From: Chlamydoabsidia padenii
Lineage: Eukaryota > Mucoromycota > Mucoromycetes > Mucorales > Cunninghamellaceae
Length of the DNA stretch: 64,000 bases
NCBI GenBank assembly: GCA_025330725.1
Contig: JAIWND010000002.1
Coordinates: 1,364,001 to 1,428,000 of the forward strand
Direction: 5' to 3'
The notes beneath the pieces were generated by a model, which saw only the letters and a program-made list of their open reading frames with translations, ran no database searches and was not told the origin of the DNA. A program made the translations under genes and the position numbers. Of the stretch, positions 1 to 64,000 are shown in pieces (position 1 is the stretch's first letter; every line of letters begins with the position of its first letter).

Positions 1-130
1 TTTTTTTGTATATAAAGACAAGACCATGGTGCCAGTTTTTTCAAAAAAGTTCTCTATCTAAACATCATCCTCTCATTCCTTTTCACTTGAATCCCATTCA
101 TTCCCAACTCTTTATTTATTTAATCTCAAC

Positions 131-530
131 ATGAAGTTCACCTTTGTCATTGCCGCTCTTTTCGCTGCCAGCGCCATCGCCGCTCCTTGTGGCAAGAAAC
201 ACGGTGGTGATGATGTTGCCATTCCCGATGCTCCCATCCCCGATGCTCCCGAAGCCCCCACACCTGACAGTGAAGATGAAATCAAGAAGGTCTCTGAAAA
301 GAAGGAATCTCACAATGAACAAACTGCTGTGATCAACAACAACAGCCCTCAAGGTAGTAGCCATGGTTCTTTAATTCAAGCTGATGTAAGTTTGACAGGC
401 TAGTCTTGATCCCCTACTCGACTTGGTTACTCACTTTTTTTTCTTCTCATTTCCATTTTAGGTCTTGAACAATGCTCTTGCTGGAGGTGTTCTTGCTGAC
501 ACTACCAATCAAATCAAGCAACACAACTAA
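131..530 (+). CDS. Small secreted protein (paralogue A)
   Basis: Two exons (131-385, 462-530) joined at a phase-0 GTAAGT...TAG intron encode 107 aa. The first 18 or so residues (MKFTFVIAALFAASAIAA) are a textbook signal peptide, followed by a single Cys, an acidic Pro-rich stretch (IPDAP repeats) and a QTAVINNNS block. I do not recognise the family. A clear paralogue lies at 60063-60481 in the opposite orientation with the same exon layout, the same signal peptide, the QTAV-NNNS block and a similar C-terminus. A TATA-like TATAAA lies at about position 11. The mature protein has only one cysteine, so it is not a hydrophobin or a disulfide-rich effector. Secretion is a strong inference; the role is unknown. 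Confidence 0.85.
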
Positions 531-852
531 ACTCGCTTGAATCCCTTTTGATTCTTCATCCCTACTTTCTTCTTCTTCTTATTCTGTCGGCTTATCTTTC
601 TATTTCACATTTTGTTATTTGTTCCTTCCCTTGTTTTCCCATCCCATCATAAAAAATATTGCATTTTTGTTTTAATTCCTCCTCCTCTTCAATAAATGTC
701 ATCCCATCTAAACCACGCGATCCAATCCAGTTTCCCTTGTTTTTGTCCACGTATAAATAAGGTATTTATTAATAATGGTTGTTAAGATTAAACTAGCTAT
801 GCTATGTAAGGGGGGAAGGGGAAATACTATATCTACATGATGAAGTTTAACT

Positions 853-2069
853 TTATCCACCAAAGCGAGCCAATCGTTTCCTTCGCATGTCCTCCATCTG
901 TTGTTGTTTCGAATCCTGCAGACTAGCTTCGATAGCTTGAGCGAGTTGTTGGTCTTCTTGATGATCAGTCGATCCAGAGTCGGTCAATCGATACGCTTTT
1001 CCCGAGAAAGGTTTACATCCCATGGTTTTTTCTTGTACGCTTGGTCGAGGTAGATAGGCAGCTTTTTCGTCAGCAGGGCATTTGGGCGGTGATCCACGGA
1101 CAACAAAGATGGAATATCCTATAACAATCCAAGCCAAAGTTAAATAATCACATAACGACTCACCTTTAATTTCGATTTGTTACCTTCATCTTGAATTTGT
1201 TGTAATAGTAGGCCCAAATACGTTTCACTGAGGTAGGTCGGTGCTTTTTGTGTGCTGTTCAAATTATACCATCGCCAAGGTACTGCAAATCGTCGTAAGG
1301 TGAACCTAGTAAAGAATCAATTGGTCAATACATTCCCCTTCCCCCCCTTTTTTTTGTTAACAATTCTTACCAGTGTTGATGGAGATGACAGATATAAGCT
1401 AATTCGTCCCTATAGATGGATTACAGAGCAAAGTAAAATGAGAGTCAGGTACATACAAGTGTATGCGCTAGTTTCCTTTTCAACCTACTGTGGATCTTGC
1501 CTGGCCTTCACCGCTTCTTCTGATCCCCAAGGTATCAGTTCCATATCCCATACCGATAGTGCTTGTTGAATGACCTGATTACAATATAAAATAAAAAGTT
1601 GTCAGTGTTTAAGGAAGGGTGACGATAATTAACTTTTCCTTGATAATTACCTGTATTGAAAAGTAGCCAGAGTCGTCATAGTTGTTTCCAGATACTTGTC
1701 GTCCATGCACGATACTTTCCTTCACATCCAGTTCCCGCCCAATATCAGCCAAATCAACAGCAGTGAAATAATTACCTATCAAAAGATAAACGCATCAGTC
1801 AAATAAGTTTGCTGTAATAGGGTGGTCAGAATTACCTTGCAAGAGAGCACTAGCAACAAAATAAATAGATTAGTTTTGCAACAAACACTTTTCTTTTTAG
1901 CACCTTACTTTAAAGCGTGCTGTGCACAAAGATTACCTTCTTGCTACAATGAATAATAAACAAAAGATTAGTATTTCAGTCAATCCAGTAGTTTACAAGT
2001 TTGTCTATTAAGCATATTATAATACAATCACTTTACCTTTTCAAAGACAATGTCAGGTATCAAATCCAT
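853..2069 (-). CDS. ATXN3: Ataxin-3-like Josephin deubiquitinase
   Basis: Eight exons (2037-2069, 1909-1943, 1836-1849, 1651-1775, 1489-1574, 1371-1409, 1184-1305, 853-1118) give a continuous 239-aa protein. Ataxin-3 is a cysteine protease that trims ubiquitin chains in protein quality control. The Josephin triad is present: Cys17 in QEGNLCAQH, His110 in LHQHWF and Asn127 in WYNLNS. The domain ends with GYSIFVVRG, as in animal ataxin-3. One ubiquitin-interacting motif (LAQAIEASLQDS) follows near residues 210-221. There is no poly-Gln tract. Exon 3 is only 14 nt but is required for the frame and restores the NALLQG block. An element CGGGATTTGAAA lies 86 nt upstream of the start. Confidence 0.93.
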
Positions 2070-2154
2070 CCAAGTTGTTTTATTGTTTGAGAGAAAAAGA
2101 GTGGAAAGAAAAGAAAAAAAGAAGGGAAGACGTCCCTCTTGTGATGAAATCCAT

Positions 2155-2166
2155 CGGGATTTGAAA
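2155..2166 (+). promoter_or_regulatory. CDE/CHR-like element upstream of ataxin-3
   Basis: CGGGATTTGAAA, a core copy of the recurrent GGCGG-N2-TTTGAA element, lies 86 nt upstream of the ataxin-3 start codon on the opposite strand to the gene. Its regulatory role is inferred from recurrence across the window. Confidence 0.5.
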
Positions 2167-2739
2167 AAAAGTGGAGGGCAAGCAGAGAGTGCCTTGCCAA
2201 GCGAAACCTTTAAATTTCACCCCCCGTTAGCCAATCTCCGCTTACCCTTTATTAAGGTGTCATCAATACAGTAATAGCTACAAATACAAAAACTATTCAA
2301 ACCATCTCGTTAGATATGAAATAAAGGCGCAACCACCTTTATTACCTTTTTCTTCTCACTTGCGACTAAGAATAACGTTTGATGCCAGGCGAGAATTGGA
2401 CTGGCGGGATCAGAATGAAAATTCATGCAGAGGTAACTACTTTCTTGTGGTAGACAATCCATCAAAACAAGACACTTGAATCTTACTATACAGCCTGCAT
2501 GTATGAGTTAAAAAGTTTACTGACATTCCTTTCGATAGTAACAATATACCATGAATGTTTTGGAGACAAATTGATTTCGGTGCACACAGCAAGCTGCCAT
2601 ACACCCTGGTTGTTTATTCAAATAAAAAGAAGCATAAACGATTATAGTAGTTAAGGTAGATCTAAAGTAATAATAAGTAATATAATAATATGGTAGAGGT
2701 AAATATAAAAATGGGGAAGAAGAGGGGTAGTACTAATAT

Positions 2740-4471
2740 CTATGTAAGGGCTTTATTGACAAATCGTGACAGTTCTTGAGCATTCGAGACCTTGAGAAGA
2801 TGTTGTTCAACATGTAAATCGAGTTCCTATTGCATAAAAAAAAAAAAGACAATATTAGCATCAAACCTTTATTGAATCCACATAGTGTTCCATATATTAC
2901 CATAATGACATCCTTGGCAGTGGGTCGATTTTTTGGATTTTCTTCCAAAAGCCATGCGACCAGTCCAGTACAATAGATAGTAGGATAGCTAAAGTTAAAA
3001 GTAGGGCTTGGTTCGTCGAGGATTTTTCTAAAGACGTCTTCATCGCGTTTGGTAGAGTAGTGAGGTGGTACACGATCCATCATTTCGATGACACTGATGC
3101 CTAATGACCAAAGATCCGCTTTTTCACAGTATGGCAGTTCCTGGATTACTTCTGGCGCCATCCACTAGTCAAAAACAGTGAAAGAATTGAGTTGATGAGT
3201 CTTTGTGTTTTCAAGATTTTCTTCATGTTGAGTATTACCTTTGCTGTACCAAGTCGTTCCTGATTTGCATGTTTCGTACTTGTTGCCAGTCCAAAATCAG
3301 CTATGTCAAAAAAAAAAAAAAGTGTGTGAGTAAATCGGCCCAGAGTCATAATCATTCCACAATTACCCAATTCCTCTCTTACCTAGTTTGATTTCACCGT
3401 TATGACCAATCAGCAAGTTTTCACACTTGATGTCTCTGTGAATAAATCCTTTTGAATGTAGATAGTCCAGGGCATTAAGTACCTAAAAAGATTATGATGA
3501 GCAAGTCAAACCAACCAGTGATTATCTCTCCTTTTTTAGTCATACTTACTTCTCTTGTAATATACACAGCGTGTTCTTCAGGTAGACCACGGCAACATAA
3601 GACAGCAAAAACACTGCATTGCATCAAATCCATGGCAATCCATACTTCATTCCTGTAGACAGAGACTTCACGGAGTTTAATCAAGTTGTGATGACCAGTT
3701 GCCATAATCCGTAATTCACGTACAATGGCGGCGCGATATTCCTTGTCGTGATTCAATTTACATCGTTTCAGTGCCAAACGGGTTCCAGAGCCTCGTATAG
3801 TGACTTGAATTACAGCACCATTGACACTACAGATTTTTTTTTTTTTTTTAAAAAAACAGACGGGTTTAGTAGTTTTCACTTTTCTCTCTTTCTTTCTTAC
3901 TTACCCAGTGCCAATTTCTTTTGAGCCAATAAATCGTGATTTTGGGACAGAGACAAGAGTGATCCTGGGAATGGCCTTGCGTAGTCTTGTTTCGAATAAG
4001 CTTTCGTCTGGCTTTATGACAGGAAGAGTTGGTGTCCAATTGGTGTAGCATGCAGGATACCAAGGAGGCTATTATAAGACAATAAATTATACATGATAAA
4101 GCTGGTTAGTGTGTAGTATATGTATATATATAAAGACAAGTGGTGGTACTTGCCCTTATCTTGGTAGAGGGAGGTTGTTTTTTGGGTGCAGGCTTGGGTT
4201 CTGAAGGTTGAAGGTAGGCATTTCCTAAAATATCAGGTATTTCGCAGTGTCCTGGTGAGCGCCAAACAATAGGCTAAGAAGTATACAAGTTGTACTGAAA
4301 AGATGAGCAATGAATTGAAAGAGTCGTTTTGTTTTGTCAATAGTACTTTACCTTGGTTGGTGCCTGTTGTTTGTGATTCAATGAACCAAGTGAGCGTCGC
4401 TTACTGGTAATAGTGGTGACTGTGCTTGTTGATTTAGGTAGCGTAGTAGTATCAGAACGTGATTGGTGCAT
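2740..4471 (-). CDS. STE20/PAK-like serine-threonine kinase
   Basis: Eight exons (4352-4471, 4154-4273, 3905-4068, 3550-3826, 3383-3482, 3239-3300, 2901-3164, 2740-2826) encode 397 aa. The kinase domain covers about residues 128-380: glycine loop GTGVNG (134-139), ALK lysine at about 156, HRDIKCEN with Asp244, DFG at 262-264, and WMAPE at about 282-286. The GTAKWMAPE activation segment and HRDIK-EN loop are typical of PAK/STE20 kinases. The N-terminal 125 residues are basic and Ser/Thr/Pro-rich; I see no CRIB/p21-binding motif, so Cdc42 control is not evident. The second intron begins with GCAAGT, a GC-AG intron needed to keep the frame. It could be a divergent PAK or a GCK-type kinase. Confidence 0.88.
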
Positions 4472-5340
4472 TCTATCTTGGTTGTTGATCAGTTATAAGG
4501 GTAGGGTAAGGTAACAAAGTGAGAAGAAAACGAATGTTAAAAAAGAAAGGGAAATGGAGAGAAGAAGAAAAGGAGGGAAAGGTAGAATAAAAAATAGAGT
4601 TGGTTTATAAAAGGAATGGATAAGAAATTACAATGTGGATTATAAAAAAAAAAAAAAAAAAAAAGAGGCAGGAGGAAGGAAGAAAAAGAAGGGAAGGAAT
4701 GAAAATGAATTAATTCAAGAGAGGAGGTAGCACAAATGTCGGCGTTTTAATGTTACAAAAAAATGATGACCACACACTATGGTGAATCATGAGCTTCGTT
4801 CTTTTAAGAATGATAAGGGAGCCTGACTTTTTCTTTTTGTTAGTATAAATTTATACTGTGTGTGTGTATTGTAATGTACATTACTAGTATGTGCAGCATT
4901 AGAGCGTGCATTCTTACTTATGGAGACACCTCAAGGTTCTTTCTATCAGAACCAGGCCGTGCACACAGAGTACGAAGATAATCTCTTTACAGACACAATG
5001 CACCGCCTATAAAAGAAATATGCGTGGGATCAATGTTGATGCATATTAAAATATCTTTTTGGATATCATGCAAAATGCATCAGCCGGAATACGAATATCA
5101 TAAACTCCGACATTTTCTCACATTTACATCAAAAACCAAAAAGATACTTTGCCCATTTGACTCTATCAATCGAATAAAGATAATCTACTGCATTGATGTC
5201 CAAATGTTTGATGTTTTGTGATCTAATGAGACTATATACAGTTGATAATAACTATCCAATCAAATCATTCCCTATGATATTAGTTCTACATCCCCCACAG
5301 CCACATTTATACTACTGTAGTCCTATTTTTAAAATGTATC
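4472..5340. other. Intergenic region without supported gene
   Basis: Contains the kinase promoter, an A-tract near 4637-4660, and one variant element (GGCGTTTTAA at about 4741). Short open frames here have no splice signals or similarity that I can support. A minus-strand AATAAA near 5340 suggests the 3' end of the small locus to the right. Confidence 0.5.
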
Positions 5341-5363
5341 TTTATTGATTGTAAAAGATATAG

Positions 5364-5776
5364 CTATGTAATAAAAAAAGGAAGATAAAAAAAAACCCCC
5401 AAGCTAATGAGGCCGGCTTCAATATTCCGAGGTTGGTTTCCCAGTTGTGCAAAACAGAGTCGTTGAGAGCGGGTATGTCCATGCCATATGTCTTGATCGT
5501 TTTGTCCATTGTCTTGTTGGTAGACTATTCTACCTGAGTACAGTGTGCGTTCCAAAGATCAAGGTTTACTTGAGTTTTCAACCCAATCCTGTTCCTCGTT
5601 ATTCTTTATCACCTTCTTGGGAGGTCACGGGGCTAAACAAGTCGATATTTCAAGTCAAAGCAAAACGCCACTATATAACGTTGCCTGACTGTTTGACACA
5701 TTCACAGTAAAAAGGGGATGGCGTTGGAAGGGTAGTACTTACTTTTTGAATCCAGTCGATATTTAACCATCTTCAT
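5364..5776 (-). CDS. Possible small spliced gene, exons unresolved
   Basis: On the minus strand an ATG at 5774-5776 (or 5768-5770) opens MVKYRLDSK and runs into a good GTAAGT donor. A downstream open block at about 5364-5545 sits behind an ACTCAG acceptor, and the phases match: the joined protein is about 64-66 aa with residues such as QDIWHGHTRS and a hydrophobic C-terminus. An alternative acceptor gives a different frame (MDKTIKTYGMD...). A minus-strand AATAAA lies just beyond. The locus shares its promoter with SUR2. I do not recognise the protein and the exon choice is uncertain. Confidence 0.3.
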
Positions 5777-5940
5777 CTATGCTGAGATTGCCATTGTGGT
5801 GATATCTGTGTTTAATGGTGAATGACCTTGTCGTTGTTGCTGTTGCTGTTGCTACTTTCAGATTGATGAAAAGAATGTGGAAGAAACAAAGAAAGAAAGA
5901 AAGAGACTCTGCTTGGGATTTTTGTTCTCTATACCCACAA

Positions 5941-5964
5941 TTTTCAAATGCCGCCGGAGTTTGA
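5941..5964. promoter_or_regulatory. Paired CDE/CHR-like elements in a divergent promoter
   Basis: GGCGGCATTTGAAAA on the minus strand (5941-5955) is followed by GCCGGAGTTTGAA on the plus strand (5953-5964), sharing the GC-rich centre. The pair lies 150 nt upstream of SUR2 and about 170 nt upstream of the minus-strand small locus. Function is inferred from recurrence. Confidence 0.5.
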
Positions 5965-6113
5965 ATAAAAGCGGGCCTACCTTCATCCTCTTTTGTTTTT
6001 CTTCTTTTCTTTCTTATTCTTCTTCCTTTTACTTCCACCAAACCTCCTGTCCTTTACTACTTTATCACCTTCATACTTCTTTCCCTTTCCCTTTTTATAT
6101 TAATACTTATACC

Positions 6114-7258
6114 ATGATAGATTACTTTATAAAAACCTTGTATACATCTTACTATTCTATTCAAAACGACCCCTGGGCTGATGAAATTCTTGCCTTATGG
6201 GTACCGATTGCTGCGTATTGGATCTATAGTATGATATTCCACTTTTTGATGATGGCGGAAATACCCTACTTTGAACAATACCGTATACATACTGCTGACG
6301 ATATTGATAAACGAAACCGGGTTAGCGTTAAACGAGTACTCGCCATGGTCACCTTACAACAAGTCATTCAAGTCGTCCTTGGCTCACTCGTCCTTCATCC
6401 TATCAATCCTCAACTGATGATCACTCAACAAGAAAAAACTCTAGGTCGACTTTATCAATATTGCTTGAAATTGATGGATATCTTGTCTTCTTCTGGTGGT
6501 AGTATGGATCGATACGCCTTAAACCTAGCCAACAGTCTATATTGGGTCATCATCCCCGGTCTTCAATTTTTTGCAGCAATGTTAGTATAATAAAATGGAT
6601 GTTTATGTGGGTGAATTCCTTTTTTGTACTAATTACTTTTTTTTTTTTTTTTTTTCTCATGTATGCATCTTAGGGTGATCATGGATACACATCAATACTT
6701 TTTACATCGACTCTTTCACCTCAACAAATTCCTTTATAAACACTTTCACTCTCATCACCATCGATTATATGTCCCTTATGCATTTGGTGCTTTATACAAT
6801 CATCCGGTGGAAGGATTCCTCTTGGATAGTCTCGGTGCTACCTTGGCATTCGAACTGACTCGTATGACTCCTCGTATGAGTATGATCTTCTTTACCTTCT
6901 CCACTTTGAAGACAGGTAAACCCATACTCTCCTTTCTCCATTACTACTTTTGATCTTTACTAATCATTTTACTCTTAAACTATAGTGGATGATCATTGTG
7001 GATATTACCTGCCTTGGAACCCCTTACAATTCTTATTTGGAAACAATGTCAAATAGTAAGTCATTTCGCCAAGAAATATAGGATGGTTACTAATCTTTTT
7101 TTCTTCTTCTTCTTGGCAGCCACGACATACATCATCAAGCCTATGGTATCAAAAGCAACTTCTCTCAACCCTTTTTTACTTTTTGGGATAAGCTTTTGGG
7201 CACTGAAATGGATAATAATTCACGACATTTGAAAACCAAATCAACCAAAACCAATTGA
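6114..7258 (+). CDS. SUR2: Sphinganine C4-hydroxylase (SUR2-like)
   Basis: Four exons (6114-6580, 6674-6915, 6986-7055, 7120-7258) encode 305 aa. SUR2 is an ER membrane di-iron enzyme that hydroxylates dihydrosphingosine to phytosphingosine in ceramide synthesis. The fatty-acid-hydroxylase histidine boxes are present: DTHQYFLHR near 160-168, KHFHSHHHR near 178-186, and HDIHHQ in the last exon, with several hydrophobic segments before them. Length is close to that of yeast SUR2 (349 aa). The start is the first ATG after a T/C-rich leader. The 3' region carries AATAAA near 7443. Specificity for sphinganine rather than another sterol-desaturase-family substrate rests on overall resemblance. Confidence 0.9.
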
Positions 7259-7524
7259 TCTCTGACCTTTACCCCATACCCCTCCCACACATCTTGCTTC
7301 CTTCATACATTCTTTATATACTGCTTACTTGTTATATCATTCCATCCCATTTAATTTTACTTAGTCTCATCCCCTCACTCTTTTTTTTTACTTTATAGTT
7401 ATCTATTTGATTAAAATCGTTGTTTATTTATTTATTATTTTGAATAAAGATGACATTAATAAAACATTGATATCTTATTCTATTATACTATTGGGATAAT
7501 ATATAAACTATGGTTACATATAGA

Positions 7525-8205
7525 TCACCACCCTGTATGCTTGATCATCGTCTTTAATTCCAGTATAGGATTGATCGTCCTTGATTCCAGTGAACCCATA
7601 CAATATGATTCCTGTTCGTAAGGTTGCAGAATACATGTATAATTTGACCCTATTACTGTTCGTTCCCAAGTGACATCCGTGCCTAGATTATCAAATCAAA
7701 GTCGCTTTATCGATTAGTTCCAATTCCATTCATTCATTCAATCATTCCTACCTACAATCTCCCCTTCCCCAGAATACTACTACCTTTTGCTGGACAGATT
7801 CCACAAGAAGCAATTCATTCATAACATCAAGTCGAGTTTCAACGTTCAGTGTCGATCATAATAGCAAAGGTTCCATTATAACCAGGAGACATGTTGCCTG
7901 TTTGTCTTTCGGTAAGTGTATTACAAAGAAGATGGAAAGAGGCGATAGTAGTAATAATAATAATAAGTTGGTCTATGTACAAGTCTCTTTTGCTGTTATA
8001 CTTACATTGATAATGGTCAGTATTTGAGTGTATGATCCTATAGGACAACTTGTTCGTATAGCATCAAAGACAAGATAATGAGGTAAGGAGTTACTTGACA
8101 AGTTACATTACCAAAGTTGCCCAATGCTGAAGGAATAGTTAAAAACAAGGTGTTTATACTATCAAAACAAGTATATACTGGAGATGATATTGGCGTTTCG
8201 TCCAT
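7525..8205 (-). CDS. Unresolved spliced gene, possibly disrupted
   Basis: Exon 1 is clear: ATG at 8203-8205, reading MDETPISSPVYTCFDSIN and ending at a GTAATG donor (8112-8205). Later minus-strand blocks look coding: NMSPGYNGTFAIMIDTE (about 7842-7891), ETRLDVMNELLLVE (about 7790-7838), and a terminal block containing TDVTWERTVIGSNYTC that ends at TGA 7525. The second and third blocks abut in different frames with no convincing splice site between them, so the locus is either mis-sequenced by one base, a pseudogene, or spliced in a way I cannot resolve. I do not recognise the family. It shares its promoter with the FIT gene. Confidence 0.35.
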
Positions 8206-8288
8206 TGTCGAGTTTAAGGATCGTTTGGGGAAAAAGAAAGAAAAGAGAAGGAGAAAGGGGGGGGGGTTGTTGTCTAAATCAGTGAAAA

Positions 8289-8303
8289 GCGGGATTTGAA
8301 ATT
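8289..8303 (+). promoter_or_regulatory. CDE/CHR-like element in divergent promoter
   Basis: GCGGGATTTGAAATT lies 84 nt from the minus-strand start at 8205 and 103 nt from the FIT start at 8406. One copy serves an intergenic region of only 200 bp. Confidence 0.55.
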
Positions 8304-8405
8304 AAGAAGGACCATAAATGCTGGAGTCTCCGATGATCATTTTTTCTTCTTTTCTTTCCACTTCTTTCCACTTCTTTTTTATTTTCCTCAATTATACTCT
8401 CACCC

Positions 8406-9266
8406 ATGACACTTTCTCCTCATCAAAAAGTGTCAGTGGTATTCTACATACTCAGTGTCTTTGTATCCTTCCTCTACTCTGATATCTTTACACCACCACA
8501 AACTTACTTTAGCACCAAAGGCAATATTTTTAATGTCTTTTTTATTAAGAAGGGCTGGTTTTGGGTTACGGTGGTCTACGGCTGTTACGTCTACTTTATC
8601 CTCTCGAAACGGTGGTCTACACAACACATCACACAGTCACTCTATCGCTTTGCATGTGTTACGCTGTATTGGTACGTCATGACCCAATGGTTGCTTGGCC
8701 CCAGTTTTATTGATCGGGTTTATGTAGCTACCGGGGGTAAATGTGCTGCTCCTACTACAATGAACAACGATGGTAATGTGACGATACAACAACAACAACT
8801 GACTCTTTTATTATCACAAACCTTTCGTCAATCAACTTGTCGTCAATTGGGTGGACGTTGGTCAGGTGGACACGACGTCTCGGGTCACTGTGTGATGCTC
8901 ATTCACGCCAGTCTCTTCTTTTGGGAAGAGCTCTCTTGGTTGTTTTACTCGATCCCTACGGCTACTCAACTCAAACGGACTCAACCATCTGCTTGGCGAT
9001 CGTTATTATCTGTCTTGGCTTTACTTGTCTTGTGGTGGTGGATGTTGGTGATGACAGCTATTTACTTTCACGGTCATTTCGAACTAGTGTCGGGTTGTAT
9101 CTTTGGTGTAGTGGGATGGGCTTCTTTGGTAAGTAACGGGGATAGAGTTAGGAAGGAATTTTTGGTAGATGTACAATACTAACCATTCTTGTTTTTACCA
9201 CATTTATAGTATTTAGGCCTCTTCCCCAACCTACCGGCCATCGGTTTACCACCACGATCCCTCTAG
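8406..9266 (+). CDS. FIT family lipid-droplet protein (FIT2/SCS3-like)
   Basis: Two exons (8406-9128, 9210-9266) encode 259 aa. FIT proteins are ER membrane enzymes needed for lipid-droplet emergence; FIT2 has acyl-CoA diphosphatase activity. The signature GHDVSGHC spans 155-162 and the second catalytic region YFHGHFE spans 220-226, matching the two catalytic histidines known in human FIT2 (His155 and His214). Six hydrophobic segments are visible. The insert at about 113-150 is Gln-rich. An element GCGGGATTTGAAATT lies 103 nt upstream. Whether it corresponds to SCS3 or YFT2 of yeast cannot be told. Confidence 0.9.
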
Positions 9267-9675
9267 ATATACATATACGAACAGAATAGATCCTTTTTTA
9301 CATAACCATTCCCCCATTTTGCTTTTTATTAATTAATCAAACAAATAAACAATGTATACAATTATCACTATAAACTATATAAACTAGTCTAAAATGTGTT
9401 AAAATAGAGTGTATCTATAACTTGTAGTATAAACGTGTATGATTGTGATTGGGTATCCTATGCTTATTGCCTACTTTATATTCGTGTTTGTCCAAACGAT
9501 TGATGTTGACCGACTCGATTTTAGAGGTTACACCCCAACACCACTTTTCCTATGGTTGCTTCCTATCCACATGTAATCAAAAAAAGTCAAATGTCAGCAT
9601 CATTATGTACAAATTGACACGTGTTTGTCTGTTCTTCTCCTTTTCAATACCCGACTAGCAGCAGATACTTCTTGA

Positions 9676-10083
9676 TCAGATAGAATCCATTACGTTAGCT
9701 GAATGCAAAACAATAATGATTAGCTACAGTAACATTTGTATTGTTGTATCTTACCATATGATTGACAATGACTGACTACAAGTATCTTGATTTGGAATCC
9801 AAGCGGGGGTCTGAGTTTCTTATCGAGCGTCCAATAAAATAGCTTGTCGGGCCAAAAGGACAAACCTACAAAGATGCATAAATAAAAGGTAAGATGGCCG
9901 TCCACCAATGATTTGGTTTGCCTTTCCAATTGATTGAGTTCAACGATGCCTTCTCAATGCTAGTAGATAGCTGAGTTTGGTCCCCCACTTTTGTTTTATC
10001 GTTATACCCTTCCACCCTTCTTACTTACCTAACATGATGTCCAGATAAAAACAGTACCATTGTGTTTTAATAGGCCTTGACAT
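9676..10083 (-). CDS. Small protein, unrecognised
   Basis: Three exons (10029-10083, 9755-9865, 9676-9698) keep frame through two GTAAGT-type introns and encode about 62 aa starting MSRPIKTQWYCFYLD, with an aromatic-rich middle (LFYWTLDKKLRPP). Open frames also occur in the first intron and downstream to 9430, so the true protein may be longer. No family is recognised. It is divergent from SSU72 and shares its promoter. Confidence 0.4.
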
Positions 10084-10353
10084 TTCTTGTTAATGGGGTC
10101 CAGTTGAAAATGTGAGTCTAGTGAAAAGGATAGAATATATGTTGGCGACTCTAGTCAACGTTTCCTTCTTTTGTGAGATATATGCTTACCTATCATCATA
10201 GTACATTACTGCCAAGCTACTTGTGTAAATAAGTATAGTCTATTTGTATTTGAAGAGTTGCTGGAGTTGCCCAGTTGGTTTAATGTTTAAAAGAAAGAAA
10301 GAGAGGGTTGTTTCTCAACTCTCTCTTTTTTTCTTTTTTTTTCTTTTTCTTTT

Positions 10354-10382
10354 TTAAAATGCCGCTTTTTCAAATGCCGCCG
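10354..10382 (-). promoter_or_regulatory. Two CDE/CHR-like elements upstream of SSU72
   Basis: Minus-strand GGCGGCATTTGAAA (about 10369-10382) is followed by GCGGCATTTTAAAAA (10354-10366), 69 nt upstream of the SSU72 start and about 270 nt upstream of the divergent small gene. The doubled arrangement argues against chance. Confidence 0.5.
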
Positions 10383-10450
10383 TAGTCGACACGAAAGGCG
10401 GCTCAGGCGAATTCGTCTCTTCTTTTTCCTTTAATCCAAAAAAAAACGAA

Positions 10451-10972
10451 ATGGTAACCTATGCTGTCATTTGTGCAAGTAATCAAAACAGATCCATGGA
10501 GGCTCATAATGTCCTAAAGTAAGTAAAGTAGACAAAGGAATGAGAAAAAAGGATGATTAATCTTATACTTACTTATATATATCTAACTTTAGCAAGAATG
10601 GGATTCAAGTCTCTTCGTATGGCACAGGCACCATGGTCCGATTACCAGGTCCAGCAATCGACAAGCCCAACATTTATCCATTCGGAACACCATACGACAA
10701 AGTATATCAAGAATTAAAAGAACGTGATCCTGTCTTGTAAGTATGAAAAGGGACCCTCCTCCCCCTTTGCGACTACTAGTACTCATTTTGTATTTTAGAT
10801 ACACCAAGAATGGGTTATTGAATATGTTGGATCGTAATCGAAATGTCAAGGAAGCTCCTCAACGCTGGCAAGAATCAAAAGAACTTTACGATGTGATTAT
10901 CACCTGTGAAGAACGATGCTTTGACGCTGTAGTAGAAGGTAAGGAAGGTGGTTTTAAACTGTGACCTAACCC

Positions 10973-11015
<43 letters not shown>

Positions 11016-11248
11016 CCACTGTAGATCTATCAAGTAGAGGACAAATACACAATACAAGGACACATGTAATTAATGTAGAAATCAAGGATAATCACGACGA
11101 TGCTGCTTTGGGTGGACAAGCAATCTTAAAACTAGTAAATCAAGTGAATGATTCCAAAGACATTGATGAGGATATGACCGACATTATTCATCAATTCACA
11201 GCGGATCATCCCAACTTGCCTGTTTTACATACTGTTACATACTTTTAA
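10451..11248 (+). CDS. SSU72: SSU72 RNA polymerase II CTD phosphatase
   Basis: Four exons (10451-10518, 10593-10736, 10799-10938, 11025-11248) encode 191 aa. SSU72 removes phosphate from Ser5/Ser7 of the Pol II C-terminal domain and works in the cleavage/polyadenylation complex. The CX5R phosphatase loop is CASNQNRS with Cys8 and Arg14. [22 protein letters not shown] and [10 protein letters not shown] blocks match the family, and length equals yeast and human SSU72 (about 194-206). The third intron holds a 39-nt T run just before its acceptor. Confidence 0.96.
10977..11015 (+). repeat. 39-nt poly-T tract in SSU72 intron 3
   Basis: Uninterrupted T run ending 9 nt before the acceptor AG. Similar runs occur at 31862-31898 (FANCD2 intron), 14559-14592 and 27213-27245. 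Likely to be length-variable. Confidence 0.9.
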
Positions 11249-11474
11249 TTTAGTTTAAACATTTACTTTATAGTCATCTGTATATTCCTCCCCTACACAT
11301 TTATTTATTTCGTGCACATCTATTTATCAAATAAAGACATCTTTTATTACTGTTTATTATAATACTATGTATCTTTGATCTACAGAAAAGTCACCACAAT
11401 GTATCCGGGTGATTAGAATAAACATTTTATTTACAATTTAAAGGGGGGGGGCTATTTTACATTTCTACCATAAT

Positions 11475-12507
11475 CTAGGTACCACTGACCTGTTTTTTTG
11501 TTTTTCGGGCTGCTTTAGATAATAATCTATCAAGAGTATAAATGGAGGGTGAGTGAATACGTTGCATGTTATCACAAAAAGATTTGGATGGGTGGGTTTA
11601 ATATATATTTACCTGAGTGATGTATCCATAAAGTTAGTTTCAATAATCTTTGGTCGTAAAAAGTACTTTTTACTATCGTCTTCGCTATTATCATCATGAT
11701 GGGCAAGCATCTGTCGAGTGGTAGGATATGTATCGTTATTGTGATTAGGTGTTGTTGGAATAAATGTTAATGTTTTTATTTGATCAATTATGTTTGTTGC
11801 AAATGTTGGTATATCGGGCGAGTGGGGCGACGATGGGGTGTCCGCTGCTTCGGCCTGTTTCCGCGGCGTTCTATATCGATCCTATATAAAAGTAAAGTAG
11901 CCAATATTAATATATAAACTAATTATAAAATATGTGTTTCACTAGTTACATGGCGCTGAGTGTGGCACGGGCATTTCCATTTCTTGTTGATATTGGGGGG
12001 TATTGTCAATGGTGGATCAAGACAATCAAGGTGCCAATGGAGAGAGCAAAAGTCACATGAGATCATTGGTTTGTTCAATGCTGTTCGATAACACCAGTAG
12101 CAAAATATATAATCACCATTCTTGTCTTTTAGTCGATGATAATCCTGTTCTTCTGCGCGACCATTTCTATTTCATAAAAGAAGTTGAAAAAAAAAGGGGT
12201 GGATTAATATCAAGTTTCTATGGCATGTCATTCTTACATACCTATATTTGACGTGTTTTATAGTTGTTGCATCGACATAGGCGCCATTATTACCGGTAGA
12301 TACTATAGAGAGAGAGAGAGAGAGAGAGATTATCATTTTTAGTTCATGCATAAAACCTACATCTTCTTTTTCAACCAAGTAGGATAATCACTTACCACCT
12401 TCAAAGTAGTTTCGAATGTCTTCAGGTAAGGTGAACGCCAGAGGATTTCGTTTTTCCAAGTCTTCAGTCAGGGATTGGAAAAATGACAATGGTCGTCGGA
12501 TGATGTG

Positions 12508-12561
<54 letters not shown>

Positions 12562-13143
12562 CTATAGTTTCAAATAGCAACATGAGTATGTTAGATGATT
12601 TCACATTAGCGCCCTGTTCCCCTTTTGAGCTTACCTTTGTTTTCCTTTTATAAACACATTCATTACAATACCATTCTCCTTCCAATTCGTTGACTTCGTT
12701 ATAGTCCATGGGCGGTTCCACACAACCAAAATGAAAGGCATTTGGGCATCCTTCGCAGCAGAGGAATTGACCAGGTCCATTACAGGTATCGCATAAATCA
12801 TGATTCTAATAGTATAAAAAGAGAAGAGAGCGCGTTAGTTTCGTTGCATATATTTATCTTTTGCACTTACTCTTGCATTAAGATTTTCGATCGTAAGAAT
12901 CGCCTTTGATTTTGATGTCCTTTTCGCAGTTGACCTATAAATGAAGAATACAACCTCGTTAGAAATACATACTTGTGAAGGCTCCCTTTATTTTTTTTTT
13001 ATTTTTTATTTTTTTGCTTCTTACCTGGTATTAGAGGATCTGAGTTTCCTACGTTTGTTTGCATTCTCTGGAGAGTTTGATCGAGACTTGGCAGTGTTTC
13101 TTGGAGCCAGCACTCTTGACGCACGTGCTTTTTTGTCAACCAT
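11475..13143 (-). CDS. Double PHD-finger protein, Rco1-like (Rpd3S subunit)
   Basis: Eight exons (13025-13143, 12871-12934, 12635-12805, 12396-12561, 12242-12302, 11950-12166, 11613-11881, 11475-11526) encode 372 aa. PHD1, about 62-112, starts HDLCDTCNGPG and has the C4HC3 spacing; between the fingers LSFFQSL...PLAFTLPEDIR resembles the Rco1 linker. PHD2, starting FCYWCYR near 220, ends KWKCPCH. Rco1 targets the Rpd3S histone deacetylase to transcribed genes. A poly-Ser run is encoded by a trinucleotide repeat at 12509-12557. An in-frame exon upstream (13249-13307, ending KYTLYQKKPKR) could extend the N-terminus, but I could not find its start. Assignment to Rco1 rather than another double-PHD protein is by architecture. 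Confidence 0.8.
12509..12557 (+). repeat. (GAT)n microsatellite coding for poly-Ser
   Basis: About 16 uninterrupted GAT repeats, read on the minus strand as TCA codons inside exon 4 of the Rco1-like gene. Confidence 0.95.
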
Positions 13144-13249
13144 AATCAGCCTAACCATGCCCAAATTAAACAAAATAAAAAAATCATGTCAGTTCACCCG
13201 TATCGATCCCCGTCTGCCTTTTTATACTTACCTTTTAGGTTTTTTCTGA

Positions 13250-14555
13250 TAAAGTGTATATTTGGGTTTCAAAACAGCCTGAAGAGACGTTCGAATAACA
13301 AGGACCTATTCAAAAAAGGAAATACAAATATAGTTAATAGGTTAGTTCATCTTGGGGAGGTATTAAGTCAAGATTGATACAATAGAGTTGATGCTTACTT
13401 GAACCAAATGGATTGACAAGATCAGGTAGGATTAACTAGAAGAATCAACTAGTCAGTTCCAATAACAATGTTGTAAATGCTGTAAGGTCGTTTGTGTAGT
13501 GTACTTTGGTAGTGAAAAGATATAACAAGTAAAATATGACAGATGACCACCGAGTTTTCGTCAAGACAAAACACTTATAATAATAATAATAATAATAAAA
13601 GTGAAGAGAAGCGGAAAGAGAGAGATTGAAATCGGAGAGCGGTGAAAAAGACAAAAATGTAATTTTTTTGGGAGGTCATCCCCCGCCCGGCTGAAGCAGA
13701 AATTGTGCCACTCCCCCCCCCGCCCTAAAAGAGATATAGACTACTATATCAATACATCACTTACAGTCCTTCATATTATCATTATCACCCAATAATTACA
13801 TATATCAATTTTATTTCCAAGACAAAGTATACAAACAAAAGTATCAACTAAAACTAGAATTAAATAACTACAATGGTATATGAGGAAGTATGTTGTCTTA
13901 ATTTCTTATGATTTGTCCACCACCACCACCACCACCACCATTTTCGCGTTTTCTTGAAGGATTCAAATTAGCTAGCTGAGGAGATCACGTCACCTAGACC
14001 ATATTCAATACCCTATCGATCTTCTTCGTTTCCTACCCGTAGAAAGACGCCCAAAGAGGAGACAATCGGGAACCAAGAGCAGTAGCCCAAGTTACACCAT
14101 ATGGTCGTAGAGTTGCATGGTAGATTATCCATTGTCTTTTCTGAGGTCAAATATATTCTAGGTGATAGGAATATTTCATAACAGTTGCCGTTCGAGACAG
14201 AGTGGTGTAAACATTGCCAATCATATCCATATAATGTTATTGACACGCCAAAGAAGAGTACATGCCCAAAGAAGATTAACAAAACGAATCTTTTTCGCTA
14301 AAAGTAGATATGTTGTTCATATGTGTAAGTCATGTATCGTAATTATTTGTGATCGTTTTAATGGAAGGATAGGCGGGTTCGAATCTGACCACAGTAGTGA
14401 GTGACCAAAGTGCTGATATACTTTTTAGAGATGTGTCGAGTCCTTTTTAGTCGCCAATGATATCAAAATGTAAATACAATAAAGGGAAGGAAGGGAGAGA
14501 GGAAAAAAAAAAAAAAAGAATCGTGCACTTGCTGGCGGGATTTGAAATAGTGAGG

Positions 14556-14593
<38 letters not shown>

Positions 14594-15292
14594 AGTGGAT
14601 AGATAGATCATCAATGGCGAGAATCTACACATATTCTAAGAACTTTGACAATCATGTGTGTAATATTATTGATAATATCAAAACAGATTTATATTGAGAC
14701 GAATGACATACGGACTTGTATGCGAGAAGACCTTTTCAAAGTCCAAATCGTACTATCTTACTAATTTCAAATCCCGCCATAAAGGCAAAAAACATGTTCG
14801 ACGATGATCATACGTGATATTACTTATTCACCATTAATTTAAAAGTGTCAATAAAAAGTTCATGTACAGTATCAAGTGACTCGATGATCATTGGCAGTTT
14901 TGTTTTTGCACCTTCCACCTCGAGGAAAACCAGCGGCGGTGGCGGGATGTGAAATATTCTCTTTATGCATAAATGCACTTGAACATCATCAACGGTATGA
15001 TTTTTTTTTTTTGATTTGAATTTGAAACATGAGTACTTTCATTGCCTTGTTTACTATATTGTGCACACATGACACAACATGTATATGTCTGTCATCATCA
15101 TCATCATCACAAGCTCAGTGATTCTTCATCGTGAGATGCCGACAATTTCGATTATAAAATTTAATCAGGCTGGTCAACATCATCAATGACTAGGTCTTGA
15201 TCATTTTCAGATCTCATTTAAAAGATAACAGAGGAGTTCTTCTCCTCCCCTTGATTTTCTTTTTCTTTTCTTCTTTTCCTCTCGGCACAGTA
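13250..15292. other. Gene-poor stretch with unresolved minus-strand coding traces
   Basis: Apart from the possible 5' exon of the Rco1-like gene, I see coding-like minus-strand traces at 14000-14320 (for example LRPYGVTWATALG) and a minus-strand AATAAA near 13815, but no frame-consistent exon set. It also holds a CAC/ACC repeat (about 13918-13940), a 34-nt T run (14559-14592), and elements at 14372-14383 (GGCGGGTTCGAA), 14534-14548, 14765-14778 (minus) and 14941-14955. Confidence 0.4.
14534..14548 (+). promoter_or_regulatory. CDE/CHR-like element
   Basis: GGCGGGATTTGAAAT lies upstream of the unresolved minus-strand locus at 13.8-14.4 kb. Further copies are at 14765-14778 (minus strand) and 14941-14955 (GGCGGGATGTGAAAT), the latter about 340 nt upstream of the bZIP gene at 15293. 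Confidence 0.5.
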
Positions 15293-15664
15293 ATGAAATC
15301 AAATCACGACAGACCAATGTCACTTTCTTATATAATGACCAAATCTCCGCATATGTCGGGAAATGAAATATACAGATCTGCTGAAGATGGACAACAGCGA
15401 CAATCCATTACACCCGATGACAGAAACGATGGTTTAGCCTTGATCGAACGCCGAAAAAGAAACAAAACCGCCTCTGCAAAATATCGACAAAAGAAGAATA
15501 GACAGCAGACTGAAATGAAGAAAACCATCCATCAGTTGGCCAAGCAAGATTGTTTATTGAAGAAACAATTGACGGATCTACAGGCCGAGAACCAGAAAAT
15601 AAAGTTACTGAACGTTAACCTTCGAGAGAGAATTGCCGCAAAAAATGTCACATCATCAAGTTGA
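15293..15664 (+). CDS. Short bZIP transcription factor
   Basis: Single exon, 123 aa. The basic region ERRKRNKTASAKYRQKK (about 56-72) is a GCN4/CYS3-type DNA-binding signature, followed by a leucine zipper with heptads (IHQLAKQ, LLKKQL, LQAENQK) ending near 115. The N-terminal 50 residues are polar. The protein resembles the sulfur- and amino-acid-control bZIPs (CYS3/MET28/GCN4 group), but too little lies outside the bZIP to assign one. The ATG at 15293 was chosen because the upstream in-frame extension is a T/C-rich leader. AATAAA follows at 15781. Confidence 0.82.
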   Translation: MKSNHDRPMSLSYIMTKSPHMSGNEIYRSAEDGQQRQSITPDDRNDGLALIERRKRNKTASAKYRQKKNRQQTEMKKTIHQLAKQDCLLKKQLTDLQAENQKIKLLNVNLRERIAAKNVTSSS

Positions 15665-16338
15665 TTATCATGACGCCATTTATATTCCCAGGTTGATATA
15701 TAATGAGCGTTTACTGCCTCGCTCGCCAGACTCTTCTTGACAGATTAAAACGCCGATTGAATATCTGTTTTTTCATGCTAAAATAAAGATTGTTCCCCTG
15801 AATCATTCTATATCCTAATAATGTACTTTCCATCAAAAAAAAAAAAAAAAAGCATTGTCATCATCAGAATGAAAACACACATATCCTTTTCAATTTTTGG
15901 AGAGAGTCCACAAGTCATAATGTAAATTTTGACGGCAGACCAGCTGACAGCCATCCCAATAAACCTTTCGCGCGAACTTTTATGATGTGTATAAAGAAGA
16001 ATCCAAAACCGATCCACATTATAAAGATTATCGTTTATTTTCAAATCAGACCACATTGACATGTTGTCTTTTGTTTTTTCTTTATTAAACTAGTTTAATC
16101 AATAAAGGAGGATGTTTTATGTAATGACTAGTATATAACACCAATGAGGATAAAAGGGTAAGTGTGTGTATGCAGAGAGAGGGGGGATATCTATAGTTGA
16201 CTAATACCAGAGACGTCGGCATGATCATGGCTTGTTCGGTCGATCCTAGATTAAAACAAATACATTAGTCTTTGTCTTCTCCAAACATCCTGTTTTTCTC
16301 CTTTTGTTTCCTACTTACCTTTTTTTCTCTTTTTCCCA

Positions 16339-16614
16339 TCAGCCTATTGCATAGCCTTCTGTAGATTGACCTATACTTCTATTTGTAGGGTAAAATAGAA
16401 CATGACATCATTAGTAGATTCTGATATAGCACTTTGTTATTATAATCATGGTATATGTACCTGAGAGTCCTATTTAGGTCAAATAGGTGAGGAATATACT
16501 ATAGAATCAACTCAAAAGTTAATAAGGTTAGTTAAGAAGGTTACTTTATGCTTACCTTTTACTATGAGAGGAGTGAGTGATATTGGTATTGTCGATGATA
16601 ACAGCTCCAGTCAT
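16339..16614 (-). CDS. Possible tiny spliced gene
   Basis: ATG at 16612-16614 opens MTGAVIIDNTNITHSSHSK, ending at a GTAAGC donor (16556-16614). A 9-nt exon (16461-16469) and a terminal exon (16339-16378) are flanked by good splice sites and keep frame, giving about 35 aa; skipping the 9-nt exon also keeps frame. Further spliced blocks lie at 16230-16250. A minus-strand AATAAA near 16085 supports a minus transcript. No family recognised; coding potential is doubtful. Confidence 0.25.
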
Positions 16615-16714
16615 TTAAGCAAAGGGGTGGCACAATGATATTTGGATCACATGCTGCTTTTACTTGTCATCTTGTAATACCAATTGCGTGTAAGTGTCTT
16701 TTTTGATGTTCTAA

Positions 16715-17220
16715 ATGATACCCATTACCCATTCACCAGTTGATGCTGCCTCTGCGCCTCCGTTTCTGCTGTTATTGTTGTCGCGTTTCAAGTTAAAGTC
16801 AAATATAACCAATGAATTTATCCAAGTGAGACAAAGGTTGGTAAATTCGGTCAATGCTTCCAATAGTAAAAAAATGTTATACCTTCAATACAAACTTACG
16901 TTCATTATGAATATTACTATGCCGGCGATAAAGAGATATCTGTTGTTGTCTCCGATGGAAGGATCAAGGTTGATGTGAGCAGCGTTTCGTCCACCATGAC
17001 TATTGTCGCAAAGCAAGGTTTTGCTAATATTGTTAAAAGTAGGAAGGGTACTTTTACAATCCGTCCAATACCAGCACCCATTATAACAAGTCGATTGAGG
17101 AGATTCAACGGTGCATTTAATAGCTAGCTGAATAAGTTTATGTATTTGTTGTAAATGATGGATGTAAGAAAGAAAAAAGTGGGAAATAAAAAAAAGGGGG
17201 CTACTTTTACACAAAATGCG
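16715..17220 (-). other. Unresolved minus-strand locus, possible small membrane or secreted protein
   Basis: Two overlapping frames look coding: one is Cys-rich and ends in a hydrophobic segment (YLFIAGIVIFIMN) before a GTAAGT donor; the other has an ATG at about 17087 and a signal-like start (MGAGIGRIVKVPFLLLTIL). A downstream block ends at about 16715 (GEWVMGII, stop). I could not join them unambiguously. A copy of the recurrent element (GCGGGATTTAAAA, 17218-17230) lies just upstream. Confidence 0.3.
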
Positions 17221-17230
17221 GGATTTAAAA
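17218..17230 (+). promoter_or_regulatory. CDE/CHR-like element, TTTAAA variant
   Basis: GCGGGATTTAAAA immediately upstream of the unresolved minus-strand locus at 16.7-17.2 kb. Confidence 0.4.
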
Positions 17231-17634
17231 AACGCGATTCTGAAACTTTACCCCTTAACTATGTGTTCACCCAAGTTGAAAAGCTGACATGTTTCCTAAA
17301 CACTATTTCATACTCATTACGATAATCATCATAATGAATGCTGTGGGGTATGATTGTTATTGTAACAGACAGAAGGAGTCTTATTTGACTTCCTCCCCCA
17401 AAAATAAGGGTGTCGCGGGGTTTAAATATCTGATGAAGTTGCATGATCTAATCAAAGGTCAAATCATTTACTGTTTACACCCTATTGTGCATATCATTGA
17501 AGTCAACGCATATTGTTTTAAAGTAAGAATGAATTTTTTTTTATTACAAATGAAGGATGTTATTTACAGCTAGGGAATACAATTACTACATATCCTGTTA
17601 TTACTACATATTATTGTTTGTGCTAATTATAGAT

Positions 17635-18309
17635 CTAGTCCAGAGTTGTACCATAGACCAGTAAACACGCCATTAATTTGGGTTCAAGTTGTTGATATTC
17701 ATCAGTTAAAGGAGGAGTTTCGTTTATGTTAGCCAATACATCTTGAGCCAACTTTAATAAACAGGGAGGTGGCGGATCGATAGCATCGGAGTCGGTTAAT
17801 GTGTATATTCCATGTGTCTGACTGGATTCATCGTTACACCGATCAGGTGATCCTAATGTTGTTGTTGTATCCTTATTGTAGAACATTGTATCAAGCGCCA
17901 GTTGATCAAGCACCGTTGTGTTCGATTTACTACTAGAGGTAGTCGAAGTGATGGATCCAGATGATAAAAGGTTGGATTGTTTAGGTAAAGAAGATTGTAT
18001 GTCGGGTAGATCTTTATCTGATACTGTCAGGGCAGGTGAAGGTGGTGCTAATTGTTGTTTTTGTTGCCATTTTGATTGTGATGATATAAAGCGTTGTTTC
18101 GGAATGATCAAATCAGATACAGAGGATGATGGAGTAAAGTAATCAGTGTCATCATGTTCATCATCAGATTCAATTGACGTCAAGTCAGAGGGATAGGTCA
18201 AAGTTGAAGTTTGATGGGCAGGATCCTGTCGTTTATTGACCATAACACCTTTGACACGAGTGGACACGCGTGACACCCACTTTTTGCACTTTTTATATAT
18301 GTTAACCAT
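17635..18309 (-). CDS. Unknown Ser/Thr-rich protein
   Basis: Single exon of 224 aa. The N-terminus is strongly basic (MVNIYKKCKKWVSRVSTRVKG), the middle is Ser/Thr/Asp-rich (DDEHDDTDYFTPSSS) with several SP/TP sites, and the C-terminal 45 residues may form helices (CLLKLAQDVLANI...EPKLMACLLVYG). I see no known domain. It could be a regulator or adaptor; its neighbour across the intergenic region is the divergently transcribed PAS kinase, separated by about 790 bp that hold a GCCGATCGGC palindrome near 18404. Confidence 0.6.
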   Translation of the reverse strand: MVNIYKKCKKWVSRVSTRVKGVMVNKRQDPAHQTSTLTYPSDLTSIESDDEHDDTDYFTPSSSVSDLIIPKQRFISSQSKWQQKQQLAPPSPALTVSDKDLPDIQSSLPKQSNLLSSGSITSTTSSSKSNTTVLDQLALDTMFYNKDTTTTLGSPDRCNDESSQTHGIYTLTDSDAIDPPPPCLLKLAQDVLANINETPPLTDEYQQLEPKLMACLLVYGTTLD

Positions 18310-19097
18310 TTGAAGATGAATAATGGAAAGAAAGGTGAAAGAATACAAAAATCCCTTCTCCCCTTTTGTAGTTTTTTTTTTTTTTTTTTTAATTATATTT
18401 AAAACGCCGATCGGCGATTCAATTGGTGGGTCAGTGCACATGTATGAATTGAACGAAAACCTGATTATCACTGACGTACCGAAATAAATGGAATCGTTGC
18501 TCCATTGAAAAAATACATTCTCTACCGCATCAGCAGGGTTCACCGGAGAATGTGTCGACGTTGAAACTGGGTGACAGCATTGATATACAGTATAAATACT
18601 GTCACTTTGAATACGTATATATGCAAAACACTTAGAGCAATGGTGATAGAGAGTATGTAGAAACAAATGGCACCAATAGGATGGAGATATAAGCATGGTC
18701 AAGGATAATGATTGCCTATGCACATTTTGATTGTTCCGCGGAACCATGCACTTCCAAGGTGGGCAGATATTTTCAAATACCGACACCCGAAGCATTTTTA
18801 TTCTTGTACCTTTTCTATTTTCTTTTTTCTTCTTTCTTTCTTCCTTCAACCCAATATAATGTAAGAGGAAAAAAAAAAAGAAGGAAGTTTTCTTTGAAAC
18901 TGTAGACTGTTGTACTTATTCTTTTTTTTTATATATCTTTGTTGAATTTACTTTAGATTGCATCTGTTTGTGTTTTTAACAAATTCAGACTCACCAACAA
19001 ACTTTTACGGCAACTCCTCAACAAAACGAACAAAACGATACAACTTAATCAACCAACCTTGACTTGAAACTGTCAAAACGTCATTTAGACTCTTTAC

Positions 19098-22000
19098 ATG
19101 AAGGAACCATCATTAGGTAAGAGAAAAAAAAAACTGCTTTAAAATAAAGCTTTTTGATAATGAAACACTTTGCGTTATCGATAGGCGTCAGTAGCTTGGA
19201 AAGTAACTCGAATATCAATTTGAACTGCTTGGATGATCGGTATGTCACTTTTTTTTTTTTGTATCTAAAACACATAAAAGTTTACTTACCATTCTTTTCT
19301 TCTCTTCTCTCTTATATTATAGCTGTAGCTCTATGAAGGATGAAATGGAAAACCTCGTACTTGTCTCTGATGGGATGCTTCAAATACGGGAAAAACACGC
19401 TGTACACCATTTGGCAACAATCAAAACCAAGGAAGAACCCTTATTACAACTTTACTCGGAGCAAACCAGTATGGATGATGGATATTGTTTACCAAGATCT
19501 ATATCACATGACTCGACGGAACCAACAACCATCAACAAGTACTCTCAAGACTCACTCCATGGTTTTCGATTCTCATCGGCGACTAGGACAGATTTGGCGG
19601 CATTACGGAAACGTACAATGACTCGATCCATTGACTTGATTAAGCATTTATCTCAAGGCGGCTGGAAAGCTTCGGAAACACTTCCTGGTCATTACTCTAC
19701 GACATCTTTTTTGGCATCCATAGAAAGAAGAAGAAGAAGAAACAAGGCAAGAAGTACGGAATACACCCGAACCACACCATGCTACGACACTCTTTGTAAT
19801 GGATCGACAACAACAACAACAACAACAACATTAGCATATGGATTACAACCAAATCAACAGCAACTTCGGAAACCACGTCGCTGCTCATTATCTTGCATTG
19901 ATGAAGATACTCGCACTTGCTCCAGTCCATCCACTCGAACATTATCCTCCTCTTCATCACTATCGACATCATCCACCATTGATTCGTCAACAAGTGCAAC
20001 CACTTTATCGGCGGGCAATACTTCCGTTTCCAAATCGACCGACGGTTATGATCACGATCATGGCGACAGTTTAGACTACCAACAACCATCTTTGGCCCTT
20101 TTTCCATATCCTGTGTTACACAACCCTACAAGGTTTTTACCCCAAAATCAAGCTATCTTGACGACGTATGATGATTGGAGGATCATCTTGTCCAACAATA
20201 TTGCTTCTTTAATACTGGTTGGCAACAATACCGATGGATATGGCCATTCTTCTTCTCTGGTGGGTAAATCTGTCTCTGATTACGTGGATCTCTCTTTCCG
20301 ACCGAGGTTGCATGCAATGATTGAAAAACGGCGTCAAGAACTCGCTCATTTAAAAGATTCGACTGGTATGGTGCTTGTCTGTGGTAATGTGGTAAGTTTT
20401 AATGAATGAATGGAAGTCATGCACATTTGTCTTACCTGATCTTTTTCTTTTTCTTTTTTTTTTTTTAAAAAAAAATAGGTACCTATTGTGAAGGACGATG
20501 GAACGAAATCTTCTGCTTCTTTATGGCTCAAGGAAAAAAGAAACAAAACTGGATCATCTGTATACATTTGGATCTTTGAAGAGGTGTTTGAAACTGTGAC
20601 CCATGTGTCCATTGATGCAAAGGTAAACAAAAAGGGAAAATTAACTTTGTATTACAAATAGAACCTACAGACTACTTTATTCCTATTTATACCCCTTCTT
20701 TTTTTATATACTTATCTTCTTTTTATTACTTTTCTCTTCTTACCTATAGGGATTGATTTGCTACGTGGACAGTGGAATCAAGGAACTTTTGGATTATGCA
20801 CCTGAATCTTTGATGGGAAAGTCGATCGACACTTTGATACCGTTTCTATCTATGAATGGAAACAGTAGTAACAACATCGAGAATTATCCATGGCAAGATA
20901 TCAATCATTACAAGTACTTTGGATGCCGAACTCGACTGGGCGCTCATCTACCTATTATCACAGAATTGCTCGACACTGCTTCAAATCAACCTTCTCACCA
21001 ACAGCTCCTCTATACCATTCGAATTACATCTATACCTATGATTGCGGGCTTGATAACTATCAGACAAGATGGAATCATTGAAGGCTGTAACGATATGTTT
21101 GTCAAGTATATGTTTGGCTATTCTCAAGAAGAACTGGTGACTGGAAATAAATTTATCATGGATCTGATGCCCCAACTTCCTGCCTTACTGAAAAGCCTTC
21201 GTCAGGATGATCTACTACAACATGGGATCATTATAAACAACATCATCTGTCGCAAACTGATCGGCGATCTGGACCCTACTCATCTCGCTGCGCAGGGCAA
21301 CAAACGGCTGACACAAACACCTAATGGTCAAACCCTTCCGGTTCTGCTGGCTATTCATCGGGATGGGACTAAATTTGAAATACAACTGCAACTCAAATTG
21401 GACGAAGAATCTGATGATGGTGTCTGTGCATTATGGATTACATTCGACCGGGACTTGTCTCTATCTCGTGTTGGCCACAAAGTCGAGGGTCCAGCTTTGG
21501 AAATCAAACAACACAACGGGATTGGATTACCTGAAGCAAAATATGACAAGCGGTTTATCAACGAACACGATGAAAATTATACTGACGATGATTTCGACCC
21601 ACCACCACCACCATCGTCACCGGCCTCCTCTACCTATAACACTAGTAACAAATTGCATCAAGAACCTTTCAATACAAAACATTCTTTTGACCCTGAAACT
21701 CAACATCAGCAACTCAAGACCGAATATATACATTTACCAACCTCTTCCTCGAACAAATCGACAACTCATGACCCTTCTGATTATGGTGGAACACACAGTG
21801 GCGGATCGCTGTCGGTCAGCCGTCCATCTTGTGAAACAGACTTTCCGCGTGTGACCACCACATTCTCTCGGCAGCTGCAACAACAACTACAACCTACTTC
21901 ACCACTTACACCTTACTCGCCCATGACTTTTGATGGAAATCGGTCTCATGTCTTACCAGAGTATGCTGCCCAAACCCGCAAACTATGTATTGATGACTTT

Positions 22001-22991
22001 GAAATCCTGGATGAAATTGGACAAGGTGCATATGGACTGGTTAAATTGGCTGTACTAAAGAAGGATGTAACTCAGGTACGGGAAAACAAAGGGACGGGTC
22101 CTCATTTGTGTTGTATTCTAACTTTATATATAAATATATATAGAAAAAGGTGGTGATCAAGTATGTAATCAAGTCTCGAATTTTGGTGGACTGCTGGACA
22201 AGAGACCGGAGGCTGGGAATGGTACCTGCTGAAATCCATATCCTACATACACTTCGCAAAATTCCTCATGATAACTGCGGGGATATGGGTAAGCAACAAA
22301 AGCTAATAAATTAACCAACCACCCTTTTACCAACTGTCTTTTTTTTTTTTTAATAGTGGATTACTTTGAAGACGATGACTTTTATTATATTGTGATGGAA
22401 TTACATGGTGCAGGGATGGATCTCTTTGACTATATTGAATTCAAGGACACGATGCATGAATCGGAGATTCGATCGATCTTTAAGCAAATAGCCATGGCGG
22501 TCAGGCATCTTCACACCCACAAGATCGTACACCGGGATATCAAGGACGAAAACGTTGTCTTGGACTACAACGGAAACATTCGACTGATTGATTTTGGAAG
22601 CGCGGCATACCTTCGGCCCGGTCGGCGGTACGAAACGTTTGTGGGCACACTTGATTATGCGGCACCTGAAATCTTACGTGGGCAAACATATGAAGGTCCT
22701 CCTCAAGACGTATGGGCCCTGGGGATATTGCTCTATACACTGATCTACCGAGAAAATCCATTCTATGACATTGACGAAATCATGGCTCGGGAACTTCGAG
22801 TACCTTATATCTTTGCTGATGGTAAGTGATCTATATATACATTTAACATGTATAAAAAAACAACAACTAATCTTATATCTTTACTTTATTTTGTAGGCCT
22901 ACCTGTGGATCTCATTGAAAAGATGTTGGAACGCAATGTTGACAAAAGGCTAACAATTCATCAAGTCTTGGAACATCCATGGTTAGCTTAG
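19098..22991 (+). CDS. PSK1: PAS domain serine/threonine kinase (PSK1/PASK-like)
   Basis: Eight exons (19098-19116, 19185-19239, 19323-20391, 20479-20622, 20750-22075, 22144-22288, 22357-22821, 22897-22991) encode about 1105 aa. PAS kinase is a nutrient sensor that controls sugar partitioning and translation. A PAS core begins near residue 430 (GLICYVDSGIKELLDY) with a second PAS-like block (MIAGLITIRQDGIIEGCN) near 530. Ser/Pro/Gln-rich linkers follow. The kinase domain is about 845-1105: GQGAYGLVKL, HRDIKDENVV, DFGSA, GTLDYAAPE, ending in EHPWLA. The YAAPE form and missing activation-loop phosphosite fit PASK. The first two coding exons are only 19 and 55 nt. Confidence 0.92.
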
Positions 22992-23788
22992 ACCCTTATT
23001 CCCACATACTCCTTCCACATATCTTGTTGCATACACTTATTGTCTTTTCCTTATTATTACAGACTCTTTTAATGTAGATTACTTTTATTATAACTTTTAC
23101 TTTACATACTCATATCCCCTTCTGTTACTTGCTTTGTTTATACATGTCTTTTACTTGTTTAACTGTTGATGTACAGTACAAGCCAATAAACCCATCAATC
23201 GCAAACATTTGTCTATAAAACTAATATATAATGTGATAGGATGGGTAATGGGTGATATATTTTTCTTTCTTAATGCATAAAAGTGATAATTACTTTTTGA
23301 TTAGGAAAAGTGTAGAATGGCGGTATTTGAAAGTAAGGGAGGGGGATGGATAAATTTCATGCGGCGGCGTTTAGTCATATCAAATACACACAATCAGTTG
23401 ATTAAGACTACGAATTTGATTTTATTGTAAAATCTAATATATTCTACATACTAAATAATGTATTCTACATACACTGAAACGATGCTGGCCCATAGCAGTA
23501 AACATATACATCGTTGGCCATTTTTATCCTTCAATTGATCAGTATGATTATTGTTATATGCAATGTAGTTTTAAAAAAGTACTTTATTGTATTCCATGAC
23601 AATGATGATAAGGGAGAGGGTGAAGGTATTGGAATGATATGTTTGATGATAATGATAATGAATGTATAAATGAATAGTGTAGTTAAAAGGTGTGTATGTG
23701 TGTGAGAGAGAGGGGGGGGTACTATGGTGCTACTTGGTAAAAGCGTGTGTATGTATGTGTGTATGTGTGTGGGGAGACAGTATACAAT
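22992..23788. other. Intergenic, convergent 3' ends
   Basis: Contains the PAS kinase AATAAA (about 23187), an isolated element GGCGGTATTTGAAA at 23319-23332 with a GCGGCGGCG block about 30 nt later, and GT-rich repeats near 23690-23775. I see no gene; the element lacks an obvious target start codon within 400 nt. Confidence 0.5.
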
Positions 23789-24201
23789 CTATTTCTTCTT
23801 CTTGTCCTTCATTTCCAAAGCCGAGGATTCTGCTGTCTTCTTCATGATGGTGAGTTTTCCAATGGCGTTGGCCTTGACCGACATTTGCTTTTCGATATTC
23901 TTGTTGATTGAGGCCGTCAGTTTCTAATGATGAGAAATTGAGTATGAGTAAAAGTGTAATATTCTTTTTCTTTTTATGATAGGTTACCTTTTCCAAAGAC
24001 TTTTGCTTGACAAGGATATGTTGCTTGGGTGCGATAGTTCTTGCTATAACATCAGGGCAAAACTGGAAGATTAGTATTCTTCATAAATGCATATTACAGT
24101 GAGACCTTTAGATACTTACATCCTTTTTTCATTTTAGCAGGCTTTTGTCGAGCATTCTTCTTTGCTGGTTTGGTCACTTTTTTTAAAGATCCTTGAGCCA
24201 T
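23789..24201 (-). CDS. C19orf53/UPF0390-type small basic protein
   Basis: Three exons (24120-24201, 23988-24043, 23789-23923) encode 90 aa. The start MAQGSLKKVTKPAKK, the central GSRTIAPKQ block and the Lys-rich C-terminus match the eukaryotic DUF2462 / C19orf53 (Leydig cell tumour 10 kDa homologue) family, whose members are small nuclear/nucleolar basic proteins of uncertain role. It is divergent from fibrillarin, with 289 bp between starts and one shared copy of the recurrent element, which hints at co-expression with ribosome-biogenesis genes (inference). Confidence 0.8.
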
Positions 24202-24320
24202 TGTTCTTTTTATGTTGATCGATGAGTATAAAGAAAGGAAAAGAGAGGGGTAGATCCAGAGTGGGATTGAAAAAAAGTTGTATAAGCCCCCATTTCCGTC
24301 AATTTGACAGGTCAATCCAA

Positions 24321-24336
24321 ATCGGGATTTGAAATT
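24321..24336 (+). promoter_or_regulatory. CDE/CHR-like element in fibrillarin divergent promoter
   Basis: ATCGGGATTTGAAATT lies 120 nt from the C19orf53-like start and 155 nt from the fibrillarin start. The CHR-like half is intact; the GC half has lost its first G-C. Confidence 0.5.
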
Positions 24337-24490
24337 CAATCCATCATTGAAAGAGAGAATTTTTTTTTCCACCTTTTTTGTTTCTCTCTTCCCTTTCTTT
24401 ATCGATCTTATACTTTATTAAGACCCCTCTTTTTTTATTTTATTTTTTATATCTCTCTTTTCTTCTTTTTTATTACCTACTCTATATACA

Positions 24491-25877
24491 ATGGCTTTTG
24501 AAGGACGTGGTGGCGGTCGTGGTGGCGCTTCTCGAGGAGGTGGCCGAGGTATGTATCAATCACAGTAGTTTGACAGTTGGCCTTGAATCTGAATCAGCTT
24601 GAAACTAAATGCTATCTTTCTTTCTTTTTATTTTATATTTTATTTTTTTACGACATATAGGTGGATTCGGTGGTGGCCGAGGTATGTTTACATGTCATAT
24701 TTGAACAACACTTCATTCAAGTCCAACAGTTGATACTCATGCATTCTATTTTACTTTTACTTTTATAGGCGGCGGTCGAGGCGGTTTTGGCGGTGACCGT
24801 GGTGGCCGTGGCGGTGCTCGTGGTGGTCGAGGTAAGACTAAAGAAGGGAAAAGTCATGATATAATGTACTAATAATGTTAACTTTTTATACAATCATAGG
24901 TGGCGGCCGAGGTGGATTCGGTGGCGATCGAGGTGGCCGAGGTGGTGCCCGTGGTAAGTTACAAATGATGATGCTATATTAAAGTAGAGTGTACTAAATA
25001 CCTTTGATGTATAGGCGGTCGAGGTGGTGCCCGCGGTGGACGAGGTGGTGCCCGTGGCGGACGAGGTGGTGCTGCCGGTGGTGCTCGTGGTGGATCCAAG
25101 GTGATCATCGAACCTCATCGTCATGAAGGTATCTTCATCGCTCGTGGCAAGGAAGATCTTTTGGTGACCAAGAACTTGGTACCCGGTGAATCTGTCTATG
25201 GTGAAAAGCGTATCTCTGTCGATGGCCCCGAAAACACCAAGATCGAATACCGTGTGTGGAATCCTTTCCGATCCAAGATTGCTGCTGCTGTTTTGGGTGG
25301 TGTCGATCATTTGCACATTGCTCCTGGTAAGAAGGTCTTGTACTTGGGTGCTGCTTCTGGTACCTCTGTCTCTCATGTGGCTGATGTGGTGGGTCCTACT
25401 GGTGCTGTCTATGGTGTCGAATTCTCCCATCGTTCCGGTCGTGATTTGATCAACATGGCCAAGAAGCGAACCAACGTTGTGCCTATCATTGAAGATGCCC
25501 GTCACCCTCACAAATACCGTATGCTTGTCCCCATGGTCGATGTCATCTTTGCTGATGTTGCCCAACCTGATCAAGCTCGTATCATCAGTAAGTATATGCA
25601 TATAAAGTATAGACGGGGTTTATATGGAATCAAGGTTAACTGACTCTCTCTTTTTTACTTAGCTCTCAACGCTCATCACTTCTTGAAGAACAATGGTCAT
25701 ATTGTCATCTCCATCAAGGCCTCATGTATTGATTCTACTGTGGATGCTGCTACTGTATTCGCTCGTGAAGTCAAGAAACTCCAAGAAGAACGTGTCAAGC
25801 CTCAAGAACAATTGACTCTGGAACCTTATGAAAGAGATCACGCTGTGGTGGTCGGTCGATATGTCCGCAACAAGTAA
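24491..25877 (+). CDS. NOP1: Fibrillarin (box C/D snoRNP 2'-O-methyltransferase)
   Basis: Six exons (24491-24548, 24661-24681, 24769-24831, 24900-24953, 25015-25587, 25663-25877) encode 327 aa. Fibrillarin methylates rRNA in box C/D snoRNPs in the nucleolus. Residues 1 to about 95 form a Gly-Arg-rich domain; the Rossmann methyltransferase follows with [17 protein letters not shown] (SAM-binding), [15 protein letters not shown] and [12 protein letters not shown]. Length and motifs are canonical. The GAR domain is split over five exons, three of which (21, 63 and 54 nt) are phase-1/phase-1 modules, so each can be gained or lost without frameshift. Codons are C-ending and GGT/CGT-rich, as in highly expressed genes. 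Confidence 0.97.
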
Positions 25878-26264
25878 ATCAGGCATCCTTCTTGGTCTCC
25901 TGTGATATAGAACACCAATCTCTTTTAAATCTTCATTACATTTACTTACTTCATATTGTCCACCTCTCTTCATATTCTTTTATATCATCTACTCCCTCAT
26001 ATTCAGTCATTCATTATTTTAGATTGTTGTAAATAGACATCATTCCTACCATCTTCCCCACCTTCTTGATCCTTTTGTCACCCATTATTATCATACACTC
26101 ACCCAATTTGTTACATTCAATAAAAGAAATGTTATATTTTATGGTCTTCCTCTTGTCTGCATGATGTTGAATTATGTCGGTGTTTTAAATACTTTTAAAT
26201 TATAACCCCCACTTTCTTCTTCCCCTCTCTTTTCCTTAAAAAAAAAAAAATACAATACCCACCA

Positions 26265-26996
26265 ATGGCTCAACTCTCTCATCATCCACCGCTTGCTTCC
26301 CTCAAAGAACCAGGCGTAACGAACAACAGAAAAACTTGACTTGGACCATTGACAACATCGCACCCTATTCATCGCAAACAGCTCTTCAAAGACATGAAAG
26401 GTATATATATAAAAAAAAGAACATACATAGAAATAGGTGTTACTTACCATTCCTCCAAAACCTTGTAGGTGCTGAAGAGCTCCCAGATAAAATCGACAAG
26501 AAGAACTTGGAGTGGCTGAACCCCGATTGGAAGATGTCATTGGTGTGGATGTTGATAAATGTTAACAGTGACTATACGGTAAGAAAAAAAAAAAGAAGAC
26601 GAGGAGGCGGGGAATGGCGGTCTATACGGTAACTAATTGATGCTCTGCAGATGTGGGGACATGTACTAAACCACTTGCACCTATTTTTTTATGACAAGAC
26701 TGGAACTAGGGTAGGTATCCATCCCTGGCGTGGTTGTACTGGGACGAATCAAGTAAGCTGTTGCTCAACGACATGGCGCTTTTGTCATCAATCATCTTTT
26801 GGCGTCGAACGATATGAAGGGTGGTTGGGTTACTCTGTGGGTCGACTACTCACACAATACGAAAACCATCATAGCGATGATTGTAATGGAATGTGTGGTC
26901 TCTTTATTACTCACATAGGGCGACTATCAATATCAATCAAGCTGCTTTCGATCAGACTTTTTAAAACGGGGGGATAGTTTGGGTACGGACAAATAA
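26265..26996 (+). CDS. Unrecognised 119-aa protein, exon model tentative
   Basis: Five exons (26265-26315, 26382-26400, 26469-26578, 26651-26752, 26919-26996) keep frame throughout and give MAQLSHHPPLASLKEPG, then FKDMKGAEELPDKIDKKN, a W-rich core (EWLNPDW, VWMLINVN) and a basic end. Exon 2 is only 19 nt; without it an in-frame TGA interrupts the gene. The fourth intron (166 nt) is long and has open frames in it, so an exon may be missing. I do not recognise the family. The opposite strand also has an open frame here, which lowers confidence. Confidence 0.4.
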
Positions 26997-27209
26997 CATA
27001 TAGCAGGCCATCATCATTATACTAGCTCATTATATCATCACTATTATCATTAGACAATTCACTGCAATCATTGGACATATGACGACATTTGGGCACTGTA
27101 ACTATAAATACTCGGGAAGAAGACGATCGACAACATTATAGCAATAATAGACATGGAATCAATTCCTTACGAATTGATGTAATAATAGTAGTTTAGTTTT
27201 AGCTTCATA

Positions 27210-27247
<38 letters not shown>

Positions 27248-27301
27248 TTTATAAAGACAAATAATACATTTGATAAAATGGGATTTTAATATTGACTTTG
27301 T

Positions 27302-27565
27302 TTATTGAAGAGCAGGACATTTTTTAGCATCGGGGGAAGTTTTGTCAAGATGACCATTGGAATCAAATTTCATTGGGTGACCTGTCACTTTTTCGTGCAC
27401 TTGATTGGCATCATCATTGTATTGGCGACGTTCATTATCAGAGTGGGCCTATCATATTTCAAGGTGATGATTGAATATGCTTACTGTACATGAAGATGTA
27501 GGTGTTCTCTTTACCTTTTCGGCCTTTTCGACAAACTGTTCGATTTCTTTCTTACTTCGGTCCAT
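27302..27565 (-). CDS. Small hydrophilic protein, 65 aa
   Basis: Two exons (27515-27565, 27302-27448) joined in phase 0 encode MDRSKKEIEQFVEKAEK, then AHSDNERRQYNDDANQVHEKV and a polar C-terminus ending KKCPALQ. The first half is probably helical. No known domain. The recurrent element (TCGGGATTTGAAATG, from 27784) lies 219 nt upstream. Confidence 0.55.
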
Positions 27566-27783
27566 TGTGTATTTTTAAAGTATATATCAGAATAAAGAAG
27601 GGTGAGAAAATCGAGCCTCTTTATACCCATAAAATGGAAATCACCGAAAAGGCGTTCATGCAAAAAACAAACCCCCCATACCGGTGAATACATATCCTAT
27701 CGCCGAGCTGCTTTCGATGGTTGGGGGGAATAACTCAGTGACACAACCCAATACATGGCTTATGAAACAGATAGCATGGGAAA

Positions 27784-27796
27784 TCGGGATTTGAAA
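27784..27796 (+). promoter_or_regulatory. CDE/CHR-like element
   Basis: TCGGGATTTGAAA, 219 nt upstream of the minus-strand 65-aa gene. Confidence 0.45.
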
Positions 27797-28238
27797 TGTT
27801 TTCTCATTTGCATGATCCCCGGTATTGGCGTAAATGGTGGATCAAAATAATATCATGTGTACTTTCTTAGGTTGGCCTTTTTTTCTCACAATATGTATGG
27901 TTAGGAGGTCTTTCATATATACGCATGTGCTGATGGGAATCAGTGGCTACAGTGATGATCATTGATGGCGGTATGTGTACTCGGTGGCATTTAAAATATT
28001 GACTGCATATGAATTTGGAAAGACAACTTTTGTTGATTGTGAGAAGAATTGTAAAAATAGCTTTATTGATCACATTGATAAACAAAAAGAGAAGAGGGGT
28101 TCCAACTATACCATACTATACTATAAAGTACAAAGACAATCTAATCAAAGTGTTCGGGAGTGAGAAATATAGTATGATAAAAAGGAAACGGAGATCACTT
28201 ACGATGGGATACGTTTTAAGCAAAACCAATAGACCAGT

Positions 28239-28509
28239 TTATATTACCAACAGACTCTTATTCTTTTTATATTCTATTAGAGCTATTGTAGGCATATAAA
28301 CGAGGAATGGGAAGAAGGGGGAAAAAGAAAACACCGGTCGGGATTTGAATACCTACTAATGCGCAGGAAGGAAGTTGAAGATATTTGCTTACCATATACC
28401 ACTTCCAAATCACTTGAAGTATTGGGAGCATTGCAAAGTTATTATAGTTGATGGTAGTGATTTTGGTTGGGATTTTGGAGCTCTTTTTCTGTTTCAAAAA
28501 AGGAAACAT
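28239..28509 (-). CDS. Possible 76-aa protein divergent from FANCD2
   Basis: Two exons (28393-28509, 28239-28352) with good GTAAGC and GTAG sites keep frame: MFPFLKQKKSSKIPTK, a hydrophobic block (LPILQVIWKWYM) and a second hydrophobic block (FSPFFPFLVYMPTIALI). It may be a small membrane protein. A recurrent element copy (28338-28350) overlaps the exon 2 start, and another (28510-28524) abuts the start codon. No family recognised. Confidence 0.35.
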
Positions 28510-28524
28510 TTCAAAATCCGCTCA
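28510..28524 (-). promoter_or_regulatory. CDE/CHR-like element 94 nt upstream of FANCD2
   Basis: Minus-strand GCGGATTTTGAAATG has both halves (GCGG, TTTGAA) and spacer AT. It lies between the FANCD2 start at 28618 and the divergent minus-strand start at 28509. Confidence 0.5.
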
Positions 28525-28617
28525 TGAAGAATGCGCGGCGCCAAAAGAACCTTTTTTTTTTCTGTCGCGGATTCGTTCCTTCCCTTCTTCTTTACTAATT
28601 CAACAAATTGTAAATCC

Positions 28618-31600
28618 ATGACAAACTCCTTTGTTGAACTTGTCAAGACTGCTGGCTGCGAATATGATAATGATACAAACTCTTTTGTATTCAGTAAGTA
28701 GAATAGTCACTTTTTTATTATTATTAATCATGTATGAATACTAACAACAACTTGACAAACTTCTTTACTGCTTCCATGTATAGCTGTCGAACCTTCCCTC
28801 TTCCGTAGACACTTGACCTTAAACTTACGAAGCGATCCAAACTATCCAGACAACATATCGTCCTTTTTTGATGACTTGCAAGAATATACGACCGATGTAT
28901 CAACATTCCGGCGGTGCCTATTATCTGCCACTGTTTCAGATACTGTGCCTCGAACAAACAAGCAAGTCTACTAAAAAAAAAAAAAAAAAAAAAAGAAAGA
29001 AAGAATCCATTAACACTTTATCTTTCAGATCCTCTACGGTTGATAGTCTATTCAAGACGTTGCTGGCCATTGACATTCTTCAACCCATTCTCATCAATAA
29101 CCTACTGGAACGACTGCCTGAATTCTACGATGAACTGGAACAAGAGTAAAGTATCATAATCATATTATTACCAAGCAATAGACACTAACCACTTTATTTT
29201 GTCCTAGTCAATCAAGCTCATGCACAGCACGACTTATTCTCCATCAACTGAGATGGCTGGATTATATCGTACAACCTGAAGAACTAACAAATACCCTTAT
29301 TGAAGTAAGTGCATAACAGAATGAAATACAAACCCACTAATCATTGTCATATTATTAACTAAATTAGATAATTCAAATCACACCAAATATTATACAACAT
29401 GAAATCATCACCTCTTTGCCTGACATGCTAAACGATGCTGAACACAAGCCTATCGTTGTCTTCTTGAAGGAATGGATGCAACAGCACTCTGATTTAGCGG
29501 TGCCTATCCTGGATGCCTTGTCAAACTTGTCTCTTCACTCGGAATACCTGGCAAGTTGTATTGACGAAAGCGCATCATTATCTAACCACTCTCATTGTAT
29601 TTAGGAGGATGTACGCGAAACAGTATTGGAACGATTACAATCCGCTGAAATCGATGATTTGGCTGTGATAGTCAAATTCCTACTACAAACTGTGACTCCT
29701 CACACAATTGATATGGTAAAACAAAAGAAAAAAGATTAAAAGTGTAAAGGAACTAACATCATAGATCTTTTTTTTAAAAAATAGACTATTCTAGACATAC
29801 GACAAAAACTCGATCTACGCGCCTTGGGAAAAGTACAGCAATCGAACCTACAATCATCACAGCAAGTGCGGGATCATTCAAAACCATCGCCTGAAGCTTT
29901 AATTCTTGGTAAGTATATGTCGAATGTTTATCAGAATGACTCAACACTAACTGCATGTCTTGTAATGTCTTTTTTTTTTTTTTTCTTTTTGTAGATTCTA
30001 TCAAACTCGGTTTACAGTTCCACAAGTTTGTGTGTGATGCCTGGGTGAAAGCAATTCTGGCATTGGAAACAAAGGTAATCGTCAAAAAAAAAAAAAAAAA
30101 GAATACCGTTGTGGGTGCTTCATCACAAATGGAATGCTCATTGAATTACTTCTTTGGGTTTTTTATTATATAGCGGGCGCATAAAGTCATCGATATATTG
30201 GTGCTTTTTATTCTCTATTCTATGACTTCAATGAAGAAAAAGACTGAACAGATCTTCCGAAAGAAGGTCCAATCTGGTCTCATCACTCCAGCTTTAATCA
30301 AGGAAACACTGCTCTGTCATGCAAATGGTTTGTCAAGGTAAATGGTGGAATATCCTATTATGACAAGAAATAATTCTTAACCCTTTTGTTTTACTTGTCT
30401 AGTTATTGGCCCAGTATTCTATCTTTATCTGAAAATCTACTCAGAGCATCTCATCAATTAAGTGTCCTCGCACCTTGCTCTCAAGCTTTGTATATTCATG
30501 CATTCCAGGTCTGCGACTCATATAATCGACAGGTATTGTTACAAAGATCTCCTCACTTGACTGATTTATTAACTAATCTTTTTACATAATGCCAGGAAAT
30601 CATTGGTGCTCTCGTGACACATATCGGAAGTGGATCTGCAGTGGAAATGGATGTTGCACTTGATGTGCTACTGGATTTGGCTCAGAAAAATGCTGCAATG
30701 GTGGCCGTGTACAATGTCTTTATCAAAGGTGTTTTGGACTACTTGGACAATCTGACATTATCACAAACCCGTACTCTATTTGATATCTTCAGTATCTTGG
30801 CTTTAAAGGTAATACTGAGAAAAAAGAGGCGGACTGTGATCTTCATAATCAGTATACTAATCAATCTCTTCCATCCTCTTACTTGACTAGGTGGATACCC
30901 ATTACTCCAACGACTCAAGTTTATGGTCTGATATTCAAATTGTTTTACGCAAACAGCTATCCAATCCCCGTGTCAAGTACAAAAGAATAGGTATAGTCGG
31001 CTCTTTATCTGCTGTCAAGGTCCTGGCGGATCGAGGTTTGTGTAACGATGCAGCGGGATCAAGCTCACAAAGTAAGTGGTAGTAGTAGTAGTAGTGGAAT
31101 GTAATTGATACAGTATTGATAACCATTTGTTTGTGTGATTAGGTAGTGTCTCTGCAGAATCCATATCAAGGCACCCTCTACTTCAACAGGCTGTCAATCT
31201 ACTGGAAATGATGGTCAAAAGCTGTGTGATGTATCCTGTAAGTATATTGTCATCCTTTACTTTGAAATGTTGCTATTGTCTTTTGTGTATATACGTACTC
31301 ACCCCCTTTTTTTATTTTAGACTTGCATCAGTATGGTGTATGATGAAATGGCAGTGATGATTGAATCGTCAAACTTGGATCATCGTCTGTATGCCTGGAT
31401 ATCGGATAACTTGACCGTCTCCTTTATTGACGACTATGTGATTGATGAAGAGGCCTATCTACAACTCGAAAACGATCTGAAGGACAAGTCTTCTGTTGGC
31501 CTCAAACCGAAAATGGTGATGGATCACAATGGTGAAGTAAGTACAACCTCAGCAGTTTAAGCATCGGAGATCCCTCTTATGCCTAACCTTATTCATTATT

Positions 31601-31858
31601 ATAGTCTTCAACGATCTATATGATGTTTTACTCTCTTATTCACGGTGTCAACGACAAACGACGAAAAAAACAAATAATACCTCTCTGCTCTATCTTCAAC
31701 CTTATGCAAAGCTGCGAAAAAGCGGCTGACGATACCTTGGAAGGTGTGGATGCTCTTCTGGGATGTGGGTTTGCTGCTTTCGATTTGGACAATACCATGG
31801 TAAAGAAGAACACGCACTTGCTAATCATATTGGTGCTATTTGCTAACTTTTAATGATA

Positions 31859-31899
<41 letters not shown>

Positions 31900-34800
31900 G
31901 ATAGGAATTTCTACCAAACTGGCAAACTGACGAAGCTGAAGATGCCTGTCATATGATCTTCATGGCAATTGACTGGTAATGTATTTGACAAGGGCTGGAA
32001 ACATGTATGCAGTTGACTAATGATGTGTTTTTGTAGGTCCCGCGAAATTCTCAACTGTTTTTCGGTAGTATCTGAAGATGAAGATATACACACGAAGCTT
32101 ATCCAACGTCTAAAGGATATTTTACATTTGGAACGTATTATGGAGAAGCTTCTGCCAAAGGTGCCTAGTTTTACCCCGCTACATCTACAATCAACACTAT
32201 CACTTTATACGGATGGAAACGATACTCGCAGCACTCAAACTCAAATCATACAAAGTCAATCACAACAGGGGGATGATTCTGAATCTGAAAAGGCTGTCAA
32301 AACTACCTCAAGATTCGATACCGTGGAAAGTTTGCGACGCTTTATGCGGCCACTGAAGGTAAGCAGGAAAACAGAACTCTGCTCGATATAGGCATTGTAG
32401 ACTAACACAGACTATTTTATATAGATTCAAGTTTTGGCCATATTGAAAGCACCAAATGATGATGATGATTCGGCATTTGATGTAAGGTTTATTACTGTCA
32501 AAATCGAAAAGAAACTAATGTGTGCTTGTTTTTTATTTCATTTTAATTTAATAGTACGAAGATAGCAACTATATTCTCAAGGATATCAATGGAAAACTCG
32601 ACGCCAAGATTGTACCACCTGCTACCGGATTTGGAAAAAAGAAGACTACCACGAAAAACCTAAAGGACGATACTCTTGGGCATGATTTACTGACACGTAT
32701 GTCTGCTCGGCAAGTTATGAATGAAGTAAGTTATAAAAAAGAAAAGGGTTTGACAGTGATCACGAACTTTAAGCACTCACTTATATATATATATTTCATA
32801 CTGTGTAGATGATCAAATACTTGCCAAAGATTCTACAGACATTGGAAGCAGTCTATGAAGAAATGCAAAGTGATGGCACTCAATATGGTCGCATATCTCC
32901 AGTAAGTAATACATAAGTTGAACTCTATGAACATTATTAACTCTTTTACATTTTGTATGACTATTGCAGGGATCTGAAGCTAGTACAGCTTGCATCTCCC
33001 TTAATATCAGTATCCTTTACAAGTTGTTTATGTGGCCAGATCTCGATAATCCCGACAACCATGATATTATGATGGTAAGGAACAAAGACAATGTATTTAA
33101 ACCCAATCACTAACATGTTTATATGATACAATATAGAACTTGATCAATACACTCTCCGAAAGATTAACAGCCGATGGATCACAACATTCTGACATGGATA
33201 GAGCCAAAGGTGCAATGCGATACTTGTCTGGGTTTCAAGAACACATTCCTCAATTCCCGGCGGCTGTCTCTTTATTCAAGATTTTGGAACAGATTATGGT
33301 GCTATCTGGTAATAGTGCTGCCCTGCGGGTTGATGCCCATCATGTAGCTTCTAGTATCTTATCACGGGATTGGATCGATTGGCGCGATGCAAAGGTAAAA
33401 AAAAGGAAATATGAATCAAAAAGGGTACATCTCATCTTGATATGTTTTATTCTGCTTTTATAGAAAGACATCCCGTATTTGGTTGAAAAGGTGATTGAAC
33501 TAGAAAATGACCCTCTCAAAATTTTGGTACATTACGTCAACAAGGTGTTACCTGCATTTGAAAAAGGTGAACGCCTTGAATTCTATCCTTTACTGAAATC
33601 CGAAACTGTGGTGCCGTTTTATCAAGTAAGTGGAGTCGGGGAATAAAATTGAAGACCACCAGTTATTGACGTGAACCAATATTACAAATTGAACTTAGGC
33701 CATTATCAATCAAACGATCAAATCTTTGGACTTACTGGAAAAGACAGATCAAGATACAAATGTGGTGCTGGTACAAATTGCCCAGGTGGTGAACATCTTT
33801 GAAAAGATCACAAGCTATGTCAAGATGAAGGAGCAACGGGTCTTATTTGGTGTGCTCTTGAAAACAAGTCGGGTCTTTATCCAACAATTCACAAAGTATT
33901 CCATTCCCTTCTTGTCTCGGGTATTCAAGGATCATAAAGACGAAATTGTTGCCATATTTAAACAACTTCAAATAGGTACTCGGTTATTACAGGTACAATG
34001 ATTTTTTTAAAAAAAGGGGTGATGATAATGGGAGTTGGGGAAGGATCAGCTCACTTTTTTTTCTTTGTATTTAGATTATATGTTCTCACGTCAAGGTGAT
34101 CAAGGATGTCCAATTAGCCACCTATGTGCCACCTCTCAAAAAAGCCTTGGAAGTGGTCATTTTCCAGGTGAAAATGTTACTAATGGATAATCATGCGCCT
34201 TCCGATGCCTTCTTTTTAGGTAAACCAATATGAATTTAAAACTTTATATTCCTAACCATGCTTTTGTATATACTTTTTAGGTGCATTGAAACATCGTGAT
34301 ATCTCAGGTGCTCAAGTCTCTTCTCAGGTAAACCATCATTTTACCTTTTTATCGTGATACATCAAAAATTGACGTTTTGTTATTATTAGATTCCCAAAGA
34401 TATCTCCAGTGATTCGGAGGACCAACTATCTGACGGGGAACCACCAGCGCCACGACCAAGTAAACCGAAGCGAATGCCAGCAAGATCCAAACAAGCACCA
34501 CAACAACCCTACCGAACCTCCAGTCAAGTGCCTAGCAGTAGTGATGAAGAAGATTACGAAGATGCTCAGTTGCATGAATCTAGTATAGGCAGTGATGACA
34601 ACATGCTCGACGACGAAGGAGACAATAACAATGATGCTCAGCGACCAACAAACGAACCAAAAAAACGGGCAGGACCTATGGATTTCAACTCATTCAACAG
34701 ATTTTTGGATGATCCCGAAGATAATCAGCAACCACAACCACCACGTAAACAAAAACCGAACCTTCCAGTGTCAATATTTAGCAGTGAAGATGAAGATGAC

Positions 34801-34998
34801 GACAATGATAGTATGGTGATACGCGCTGACAGCACTGACGATGGCTATTCTACACCAACACCAGAAAAGACCGACCACAGGATTCATAAAGACTTGGCGC
34901 CCACCACCAATCACCAGACTACTTCTTCAAGACCTGAAAAAAGAGGAATGAAACGCAGCTATGGCTTGGGGATGACAAGAAAACGATCTAAACATTAG
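28618..34998 (+). CDS. FANCD2: FANCD2, Fanconi anaemia DNA-repair protein
   Basis: Twenty-seven exons, phase-consistent end to end, encode about 1497 aa (human: 1451). FANCD2 pairs with FANCI, is monoubiquitinated and clamps DNA at interstrand crosslinks. Collinear matches include IDILQPILINNLLERLPEF, LILHQLRWLD, QHEIITSLPDML, VPILDALSNL, GALVTHIGSGSAVEMD, GVLDYLDNLT, VLRKQLSN...KYKRIGIVG (the block holding human Lys561; here Lys about 522), WSREILNCF and KHRDISGAQ. The last 203 residues are acidic/Ser-rich with a basic tail (KRGMKRSYG...RKRSKH) that could be a nuclear signal. Introns after exons 2 and 5 (28962, 29551) start with GC. Exons: 28618-28693, 28784-28961, 29029-29145, 29208-29304, 29368-29550, 29605-29715, 29785-29908, 29995-30074, 30174-30337, 30403-30532, 30596-30808, 30891-31071, 31143-31237, 31321-31536, 31605-31799, 31905-31975, 32037-32358, 32425-32481, 32555-32725, 32809-32901, 32970-33074, 33137-33394, 33464-33625, 33699-33992, 34075-34219, 34281-34327, 34390-34998. 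Confidence 0.95.
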
Positions 34999-35275
34999 AT
35001 CACATGTAGATATTAGCTTTTGTAGTATTATCATATAAATAGATAGATAGATGTGTTTTATTTGGCAACATAATAAACTGGGTTTGAAAGACATTGGCTT
35101 TTTTATATGATATGTATCATATATGTGTAATTCATTGTGTTTATTGGAATAGATGATGTGTTATATAATAATAAATAAATAATACAATAGAATAAAAGAA
35201 ATAACAGTAATAGGGTGGGAGAGATGGGTGGGAGATATATCTGATTATAGTATGAACTATGTATGTGTGACTAAT

Positions 35276-35389
35276 CTAGTTGATTCTTTTTTTGATACTG
35301 GTACGACGGATATGGAGCTTGGATATAATGGGTAATATAAATAAGTAGGTTATAAAGAAGCCATACAGGAAGAATCGAATCATCGGCCT

Positions 35390-35424
<35 letters not shown>

Positions 35425-36587
35425 GGTATCATTAGTCTTTTTTTTTTATGCATGAATCTTGATTATGCTTACCAGTAATCAGACCAAGATGGTTGAGAGT
35501 GTGAAGAGAAGGCTTTCGAGTGATGATGTTTCCAAACTGGTGTAGACGAAGGCACAGCAAAAAAAGTCATACCCATAAAGACAGACAATAACCTAGAAGG
35601 AGAAGACCGAGTAGAAGATGATTTCTTCTTTTGTTGTTGAGATGATCGCCGGCGTCTCTTTTGTCGTTCTTCAGGTGACATGAGAGCCGCTCTTTGTGCG
35701 GCGCGTTCCTTAAGCATTCGTTGATGATTGATCCGCTCTTGTTGTAATGCAATCTTGCGTTCCTTCAACCGTCGTTCCTTCTCGGCCTGATCAAACCTTT
35801 GCTTGTCGACCAAGAATTGATCAAGGACAGGTTGACCACCAGGAAGTGATTGGATGATATGTTGTAGCATGTCGTTTTCTTGTCGTAAGAGCTGCTGGGC
35901 GTATTTGAGATAATGGATGTATTCTGTAGCTTTTTGTAAGATCGTGGCCTTGTTGAGTTTCTTTGCTACCGGGATCCCATCTTCTTCTTCTTCAAGTTCT
36001 TCGTCCGTGTTATCATCATCGTCTGATTGAGGTGTCATTGATTGTCGGTGGTGATGGTCTTGACACAAAGCTGGTACTACTTGCTGGAGTTCCCTGATCC
36101 TGTCGTTGATGTTGTTCCGATACCTTCGTTCGATCGCATTGTGAGCTACCTTTTTGAAGGGGGCCAGTGAGTCATCATCGTTCATGGTGATGGTGGGTGG
36201 TGTAGGTGGTGATAATAGAATGGCGGTAGGTGAAGGCACTGGTTTGTTGAAAGAGTTGTTGTTGATATCATTGTCGCTATTGTTATCTCCGTTACTACTA
36301 CTGCTGCTACTACTACTACTGGTGCTGGTGGTGATGGCAGGTACGACAGTGTCAGACGGTATCATGATAGACCCTACTCCATACATATCCGCAAACTGTG
36401 GTTGAGGTGATATAGAAGAGAATAAAAGTTCGTTGGAAGCATAACACTCGTGAGGCGACGGTGATGTATGAGATAATGCTGGTGTATGAGGAAGAGAAGT
36501 TTGCTGAAACCAAGGCATCATGTAGTCATTCTCGTCATGGAGTAGTTGTTGGTAATGACGTTCGTCATAAAAGGAGTTGACATTCAT
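35276..36587 (-). CDS. SREBP-type bHLH transcription factor with membrane anchor
   Basis: Two exons (35473-36587, 35276-35387) encode 408 aa. The bHLH begins near 145 with AHNAIERRYRNNINDRI; the Tyr in ERRYR is the hallmark of SREBP-family factors. An acidic loop insert (SDDDDNTDEELEEEE) separates helix 1 from helix 2 (KKLNKATILQKATEYI), then a long Arg/Gln helix. Two hydrophobic segments follow: LLSVFMGMTFFAV near 345 and FFLYGFFITYLFILPII in exon 2, so the factor is probably held in the ER and released by proteolysis. There is no long regulatory C-terminus, so it is shorter than SREBP-1. A site-2 protease gene lies 18 kb away. The second intron end carries a long T tract. Confidence 0.85.
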
Positions 36588-36934
36588 GTTTATGTTAAGT
36601 TGAGTTTGTATTAAAAAAAAAATAAGGGGTGAGAGTAGAAAGAAGAAAAGAAATAAGCAGAATTGACACTTTATATCTTGAAAGACATTCCCCCGCAGGA
36701 GAGCTTGATTCTGATTGGCTGAAAGAACCTTTCGATTTTTTTTTGACTCTTGAGTTTGTTATTTGCTTTTTTTAACATGGAAAAAAGTGGGGTGATGTTT
36801 TATAGTGTTGTTCCGTATAAAGTTATGCTTTTCATATCAATGTGACATTCACTTGAGATGATAATATTGTCTTGCCACAAAATGGCCCATCATGCGCAGC
36901 CTGTCAAGAACCAAAAAAAAAAAAAAAAAAAAAA

Positions 36935-36964
36935 GAGCGGGTGTCGAATATTCGAATCCCGATG
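36935..36964. promoter_or_regulatory. Palindromic CDE/CHR-like element upstream of cyclin L
   Basis: GCGGGTGTCGAA is followed directly by its mirror TATTCGAATCCCGATG, so two half elements with TTCGAA cores meet head to head. It is 83 nt upstream of the cyclin L start and about 350 nt upstream of the SREBP-type gene. Confidence 0.5.
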
Positions 36965-37046
36965 TTTGCTCTGCCTACATGATTCTTAATTTTTGAGATA
37001 CTTCTTTCTTTTCCCTCTTTCTTTCCAAACTTGAACTTCTCTTTGA

Positions 37047-38133
37047 ATGTCGCGCGTCTTACAAAACCCTTTGGCTTCTATTGATCAACTTGTATGTACA
37101 CCATCCAACCGTGATCATATACCCGAACAACTCGAAGACGATTTGCGCAACTTTGGTGCTGAATTGATACAAAGTGCTGGCATCTTGTTAAAATTGCAAG
37201 TCAAAAGATTACTTACTATCTGGTACTGTATTAACTTTTTTATTTATTTATTTATTGTTTTATATAGACCTCAGGTGGCAATGGCGACAGCACAGGTATT
37301 ATTCCAACGATTCTTTTTTATGGCCAGCTTAAGCGAATTCAACATTGTGGTAAGGTCAACAATAACAACCCAGTCGATCAAGACTCATCTTTTACTTTGT
37401 ATTACCACTTAGGAAATCGGACTTGGAGCACTGTTTTTGGCATCAAAGGTTGAAGAATCAGTAGTACGATTAACACACCTGGTGACAGTATACGATCATC
37501 TCATTCGAAAAGCACAGCAAACTTCAACCATGCCCCCTTTGGATGCCTTTTCACAGGTAAGAGAAAAGATAATAACACTCTCGTGATTTGTACTCACTCA
37601 ACTCTTTTTTTAATGTATATAAGAGGGCATTCGACTTGAAGACAATGACGATTAATGCGGAAATGCATTTATTGAAACAACTAGGATTCAACGTCCAGGT
37701 GCAACTTCCTTATAGTTTGATGATCAACTATCTTCGTATTCTTGGACTGGAAGATCACGAATCAGTACCCGGTCGGGCTTGGAATTATGTGAATGACAGG
37801 TATATGTAAAAAAAAAAAAGGGTTCCTCCCATATTGTCTCCCTAACACTCACACACACTCTTTCTTTCTTTCTATAGTTTACGAACCATTGTCCATGTAG
37901 CTTACTCACCACAAGTTACTGCAGTGGCATCTATATGGTTATCCTGTCGCGACGAACAAATCAAACTACCTATCGACCCCGGCAATGAATGGTGGTTACT
38001 CTTTGATGTCAAGGAAATAGATATTATGACGGTAGCAGCACGGATCAAACGATTATACCACCAACCCTTGAATCGACAAAGATTACCTTTGACAACAGAA
38101 CAAGTACGACAGGATTGCAGGGCGACTAGATAA
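37047..38133 (+). CDS. Cyclin L
   Basis: Five exons (37047-37195, 37268-37349, 37413-37556, 37624-37799, 37878-38133) encode 268 aa. Cyclin L partners CDK11 in pre-mRNA splicing and transcription. Cyclin box 1 is seen as GAELIQSAGILLKLPQVAMA...QVLFQRFF and LASKVEES; box 2 includes AWNYVNDSLRT and ASIWLSCRDEQIKLP. These match animal cyclin L closely. The C-terminal RS domain of animal forms is absent. Intron 1 starts with GCAAGT; the GC-AG boundary is needed to give LLKLPQVAMA. The palindromic element lies 83 nt upstream. Confidence 0.92.
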
Positions 38134-38321
38134 TAGATGTAGGATGTATATGTATAAATAAATAATCAATATTGTTGTTGTTGTTGTTGTTGTTGTATAT
38201 TCCATTTTATTTATCTCATTGTGTAAATGTATTGGGGCATCAAATAGGGGAAATAGGATTGGTTGATGAATGAAGAGGGAAAAGGGGGGATGGTGAAATT
38301 TGTATGGAGTAACATGCCACC

Positions 38322-39071
38322 TTAAGAGGGATCAGGGGTTTTTAATGCATTTGTCATGGAGGGAGAAAGATCCAATAGGTCTGGGTATGGTTGAAAGGAT
38401 CGTCTTTGCTGTTTCTCATCCTCCTCCATGGATTCTTTTGGCTGTAGATAGGATGAGGATCTACGGGTATCTACTAATGTTTGACTAGGTGACAAAGTTT
38501 CATGATCTATCTGTAAACTAGTGTGATTACTTGGACTATAGGCTAATTGGGGGCTATATTGTCGAACAAATAAAGATGCTTGTTTACTAATCACTGATTC
38601 TTGGGTTAAGCGTTTTTTCGCTCGATTACTATAGTAGGCGGGTGGTGGAGCGTCCATCCCGATACCTTTGAGATTGTTTGTCGAGTCAAGAGCAGACCAA
38701 AGCTCAGTGGCATTCCATTTACTTGCTCCATTCTTATGTGAATCATCATCATCATCATCATCATCATCAACAATATCATTACGAATCATCACTGAGGATG
38801 CTGTCCTTGTTGCCGCTTTGATCGATCGGGGCTCCAATTTTCTTTTGATGCGTCGCCGGTGGAGGGTATAGCATACAATCGATGATATCATGACAAGACC
38901 ACCAATCACACCACCTATTATCATGGATGTATTAACACTAGTCGATGAAGAAGAGGTGGGAGGTAGGGGTATTGGTAATGATGATCCCGTGAGAATGGTT
39001 CCTTCAACAATCGGGGTCGAAGATGGGCTCATAGTAGGGAAAATTGGCGATGATACAGATGAGGTTATTAT

Positions 39072-39109
<38 letters not shown>

Positions 39110-39290
39110 TTATTGTTGTTGCTATAAAAGCCAATGTTGGTTTGACGATATTTTGTTGTGTTGGTAGGGGATGTTTTATTTTGACGTTATGATTTGCTTT
39201 GATGGTATTCTGCAACTTGTGTTTAGCATGACCATGAGCGGCCTTTAAAAGAGCTTTATCGGATGTGAGTTTTTCAAATCCCGCCGGCAT
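38322..39290 (-). CDS. Ser/Thr-rich single-pass membrane protein
   Basis: Single exon of 322 aa from ATG at 39288-39290. Residues 59-121 are Ser/Thr/Pro-rich with a poly-Ser run encoded by a GAT repeat (about 39073-39108). One transmembrane helix spans about 122-145 (MIIGGVIGGLVMISSIVCYTL) followed by a basic stop-transfer (HRRRIKRK) and a 175-residue tail with a poly-Asp run and SP/TP sites. The layout is that of fungal wall-stress sensors or syndecan-like proteins, yet no cleavable signal peptide follows this ATG; a hydrophobic in-frame stretch lies upstream of it without an ATG, so the real start may be in an unseen exon. The recurrent element overlaps the start codon. Confidence 0.6.
39271..39288 (-). 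promoter_or_regulatory. CDE/CHR-like element overlapping a start codon
   Basis: Minus-strand GCCGGCGGGATTTGAAAA begins within the predicted start codon region of the membrane-protein gene and would encode PAGFEK. Either the element works inside the transcript, or translation starts downstream. Confidence 0.45.
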
Positions 39291-40325
39291 GAATTTTGAT
39301 TTTGAGAGAGGAAAAGAAAGGAAGAAAGTGAAGATAAAGAGGAAAAGAGCATGAAATAAAGAAAAAGAGAGTGTATGATATGCTGACTGATTGTTGATAG
39401 GATGGCATAAAGAAAAAGGGGGATGACCCCTCTCTTTGTTCGATTCTTCAGTCGAACGGTGGTCTTTCAAGTATCATCCCTTTCCCCTTGATATCATACA
39501 TACATATCATCGAAACATGCTTCCCAAGTTATACATATTTCTATTGTATCAAATCGCTTTTTCCTTGTAACATATTCTTGTACCTAAAATTAATCATTAT
39601 TACTAGGAATTCAAATATGTACTCAAATAAAACAAAATACTGTTTACACAATAGGAGAGAGTGTCTTTTAAAGAGAAAGGAATGCATAAATGCAAATCTC
39701 ATATAGTTACTTTTTCATCCTTGCTGGATAACTTTCTATTACTTGCAGGTACATGAGCAAGACTTTATGATTTGACACAAATCAAGTCGCTTTAAAACTC
39801 AAATCAGCATGTATGCCAAGTAGATCACTTTAATTCGTGAAGATCGACCCACTTCAGCTCCAAGCAGAAGGGGTCTTGCCCAATCACGACGAGACGGGAA
39901 GTCAAATTAAATAATAACGGCTTTTGAAAAATTTGAATGCGGGATTTGAAAATCTTCGCTCCACCCCTTGAACAACACCCACCCAGTGAGTAGATAGACT
40001 CATCATCCTGGTTTGTCGTCACCACTTGTTTGCTATTCGTTTAGCAACACCTTCGTCATCAAAAAAGTTGTCCTTCCGCTCAGCGCATAATAATCAGATT
40101 TATAGAGGATGGAAAAGGAACAAGGAACATAATTTTTCTTATGCTAAAGCTGTAATGCCCTATCGTGGCGTGGGTAGATTTTTTTTTTTTTTTCTGGGCG
40201 AATAAACTCGGAGTCTTCAAAAAAAACAAAATAAAAACAATTGGTCCTTCTTTCTTTCCCTTTCAACACAACTCAAAAATCCTTGAAACAATCTACGTCA
40301 CTTTTTATCATTCTTGGGGTATTTA
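39291..40325. other. Intergenic region before the CREB-like bZIP
   Basis: Contains a perfect element GCGGGATTTGAAAA from 39938, 388 nt upstream of the bZIP start, and T-rich leader sequence from 40170. Short open frames on both strands lack splice support. A minus-strand small gene starting near the element is possible but not supported. Confidence 0.5.
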
Positions 40326-41897
40326 ATGATGACAGATTCTTTGAATACTTCTCTTCCCATCTCTATTCCCCAATCGGAACCTATCAGCCACACTACCAAT
40401 TCTGATATTAACCAAAACAACAAACGGGCAGCATCTTTTGAACTTGATGATGAAAAGGATGCGAAAAAGGAAAGACGGACAAGTGTGGAAACTCCTGTTG
40501 ATCTCTCACCATCAACTACATCAATAGATCACTTAGATACAGCCCGTGTAAAACCAACAGCGAATACCAACGAATCCGATAGTGACGATTTTCAAGGCGC
40601 AACTTCTACATTAAACACAAAAGATGGTGCCAGCACCAACGGCACAGCTACCGGTCTTGAAAACCAAAGTACTGACAATAATACCAACTCAACAGCACCA
40701 TCCACTACTACCACTAGCACTACTCAACCCAACTTAGCTGACATATCACTATTACGGGGTCATAATGGTGCGGCAACAGCGGCGGTACTCTCATCATTAC
40801 TTACGGATCAGCAACAACAACAATTTTTACAAACTTATGCTCAAGCAAGTGGACAAGATCTTACTCATCTAACAGCCTCGTCCTTAGCCCAAGCAATGGT
40901 ATCTCCTATCTCTGTACCGAACTTCAACTTGCTACAACAACTACAAGTTGGTAGTGTCATCACGGCGTTACCTGGACCTCCTAGTGAACTTGGATTGAAC
41001 GGACATCATCAACAACACCACAAACATCCTATGCACCAACAAGCACCTATTACTACCGACAACAACAATAATAACAACAACCAACAACAGCCAGATACCA
41101 ATTCATCACCACTATCAGATGGCAGCAAATCATCCTCACCAAGCATCCACAGCACAGACAACAACACAAACCATCATGTCACTTCCTCTTCTTCACCTGA
41201 TAGCAATGTCAACTCTAATGCTGCTATCGCTGCTGCTGCTGCTGCTGCTGCCGCTGCTCGTAACATGTCCAATGATGAACGACGACAACGAAGGTTATTA
41301 CGCAACCGTGTGGCCGCCAAGGAATGTCGAAAAAAGAAAAAACAGTATATTCAAGATCTAGAAGACAAGATCACTCGACTAGAAGAAGACAACGCCAACT
41401 TGAAGAAACAATTGGACAATGCAAACAACAAATTGGCGCTATCAACCATGCAGGGATCGGAAAGCTATAGATTAATGAAGGAAGTGGAGGAATTGAATGC
41501 GAAACTGGGTATGGATCAAGCGCACCCTCCTCCTCCTCAGCGTCATTTACCAACATTAAAGGCGGCTCCGGAGGCACCTGCATTGAAGGATACTATCATG
41601 TCCATGGTGGCTCAACAGCGACAGGATAAACAACAACAGGGGAATAATGCAGACTCAACAACAGCAGACTCAACAACCATCATACCATCACCTAGCATAC
41701 CTGAAGCTCCATCCACCACCGCTCTTACTACTCATACTACTACTCAGGCACCATCCACATCAACAGCTTTGTCACCTGCACCTCATCAAACATCACAAGC
41801 CATCATTTCTCAAGGAGAAGATCTATCTTCACCTCTGCCAACAACCTCAAAATCAGACCAAGCCAAGACAGATCAAAACAAAACCGCTACGGAATAG
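40326..41897 (+). CDS. CREB/ATF-like bZIP transcription factor
   Basis: Single exon of 523 aa, unusual in this intron-rich window. The basic region RRLLRNRVAAKECRKKKKQY (about 318-337) carries the NRxAAxECRxKKK signature of the CREB/ATF group, followed by a zipper (LEDKITRLEEDNANLKKQL). The N-terminal 300 residues are Asn/Gln/Ser/Thr/His-rich with a poly-Ala run just before the basic region; the C-terminus is Pro/Thr-rich. In animals CREB is a PKA target; the PKA regulatory subunit is also in this window, but no RRPSY-type kinase-inducible site is evident. Two ATGs (40326 and 40329) start the frame. Confidence 0.88.
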   Translation: MMTDSLNTSLPISIPQSEPISHTTNSDINQNNKRAASFELDDEKDAKKERRTSVETPVDLSPSTTSIDHLDTARVKPTANTNESDSDDFQGATSTLNTKDGASTNGTATGLENQSTDNNTNSTAPSTTTTSTTQPNLADISLLRGHNGAATAAVLSSLLTDQQQQQFLQTYAQASGQDLTHLTASSLAQAMVSPISVPNFNLLQQLQVGSVITALPGPPSELGLNGHHQQHHKHPMHQQAPITTDNNNNNNNQQQPDTNSSPLSDGSKSSSPSIHSTDNNTNHHVTSSSSPDSNVNSNAAIAAAAAAAAAARNMSNDERRQRRLLRNRVAAKECRKKKKQYIQDLEDKITRLEEDNANLKKQLDNANNKLALSTMQGSESYRLMKEVEELNAKLGMDQAHPPPPQRHLPTLKAAPEAPALKDTIMSMVAQQRQDKQQQGNNADSTTADSTTIIPSPSIPEAPSTTALTTHTTTQAPSTSTALSPAPHQTSQAIISQGEDLSSPLPTTSKSDQAKTDQNKTATE

Positions 41898-42251
41898 TTT
41901 AGTATAGATAGTTACTCTTTATTGTCTTTATAATATTATCCTTATTTGTTGCTGTATAACAGTGATCCACTCTAGTTTATATACATATAAATTTACTTAT
42001 CATCTTTTAATAAAAACCATATACAATGTCTTTGATATTACTTGTCGTATTTGCAAAAGAACAGATACTGGAGTTGTCGGGGTGTCCTAGAGGTCAATAT
42101 AAAAAACCGTATGTAACAAACAGTAGATTTAAAGAATGTTTATTGGGTGTGATACCAAAAGAATGATCAAATCAAATCAACTAACTAAAGGTGAGCTAAA
42201 CTACACTAAATAAAATCCACATTGTCTGTTCCATGTTGACCACCAGTTTTT

Positions 42252-42307
<56 letters not shown>

Positions 42308-42309
42308 GC
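42252..42309 (+). repeat. (TTG)n microsatellite
   Basis: About 19 TTG repeats in the intergenic region after the bZIP gene; the open frames across it are low complexity only. Confidence 0.95.
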
Positions 42310-42704
42310 TGTAGTTGCTGTTGTCCTTTTTAAACGTGTAGAGTGAGATGGGAATATCAATTCAGGTCGGCAGACAACCCCAAAAGATGTCAATACAAAG
42401 AAAACCATCTTGTTCACCACACAAGCAGAAGACATGATCGGTCCCAGGGCGAGAACCCAAGTTGGCCGCAAACTGAGTCAAACTAACACTCGCATACCAG
42501 CATTACACGAGTCATTTGTTGGCTTTTTTTATGTCACCAAAGTTGATCCCCCAAAGTTACCCTACAATTAACAACAACAGATTAGTATATCATATTATCA
42601 TTGACCGACATCTCTCCTCTTTTCTTCTTCTTCTTCTTCTTACCCTACTGTACCTTACATTGCAGCCGACAACCATCGAAACATCATGATGTAGCCACAT
42701 GAGG

Positions 42705-43225
42705 TCACATTTTGATCGTCAATCGTCGGATGCTGTTGCCCTGCTGAGGTTCATTGTTGTTCATTGTTACACACAATTGTCACCATAGACGTCAATTCGG
42801 ATATATAGATGATCAGTCGCCCAAGTTGTTCCTTACGTTTGCTGGTATTTGGGTCACCTATTCACCTAGACAGAAAGAAAAAGAGAGAGAAGAGAGAGAA
42901 GAGAGGTATTAGTATCAGAGCCTTGATGAAGTTGTTAACTCAAAAGAGAAGGATCCATTTTACAACATCTCCTCTTTTATTTTATTTATTCCTGTTATTT
43001 GATTGCTTTACCTTTTCCCCTAGTTTGTCCATCACCAGTACATAGTCCATACACAAGGAGTTAGTATGTATCAATTCTACCTAAACATGGAGAAAGACGA
43101 AAGAGAGAAGCAAAAGTATTAGTATCAAAGTCTTGATGAAGGTTGTTGATCCTCCTCCTCCCCGTGCCTTTTTGCTCCTTTTGTTTTACCTTTGCCAAGT
43201 TGATCCAAGATGAATGAGTTTCCAT
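42705..43225 (-). CDS. Small four-exon gene, 53 aa, unrecognised
   Basis: Four phase-0 exons (43190-43225, 43012-43080, 42837-42857, 42705-42740) with GTAAAAC, GTAAAG and GTAAGG donors give METHSSWINLAK, VELIHTNSLCMDYVLVMDKLGEK in two parts, VTQIPAN and a basic end (IRRLTIKM). Coherent phases support a real gene, but the exons are very short and similarity is unknown to me. Sequence on to 42196 shows no further frame-consistent exon. Confidence 0.35.
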
Positions 43226-43852
43226 TAGAGATTCGTCAGCGTTAGTTAGGCATCCCCCGTTACCACAGAGTTAATTGCTTTGTTCCAACCATTGTGAGTT
43301 TTATATTTGTGAAATAGATCAGTCGAGGAAGATCATATTTAGTGGTGAATTGCTGCAACCAGTAGGTTGTTAATCCATAGCCAATGATACAGTACAGTCA
43401 GGCCACCATTTAATTAAGAGGATCAAGTCAAGTTGAAAGAATGAAAAGAAGTTTTATCTTTTTCAAAACCAAAAAGACGATATGGCGGTCAAAAAAAGAA
43501 ACCCCGACCACTTTTTGCAGGTACGATATCGACTTCAAGTTGTGCGACAAGTAGTTCCGGAAATACCGTATTATCCAGAATGAAATGATTTGTGTAAAGT
43601 AGGACAAAGTATACATCATTTATTGTAGCAGTGGGACCCAACATTTTAGCCTCAAAGGGGAGGGGATCATCATTCTCAAAAAGGGTCTATTAATTTAAAT
43701 TCCGCTTTTTGGCTTGGAAGAGAACTTTTTTTCTTTTTTTCTTTTTTCTCTCTTTCACGTTTACTTTGCCCTTTTATTGTTTTTTAAAAACACTTATCTC
43801 CTTATAACATACTGTACATAAACATACATACTATATACTTGTCCTTTACACA

Positions 43853-45322
43853 ATGATAAGATTGAACAAGTCTTCTGGTCTCCTTATCGGTTTCTTCCTG
43901 GTTACACTCTTCTTCATTCATATACATCTGGAACAACGATTACGATATGATTGGTCAATACAACACAACACCAAGGACGAAAATAACAAGGACTCTGCAA
44001 CAATACAATATGGACCGAAAGAAGAGAAATTCCTCACCTATCTTCCTCATTCTGGACTTCATAATCAACGAATAGCCTTGATCAACAGTATCATTTTGGC
44101 CAAAGCACTGAATCGTACGTTAATTATGCCTGAACTCAACCTTGGCATAGCAACTTATTGGCGACCATCAACGCATCTACCGTACCGACTTGATGAATGT
44201 GGAGGCAAGTACCAACAGCAACAACAACAAGAAGGCAAGAAGGATACACCATGGTGGAGCGCAAATTGTTATGATTATCGACAGTACCTTCCTATGGCGG
44301 TGGAAACAATTTTTGATTTATCTGCGGTACACAAGATGGGTGTCAAAACGATCCAACGACGAGACATGCGATTAGATTATTTTGAACGATATTGGTCAGT
44401 ACCCCGAGACGAACGAAATCGAACATTGGCTTATCAAGTACAAGATCTATCCCGTTACTCCTATCAAATTGTCGACAACAGTAACCAAAGCAACAGTAAT
44501 AACAACAATAGTAACAAATTTGTGGAACGATATACATTACAACAACTAGGTCAACGCCAAGAAACGTTTTTGATCTTCAATTCCCTATTTGGTTCCGATC
44601 GATTGGCTTTACCTTCTGGCACCAAGTGGTCGCATACTCGGGATTGGTTACGAAACGAAATCGGTGTCCGTCAGCCTTGGGTCATCAATGCCAGTTTGGA
44701 TATTATCAGTCGATTAGGTGGACCGGGATCTTTTATTAGTGTCCATATTCGGATGGGCGATGGTATCTTTAAAAAGATGATGGATGAAACGATGGCACGT
44801 GTGCGACAACAATTGATTGAACGACAAGTCAATAATAACAAGGATGATTATCAATGGAAATCTACTCTGAATCTCATTCAATCACTTCAGGCACAACCAG
44901 AAAAACGATTAACAACATGCTTACAGTTACAACAACAACAACATCAATCCCAATCATATCATCATCGACTGGGTTTGATCTATATGGCCACCGACGCATC
45001 TTCACCTCATACCACTCTACCTCACTTGTTTGATGAATTCGTTTGCTTATTTACATTGGATGATTTCAGGGATATAGTCAACAGTACTTTGGCTCTTCGT
45101 CCTCCACTATTGGATCACCGTCATCAACAACACCAGCATCAGCAACATCATCCTATTCCAACCACAAAAGGTGCCATTTTTTTACCTTTGATCGACGCCG
45201 AAATTGCCTCTCAAGCCTCCTTCTTTGTCCCAACACCAAAAAGTACCTTCTCTGGATACATTCGATACAGAAACAAACGCTTCCAACAAGTATACATACA
45301 AAATACCACATCCATTAGTTAA
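43853..45322 (+). CDS. O-fucosyltransferase family glycosyltransferase
   Basis: Single exon of 489 aa. A signal anchor at 10-25 (LLIGFFLVTLFFIHIHL) indicates a type II Golgi/ER membrane protein. The fold is shown by SGLHNQRIALINSIILAKALNRTLIMPEL (about 64-92), which matches the GDP-binding start of the GDP-fucose O-fucosyltransferase family, and by SVHIRMGDGIF (about 298-308), the HxRxGD motif. Low-complexity Gln, Asn and His runs interrupt the domain. Fucose-containing wall polymers are typical of Mucorales, so a wall-glycan role is possible but inferred. Substrate unknown. Confidence 0.85.
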   Translation: MIRLNKSSGLLIGFFLVTLFFIHIHLEQRLRYDWSIQHNTKDENNKDSATIQYGPKEEKFLTYLPHSGLHNQRIALINSIILAKALNRTLIMPELNLGIATYWRPSTHLPYRLDECGGKYQQQQQQEGKKDTPWWSANCYDYRQYLPMAVETIFDLSAVHKMGVKTIQRRDMRLDYFERYWSVPRDERNRTLAYQVQDLSRYSYQIVDNSNQSNSNNNNSNKFVERYTLQQLGQRQETFLIFNSLFGSDRLALPSGTKWSHTRDWLRNEIGVRQPWVINASLDIISRLGGPGSFISVHIRMGDGIFKKMMDETMARVRQQLIERQVNNNKDDYQWKSTLNLIQSLQAQPEKRLTTCLQLQQQQHQSQSYHHRLGLIYMATDASSPHTTLPHLFDEFVCLFTLDDFRDIVNSTLALRPPLLDHRHQQHQHQQHHPIPTTKGAIFLPLIDAEIASQASFFVPTPKSTFSGYIRYRNKRFQQVYIQNTTSIS

Positions 45323-45527
45323 TTTAGATGATTCTCCCTCCCCCCACACACACATGTACATTTTTATTATCATTACCCCTTTAATATACTTACCACCATT
45401 ATCCTATAGTTGTATATTTTATTAACAATAAAGATGATTTAAAAATGACTTTATTAAACATGATTAAAAGGAGATATACTAGATAACAAGGGGATAACTA
45501 ACTAACTAACAAATACTGAAAGGTGGC

Positions 45528-45674
45528 TCAATAGGCTGAATAGGCCAGTTCATCTTCGGAGGACTAAACACACACAAACACACAAAAGAAAAAGACAAGT
45601 TAGTAATATATCTTTTTGGGTATTCAGTCGACATTGTCTATACTTACATCTTCATCATAAGGCCTACAAGTTAC

Positions 45675-45710
<36 letters not shown>

Positions 45711-46211
45711 AGGGAGGTCAATCCAAGAGCCTTACTTTTATCACCTGCCATTTATTTACTACTTACGATTCACCCAAAAGAGCATGAAGGTCACGTATCT
45801 GGTCCTTTAAATCGTTCTTAACCGAGATTAGTTGTTTGATATGGTCCACCGCTATTCGCAAGTAAAGAGTTAGTGTTCATTCCAGTTAACTTGATAATAT
45901 ACCCCCCACTACTTACATTTCTGCAGAATAAGAGCTTCACTTCGGTTCCCACTGTTGAGAGCAGGAACAATTTCAATTAGTTGATCAAAACCCAGTCGAA
46001 TGTTCTGTCGTCGTTTTTGTTCGGATGCGATATGGTTGGCCTTCTTTTCTGCATCTGTAAGTAATTCATGGGGTGCTTTTCGGCTTTTTCGTTCCTTGGC
46101 GGGTGGGTCTGGTTCATCTCGTAATGTTCGTTTCTGTGAGGAGGTATTTGGTGACTGAGGACTGGTAGCTGTATCGGGTGATGGTGTTTTTGTATCATTC
46201 GTAGATGTCAT
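45528..46211 (-). CDS. bHLH-zipper transcription factor (Max/Mlx-like)
   Basis: Four exons (45917-46211, 45767-45851, 45648-45663, 45528-45563) encode 143 aa. Basic region and helix 1 are ANHIASEQKRRQNIRLGFDQLIEIVP (about 58-84; His, Glu and Arg contacts for E-boxes present), helix 2 is SEALILQKSVDHIKQLI, then a short zipper (LKDQIRDLHALLG). The N-terminus is Thr/Ser/Pro-rich and the C-terminus acidic. The SEQKRR form resembles Mlx/INO4-like fungal bHLH proteins. Exon 3 is only 16 nt. Two elements lie 80 and 127 nt upstream. Confidence 0.86.
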
Positions 46212-46290
46212 TAGGCCGTTAATTTGTGAGAGATAAAGAAGAGGAAGAGAGAAAAAGAGAGAGGCTCCTACTCCTTCCCCCACACACATT

Positions 46291-46352
46291 AGGCGGAATT
46301 TGAAAAAATAATTGAACAGGTTATCCCCCATACATTAGGCGGGATACGAAAA
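46291..46352 (+). promoter_or_regulatory. Two CDE/CHR-like elements upstream of the bHLH gene
   Basis: GGCGGAATTTGAAAA (46291-46305) and GGCGGGATACGAAAA (46338-46352) are 47 nt apart in the same orientation, both preceded by CATTA. The first keeps both halves with spacer AA; the second has a degenerate CHR half. Confidence 0.5.
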
Positions 46353-46586
46353 TCATTCAAAGAGGTCAGGCATTGAATGTACCTTTTGAGTATAGGATTT
46401 GGTCAAAATTGCTCAAAAGCACTTGATCATCTTGATAAGGAAGCTTTGAGTATGTTATGATGGTCTTTAGAAAAAATGAATTCACCAAAACCCCGATCCA
46501 TGAAAAATGTCGGGGTAAAATCATCGAAAATAACCCCTGTGATTGATAACTCTCCAGCATGACATTCTTCTTTTCTTTATTTCAAA

Positions 46587-47274
46587 TTAACATAGTTTTT
46601 CTACAAAGCGTTTTCCAAGTTCATATAGTTCTTGATCATCAGAGTCGTTCTGTACCTTGAGTAAAATTGCATCTCTTTCTAATCCGTACTGATTCAAATC
46701 ATCGATCAAACTTGTACAACACAAAATGAAAACAGGGTATGGAAAGTGTGAGTGACATTGTATGATGATGCATGCATAGACGAATACTTACTGTTTATCA
46801 GTTGGATGTGATGATCCCGCATCATCAAATGTAGAGTTGGAAAACAAGACGATACCAATCGTTTTGGAATGCAAAGGATGACGATCCTCTTCTTCTTTGA
46901 AATGCTTTTCATATAACGATAGTGCTCCCCTACAATACCAGAACAAAACTTGAATTCATGCCTTTTCAAATCCCGCTTTTTTTTTTGATTGATACTTACA
47001 TGGATGCAAATAGTAGGATATCGGATTTATTTTGAATACGGATATCTTCAAGAGCGGTTTGTTCATTAGCTGCATCTGTAAGATATAAAAAAGATGTTAG
47101 TGCGTGCGAGATGGTGATCATTTCTAACCATTTACCATCGGGGCTTCGTGCAAGGTCGCCAACAATGACATTGTACGAAATACCTGTACTTTTGACACCT
47201 TTTGCTAATTGATCTGCATGACGATGAGCAACCGGGGATTTGTCTGTAATGATTCTGATCGTTCGAGGAGCCAT
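46587..47274 (-). CDS. Unrecognised 158-aa protein
   Basis: Four exons (47136-47274, 47000-47075, 46792-46929, 46587-46710) keep frame and encode a well-balanced globular-looking protein: MAPRTIRIITDKSPVAHRHADQ, YNVIVGDLARSPD, IQNKSDILLFASMGALSLYEKH, TIGIVLFSNSTFDD, and a helical C-terminus ending VEKLC. Alternating strand/helix pattern suggests an alpha/beta (flavodoxin-like) fold, but I see no cofactor loop and assign no function. The last intron uses an AAG acceptor. A perfect copy of the recurrent element is in intron 2 (46964-46977); another is 167 nt upstream. Confidence 0.65.
46964..46977 (-). promoter_or_regulatory. CDE/CHR-like element inside an intron
   Basis: AGCGGGATTTGAAA on the minus strand, in the sense orientation of the 158-aa gene, inside its second intron. 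Confidence 0.4.
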
Positions 47275-47440
47275 TTTTATGTATGTGTTAGTTTAATGAA
47301 TGAAGGAAAGAGGTCTTTACCAGGCTTTATATACAAGTTTGCATACGATCTAAAAATGACATCATGTTTGTTTCAAATAAGGTAAGATTGAACTAATAGC
47401 ATACCATAGACCCTCTTTGATTTTTGGGTGCTGGGGCTTG

Positions 47441-47456
47441 GGGCGGGATTTGAAAA
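47441..47456 (+). promoter_or_regulatory. CDE/CHR-like element in FKBP12 divergent promoter
   Basis: GGGCGGGATTTGAAAA, a consensus copy, lies 102 nt upstream of FKBP12 and 167 nt upstream of the divergent 158-aa gene. Confidence 0.55.
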
Positions 47457-47557
47457 GCAAAAAAAAAAAAAGCAAAAGGGTATCGTAATAAATGGAGCGC
47501 GTGTCTAGATTTTTGTTTTTTCTTTTACTTTCTAAAAACTTTTTTCTGTCTATCAAC

Positions 47558-48103
47558 ATGGGTGTTACGTAAGTAAAAAAAGAATATTCCATCTTGACTG
47601 ATAATACTTGACAATAAACTTCTTTGTGAATAGTGTCGAATCTTACAAAGCTGGTGATGGTGTGAACTTCCCCAAGAAGGGTGATACCGTGACCATCCAC
47701 TACACTGGTACCCTTGAAAATGGTAAGAAGTTTGACTCTTCTCGTGATCGCAAGGAACCTTTCCAATGCAAGATTGGTGTTGGTCAAGTTATCCGTGGTT
47801 GGGATGAAGGTGTTCCTCAACTCTCCATTGGTGAAAAGGCCAAATTGACTGCCACCTCCGACTATGCTGTAAGTCTTTGATATGATCTTTTATTGTCACT
47901 ATCTCCCTTTTTACTGATTTTTTTTATTACTTTTTTGTATAGTATGGTCCCCGTGGTATTCCTGGTGTCATCCCCGGTGGTGCTTCTCTTATCTTTGGTA
48001 AGTATTAAAAAAAGGCATGGTGATATAATGTGCAGGACACCCATTAACCTTCACGCTTTTTTTCTTTTATTCATTAGACGTTGAACTCCTTGCTATCAAC
48101 TAA
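47558..48103 (+). CDS. fkbA: FKBP12 peptidyl-prolyl isomerase
   Basis: Four exons (47558-47568, 47634-47868, 47943-47997, 48078-48103) encode 108 aa, the standard FKBP12 length. It catalyses prolyl isomerisation and is the FK506/rapamycin receptor; in Mucorales its loss gives drug resistance. Conserved pocket blocks are visible: [65 protein letters not shown]. The first coding exon is only 11 nt (MGVT). Codon use is C-ending as in highly expressed genes. Confidence 0.97.
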
Positions 48104-48386
48104 ATACAATTTGTTATATGGGCTATGTATTGATTTGTTTTTAAATAACCATCTTTTTATATAATAAACTAAAGTGGGATTGTTTGTAACCCTTGTGTGT
48201 GAATTACGGGGCAAGTTACCGGTGCGATTATAAAATGCATTTTTTTTTTCTCGTCTCTCTCTCCCTCTTTCTTCATCTTTAAAGATAGGGTGTTTATAAT
48301 ATCTATATGTTGTCACAAAGGTATGTAATACTATATTTATACTTGTGCATTGATTGTTAACTTGCTCATCTTGACATAATTTACAG

Positions 48387-49198
48387 CCAACTACTCCTTT
48401 GACTCACGGATTGAACACAAGGTAAACCAAATAAAATAATCCCCCCCCCTCTTCCTTTTCTGTTGGTATCTTTTTACTTACCTTCTCATCATTGCACTTT
48501 GCATCAAAGTAGGCTATCAAGTACTTGGCCTTTATTGACTCCATGATCAAGTCTAGTCTTCCTCAACTCTGGTATGTTACTAATTCCCTTCTTCTTCCCT
48601 TTACTGATTACTTGCCTTTATCAAATATAGAGCACCCTTTGATGGCTTACATCGAATAACTGGTTTCTACCATCTTCACAAAGGACTTGGACACAAGGTA
48701 GAGTACAATAAATCATAAAGGGTGATAATGAAAGGGGCTAACACACATACTCTTTGATGATAAGTAGTGCTTACTGACTTGTTATTTTGTTGGTTTAGGC
48801 TCTCATTGTACTGCGTATACGACTCACACGACTTTTTTGTATATGATTAAAGGGGTATCATATAGATTCGACGAGGCATATGCTGATGGGGGCTGCAATC
48901 AATTTTTTTTATGCTTGTATGACCCATGATAACCTGGGCCCAATCACTAATGCTCTCTTGACTACTGCTGATGATTTTAAAAACGGGGCTATGAACGGAC
49001 GATGTACACGATTGACACAACTACCTTCATCAGCTGTAGGTAAGAAGAAGAACAAGACAATGATGGCGATGATGATGTGGTGATATCTAACAGCTCGTTA
49101 TAGGAATACATATGATTGGACAAGCTATCTCCCTTCTTGGATCCAATTTGATTGAATCAATCAAACAACTTTATATTTGGGCGAACGAACTGGAGTGA
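48387..49198 (+). pseudogene. Degenerate or mis-assembled multi-exon gene
   Basis: Six phase-compatible exons (48387-48421, 48513-48571, 48631-48697, 48799-48838, 48866-49039, 49104-49198) read NYSFDSRIEHK, AIKYLAFIDSMIKSSLPQL, then APFDGLHRITGFYHLHKG, ALIVLRIRLTRLF, RHMLMGAAINFFYACM and a helical end (MIGQAISLLGSNLIESIKQL). Two problems: joining 48571 to 48631 creates a TGA codon, and the only nearby start (ATG 48313, MLSQ) enters exon 1 in the wrong frame. The consistent phases elsewhere suggest a gene that was recently intact, or a single-base sequence error. Family not recognised. AATAAA follows near 49305. Confidence 0.45.
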
Positions 49199-49585
49199 CC
49201 ACTGGTAGACGTTTAACACTTTTCTACTATGATGGAATTCCTTTGTTTTAGTCTATAGTCACTTTTTAGAGTAGCTTACTTGCATTTTTACTTGTTAACT
49301 TGATAAATAAACGATGCTTTTATTTATATAAAAAAGGTTAAATGATTCTATTTGCTTTGAGGTGTTTAGACTATAGTGAATGGATCGTGGGTGTAGTGGA
49401 CCAAAGGCTGATCTTATGGCTTAATGCTATGATTGTTTTGATTAGACGATTGCCAAAGCATATCACTGACGAACAACGATGAAAAGGTTTTTGTGTGTCT
49501 AGATGGTTGTTGTAAAGCAATTACCTGGATGCGAAATGCTAAACCATCATCTTACTGAGGGACTTTTGTGGTACCGAAGACTTAA

Positions 49586-49771
49586 TTCAAAACCCGCTTA
49601 GTCTCGCCTGGAATCTTAAGAGAGCTCTATTGTCTCAATGAACAAGTGATGCTAATGACAAAAGTGACCATGTGCATTCCTTAGCCTATTCCCAACAAAC
49701 TTTACATAATGGCCAATATACCGAGTCCACTGTATGGAGCAGTATAGCCTCAAGATCATTTTAACCTGACT

Positions 49772-49802
<31 letters not shown>

Positions 49803-50540
49803 GTTGCAGAATAAAAAATTGACACACAAGATATAACTTATTTCAAAACCCGCTTACTCTCGCTTGGAATATTGGGAGAGCTCTACTGCCTTAATGAACT
49901 AGTGGTGCTAATGACAAAAATGACCCTGTGCATTCCTTAGCCTATTTCCAACAACATTTACATAATAGCCATTGTACCAAGTTTTTCGTATGTGGCAGTA
50001 TAGCCTCAAAATTGTTTTAACCTGACTTTTGTGAAAAAAAGTTACAAAATCAAAATTGACACACAAGACAAAACTTGATTCAAAACCCGCTTACTCTCGC
50101 CTTGAATCTTGGGAGAGCTCTACCAGCTTAATGAACAAGCGATGCTAATGACAAAAGTGGCGATGTAGACATTATAGCCTATTTCCAACAAACTTTACAT
50201 AATGGCCAATGTACCAAGTCCACTTTATGGAGCAGTATAGCCTCAAGATCGTTTTACCCTGACTTGTAAAAAAAAAAAAAAAAAAAAAGTTGCAGAATGA
50301 AAAAATTGACAGACAAGGCAAAACTTAATTCAAAACCCGCTTACTCTCGCCTTGAATCTTAAGAGGACTCCACTAGCTTAATGAACAAGCGGTGCTATTG
50401 ACAAAAGTAACCTTGTGCATTCCTTAGCCTATTTCCAACAAACTTTACATAATGGCCAATATACCAAGTCCACTGTATGGAGCAGTATAGCCTCAAGATC
50501 GTTTTACCCTGACTTTTGGACAAAAAAGGATGTAGAATCA
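49586..50540 (-). repeat. Four tandem ~250-bp units, each with a CDE/CHR-like element
   Basis: Four direct copies begin at 49586, 49842, 50079 and 50329 (spacings 256, 237, 250). Each starts with the minus-strand element AAGCGGGTTTTGAA, then shared blocks such as CATTCCTTAGCCTATT, TTTACATAATGGCC and GCAGTATAGCCTCAA, then an A-tract of varying length and a GACA(C/G)ACAAG block. Differences between copies are scattered substitutions and small indels that do not preserve a reading frame, so the units look non-coding. Orientation as written points the element to the left. Confidence 0.9.
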
Positions 50541-50555
50541 GATTTGTGTTTTGAG

Positions 50556-51070
50556 AGTGGGTTGGGTTTCAAAGGATGTGGTTTCTGAGGGGGGGGGAGT
50601 GAAAGGCTCGTCTAGAAAAAAAATATCTTCGTCGCAAAGAAAAATTAAAATGCATTGCAAGTCTAAACATCCTAACACAAGGATCTTAGAGCTTGGCTTT
50701 TGCGGTAAAGTGTGTTGGAAATATGCTATGGTGTCCATATGGCCACTTTAATCATTAGTATCCTTTGACAATGGAGCGGTCAAGCTCCTTCCAACCCTAA
50801 CGAGGAACTGGCGGGTTTTGAAAACGATTTTTGTTTCTGTCTGTAAAAAAGTCTTTGTCCTTTTTCTTGCAAAAGACAGGTCTAACTCATTACAAGCTTG
50901 GACAGACTGACACAAGAATCTTGGGGCTTGACTTTTGCGGCAAAGTATATTGGAAATGGGTTATAGTATTCACATCACCACTTTGATCGTTAGAAACGTT
51001 TAACAATGGAGCAAGGAGAGCCCATCCAAAATCTTAGTAGGGAATCAAGGGAAAACGGGATTTGAATACG
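50556..51070 (+). repeat. Diverged, inverted continuation of the ~250-bp repeat array
   Basis: Three further units point right, with elements at about 50556 (degenerate GTGGGTTGGGTTTCAAA), 50810 (GGCGGGTTTTGAAAAC) and 51056 (CGGGATTTGAAT); spacing 254 and 246. Shared blocks include CTTGACTTTTGCGGCAAAG, TGTTGGAAAT and CACTTT-ATC-TTAG. The reverse complement of the left array has the same GTAAAGT-TGTTGGAAATA-GCTA order before its element, so both sets are probably one family in inverted orientation. A partial body copy continues to about 51180. Confidence 0.7.
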
Positions 51071-51189
51071 AAGCAGGTCCTCTTGACACCTTTTTTTTTT
51101 TTTTTACAAATGACAGTTAAAAGTCATCGCAAGTTCGAACAGACTGACACAGGTGACTTGGTGCTTGGCTTTTAGCCTATATACCATAA

Positions 51190-51897
51190 CCATTTGACGT
51201 TTAATAAAGAACCCATCTTTTTGTATCACTTATTTTTTTTATTGATTTGATTGACTACATCTAGACATAATCCTAAAAAAACGCACGATTTCTCCAGGCT
51301 CTACTGTGCTTCACCTTTTTTTTTTTTTCCTCATCCATTATGTCTTCTTTTCTCTCTCCTTCCTCCGTTTCCAATATGGTTGGTATGGGTCCGTTCGCTA
51401 TCTGTCTCCATCTCTTTATCTCCACTCCTTATCTATCTTCAAATCTTTTCTTGAGGGTTATTGTTTCCTCAACATTGGAGACAAAGGGGGCTGATCATAT
51501 GTACTAACTGACTGTTTGCTTTTTTTATCTTAGGTATTATTGCTTTTGATCATTTATTTCAACTACTCTAAATATCGTATATTTTATTGTTGCTTTAATT
51601 TAATAAAACCAGTAAAAGCATCATTGACTAAGCGTTAAAAGTAAAGTAAATGTCTACCTACTATAAGCAAATCATATTACAATAGTAATGGTAATATAAA
51701 AAAAGACTGGTGAAGCATCTTTTAACCTTTATTGAGGGACTCAGTGGTCAAGATAAAATGTAATAAGTGACATGTAGCATGATGATAGTTATTGAGTAAA
51801 AGGGAATATGTAGAAGTAACTAGGGATATAATCAAGTAAAATAGGGGAAGGGGGGAATAATCTATGCTAATAAAACAAATTACAAATTACTAACCAC
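51190..51897. other. Intergenic, T/C-rich, no gene supported
   Basis: Holds a pyrimidine-rich stretch (51300-51470) and plus-strand AATAAA at about 51601. Open frames are low complexity. The 3' end of the permease gene is at 51898. Confidence 0.5.
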
Positions 51898-54232
51898 CTA
51901 GAGCATGATGATCCGTATACCATCGAAATCACCAATAGCATGTTTAAAATTGGGTCCAGGGCAACCGATAAACATAAACGATCGAGGAACTTGCAGCTGT
52001 TCCGATATTGCGTCCACCATGGCAGGATCAAAAGTGCCCTGAATAAAGATAAGATCCAATTGAATTTTAGGGTACACTTTGTCCAATAGTTCATGATTCA
52101 TTTCCAATTGTTGAGGGATATCTTCTATACGGTCGTAAATGTGCACCAGCTTGATATGGCTAGAGTCTTCGTTTGCTTGTACATAGAGAATCGCCTTGTT
52201 TAACACATGGGGTTCATCCGTCTTAGCAAAAAACACAATAGGCTGTTTCCTGAGCCCCTTGATTTCCTTCACCAGCCATTGTCCAGCCTTCCGAGATATC
52301 CCAGCCAGAACAGGTATTGTTCCAATACGATCAAAGAGCCAGTAGCTGATTTTAAGAAGGAGACCTGATCTGAACATCACCATGATTACCAACACCACCA
52401 CAACAAAGTATATTATAAAATAAGCGGCAATAAGAGGAGTGATGACAATGTTGTTGATCAATGCTGCCGCCAAGACGATAAGAGATATCACAGCAGTAAA
52501 TAGATTCACCTGGACAAGTCTTGGTAATCGACCTCGCTTGTATTTCATCAACACATTTGTAAGAGCATACATTGTGAGGACACCCAAGAAGGCCACCGCA
52601 AATACACCAGATAATGAAGCAGCATCCCCTTGTACAATACAGCACAAGATCACATTGAGAGCGAGGAATACAATAATGGCGTAATGGTACGACCCAGTGA
52701 ATCGGTTTCGCTTCAAAAAGAAGGAGGTGATAATGCGATCACTAAACGTAGAAACAAGGAATAAGTCTTTTGTTGCTTCTTTTTTTTTTTTTTTTTTTTT
52801 TTCTTCTTCTGATGTGCCTTACCTTGCCAATCGAGTGATAAGACCAACAGCACCAATCATACCAGTCAATACCACAGCGCTCAATACAATTACAGCATCC
52901 ACCATCACCCACATACGCAACCATTCTTGTCCTGGAGTTGCATATTCCGCCAATAAGGAGATTGCACTTGCCGCATTTTGTTCGACCACTGAGATCGGCA
53001 CCAAGACTGTTACCAGAAAAGTCATTGGAGGATTTAGTATACAAAGGAATGCGTACATGTTGCGCATCACCTTTGGGAATGTATTTGGTTTCAGATCTTG
53101 AATATAGTTTTCCGCTGCCTAACAACATCGAGATTTAAATTAGATTTAGATCAATTATAAATGTATCTTACCTCGATTCCAGTTACACCAAGTAGCCCAA
53201 CACAAAATCCATTAAAGATAGCATGGACAGGATTGTTACCAGAAGAAGGAGGAGAATTCCAGTTGGCCACCAAAACCGCATTGCCCGATTTACCCCATTG
53301 GATAAGACTGGCAATCATCAGGACGGCCATAGTTACAAGATGAAGGATAAAGATCGCTAACGAGACAGTAGATGATTCACGCAGGCCGAGCAAACAGATC
53401 AGGGAGACAAAGATGATGATGATTAGGGATAGTACAAACGGAGTCAGAGAAGAAGGTAACGTAACTTGTTCGGCAAGATATGCAGCAGCAGTAGATGCCG
53501 AGACACCACAAGTTGACAAGTAATCCAGGACTGAGAAGCACGCCGCCACAGCAGCAATCCATTTCGATGTAGTATGTAACATTGCATTGTAAGTTCCACC
53601 ATTCAAAGGTAATGCCGTAAGTACTTCAGTCATTAGTTTCTTGACAGGATACATGATAAGACAAACAAGAAGCATGGAGATGGGTGCATATTGTCCAGCT
53701 TGTACGATACAAGGTCCAACAGAATAAAGTACTGATGCCACTAGATCATTTCCAGAGATAGATGTTGCTCTCAAGGGTCCCAGTAGAGAAGCGAGATGTT
53801 TAGTTCGACTTTCTTTGTATTCCTTTTGTTTGTCTTGAAGTTCGACATAGTAAATGTTTCCCCACCTAATAATAATAAAGAAAGAAAGAGAGTGAGTGAG
53901 TACGAGTGTTGAAGCAAGACATCAGTATGGATTAAAAGGACTTACCCCGCGAACTCCCAGTCATTACTGAGGTTTGGATACCGAGATGGACAGGAAGAGT
54001 ATTTCAACACGGTTGGATTGGTACGATCAATTTGTCGGTATCGTATATGTTGAAACTGACTTTCGGCAAAAGAAGGCAGCATGGCATTATCGTCTGTAAG
54101 GATCAAAGATCGTTAAAGTATGAAAGTGAGTAAAAATAATGTGAGTAAGAATGCACGTAATACTTTACCCAATGTTATTTCAAGTGAATGAATGGACTTT
54201 ATCCTAACAGACTCTTCTGGTAATCCAGTCAT
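51898..54232 (-). CDS. APC-superfamily amino-acid permease
   Basis: Five exons (54169-54232, 53946-54093, 53172-53865, 52823-53118, 51898-52741) encode 681 aa. Twelve or more hydrophobic segments are visible, starting with SISGNDLVASVLYSVGP, the APC first-helix signature in which the substrate-binding turn follows, and TALPLNGGTYNAML. The C-terminal 190 residues are soluble (HVLNKAILYVQANEDSSHIKLVHIYD), like the USP-type tail on some amino-acid transporters. Probably a plasma or vacuolar membrane amino-acid/polyamine transporter; the substrate is not evident. The last intron has a long A-tract on the coding strand shortly after the donor. Confidence 0.87.
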
Positions 54233-54492
54233 GATCAGGTGCCAAAGTAAAAGAAGAAGAATGAAAATCAAAAAAAAAAAAAAAAAAAAGTTTTTTTTTA
54301 TTTGGCGATCTACCAAGATTTCATATGCCGCCAGCGTAGCCATAAGAGTTTTCTCTCTATAAAAGCTTACCACCATCAGTAATGCTAAAGTAACATCATT
54401 CTAAGTCTAGGATGATTCGCCTTGATTGTTTCAATGTTTATTCTTTTTTTTTTTTTTGTTACCTTCTGGTTCCCCTTCTTTGCGCCTCAAAA

Positions 54493-54506
54493 GCGGGGCT
54501 TGAATA
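54493..54506 (+). promoter_or_regulatory. CDE/CHR-like element upstream of site-2 protease
   Basis: GCGGGGCTTGAATA lies 92 nt upstream of the site-2 protease start and 260 nt from the divergent permease start. The CHR half is CTTGAA, as in vertebrate cyclin A. Confidence 0.4.
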
Positions 54507-54597
54507 TAGTCTTTTGAAATCCCTTCCTTCCTTTTTTTTTTTTTTTGACCTTTTGAATTCTTTTCTTCCCCTTACGTTTGTTGTCATTCTTGAAGCC

Positions 54598-56793
54598 ATG
54601 GACCTCTTTTCCATTATATGGCAGTATATCTGCTTATGGACTGGAATATATATCTTTGTCTATCTTATCAAGTTTTATTCTAGAAAATCAGTAAGTATAC
54701 ACAACAAACTTCTTCTGGATCGAACTAAAGAAAAAAGGGACTTGTCTCTGTTTAAATTAGATACCTAGACGCAAACCTAGAACCATCAGTAACAGCAATA
54801 TCTTACCCACCCATGCGGAAGATTCCAATCCACCAGAAGACAATGAAGACAACGAAACTGTGGTACAAGATAATACTGATAACACCAATGAACGACAACA
54901 GCAACAAGACGAATGGCACATTCAACTCTTCCAAGTCCGCTTCACCACGCAACGATTAAACGCCACGTTTGCTCGCTGGGCCAAGGTGTTTCCTACTTTT
55001 TGGAACTGGTGGTTTTCGATCGGTGTGGTAGTAGGTGGTTTGACTATGGTGGCTGGTATCCTGGTCATGGTCGTGGCTGCTTTCAAGATCTTAACACTGT
55101 TTGGTCATGGTCTCTTTAGTGCTTTTACGATAAGCAACAACGACAAAAACAATACCAACAATACTAATAATCAACTTCAACGATGGGCTAAGCGTGATAT
55201 AGAACCGGAACAACCACAGCAACAAAACGACCCACTCTTTTTGCCAATGGTAAGTCTTACCTTGATTACTTCTTCCACTAACTTTTATATATTATATGTA
55301 TATAGATCCCTGGGGTCACCTTACCTTTGTCTCATATTGGCTATTATCTCTCGGCTCTTTTGATATGTGGTATTATTCATGAAGCAGGTCATGCTATTGC
55401 ATCCTTTGTGTAAGTACAACCCATCTTATGTAAACTAACTAAACTAACAGGTTTGATATTCATTATCAGGGAGCGGGTACCTATCCAAAGTAGTGGTGTC
55501 TTCTTTTATTACATCTACCCGGGCGCTTTTGTCAATGTACCTGATCAATACCTGCTCTTATTATCACCATTCCGCCAATTGAAGATCATCTGTGCGGGCA
55601 TTTGGCATAATCTCATACTCTATGTCTTCACATTATTAATGCTTGGTGGGGGACTAAAATCAATGCTGGAAATAGGTGGATGGCAATCTTTGGAAGGTAA
55701 TGGTGGGGTCAGTGTGGTCCAGGTGCGATCTCAATCTCCTATGGCTCCTCATCTCCCAGTGTCTTCTGTTATTTATCAATTGGATGATACCGAACTCGAA
55801 CACAATATCATTGACTGGAATAGCTTTTTATTGGATCCTCAGGGCCGCGAAAAACCACATCCAGGGTTTTGTGCTGTGGTAAATGACCAAGAGGATGATT
55901 CTCTGCTTGCCTCTTCTTCTTCTCTCTTGGCATGCTGTGAAATCGATGATCAATATCCTTTTGGTAAAGCTTTGAATACATCTATATCTTGTTTCCAAGA
56001 TTTTGACTCGGATACATTGAAAAAGGTAATAAAGAAAGGAAAAAGAAAAAGATAGGAAACAACTAGAACATTGATAATAACAGTCTCTCTCTCTCTCTCT
56101 CTCCCTGCAGACACCTAATCGCTTGACATGTTTACCTACTATTCAAGTATTGGGACCAAGGCATCCGGAAAGGTGTGAAAACGATGGGGAATGCTCAGGA
56201 AAAGGGATGAGATGTGTGACACCATACACTCCTTCTCAAAGTGGTCAAGTGGTCCGGGTTTATGCAAGAATGCCTGACTGGATGGATTTGGGTGAAGATC
56301 AAGACAAGGTATTTGTATTTGAAGGCGAACTGGTGGATATCTGGGAAAGTGGTAAGTACCAACATATCAAGTCAAGTCAGGGGTATGGATAGTAAATTCG
56401 ATCGTACTAACTTTTGTTTACTAGTTAAAGTAGGAATACTACAGCCCAAGTATTGGTTTTTACCAGCTTCTCTGCCTCACAGGTCCGAACTGATGTTAAG
56501 GTAAAGAAACATAGTCATATCTTTTTTTACTTGAGTAGTCTAACTGGCTGTTTTTATATAGGTATATCTCCTCATTTACTCTTGCCTTGGCGTTATTGAA
56601 CATATTACCTGCCTTCAAATTGGATGGCGATCATGCTGCTCATCAATTTTTGGCACTTGTCTTTCAGCGGAGTCTGAACACCACAAGAAATATCACTGGT
56701 ATCCATGCCATGCTTGTCAAGATCATCACTTATTTGGTTGGATTTGTTATCGTCTCTAGTATAATCTTTGGAACCCTATCATCACATATATAA
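54598..56793 (+). CDS. MBTPS2: Site-2 protease (MBTPS2-like)
   Basis: Seven exons (54598-54690, 54761-55249, 55306-55409, 55470-56025, 56111-56351, 56425-56500, 56562-56793) encode 596 aa. S2P is the intramembrane zinc metalloprotease that releases SREBP and ATF6-type factors from membranes. The zinc motif HEAGH is at 219-223 within a hydrophobic segment, and the second metal site LDGDH lies near 540 in LNILPAFKLDGDH. A long Cys-containing luminal loop (CCEIDD, RCENDGECSGKGMRC) matches animal MBTPS2. Seven or so hydrophobic segments. An SREBP-type factor is encoded at 35276-36587. Confidence 0.93.
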
Positions 56794-56943
56794 TACTGTC
56801 TTATAATATTTAGTACTAGTTGTTATATATGATTGTAAATAAACTCTTTTTTTTTAATTAACACATATGTCATGTTGAACTGTTTGACTCTTCTTTTATG
56901 TACCAGACCCCCGTTTAAAGACCACAGTAAACTTTTTTAGGGA

Positions 56944-56966
56944 GCGGGATTTAAAATATTTCCCGC
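56944..56966. promoter_or_regulatory. Palindromic CDE/CHR-like element upstream of PKA regulatory subunit
   Basis: GCGGGATTTAAAATA runs into TTTCCCGC, so GCGGGA-TTTAAA is mirrored around its centre; a GCCGCC block follows. It ends 76 nt before the PKA regulatory subunit start codon. Confidence 0.5.
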
Positions 56967-57041
56967 CGCCGCCTTTTTTTTTTTTTTTTTTTTTCTGGGG
57001 CAAAAATCGCATTGTTTCTTTCTTCTTCTCTTTCTACAAAA

Positions 57042-58423
57042 ATGTCTCACGAACAAGATATACATCCTTTTGCTATCAGTAATGCAGATCATCAACAATT
57101 TAACTTGACTGAATACCAAGGTCTGCTTAACGAACTCAATCAACAAGTACGGCAAAAACAACCAAAAGACCTCCTACAATTCTGCTCCCAATTCTTCCTC
57201 AGAAAACTCGAATTGGAACGTTCCGAATACCGTAGTAGTAATAGTTGTGGTGTTGGTAGTGGTGGCTCATATTCCGCCTTTAGTCCGTTTGGTAATCCAG
57301 GTAAAATGAACATAGAAAGAGATAGTGGAAGAATACTAACTTTTTTATCTTTTTTTTGGGGGGGGGTGATTAGGTGAACCCATGTCAGAAGATCATCATG
57401 ATGGTATTGACGAAGAGGAATCAAGGGATGGTGTGGGTGATTTACAACAAATGCATCTAGCCTCGTCATCATTGGCCGGACGTGGACGACGTACTTCTGT
57501 CAGTGCCGAGTCCTTACAACCCACCGCAACTCATGACTTTGTCAAGACAGTGATTCCAAAGACCGACGACCAACGTGAACGGATCCGGGCAGCGATCGGC
57601 AACAACTTTTTATTCAAGAACCTCGACGAAGAACAATACATGGATGTGGTGAATGCCATGGTGGAAAAGCAAGTGGATAACAATGTCAAGGTGATTGAAC
57701 AAGGCGGAGTGGGTGATTACTTTTACATTGTGGAATCGGGCACACTGGATTGTCTGATCAACGGGAACAAGGTGACAGAGTATACCGCAGGTGGCAGCTT
57801 TGGTGAACTGGCTTTGATGTACAATGCTCCTCGTGCTGCTACTATTATCGCCACTTCTGATTCGGTACTATGGGCTCTGGATCGGGTGGCTTTCCGGATG
57901 ATTCTCATGGAAAACACCGCTCGTAAACGAAGAATGTATGATTCGTTTTTATCTGAAGTTCCCATCTTCAAGTCATTGGAACCATATGAACGACACAAGA
58001 TTGCTGATGCATTGGAGCCTATCCAGGTGGATGATGGTGAGGTGGTGATTAAGGAAAATGACCTGGGTGAAAACTTTTATCTTATTGAACAAGGCAATGC
58101 TGTCTTTTACAAGACTGCTCCGGATGGTACTCAACAGGAAGTCAATAGGTTGGCCAAAGGTGATTACTTTGGAGGTAAGTGACATAATAATTGCTTAGAT
58201 AATAATAATAATAACATATACTAAAATCATCATTTCTTTTTTTCTATTAGAATTGGCTCTATTGAACGATAAACCACGTGCTGCTACTGTTGTTGCTGAT
58301 GGAAAACTGAAATGCGTCACATTGGGTAAAAAGGCGTTTACTCGGCTGCTGGGCCCTGTCATGGACATTCTCCAAAGAAACTCTGAAAACTATCATGCCA
58401 TCCTCAAACAAGCTAACCAATAA
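57042..58423 (+). CDS. pkaR: cAMP-dependent protein kinase regulatory subunit
   Basis: Three exons (57042-57300, 57374-58174, 58251-58423) encode 410 aa. It binds and inhibits the PKA catalytic subunit until cAMP binds. An N-terminal dimerisation-like segment (LLNELNQQVRQKQPKDLLQFCSQFF split here as helices) spans about 26-55. The inhibitor site RGRRTSVS is near 122-129 and has a phosphorylatable Ser (type II-like). Two cyclic-nucleotide domains carry phosphate-binding cassettes FGELALMYNAPRAAT and FGELALLNDKPRAAT, each with the key Glu and Arg. Length matches fungal PKAR (about 400). A palindromic element lies upstream. Mucorales often have several PKAR genes; which one this is cannot be told. 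Confidence 0.96.
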
Positions 58424-58684
58424 TCAAGTCCTCTCTCTCTCTCTCTCTCTCTCTCATTACTAATCCCTTTTTGGATCCATCGTTTATATATGTCATTAGA
58501 ATAGTTTTATATATTACAATCTTATAAATAAAGAAATCATAATACAACAGATTGTCTATATGACCCCTCACAATGTATGGCTTGATGAAATGCCAGTGAT
58601 TGATTTTCCCATTTGCATGATGATGATTGAAACACCGCAGGCACACTTTGTATAATGTTTTCTTCAAAACAACAATCCTAAAAA

Positions 58685-58959
58685 TCATTCAATTCTTCCA
58701 ACTTCATCCTTCATCAAATTGATTTTGTGGGAGAGATACTGACGTGGTATATCATTTGGTAAGCAAGTATTTGCCTGTTGGTCGATCTTTGGCGGGGCTG
58801 AAATACTGATTTGTCAGTCAGGTCAAACTAAAGATGGTGTGGAATGGTATTTGAACTTTGCACCCACTTTAATACAACAAGTACCGGGTAAAAATATACA
58901 AATAGTACCCACCCAAAAGTCTTGTCTTTGGTGTATCCCTTGGTGAGATTTGGCTGCAT
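58685..58959 (-). CDS. Small two-exon gene, 55 aa, unrecognised
   Basis: Exons 58913-58959 and 58685-58805 join in phase 2 to give MQPNLTKGYTKDKTFG, then ISAPPKIDQQANTC, LPNDIPRQYLSHKIN and LMKDEVGRIE. Splice sites (GTGGGT, AAATCAG) and the continuous long last frame support it. A consensus element (58976-58990) is only 17 nt upstream of the ATG, and a second copy (58791-58805) is in exon 2. The polar, evenly mixed composition suggests a subunit of a complex. No family recognised. Confidence 0.5.
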
Positions 58960-58975
58960 TCGGATCACACAGACG

Positions 58976-58990
58976 GCGGGATTTGAATTG
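58976..58990 (+). promoter_or_regulatory. CDE/CHR-like element next to a 55-aa gene
   Basis: GGCGGGATTTGAATT, 17 nt upstream of the minus-strand start at 58959; flanked by a T/C-rich stretch on the right. Confidence 0.5.
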
Positions 58991-59374
58991 TTTTTTTCTC
59001 GGGTCTCTGTGCCTTTTTTTTCCCTTTCTCACCTCTTCCCCTTCCTTTCCACTTTTTTTCATGCCATCAACCGCCCTCATATATAACACAGTTTATTACC
59101 TTTATTTACCATATATAACATTGTACTATAACACCTACTCTTCATTATATGTGTTTGCTTTATGAAATGAATGAACCATAACTTCTTGAAACTATTTTGA
59201 ATCCTGCCACCCCTCCCATAATAAAATCTATCACTCGACTACAAGATAACCCTCAAACATAAACAAGCTTCTTTTAATTATATGAATGACTAACCATGAA
59301 TTTCCCTTGTCATTGTTGGTATTGCTAAAGTCAAGACAGTATTGGTAAACCCACTCATTGGTTGATTACTTCTG

Positions 59375-59670
59375 ATGGCTATATCAAGTTTTGAACCTGT
59401 AGTGTCAAGTCCTTCCTTGGTATGGAATCAAATCCAAGGTAATCTCAACAAAACCATTGCTTCTTTGGTGTGTCGAAATACTAACAGGAGGGAACAAAAG
59501 GCGATTATATCATATAGTAAGTATCAATAAAATGACATGAGTCGACAGGGACCAACTTGTAAACTTTTTAACAGCTCTTCTCTTTATAGGTATCAAGTAG
59601 AATGAATCACTGGGGAACGGAGAAAGCCAAAAGTAAATCGGATCAACTGGGTGTCATTTTGCTTCACTAA
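59375..59670 (+). CDS. Possible small three-exon gene, 57 aa
   Basis: Exons 59375-59438, 59488-59516 and 59590-59670 keep frame and encode MAISSFEPVVSSPSLVWNQ, GGNKRRLYHI, VSSRMNHWGTEKAKSKSDQ and LGVILLH. An alternative donor in exon 3 (GTAAATCGG at about 59632) would splice to 59719 and change the C-terminus. No family recognised and no recurrent element nearby. Confidence 0.35.
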
Positions 59671-60062
59671 TCTATCATTCCTTGTTTTTATTATATTATG
59701 TGTAAACACTCAATAGGTATCTCGGTTCGATTGTTTATCGACTTTTCGACCTGAATCTCCTTTGGAACTGTAGGCTAAATAACAACTCGGGAAAAAACAA
59801 CGTCTTATAAAGACAACGATTGGATAGCCCTTCCTACTGGTTAATACGGTTAATATAGCTTCACATGTAGTTTATATATATATATATGTATTAGTATATT
59901 GAATGGTATTTATTAATAAAAGGAATCTTAATATTTGGAACAAAAATCAAAAAGGCGATATTTCGGAATGGAGGGGGGGAATGATATGAAAAAAAGGGAT
60001 GACAAGGCTAATGCATAAAAGAAGGATGCTATGTTTAGAATGAAAGTAAAAGGAATTACATC

Positions 60063-60481
60063 TTAATGATTGGATTGAGTGACATCGTTAGTGGTGTGGC
60101 TAAAGAGACCACCGGCTCCAATGTAGCTGGCCTATGATCACAAAAAAAAAGAGGTCAAATGTCAAGTATGTTTCGAGGCGGGATTTAAATTTTGACACTT
60201 ACATCGAAACCAAAGAGACTTCCTTTGGTTTTTTCACCACTGTTGTTGTTAACCACGGCTGTTTGTTTGCTATTATCCACGATTTCGGTCGTTTGTTCTG
60301 CTTCAGGTTCAGCAGGCGTATCATCTTCAGCAGGCGTATCATCCAAAGGGGCGTCATCTACTGGCACCTCATCCACAGTGGTGGTGGTATCAACAGATTC
60401 GGCCACTTCATGCGTTTTACCACAGGGAGCAGCAATGGCGCTGGCAGCAAAAAGGGCGGCAATGACAAAGGCGAACTTCAT
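60063..60481 (-). CDS. Small secreted protein (paralogue B)
   Basis: Two exons (60203-60481, 60063-60131) joined in phase 0 encode 115 aa. The signal peptide MKFAFVIAALFAASAIAA and following APCGK are nearly identical to paralogue A at 131-530; the acidic middle (VDDAPLDDTPAEDDTPAE) is longer, and the QTAVVNNNS block and C-terminal GGLFSHTTNDVTQSNH echo A. The intron carries a copy of the recurrent element (GGCGGGATTTAAAT, 60177-60190, opposite strand). Two AATAAA sites follow. Function unknown; secretion strongly suggested. Confidence 0.87.
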
Positions 60482-61678
60482 GTTTGTTTGTTTTTGAGTT
60501 TAAGAGAATAGAAAAAGAGATGTTTTTCGATAGAGAATATTTATTTCGAAACGACCATTTTGTTGTCTTTATATATGAAAAAAAAAATGACAAGGAGATG
60601 AACTAGTCTTTTCCCCCGCCCCTGACATCTCAGTCAATTAATGCTAATAAGATCTTCTCTCCTTTGGGTAATGAAGGAAGGTGGGAAAGGGAATCTATCA
60701 AGGAAAACAAATGATAACATTATCATTTGCCATTATGTTATATTAAAAAGGGAGGATGTTTCGAAAAGCATGGCCATAAATATATGCTGTTGTTTACAAT
60801 GACACTTGCTCACAACTAGAGTAACGATCGTTGGCGGGATTTCAAAATCTGTTCTTTGCATGATTATTTTTTTCAAAAACCGCTTTTTCATTTTTTCTTC
60901 TTCGAAAAAAAAGGGGGGGAGGTGAGGGTTTTCTTGTCTATGGAACCAATAGTCCACATTCAATGCAAGGAGAGTATTGCTTGTATGTACTTTGTGTATG
61001 ACTTGCGTCTTTTTTCTTTTTTCTTTATCGGATCATACCCGTTGCAGTAATAATGAAGGTATCTTGTAATATCAGCTGAATTGACACGTTTCAATCTTAA
61101 TTATATTAAAAGATTCAATCTAACCAACTCACTTAATCACTATTTTAAATAGGGTGAGATGGCAGAAAAAGGGGACCCTGAATCCGTGAATGTTCAAACC
61201 CCGCCGAGCTCTTTCCCTTCTTTGATTAACATTTTTCGATCGGTAAAATGAAAATGCTATTTCGATCGAGAGAGAGAAGGAGTTTTTGATAAATTATATA
61301 TACTAATTCCGCTAACCGTTCAATCAACATGGTGTATGATATAATTTTCCATGATGAAAAAAGGAGAGAAGAAAAAAAAAAGCACCGTCAGTGAAATTCT
61401 GTTACCTGCTTCTCTTTACAACGCTTGGTTTTGTTTTAGGAGACCAATGATTATTTGGTATAATGAAAACACGTTGACTGAGATGAGTCTTTATCCCCCT
61501 CTTGCAAAGACATAAAGGGGTTTTCTCGGGTTTGATTTAAAGAAACGGAAATTGTCACTGTGTCGGCGTTTTGAAGGAAAGATATAGAAAAAGGGTGTAT
61601 ATTGCTTTCATACCATCATTTGAGAAGGAGAAACTACATCGTTAATGGGGGCATCTTGCATACATTCCATCTACTGTC
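60482..61678. other. Intergenic region with several element copies
   Basis: Contains elements at 60833-60846 (GGCGGGATTTCAAA), 61193-61205 (minus strand, GGCGGGGTTTGAA) and 61564-61574 (GGCGTTTTGAA). No gene supported apart from the short frame at 61679. T-rich and GAGA-rich blocks near 61270-61280. Confidence 0.5.
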
Positions 61679-61807
61679 ATGTCTCTTACCTATTCTATTT
61701 CCACACAAGTCCCGCTTGATCACCAAATAGGTAATTCTTCTACCCCTGATCAAGTAAAACCCCGACCCAAAAAGATCGATTCAAAACGACACCATCATAA
61801 AGGATAA
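61679..61807 (+). CDS. Possible 42-aa small ORF
   Basis: ATG at 61679 opens MSLTYSISTQVPLDHQIG, NSSTPDQVKPRPKKID and a His/Lys tail, ending at TAA 61805-61807, followed by AATAAA at about 61830. An element-like GGCGTTTTGAA lies 105 nt upstream, the usual distance in this window. It may instead be an exon of a spliced gene, since GTAATT after DHQIG could be a donor. Confidence 0.3.
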   Translation: MSLTYSISTQVPLDHQIGNSSTPDQVKPRPKKIDSKRHHHKG

Positions 61808-61976
61808 ATGATTTTATATTTTTATTATGAATAAAGACGTTTAAAAAACCCAAGAAGATAAAATAAATATCAAAATATATATATGTGTGTGGGGTAATAA
61901 TAACGATGATGAGACTATACTAGAGAGTAGGGGAAGTGGCAGATATATGTGAGGTAGTAAGATATATAAAAAGTAA

Positions 61977-64000
61977 CTATTTATCCAATTGGCTTTCCAA
62001 ACGATCCAGTCTTTCCCTGAGAGTAGTCAACATGGACTGGTATTCACTGGGCCCAATGTCGTTTTGAGATTTGACGATGGTAGTAGGTGATTTCAATGGT
62101 GCTGTTGCTGTTTTCCCCGTGGTGGTCGATGGTGGGAGGGAGGTTGTTGATGATTCACCATTAGTCACATCCAGTTTCGATTCCAATTGACTGATCCTTT
62201 TCTTCATAGATTCCACCACTTCATCCATCCTACTAGTCATATCCCGTTGCATTTCCCTGACATGGCTTCGAATCAATCCTTCGACTGTGGTGGAGGATGC
62301 TTGTAGTGTTTGCAATAATGTCGATGACCGCCGGATTTGATCGTCCAAGGTGCTTTTTAGAGTTCTTGTTGTTTCAATGGTATCAAATAAGTGTTCAAAT
62401 GGCTGGAGGAATTGCTGTCGCTGTAAGGCTGCAAATGAGTAAGTGGTAGGTGTCTGTGGTGGCATCGGGGCCGCTGCAGCTGTCAAAGGGAAATTGGATC
62501 CATTGGTTGATGTTGCATTTGACGTACTGTTTATGCCGTTATTGCTGCTGCTGTTATTATTGCTATTGTTGCCACTGTTGTTATTTCCATTGCCATTAGT
62601 TGGATGCGGTACTGATGGTTCAAGCCGTGTTGATTTTGAATAACCATGGTGAGAGGATGATGTAGGTCGACCAAACAAAGAAGATGAAGACGAGTAACCA
62701 TGGTTTCCATTCCCTGTACTGTGATGTGGATGTGCCGTATGAGGTGGTTGTTGTTGAGATGGTACGATAGGTGGAATGGCAAACTCTTGTTTCCCGATAG
62801 CTCCTCCTGTCGTTTTTGGTTCTGGGTGATGATGATGGTGGTGGTGAGAAAGATGATGGTTTTGTTGGTGCTGTTGTTGCTGTTGTTGCTGAGATGAGAT
62901 GACCGGTGCAGCTCGAGGAGATAAAAGAGGTGCTAATGTGTGTCCCGGGTGTAACATGCCTGCCGTTTTAAGAGGTTGTCTAGCAGAAGCTTGAGGAGGG
63001 TAATTGATTTGTATAGAAGATGATTGTGATGTATTCATATACTGTTGCTGTTGTTGAGAGTGTTGCTGCTGCTGTTGTTGTTGTTGTTGCAATTGTTGAT
63101 GTTGTTGCTGAGACAGGTGAGCTGTGCCTGGTGCACCTGTTTGCTGGCCTTGTTGTCCTTGAGGAAAGTTGGAATTCAATGGTGCTGATCGAATTGCAAC
63201 TGATAATTGGTCAGCATAAGAAGGGGCAAAGATGGTTAAATGTCTACTGTTTTTCCCTTGTCGTTTCGCCAGTAATGTTTGTCCTTGTCCACTAGTCGCC
63301 CCATTCATCATGTTGGGATATGTATGCTGAGAACTGACAGTATGAGCTGGTTTCGGTAACACTTTGCGTTCTGTTCGTTGTCGTTTGTTGCTTGACGAGG
63401 TATCATCACTACTACCAAAAAAAAGAAAAAAAAAAGTTAGTACTCTGTTTCTTGTATGATTATTAGTTCCAGTTTTCCCATATCTTTTACTTACTCTGGA
63501 TTTGCCCGAGTGCAAGGAGAGCTACTATCAGTGCTCTTCGACCATAACACCTTGTCTAAAGCCATTGAATTAGAAGGCCGTTGATCATTTCTTGTTTCCT
63601 TTGGCTGAGATAGTCGTAGTGGTGGTGGAGATAGTGGTTCCGATTTGACTGGGTTCACATGAGGAGAGATGGTAGCACCCTGCTGAAGATTATGTTTAGT
63701 GGTATTGTTGTTTGTTGATGTTACTGCTGATGTCGATGCAATGGTGATAGGATCAAAGGAGCGTTGCTGCTTGGGAGATGGTACAGGTGATGCCACAGGA
63801 GACAAAGGGATATCCAATAGGCAAAATTCTTCATCTTTCACACGTTCAAAGGTAGCCACATTCTTCAAGATGCTATCAGCCAAACCAGCACCATAGTCAT
63901 TAGGTTTTAATTTACAAAGTTCTGCCAGTCGATACCGATTGAGAGCCACCGCTGTTCGAGAGAGGACTTGAGCACTGAGTAAATAGTCTTGAGTGGTTGA
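61977..64000 (-). CDS. Poly-Gln/His-rich nuclear-type protein, 5' end outside window
   Basis: Exon 61977-63411 and an upstream exon from 63495 to beyond 64000 join in phase 2. The N-terminal visible part (LSRTAVALNRYRLAELCKL, DYGAGLADSILKNVATFERV) looks helical and conserved; then SP-rich linkers, a KRQRTERK basic signal, long Gln, His, Asn and Ser runs, and a C-terminal coiled coil (FEHLFDTIETTRTLKSTLDDQI to LRERLDRLESQLDK). The pattern suits a transcriptional cofactor or chromatin-associated scaffold, but I do not recognise the family. The start codon is not in the window. Confidence 0.75.

Follow-up and report, generated by a model that had tools for sequence, protein, structure and literature searches.

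The 64,000-nucleotide stretch of Chlamydoabsidia padenii DNA analysed here (the window) carries many copies of a short two-part sequence, GGCGG-N2-TTTGAA, and raises the question of whether these are cell-cycle elements of the CDE/CHR type, as the original prediction proposed, or sites with another role. Across the whole genome (34.2 Mb) the pattern GCGGNNTTTGAA has 3,961 matches compared with 35 for the reversed pattern, so that the recurrence anticipated from the window holds strongly, and the exact form GGCGGNNTTTGAA occurs 741+769 times (1,510) against 5+9 for its reversed pattern. The window is richer than the genome average, since it holds 11 exact copies of GGCGGNNTTTGAA where about 2.8 are expected from the genome-wide density, and 56 of its sites reach at least 10 bits under our refined weight matrix. 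This includes 32 of the 33 coordinates first listed; the remaining one, at 14372, is GGCGGG-TTCGAA in the wrong register.

Table 1. Sites and repeats in the window, with distances to predicted start codons.
Feature	Position	Strand	Context	Bits
Promoter site TCGGGATTTGAA	2154..2165	+	-90 of gene 853-2069 (-)	20.2
Promoter site GCGGCATTTGAA	5943..5954	-	-166 of gene 6114-7056 (+)	20.9
Promoter site GCGGGATTTGAA	8289..8300	+	-112 of FIT-family gene 8406-9266 (+), Pfam FIT	24.4
Promoter site GCGGCATTTGAA	10369..10380	-	-77 of Ssu72 gene 10451-11248 (+)	19.0
Site GCGGGATTTGAA	14535..14546	+	no adjoining gene model with score >15; flanks common to one other site	21.8
Site GCGGGATTTGAA	14766..14777	-	no adjoining gene model with score >15	21.3
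Site GCGGTATTTGAA, exact GGCGG form	23320..23331	+	no modelled gene start within 700 bp downstream	17.3
Promoter site TCGGGATTTGAA	24322..24333	+	-126 of 23789-24201 (-), -164 of fibrillarin gene 24491-25877 (+), divergent	21.9
Promoter site GCGGATTTTGAA	28510..28521	-	-103 of 27-exon gene 28618-34998 (+)	15.8
Promoter site GCGGGTGTCGAA	36937..36948	+	-105 of gene 37047-38133 (+)	13.3
Site GCGGGATTTGAA	39273..39284	-	within predicted gene 38322-39290 (-), at first codons	21.4
Promoter site GCGGAATTTGAA	46293..46304	+	-87 of bHLH (INO4-like) gene 45528-46211 (-)	20.6
Second site GCGGGATACGAA, bHLH (INO4-like) promoter	46339..46350	+	-133 of 45528-46211 (-)	16.8
Promoter site GCGGGATTTGAA	47443..47454	+	-110 of 47558-48103 (+), -174 of 46587-47274 (-), divergent	21.1
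Tandem repeat, ~250-bp period, 3.8 copies	49580..50515	.	each copy with GCGGGTTTTGAA on - strand	
GCGGGTTTTGAA in tandem repeat	49586, 49842, 50079, 50329	-	repeat-borne, separate from promoter sites	
Stretch similar to the same repeat cluster as 49580..50515	50540..51100	.	sites at 50811 and 51055 (+)	
Promoter site GCGGGGCTTGAA	54493..54504	+	-100 of 54598-56793 (+), -266 of 51898-54232 (-)	18.3
Promoter site GCGGGATTTAAA	56944..56955	+	-93 of cNMP-binding gene 57042-58423 (+)	20.8
Site GCGGGATTTGAA	58976..58987	+	no adjoining gene model with score >15	22.0
Site GCGGGGTTTGAA	61193..61204	-	no modelled gene start within 700 bp downstream	19.5

The refined consensus, RKCGG-GA-TTTRAA-W, spans 12-14 bp, with CGG and the final AA near-invariant. 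It is a two-part, non-palindromic site, as had been described, but the arms are not kept as GGCGG and TTTGAA: the first G of GGCGG is free, the 5' arm is [G/T/a]CGG (of 178 sites, 52 have TCGG and 12 have ACGG), and position 10, the G of TTTGAA, is G in 63% of cases in the weight matrix. In non-coding sites position 10 is G 60, A 24, T 11 and C 10, and position 7 is T 84, A 10, G 4 and C 2. Mismatches are barely tolerated at C2, G3, G4, A11 and A12 and more readily at T7, T8 and base 10, a pattern that fits one contiguous footprint. The predicted 2-nt spacer is strict in length, with GCGG-Nx-TTTGAA found 20 times at x=2 in the window and once over all remaining x from 0 to 12 (28 and 5 times, respectively, in C1:400001-600000), although its letters do not vary as freely as supposed, GA accounting for 36 of 84 strict non-coding sites, more than any other pair. 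When promoter 8-mers were ranked de novo, CGGGATTT came top (22 versus 0 for the reversed word).

On the reverse strand TTCAAATCCCG resembles the tRNA T-arm, and for that reason we considered a TFIIIC B-box-like (extra-TFIIIC) site. The B box reads GGTTCRANTCC, which TTCAAATCCCG recalls, with G53 and C56 invariant. In the element, however, position 13 is A or T with G close to zero where G53 is needed, and position 10, at the place of C56, is variable. Several of the listed papers that print these letters concern tRNA, to go by their titles; no tRNA genes were found in the window. A B-box reading is thus extremely improbable.

Placement relative to genes was assessed with ab initio models from a purpose-written finder, so that gene starts are predicted ones, over 264 kb of the 34.2 Mb (103 genes). 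In this sample, which includes the window and its higher than average site density, a non-repeat site lies within 300 bp of the ATG in 64 of the 103 genes and is lacking in 39, compared with a mean of 1.95 genes (maximum 6) for column-shuffled matrices (n=40) and 1 for the reversed matrix. Distances to the ATG are mostly -80 to -180. Upstream DNA holds non-repeat sites at 20 times the density of coding sequence (81 in 31.4 kb versus 18 in 141 kb of predicted CDS), rather than equally frequent in both, the outcome that had been named as speaking against a promoter element; introns hold 14. The statement that most copies lie 70-170 nt before start codons was too generous: 12 of the 33 listed copies fall between -65 and -180 relative to the start of a gene model scoring >15 and 13 lie within 300 bp of such a start, some of the others being beside weakly scored models. 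A second site lies 15 bp from the one listed for the Ssu72 promoter.

The element serves many genes from either strand, as predicted, and shows no preferred orientation (36 of 84 gene-site pairs the same as the gene, 48 opposite, p=0.23); sites between divergent genes also occur (e.g. 24322..24333 and 47443..47454). Its narrow placement and presence in most modelled genes could suggest a core-promoter element (initiator or BRE/TATA-like) that fixes the transcription start and is recognised by the basal machinery. Such elements usually have a direction, however, and genes with and without the element have TATAWAW in the 200 bp upstream at about the same frequency (21 of 64 and 14 of 39, respectively), which leaves this explanation unlikely.

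Descent of the copies from one transposable repeat, the other outcome named as contrary to a promoter role, applies to a minority of them. Similar flanks elsewhere were found for 37 of 202 sampled sites, 28 of which belong to one dispersed family built around a ~240-bp tandem unit, and a genome search with one repeat unit gave at least 162 matches (40 of 506 candidate places scored). Among the 33 listed copies, 7 were flagged for shared flanks, 6 of them in or beside the ~250-bp tandem repeat at 49580-51100. For these repeat copies a repeat origin holds. The flanks of 165 of the 202 sites are nevertheless unrelated within the sample, and it is these sites that carry the promoter signal; a repeat origin is largely refuted for the promoter copies, and the idea that a mobile or satellite repeat spread the element at large is very improbable.

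The arms may also matter singly, TTTGAA perhaps as a free-standing copy in the way that a CHR can act without a CDE. Half-sites were counted with all sites of at least 8 bits masked, and with a Markov expectation and the reversed word as controls. TTTGAA in all non-coding DNA numbers 141 (reversed 130; Markov 142.5). Within 300 bp before gene starts, however, TTTGAA (42) and TTTAAA (52) exceed their reversed words (19 and 10), though not their Markov expectations of 41.4 and 53.3, and CGGGAT under a laxer mask counts 24 versus 10; in view of these excesses half-sites may matter. In favour of one protein reading the whole element, TTTGAA, CGGGA (44 versus Markov 47.5) and TCGG (226 versus Markov 237) are at expectation in masked non-coding DNA, and GCGG (144) is above the Markov value of 106 but below its reversed control of 207.

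The CDE/CHR tandem element of human cell-cycle promoters, bound by DREAM/LIN54, likewise joins a GC-rich 5' arm to TTTGAA at fixed spacing. The cell-cycle reading is nevertheless not supported, given the wrong spacing, the off-consensus 3' arm, the range of genes involved and, as a weak test, the lack of a LIN54 or LIN9 match (see below). The CDE/CHR spacer is four nucleotides in passages of PMC5716687 and PMC4974476, against two here, and GGCGG-N4-TTTGAA and GGCGG-N4-TTYRAA have no match in the 264 kb. Animal sites depend chiefly on the CHR, the CDE being secondary and often dispensable (PMC5716687, in excerpt), whereas CGG is the strictest part here. Changes to the outer TT or AA strongly lower LIN54 affinity (PMC4974476, in excerpt), and the 3' arm here is not a TTYRAA, because any base can stand at position 10 (G>A>T,C) and position 7 is not strict either. 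In the 264-kb sample the genes with a site have many functions and are not confined to the cell cycle.

A looser DREAM-like composite, in which E2F/DP would contact the CGG arm and a CHR-binding protein the TTTGAA arm, would share this sequence resemblance, and the upstream excess of TTTGAA over its reversed word, though at Markov expectation, is in keeping with it. An E2F site should need GCG, however, which the TCGG and ACGG arms do not provide, and ordinary E2F sites (TTTSSCGC) are not enriched upstream (2 versus 3). The predicted E2F/DP proteins are present, with six E2F_TDP domains above the cut-off, three with RRIYD and three with RRVYD (three E2F and three DP), but neither the LIN54 CXC (PF03638 or the human LIN54 CXC, exon by exon) nor the LIN9 DIRP (PF06584) gave a match in genome searches run without a positive control, and fungi are reported to be without DIRP proteins in a passage of PMC7225089. 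According to text passages of PMC3093354, worm, fly and human elements combine one E2F half and one CHR half, and the hybrid E2F/DP-LIN-54 motif of C. elegans (Motif 1) has an E2F-like 5' end and a CHR-like 3' end and lies in promoters. Unlike the present element, it marks a subset of promoters bound by a MuvB-containing complex, 356 genes having both Motif 1 and a LIN-54 peak. With the 2-nt spacer and the breadth of genes also against it, such a composite is quite improbable.

Our data rather suggest, and we hold it reasonably probable, that the element is the binding site of one putative sequence-specific protein, a promoter factor of general (housekeeping) type in this member of the Mucorales. 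Such a protein would read RKCGG-GA-TTTRAA-W whichever way the site points, for the most part at 80-180 bp from the start codon on its upstream side, and also between divergent genes; if it resembles Reb1/Abf1 of yeasts or the NRF1 class of animals, it would probably keep the promoter nucleosome-free, help to set where transcription complexes assemble and may activate transcription. Like the general regulatory factors Reb1, Abf1 and Rap1 of other fungi, whose long, orientation-free footprints are found some 100 bp ahead of numerous unrelated genes, the element occupies a narrow position in unrelated promoters irrespective of orientation. It differs from their sites in sequence and in the share of genes served, about six in ten sampled, each yeast general regulatory factor serving fewer. 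Animal housekeeping promoter motifs (NRF1, ZNF143, DREF and Motif 1 classes) are similar in gene breadth, closeness to starts and site length, but differ in letters and lineage.

The genes with a non-repeat site are of many unrelated functions, including fibrillarin, Ssu72, Not3/5, a JAB-domain gene, an Rpb1-family polymerase subunit, ribosomal L4, arginine biosynthesis and a PPR gene, while those without include TBP, an ELP1-like gene and ribosomal L7/L12. Of 15 proteasome loci, 10 carry a site (one by weak sites alone), compared with 75 of 103 genes over a similar span. Among eight transcription-factor genes, one of them assigned by a Pfam match below the cut-off, 3 have a site and 5 do not (p=0.15), and because this depletion is not significant a housekeeping bias is only suggested. 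It is possible, if doubtful, that most promoters of the genome are organised, in both directions, by one 12-bp word and a single factor specific to the Mucorales, which would fill the role divided among several general regulatory factors in yeasts, with the same word carried by a large dispersed family of small tandem units, possibly non-coding RNA.

Among the matches listed in the open-licence literature we found no description of this element or of any Mucorales promoter motif. Cell-cycle control should not be read from resemblance alone. The element is of use for annotating genes and designing promoters, and because some six in ten sampled promoters have it, it offers direct access to a main promoter factor of the Mucorales.

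The promoter element of Chlamydoabsidia padenii, written AGCGGGATTTGAAA in its wild-type form and KCGGNNTTTRAA as a genome-scan pattern, is real, strongly enriched in promoters and of general use. When scored with a weight matrix derived by iteration over 264 kb of sequence (the window and C1:400001-600000), 32 of the 33 positions at which recurrent near-consensus copies had been listed reach at least 10 bits, the sole exception being 14372, and the window holds 56 such sites in total. The 264-kb sample contains 202 sites of at least 10 bits, compared with 15 for the reversed control, in which the pattern is read backwards. The 34.23-Mb genome holds 1,510 exact matches to GGCGGNNTTTGAA (14 reversed) and 3,961 to GCGGNNTTTGAA (35 reversed). 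If matrix sites stand to GCGGNNTTTGAA sites as they do in the sample (202:48), the whole genome would have an estimated 17,000 or so sites, repeat copies included. The sequence at 14372 (GGCGGGTTCGAATC) is the only listed copy out of register, and we take it to be closer in look to a tRNA B box. ARAGORN found no tRNA in the window, and a B box/TFIIIC site is rejected as a reading of the element on the strength of the weight matrix.

Our analysis gives the consensus RKCGG-GA-TTTRAA-W. The fixed gap of two nucleotides put forward in the original prediction stands, GCGG-Nx-TTTGAA being found 20 times at N2 in the window and 28 times in the C1 stretch, versus 1 and 5 times, respectively, at all other gaps from 0 to 12, whereas the conserved GGCGG arm and variable spacer do not, as the spacer is GA in the consensus and the outer G is optional (among 178 sites the first arm is GCGG in 104, TCGG in 52, ACGG in 12 and CCGG in 5). 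Across 123 kb of non-coding DNA, counts of variants with a single mismatch, which are independent of the matrix, show C2, G3, G4, A11 and A12 to be strict, other bases to be tolerated at T7 and T8, and position 10 to be G in 60, A in 24, T in 11 and C in 10. With a simple mask over whole sites, the lone arms compare with their reversed forms as 151/132 (TTTGAA), 178/232 (GCGG), 256/322 (TCGG) and 61/56 (CGGGA), and CGGGAT as 24/10. Once all sites of at least 8 bits are masked, non-coding DNA retains 14 CGGGAT (Markov 11, reversed 10) and 141 TTTGAA (Markov 142.5, reversed 130); within 300 bp upstream of genes, 42 TTTGAA (Markov 41.4, reversed 19) and 52 TTTAAA (Markov 53.3, reversed 10) lie outside masked sites. 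The whole site is therefore much more enriched than either arm, and free 3' arms may have a weak role.

Gene models were predicted ab initio with a purpose-written small gene finder (score cut-off >15), which returned 103 genes in 264 kb with 4.5 introns per gene, a median intron of 74 bp, GTAAGT donors and YAG acceptors. Promoter counts refer to this 264-kb sample, with the separately fetched loci L001-L008 and L029-L061 left out. Far from being equally frequent in coding sequence, sites occur at 0.13 per kb there versus 2.77 per kb in the 400 bp upstream of genes; the densities for introns, the 400 bp downstream and the remaining DNA are 0.39, 1.26 and 1.70 per kb, and the last two classes probably represent in part repeats and promoters of unmodelled genes. 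A site without repeat flanks lies within 300 bp upstream of 64 of the 103 genes (67 when repeat-flagged sites are included), against a mean of 1.95 and a maximum of 6 genes for 40 column-shuffled matrices and 1 for the reversed matrix. The median distance to the start is -119 (middle half -161 to -93), and sites face either way (of 84 gene-site pairs, 36 agree in direction and 48 are opposed, p=0.23). Some divergent gene pairs, such as those flanking 24322 and 47443, have a single site between them. A de novo count likewise returned CGGGATTT as the top 8-mer of the 300-bp upstream regions (22 vs 0). No link between site and TATA was seen.

Derivation of the copies from a repeat is retained for 37 of the 202 sites, which share flanks with another site, and rejected for the other 165, which have no common flanks within the sample. 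Of those 37, 28 fall in one cluster built round a tandem unit of approximately 240 bp with a variable poly-A/T tract. This unit has at least 162 matches in the genome, and as only 40 of 506 candidate places were scored there are probably many more. Its short tandem arrays are dispersed (window 49580-51100, L013, L019, L022 and L028), with up to 8 units among the matches listed. Thirteen of 14 aligned units carry GCGGGTTTTGAA and the remaining one GCGGATTTTGAA. Neither the window nor the repeat-holding loci L013, L019 and L022 matched any Rfam family; the aligned units fold better than column-shuffled alignments (-13.7 vs -5.3, other strand -21.4 vs -9.3), but column shuffling removes local order and we therefore make no RNA claim.

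Coordinates of repeats and of one gene in the window
Feature	Position	Remark
Tandem repeat of the ~240-bp unit	49580-50515	3.8 copies
Linked stretch beside the tandem repeat	50540-51100	
21-bp tandem repeat	25014-25081	inside the fibrillarin gene
O-fucosyltransferase-family gene (PF10250)	43853-45322	many Mucorales relatives

A Pfam scan of the longest exon of 90 of the 103 gene models (13 left out) gave a match at E 0.001 for 58, some under the curated cut-off. Among the genes with non-repeat sites are those for fibrillarin, Ssu72, FIT, Not3/5, a JAB-domain protein, an Rpb1-family polymerase subunit, ribosomal L4, argininosuccinate synthase, an ARG5,6-type enzyme, PPR, dynamin, Rho-GDI and Sin1, and this breadth means that the element is not confined to cell-cycle genes. 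Among the products of genes lacking a non-repeat site are two bZIP, one HLH and a GATA factor, glucan synthase, TrkH, a SUR7-family protein, a ricin-type lectin-domain protein, TBP, an ELP1-like protein and ribosomal L7/L12, while the AAR2 and cyclophilin-RRM genes have only repeat-flagged sites. A functional split between the two groups was not upheld, being a trend only (transcription-factor genes, 3 with and 5 without a site, p=0.15). Sites scoring 10 bits or more are present at ten of 15 proteasome loci (0.8-1.0 kb each), at L061 in weak form only, compared with 75 of 103 sample genes with a site from -600 to +100. The MCM loci as fetched mostly exclude their promoters; at one, L038, TCGGGATGTGAA was seen by eye upstream of the predicted start and was left out of the counts. 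The 21-bp repeat of the fibrillarin gene probably codes for its Gly-Arg-rich part, and the contig that bears the O-fucosyltransferase-family gene probably also carries a diverged paralogue of it.

The proposed likeness to a CDE/CHR cell-cycle element was not borne out: spacing and consensus are both off, for which CDE/CHR and DREAM are rejected as a family assignment, and the genes concerned extend beyond the cell cycle. The human CDE/CHR spacer is four nucleotides according to two papers (PMC5716687, PMC4974476), whereas the C. padenii gap is two and the N4 form is absent from the 264 kb. LIN54 requires TTYRAA with outer TT and AA intact, according to PMC4974476, and the 3' arm of the C. padenii element is not TTYRAA. 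The worm hybrid motif, as given in PMC3093354, joins an E2F-like half to a CHR-like half. A plain E2F site is rejected because ordinary TTTSSCGC sites show no enrichment in upstream DNA (2 vs 3) and the strict part is CGG, not GCG. The E2F/DP proteins expected do have counterparts, the genome encoding six such domains, three E2F-like and three DP-like (L029-L034), that bear RRIYD and RRVYD, pointing to duplicated cell-cycle regulators. No match to the LIN54 CXC or LIN9 DIRP domain was found in the genome, a weak absence since the search ran exon by exon without a positive control; DIRP proteins are stated to be absent from fungi in PMC7225089.

No description of the element was found in the open-licence papers searched, and the motifs of PMC11258239 are methylation motifs. 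As a putative mechanism, the site is most likely recognised by one general regulatory factor.
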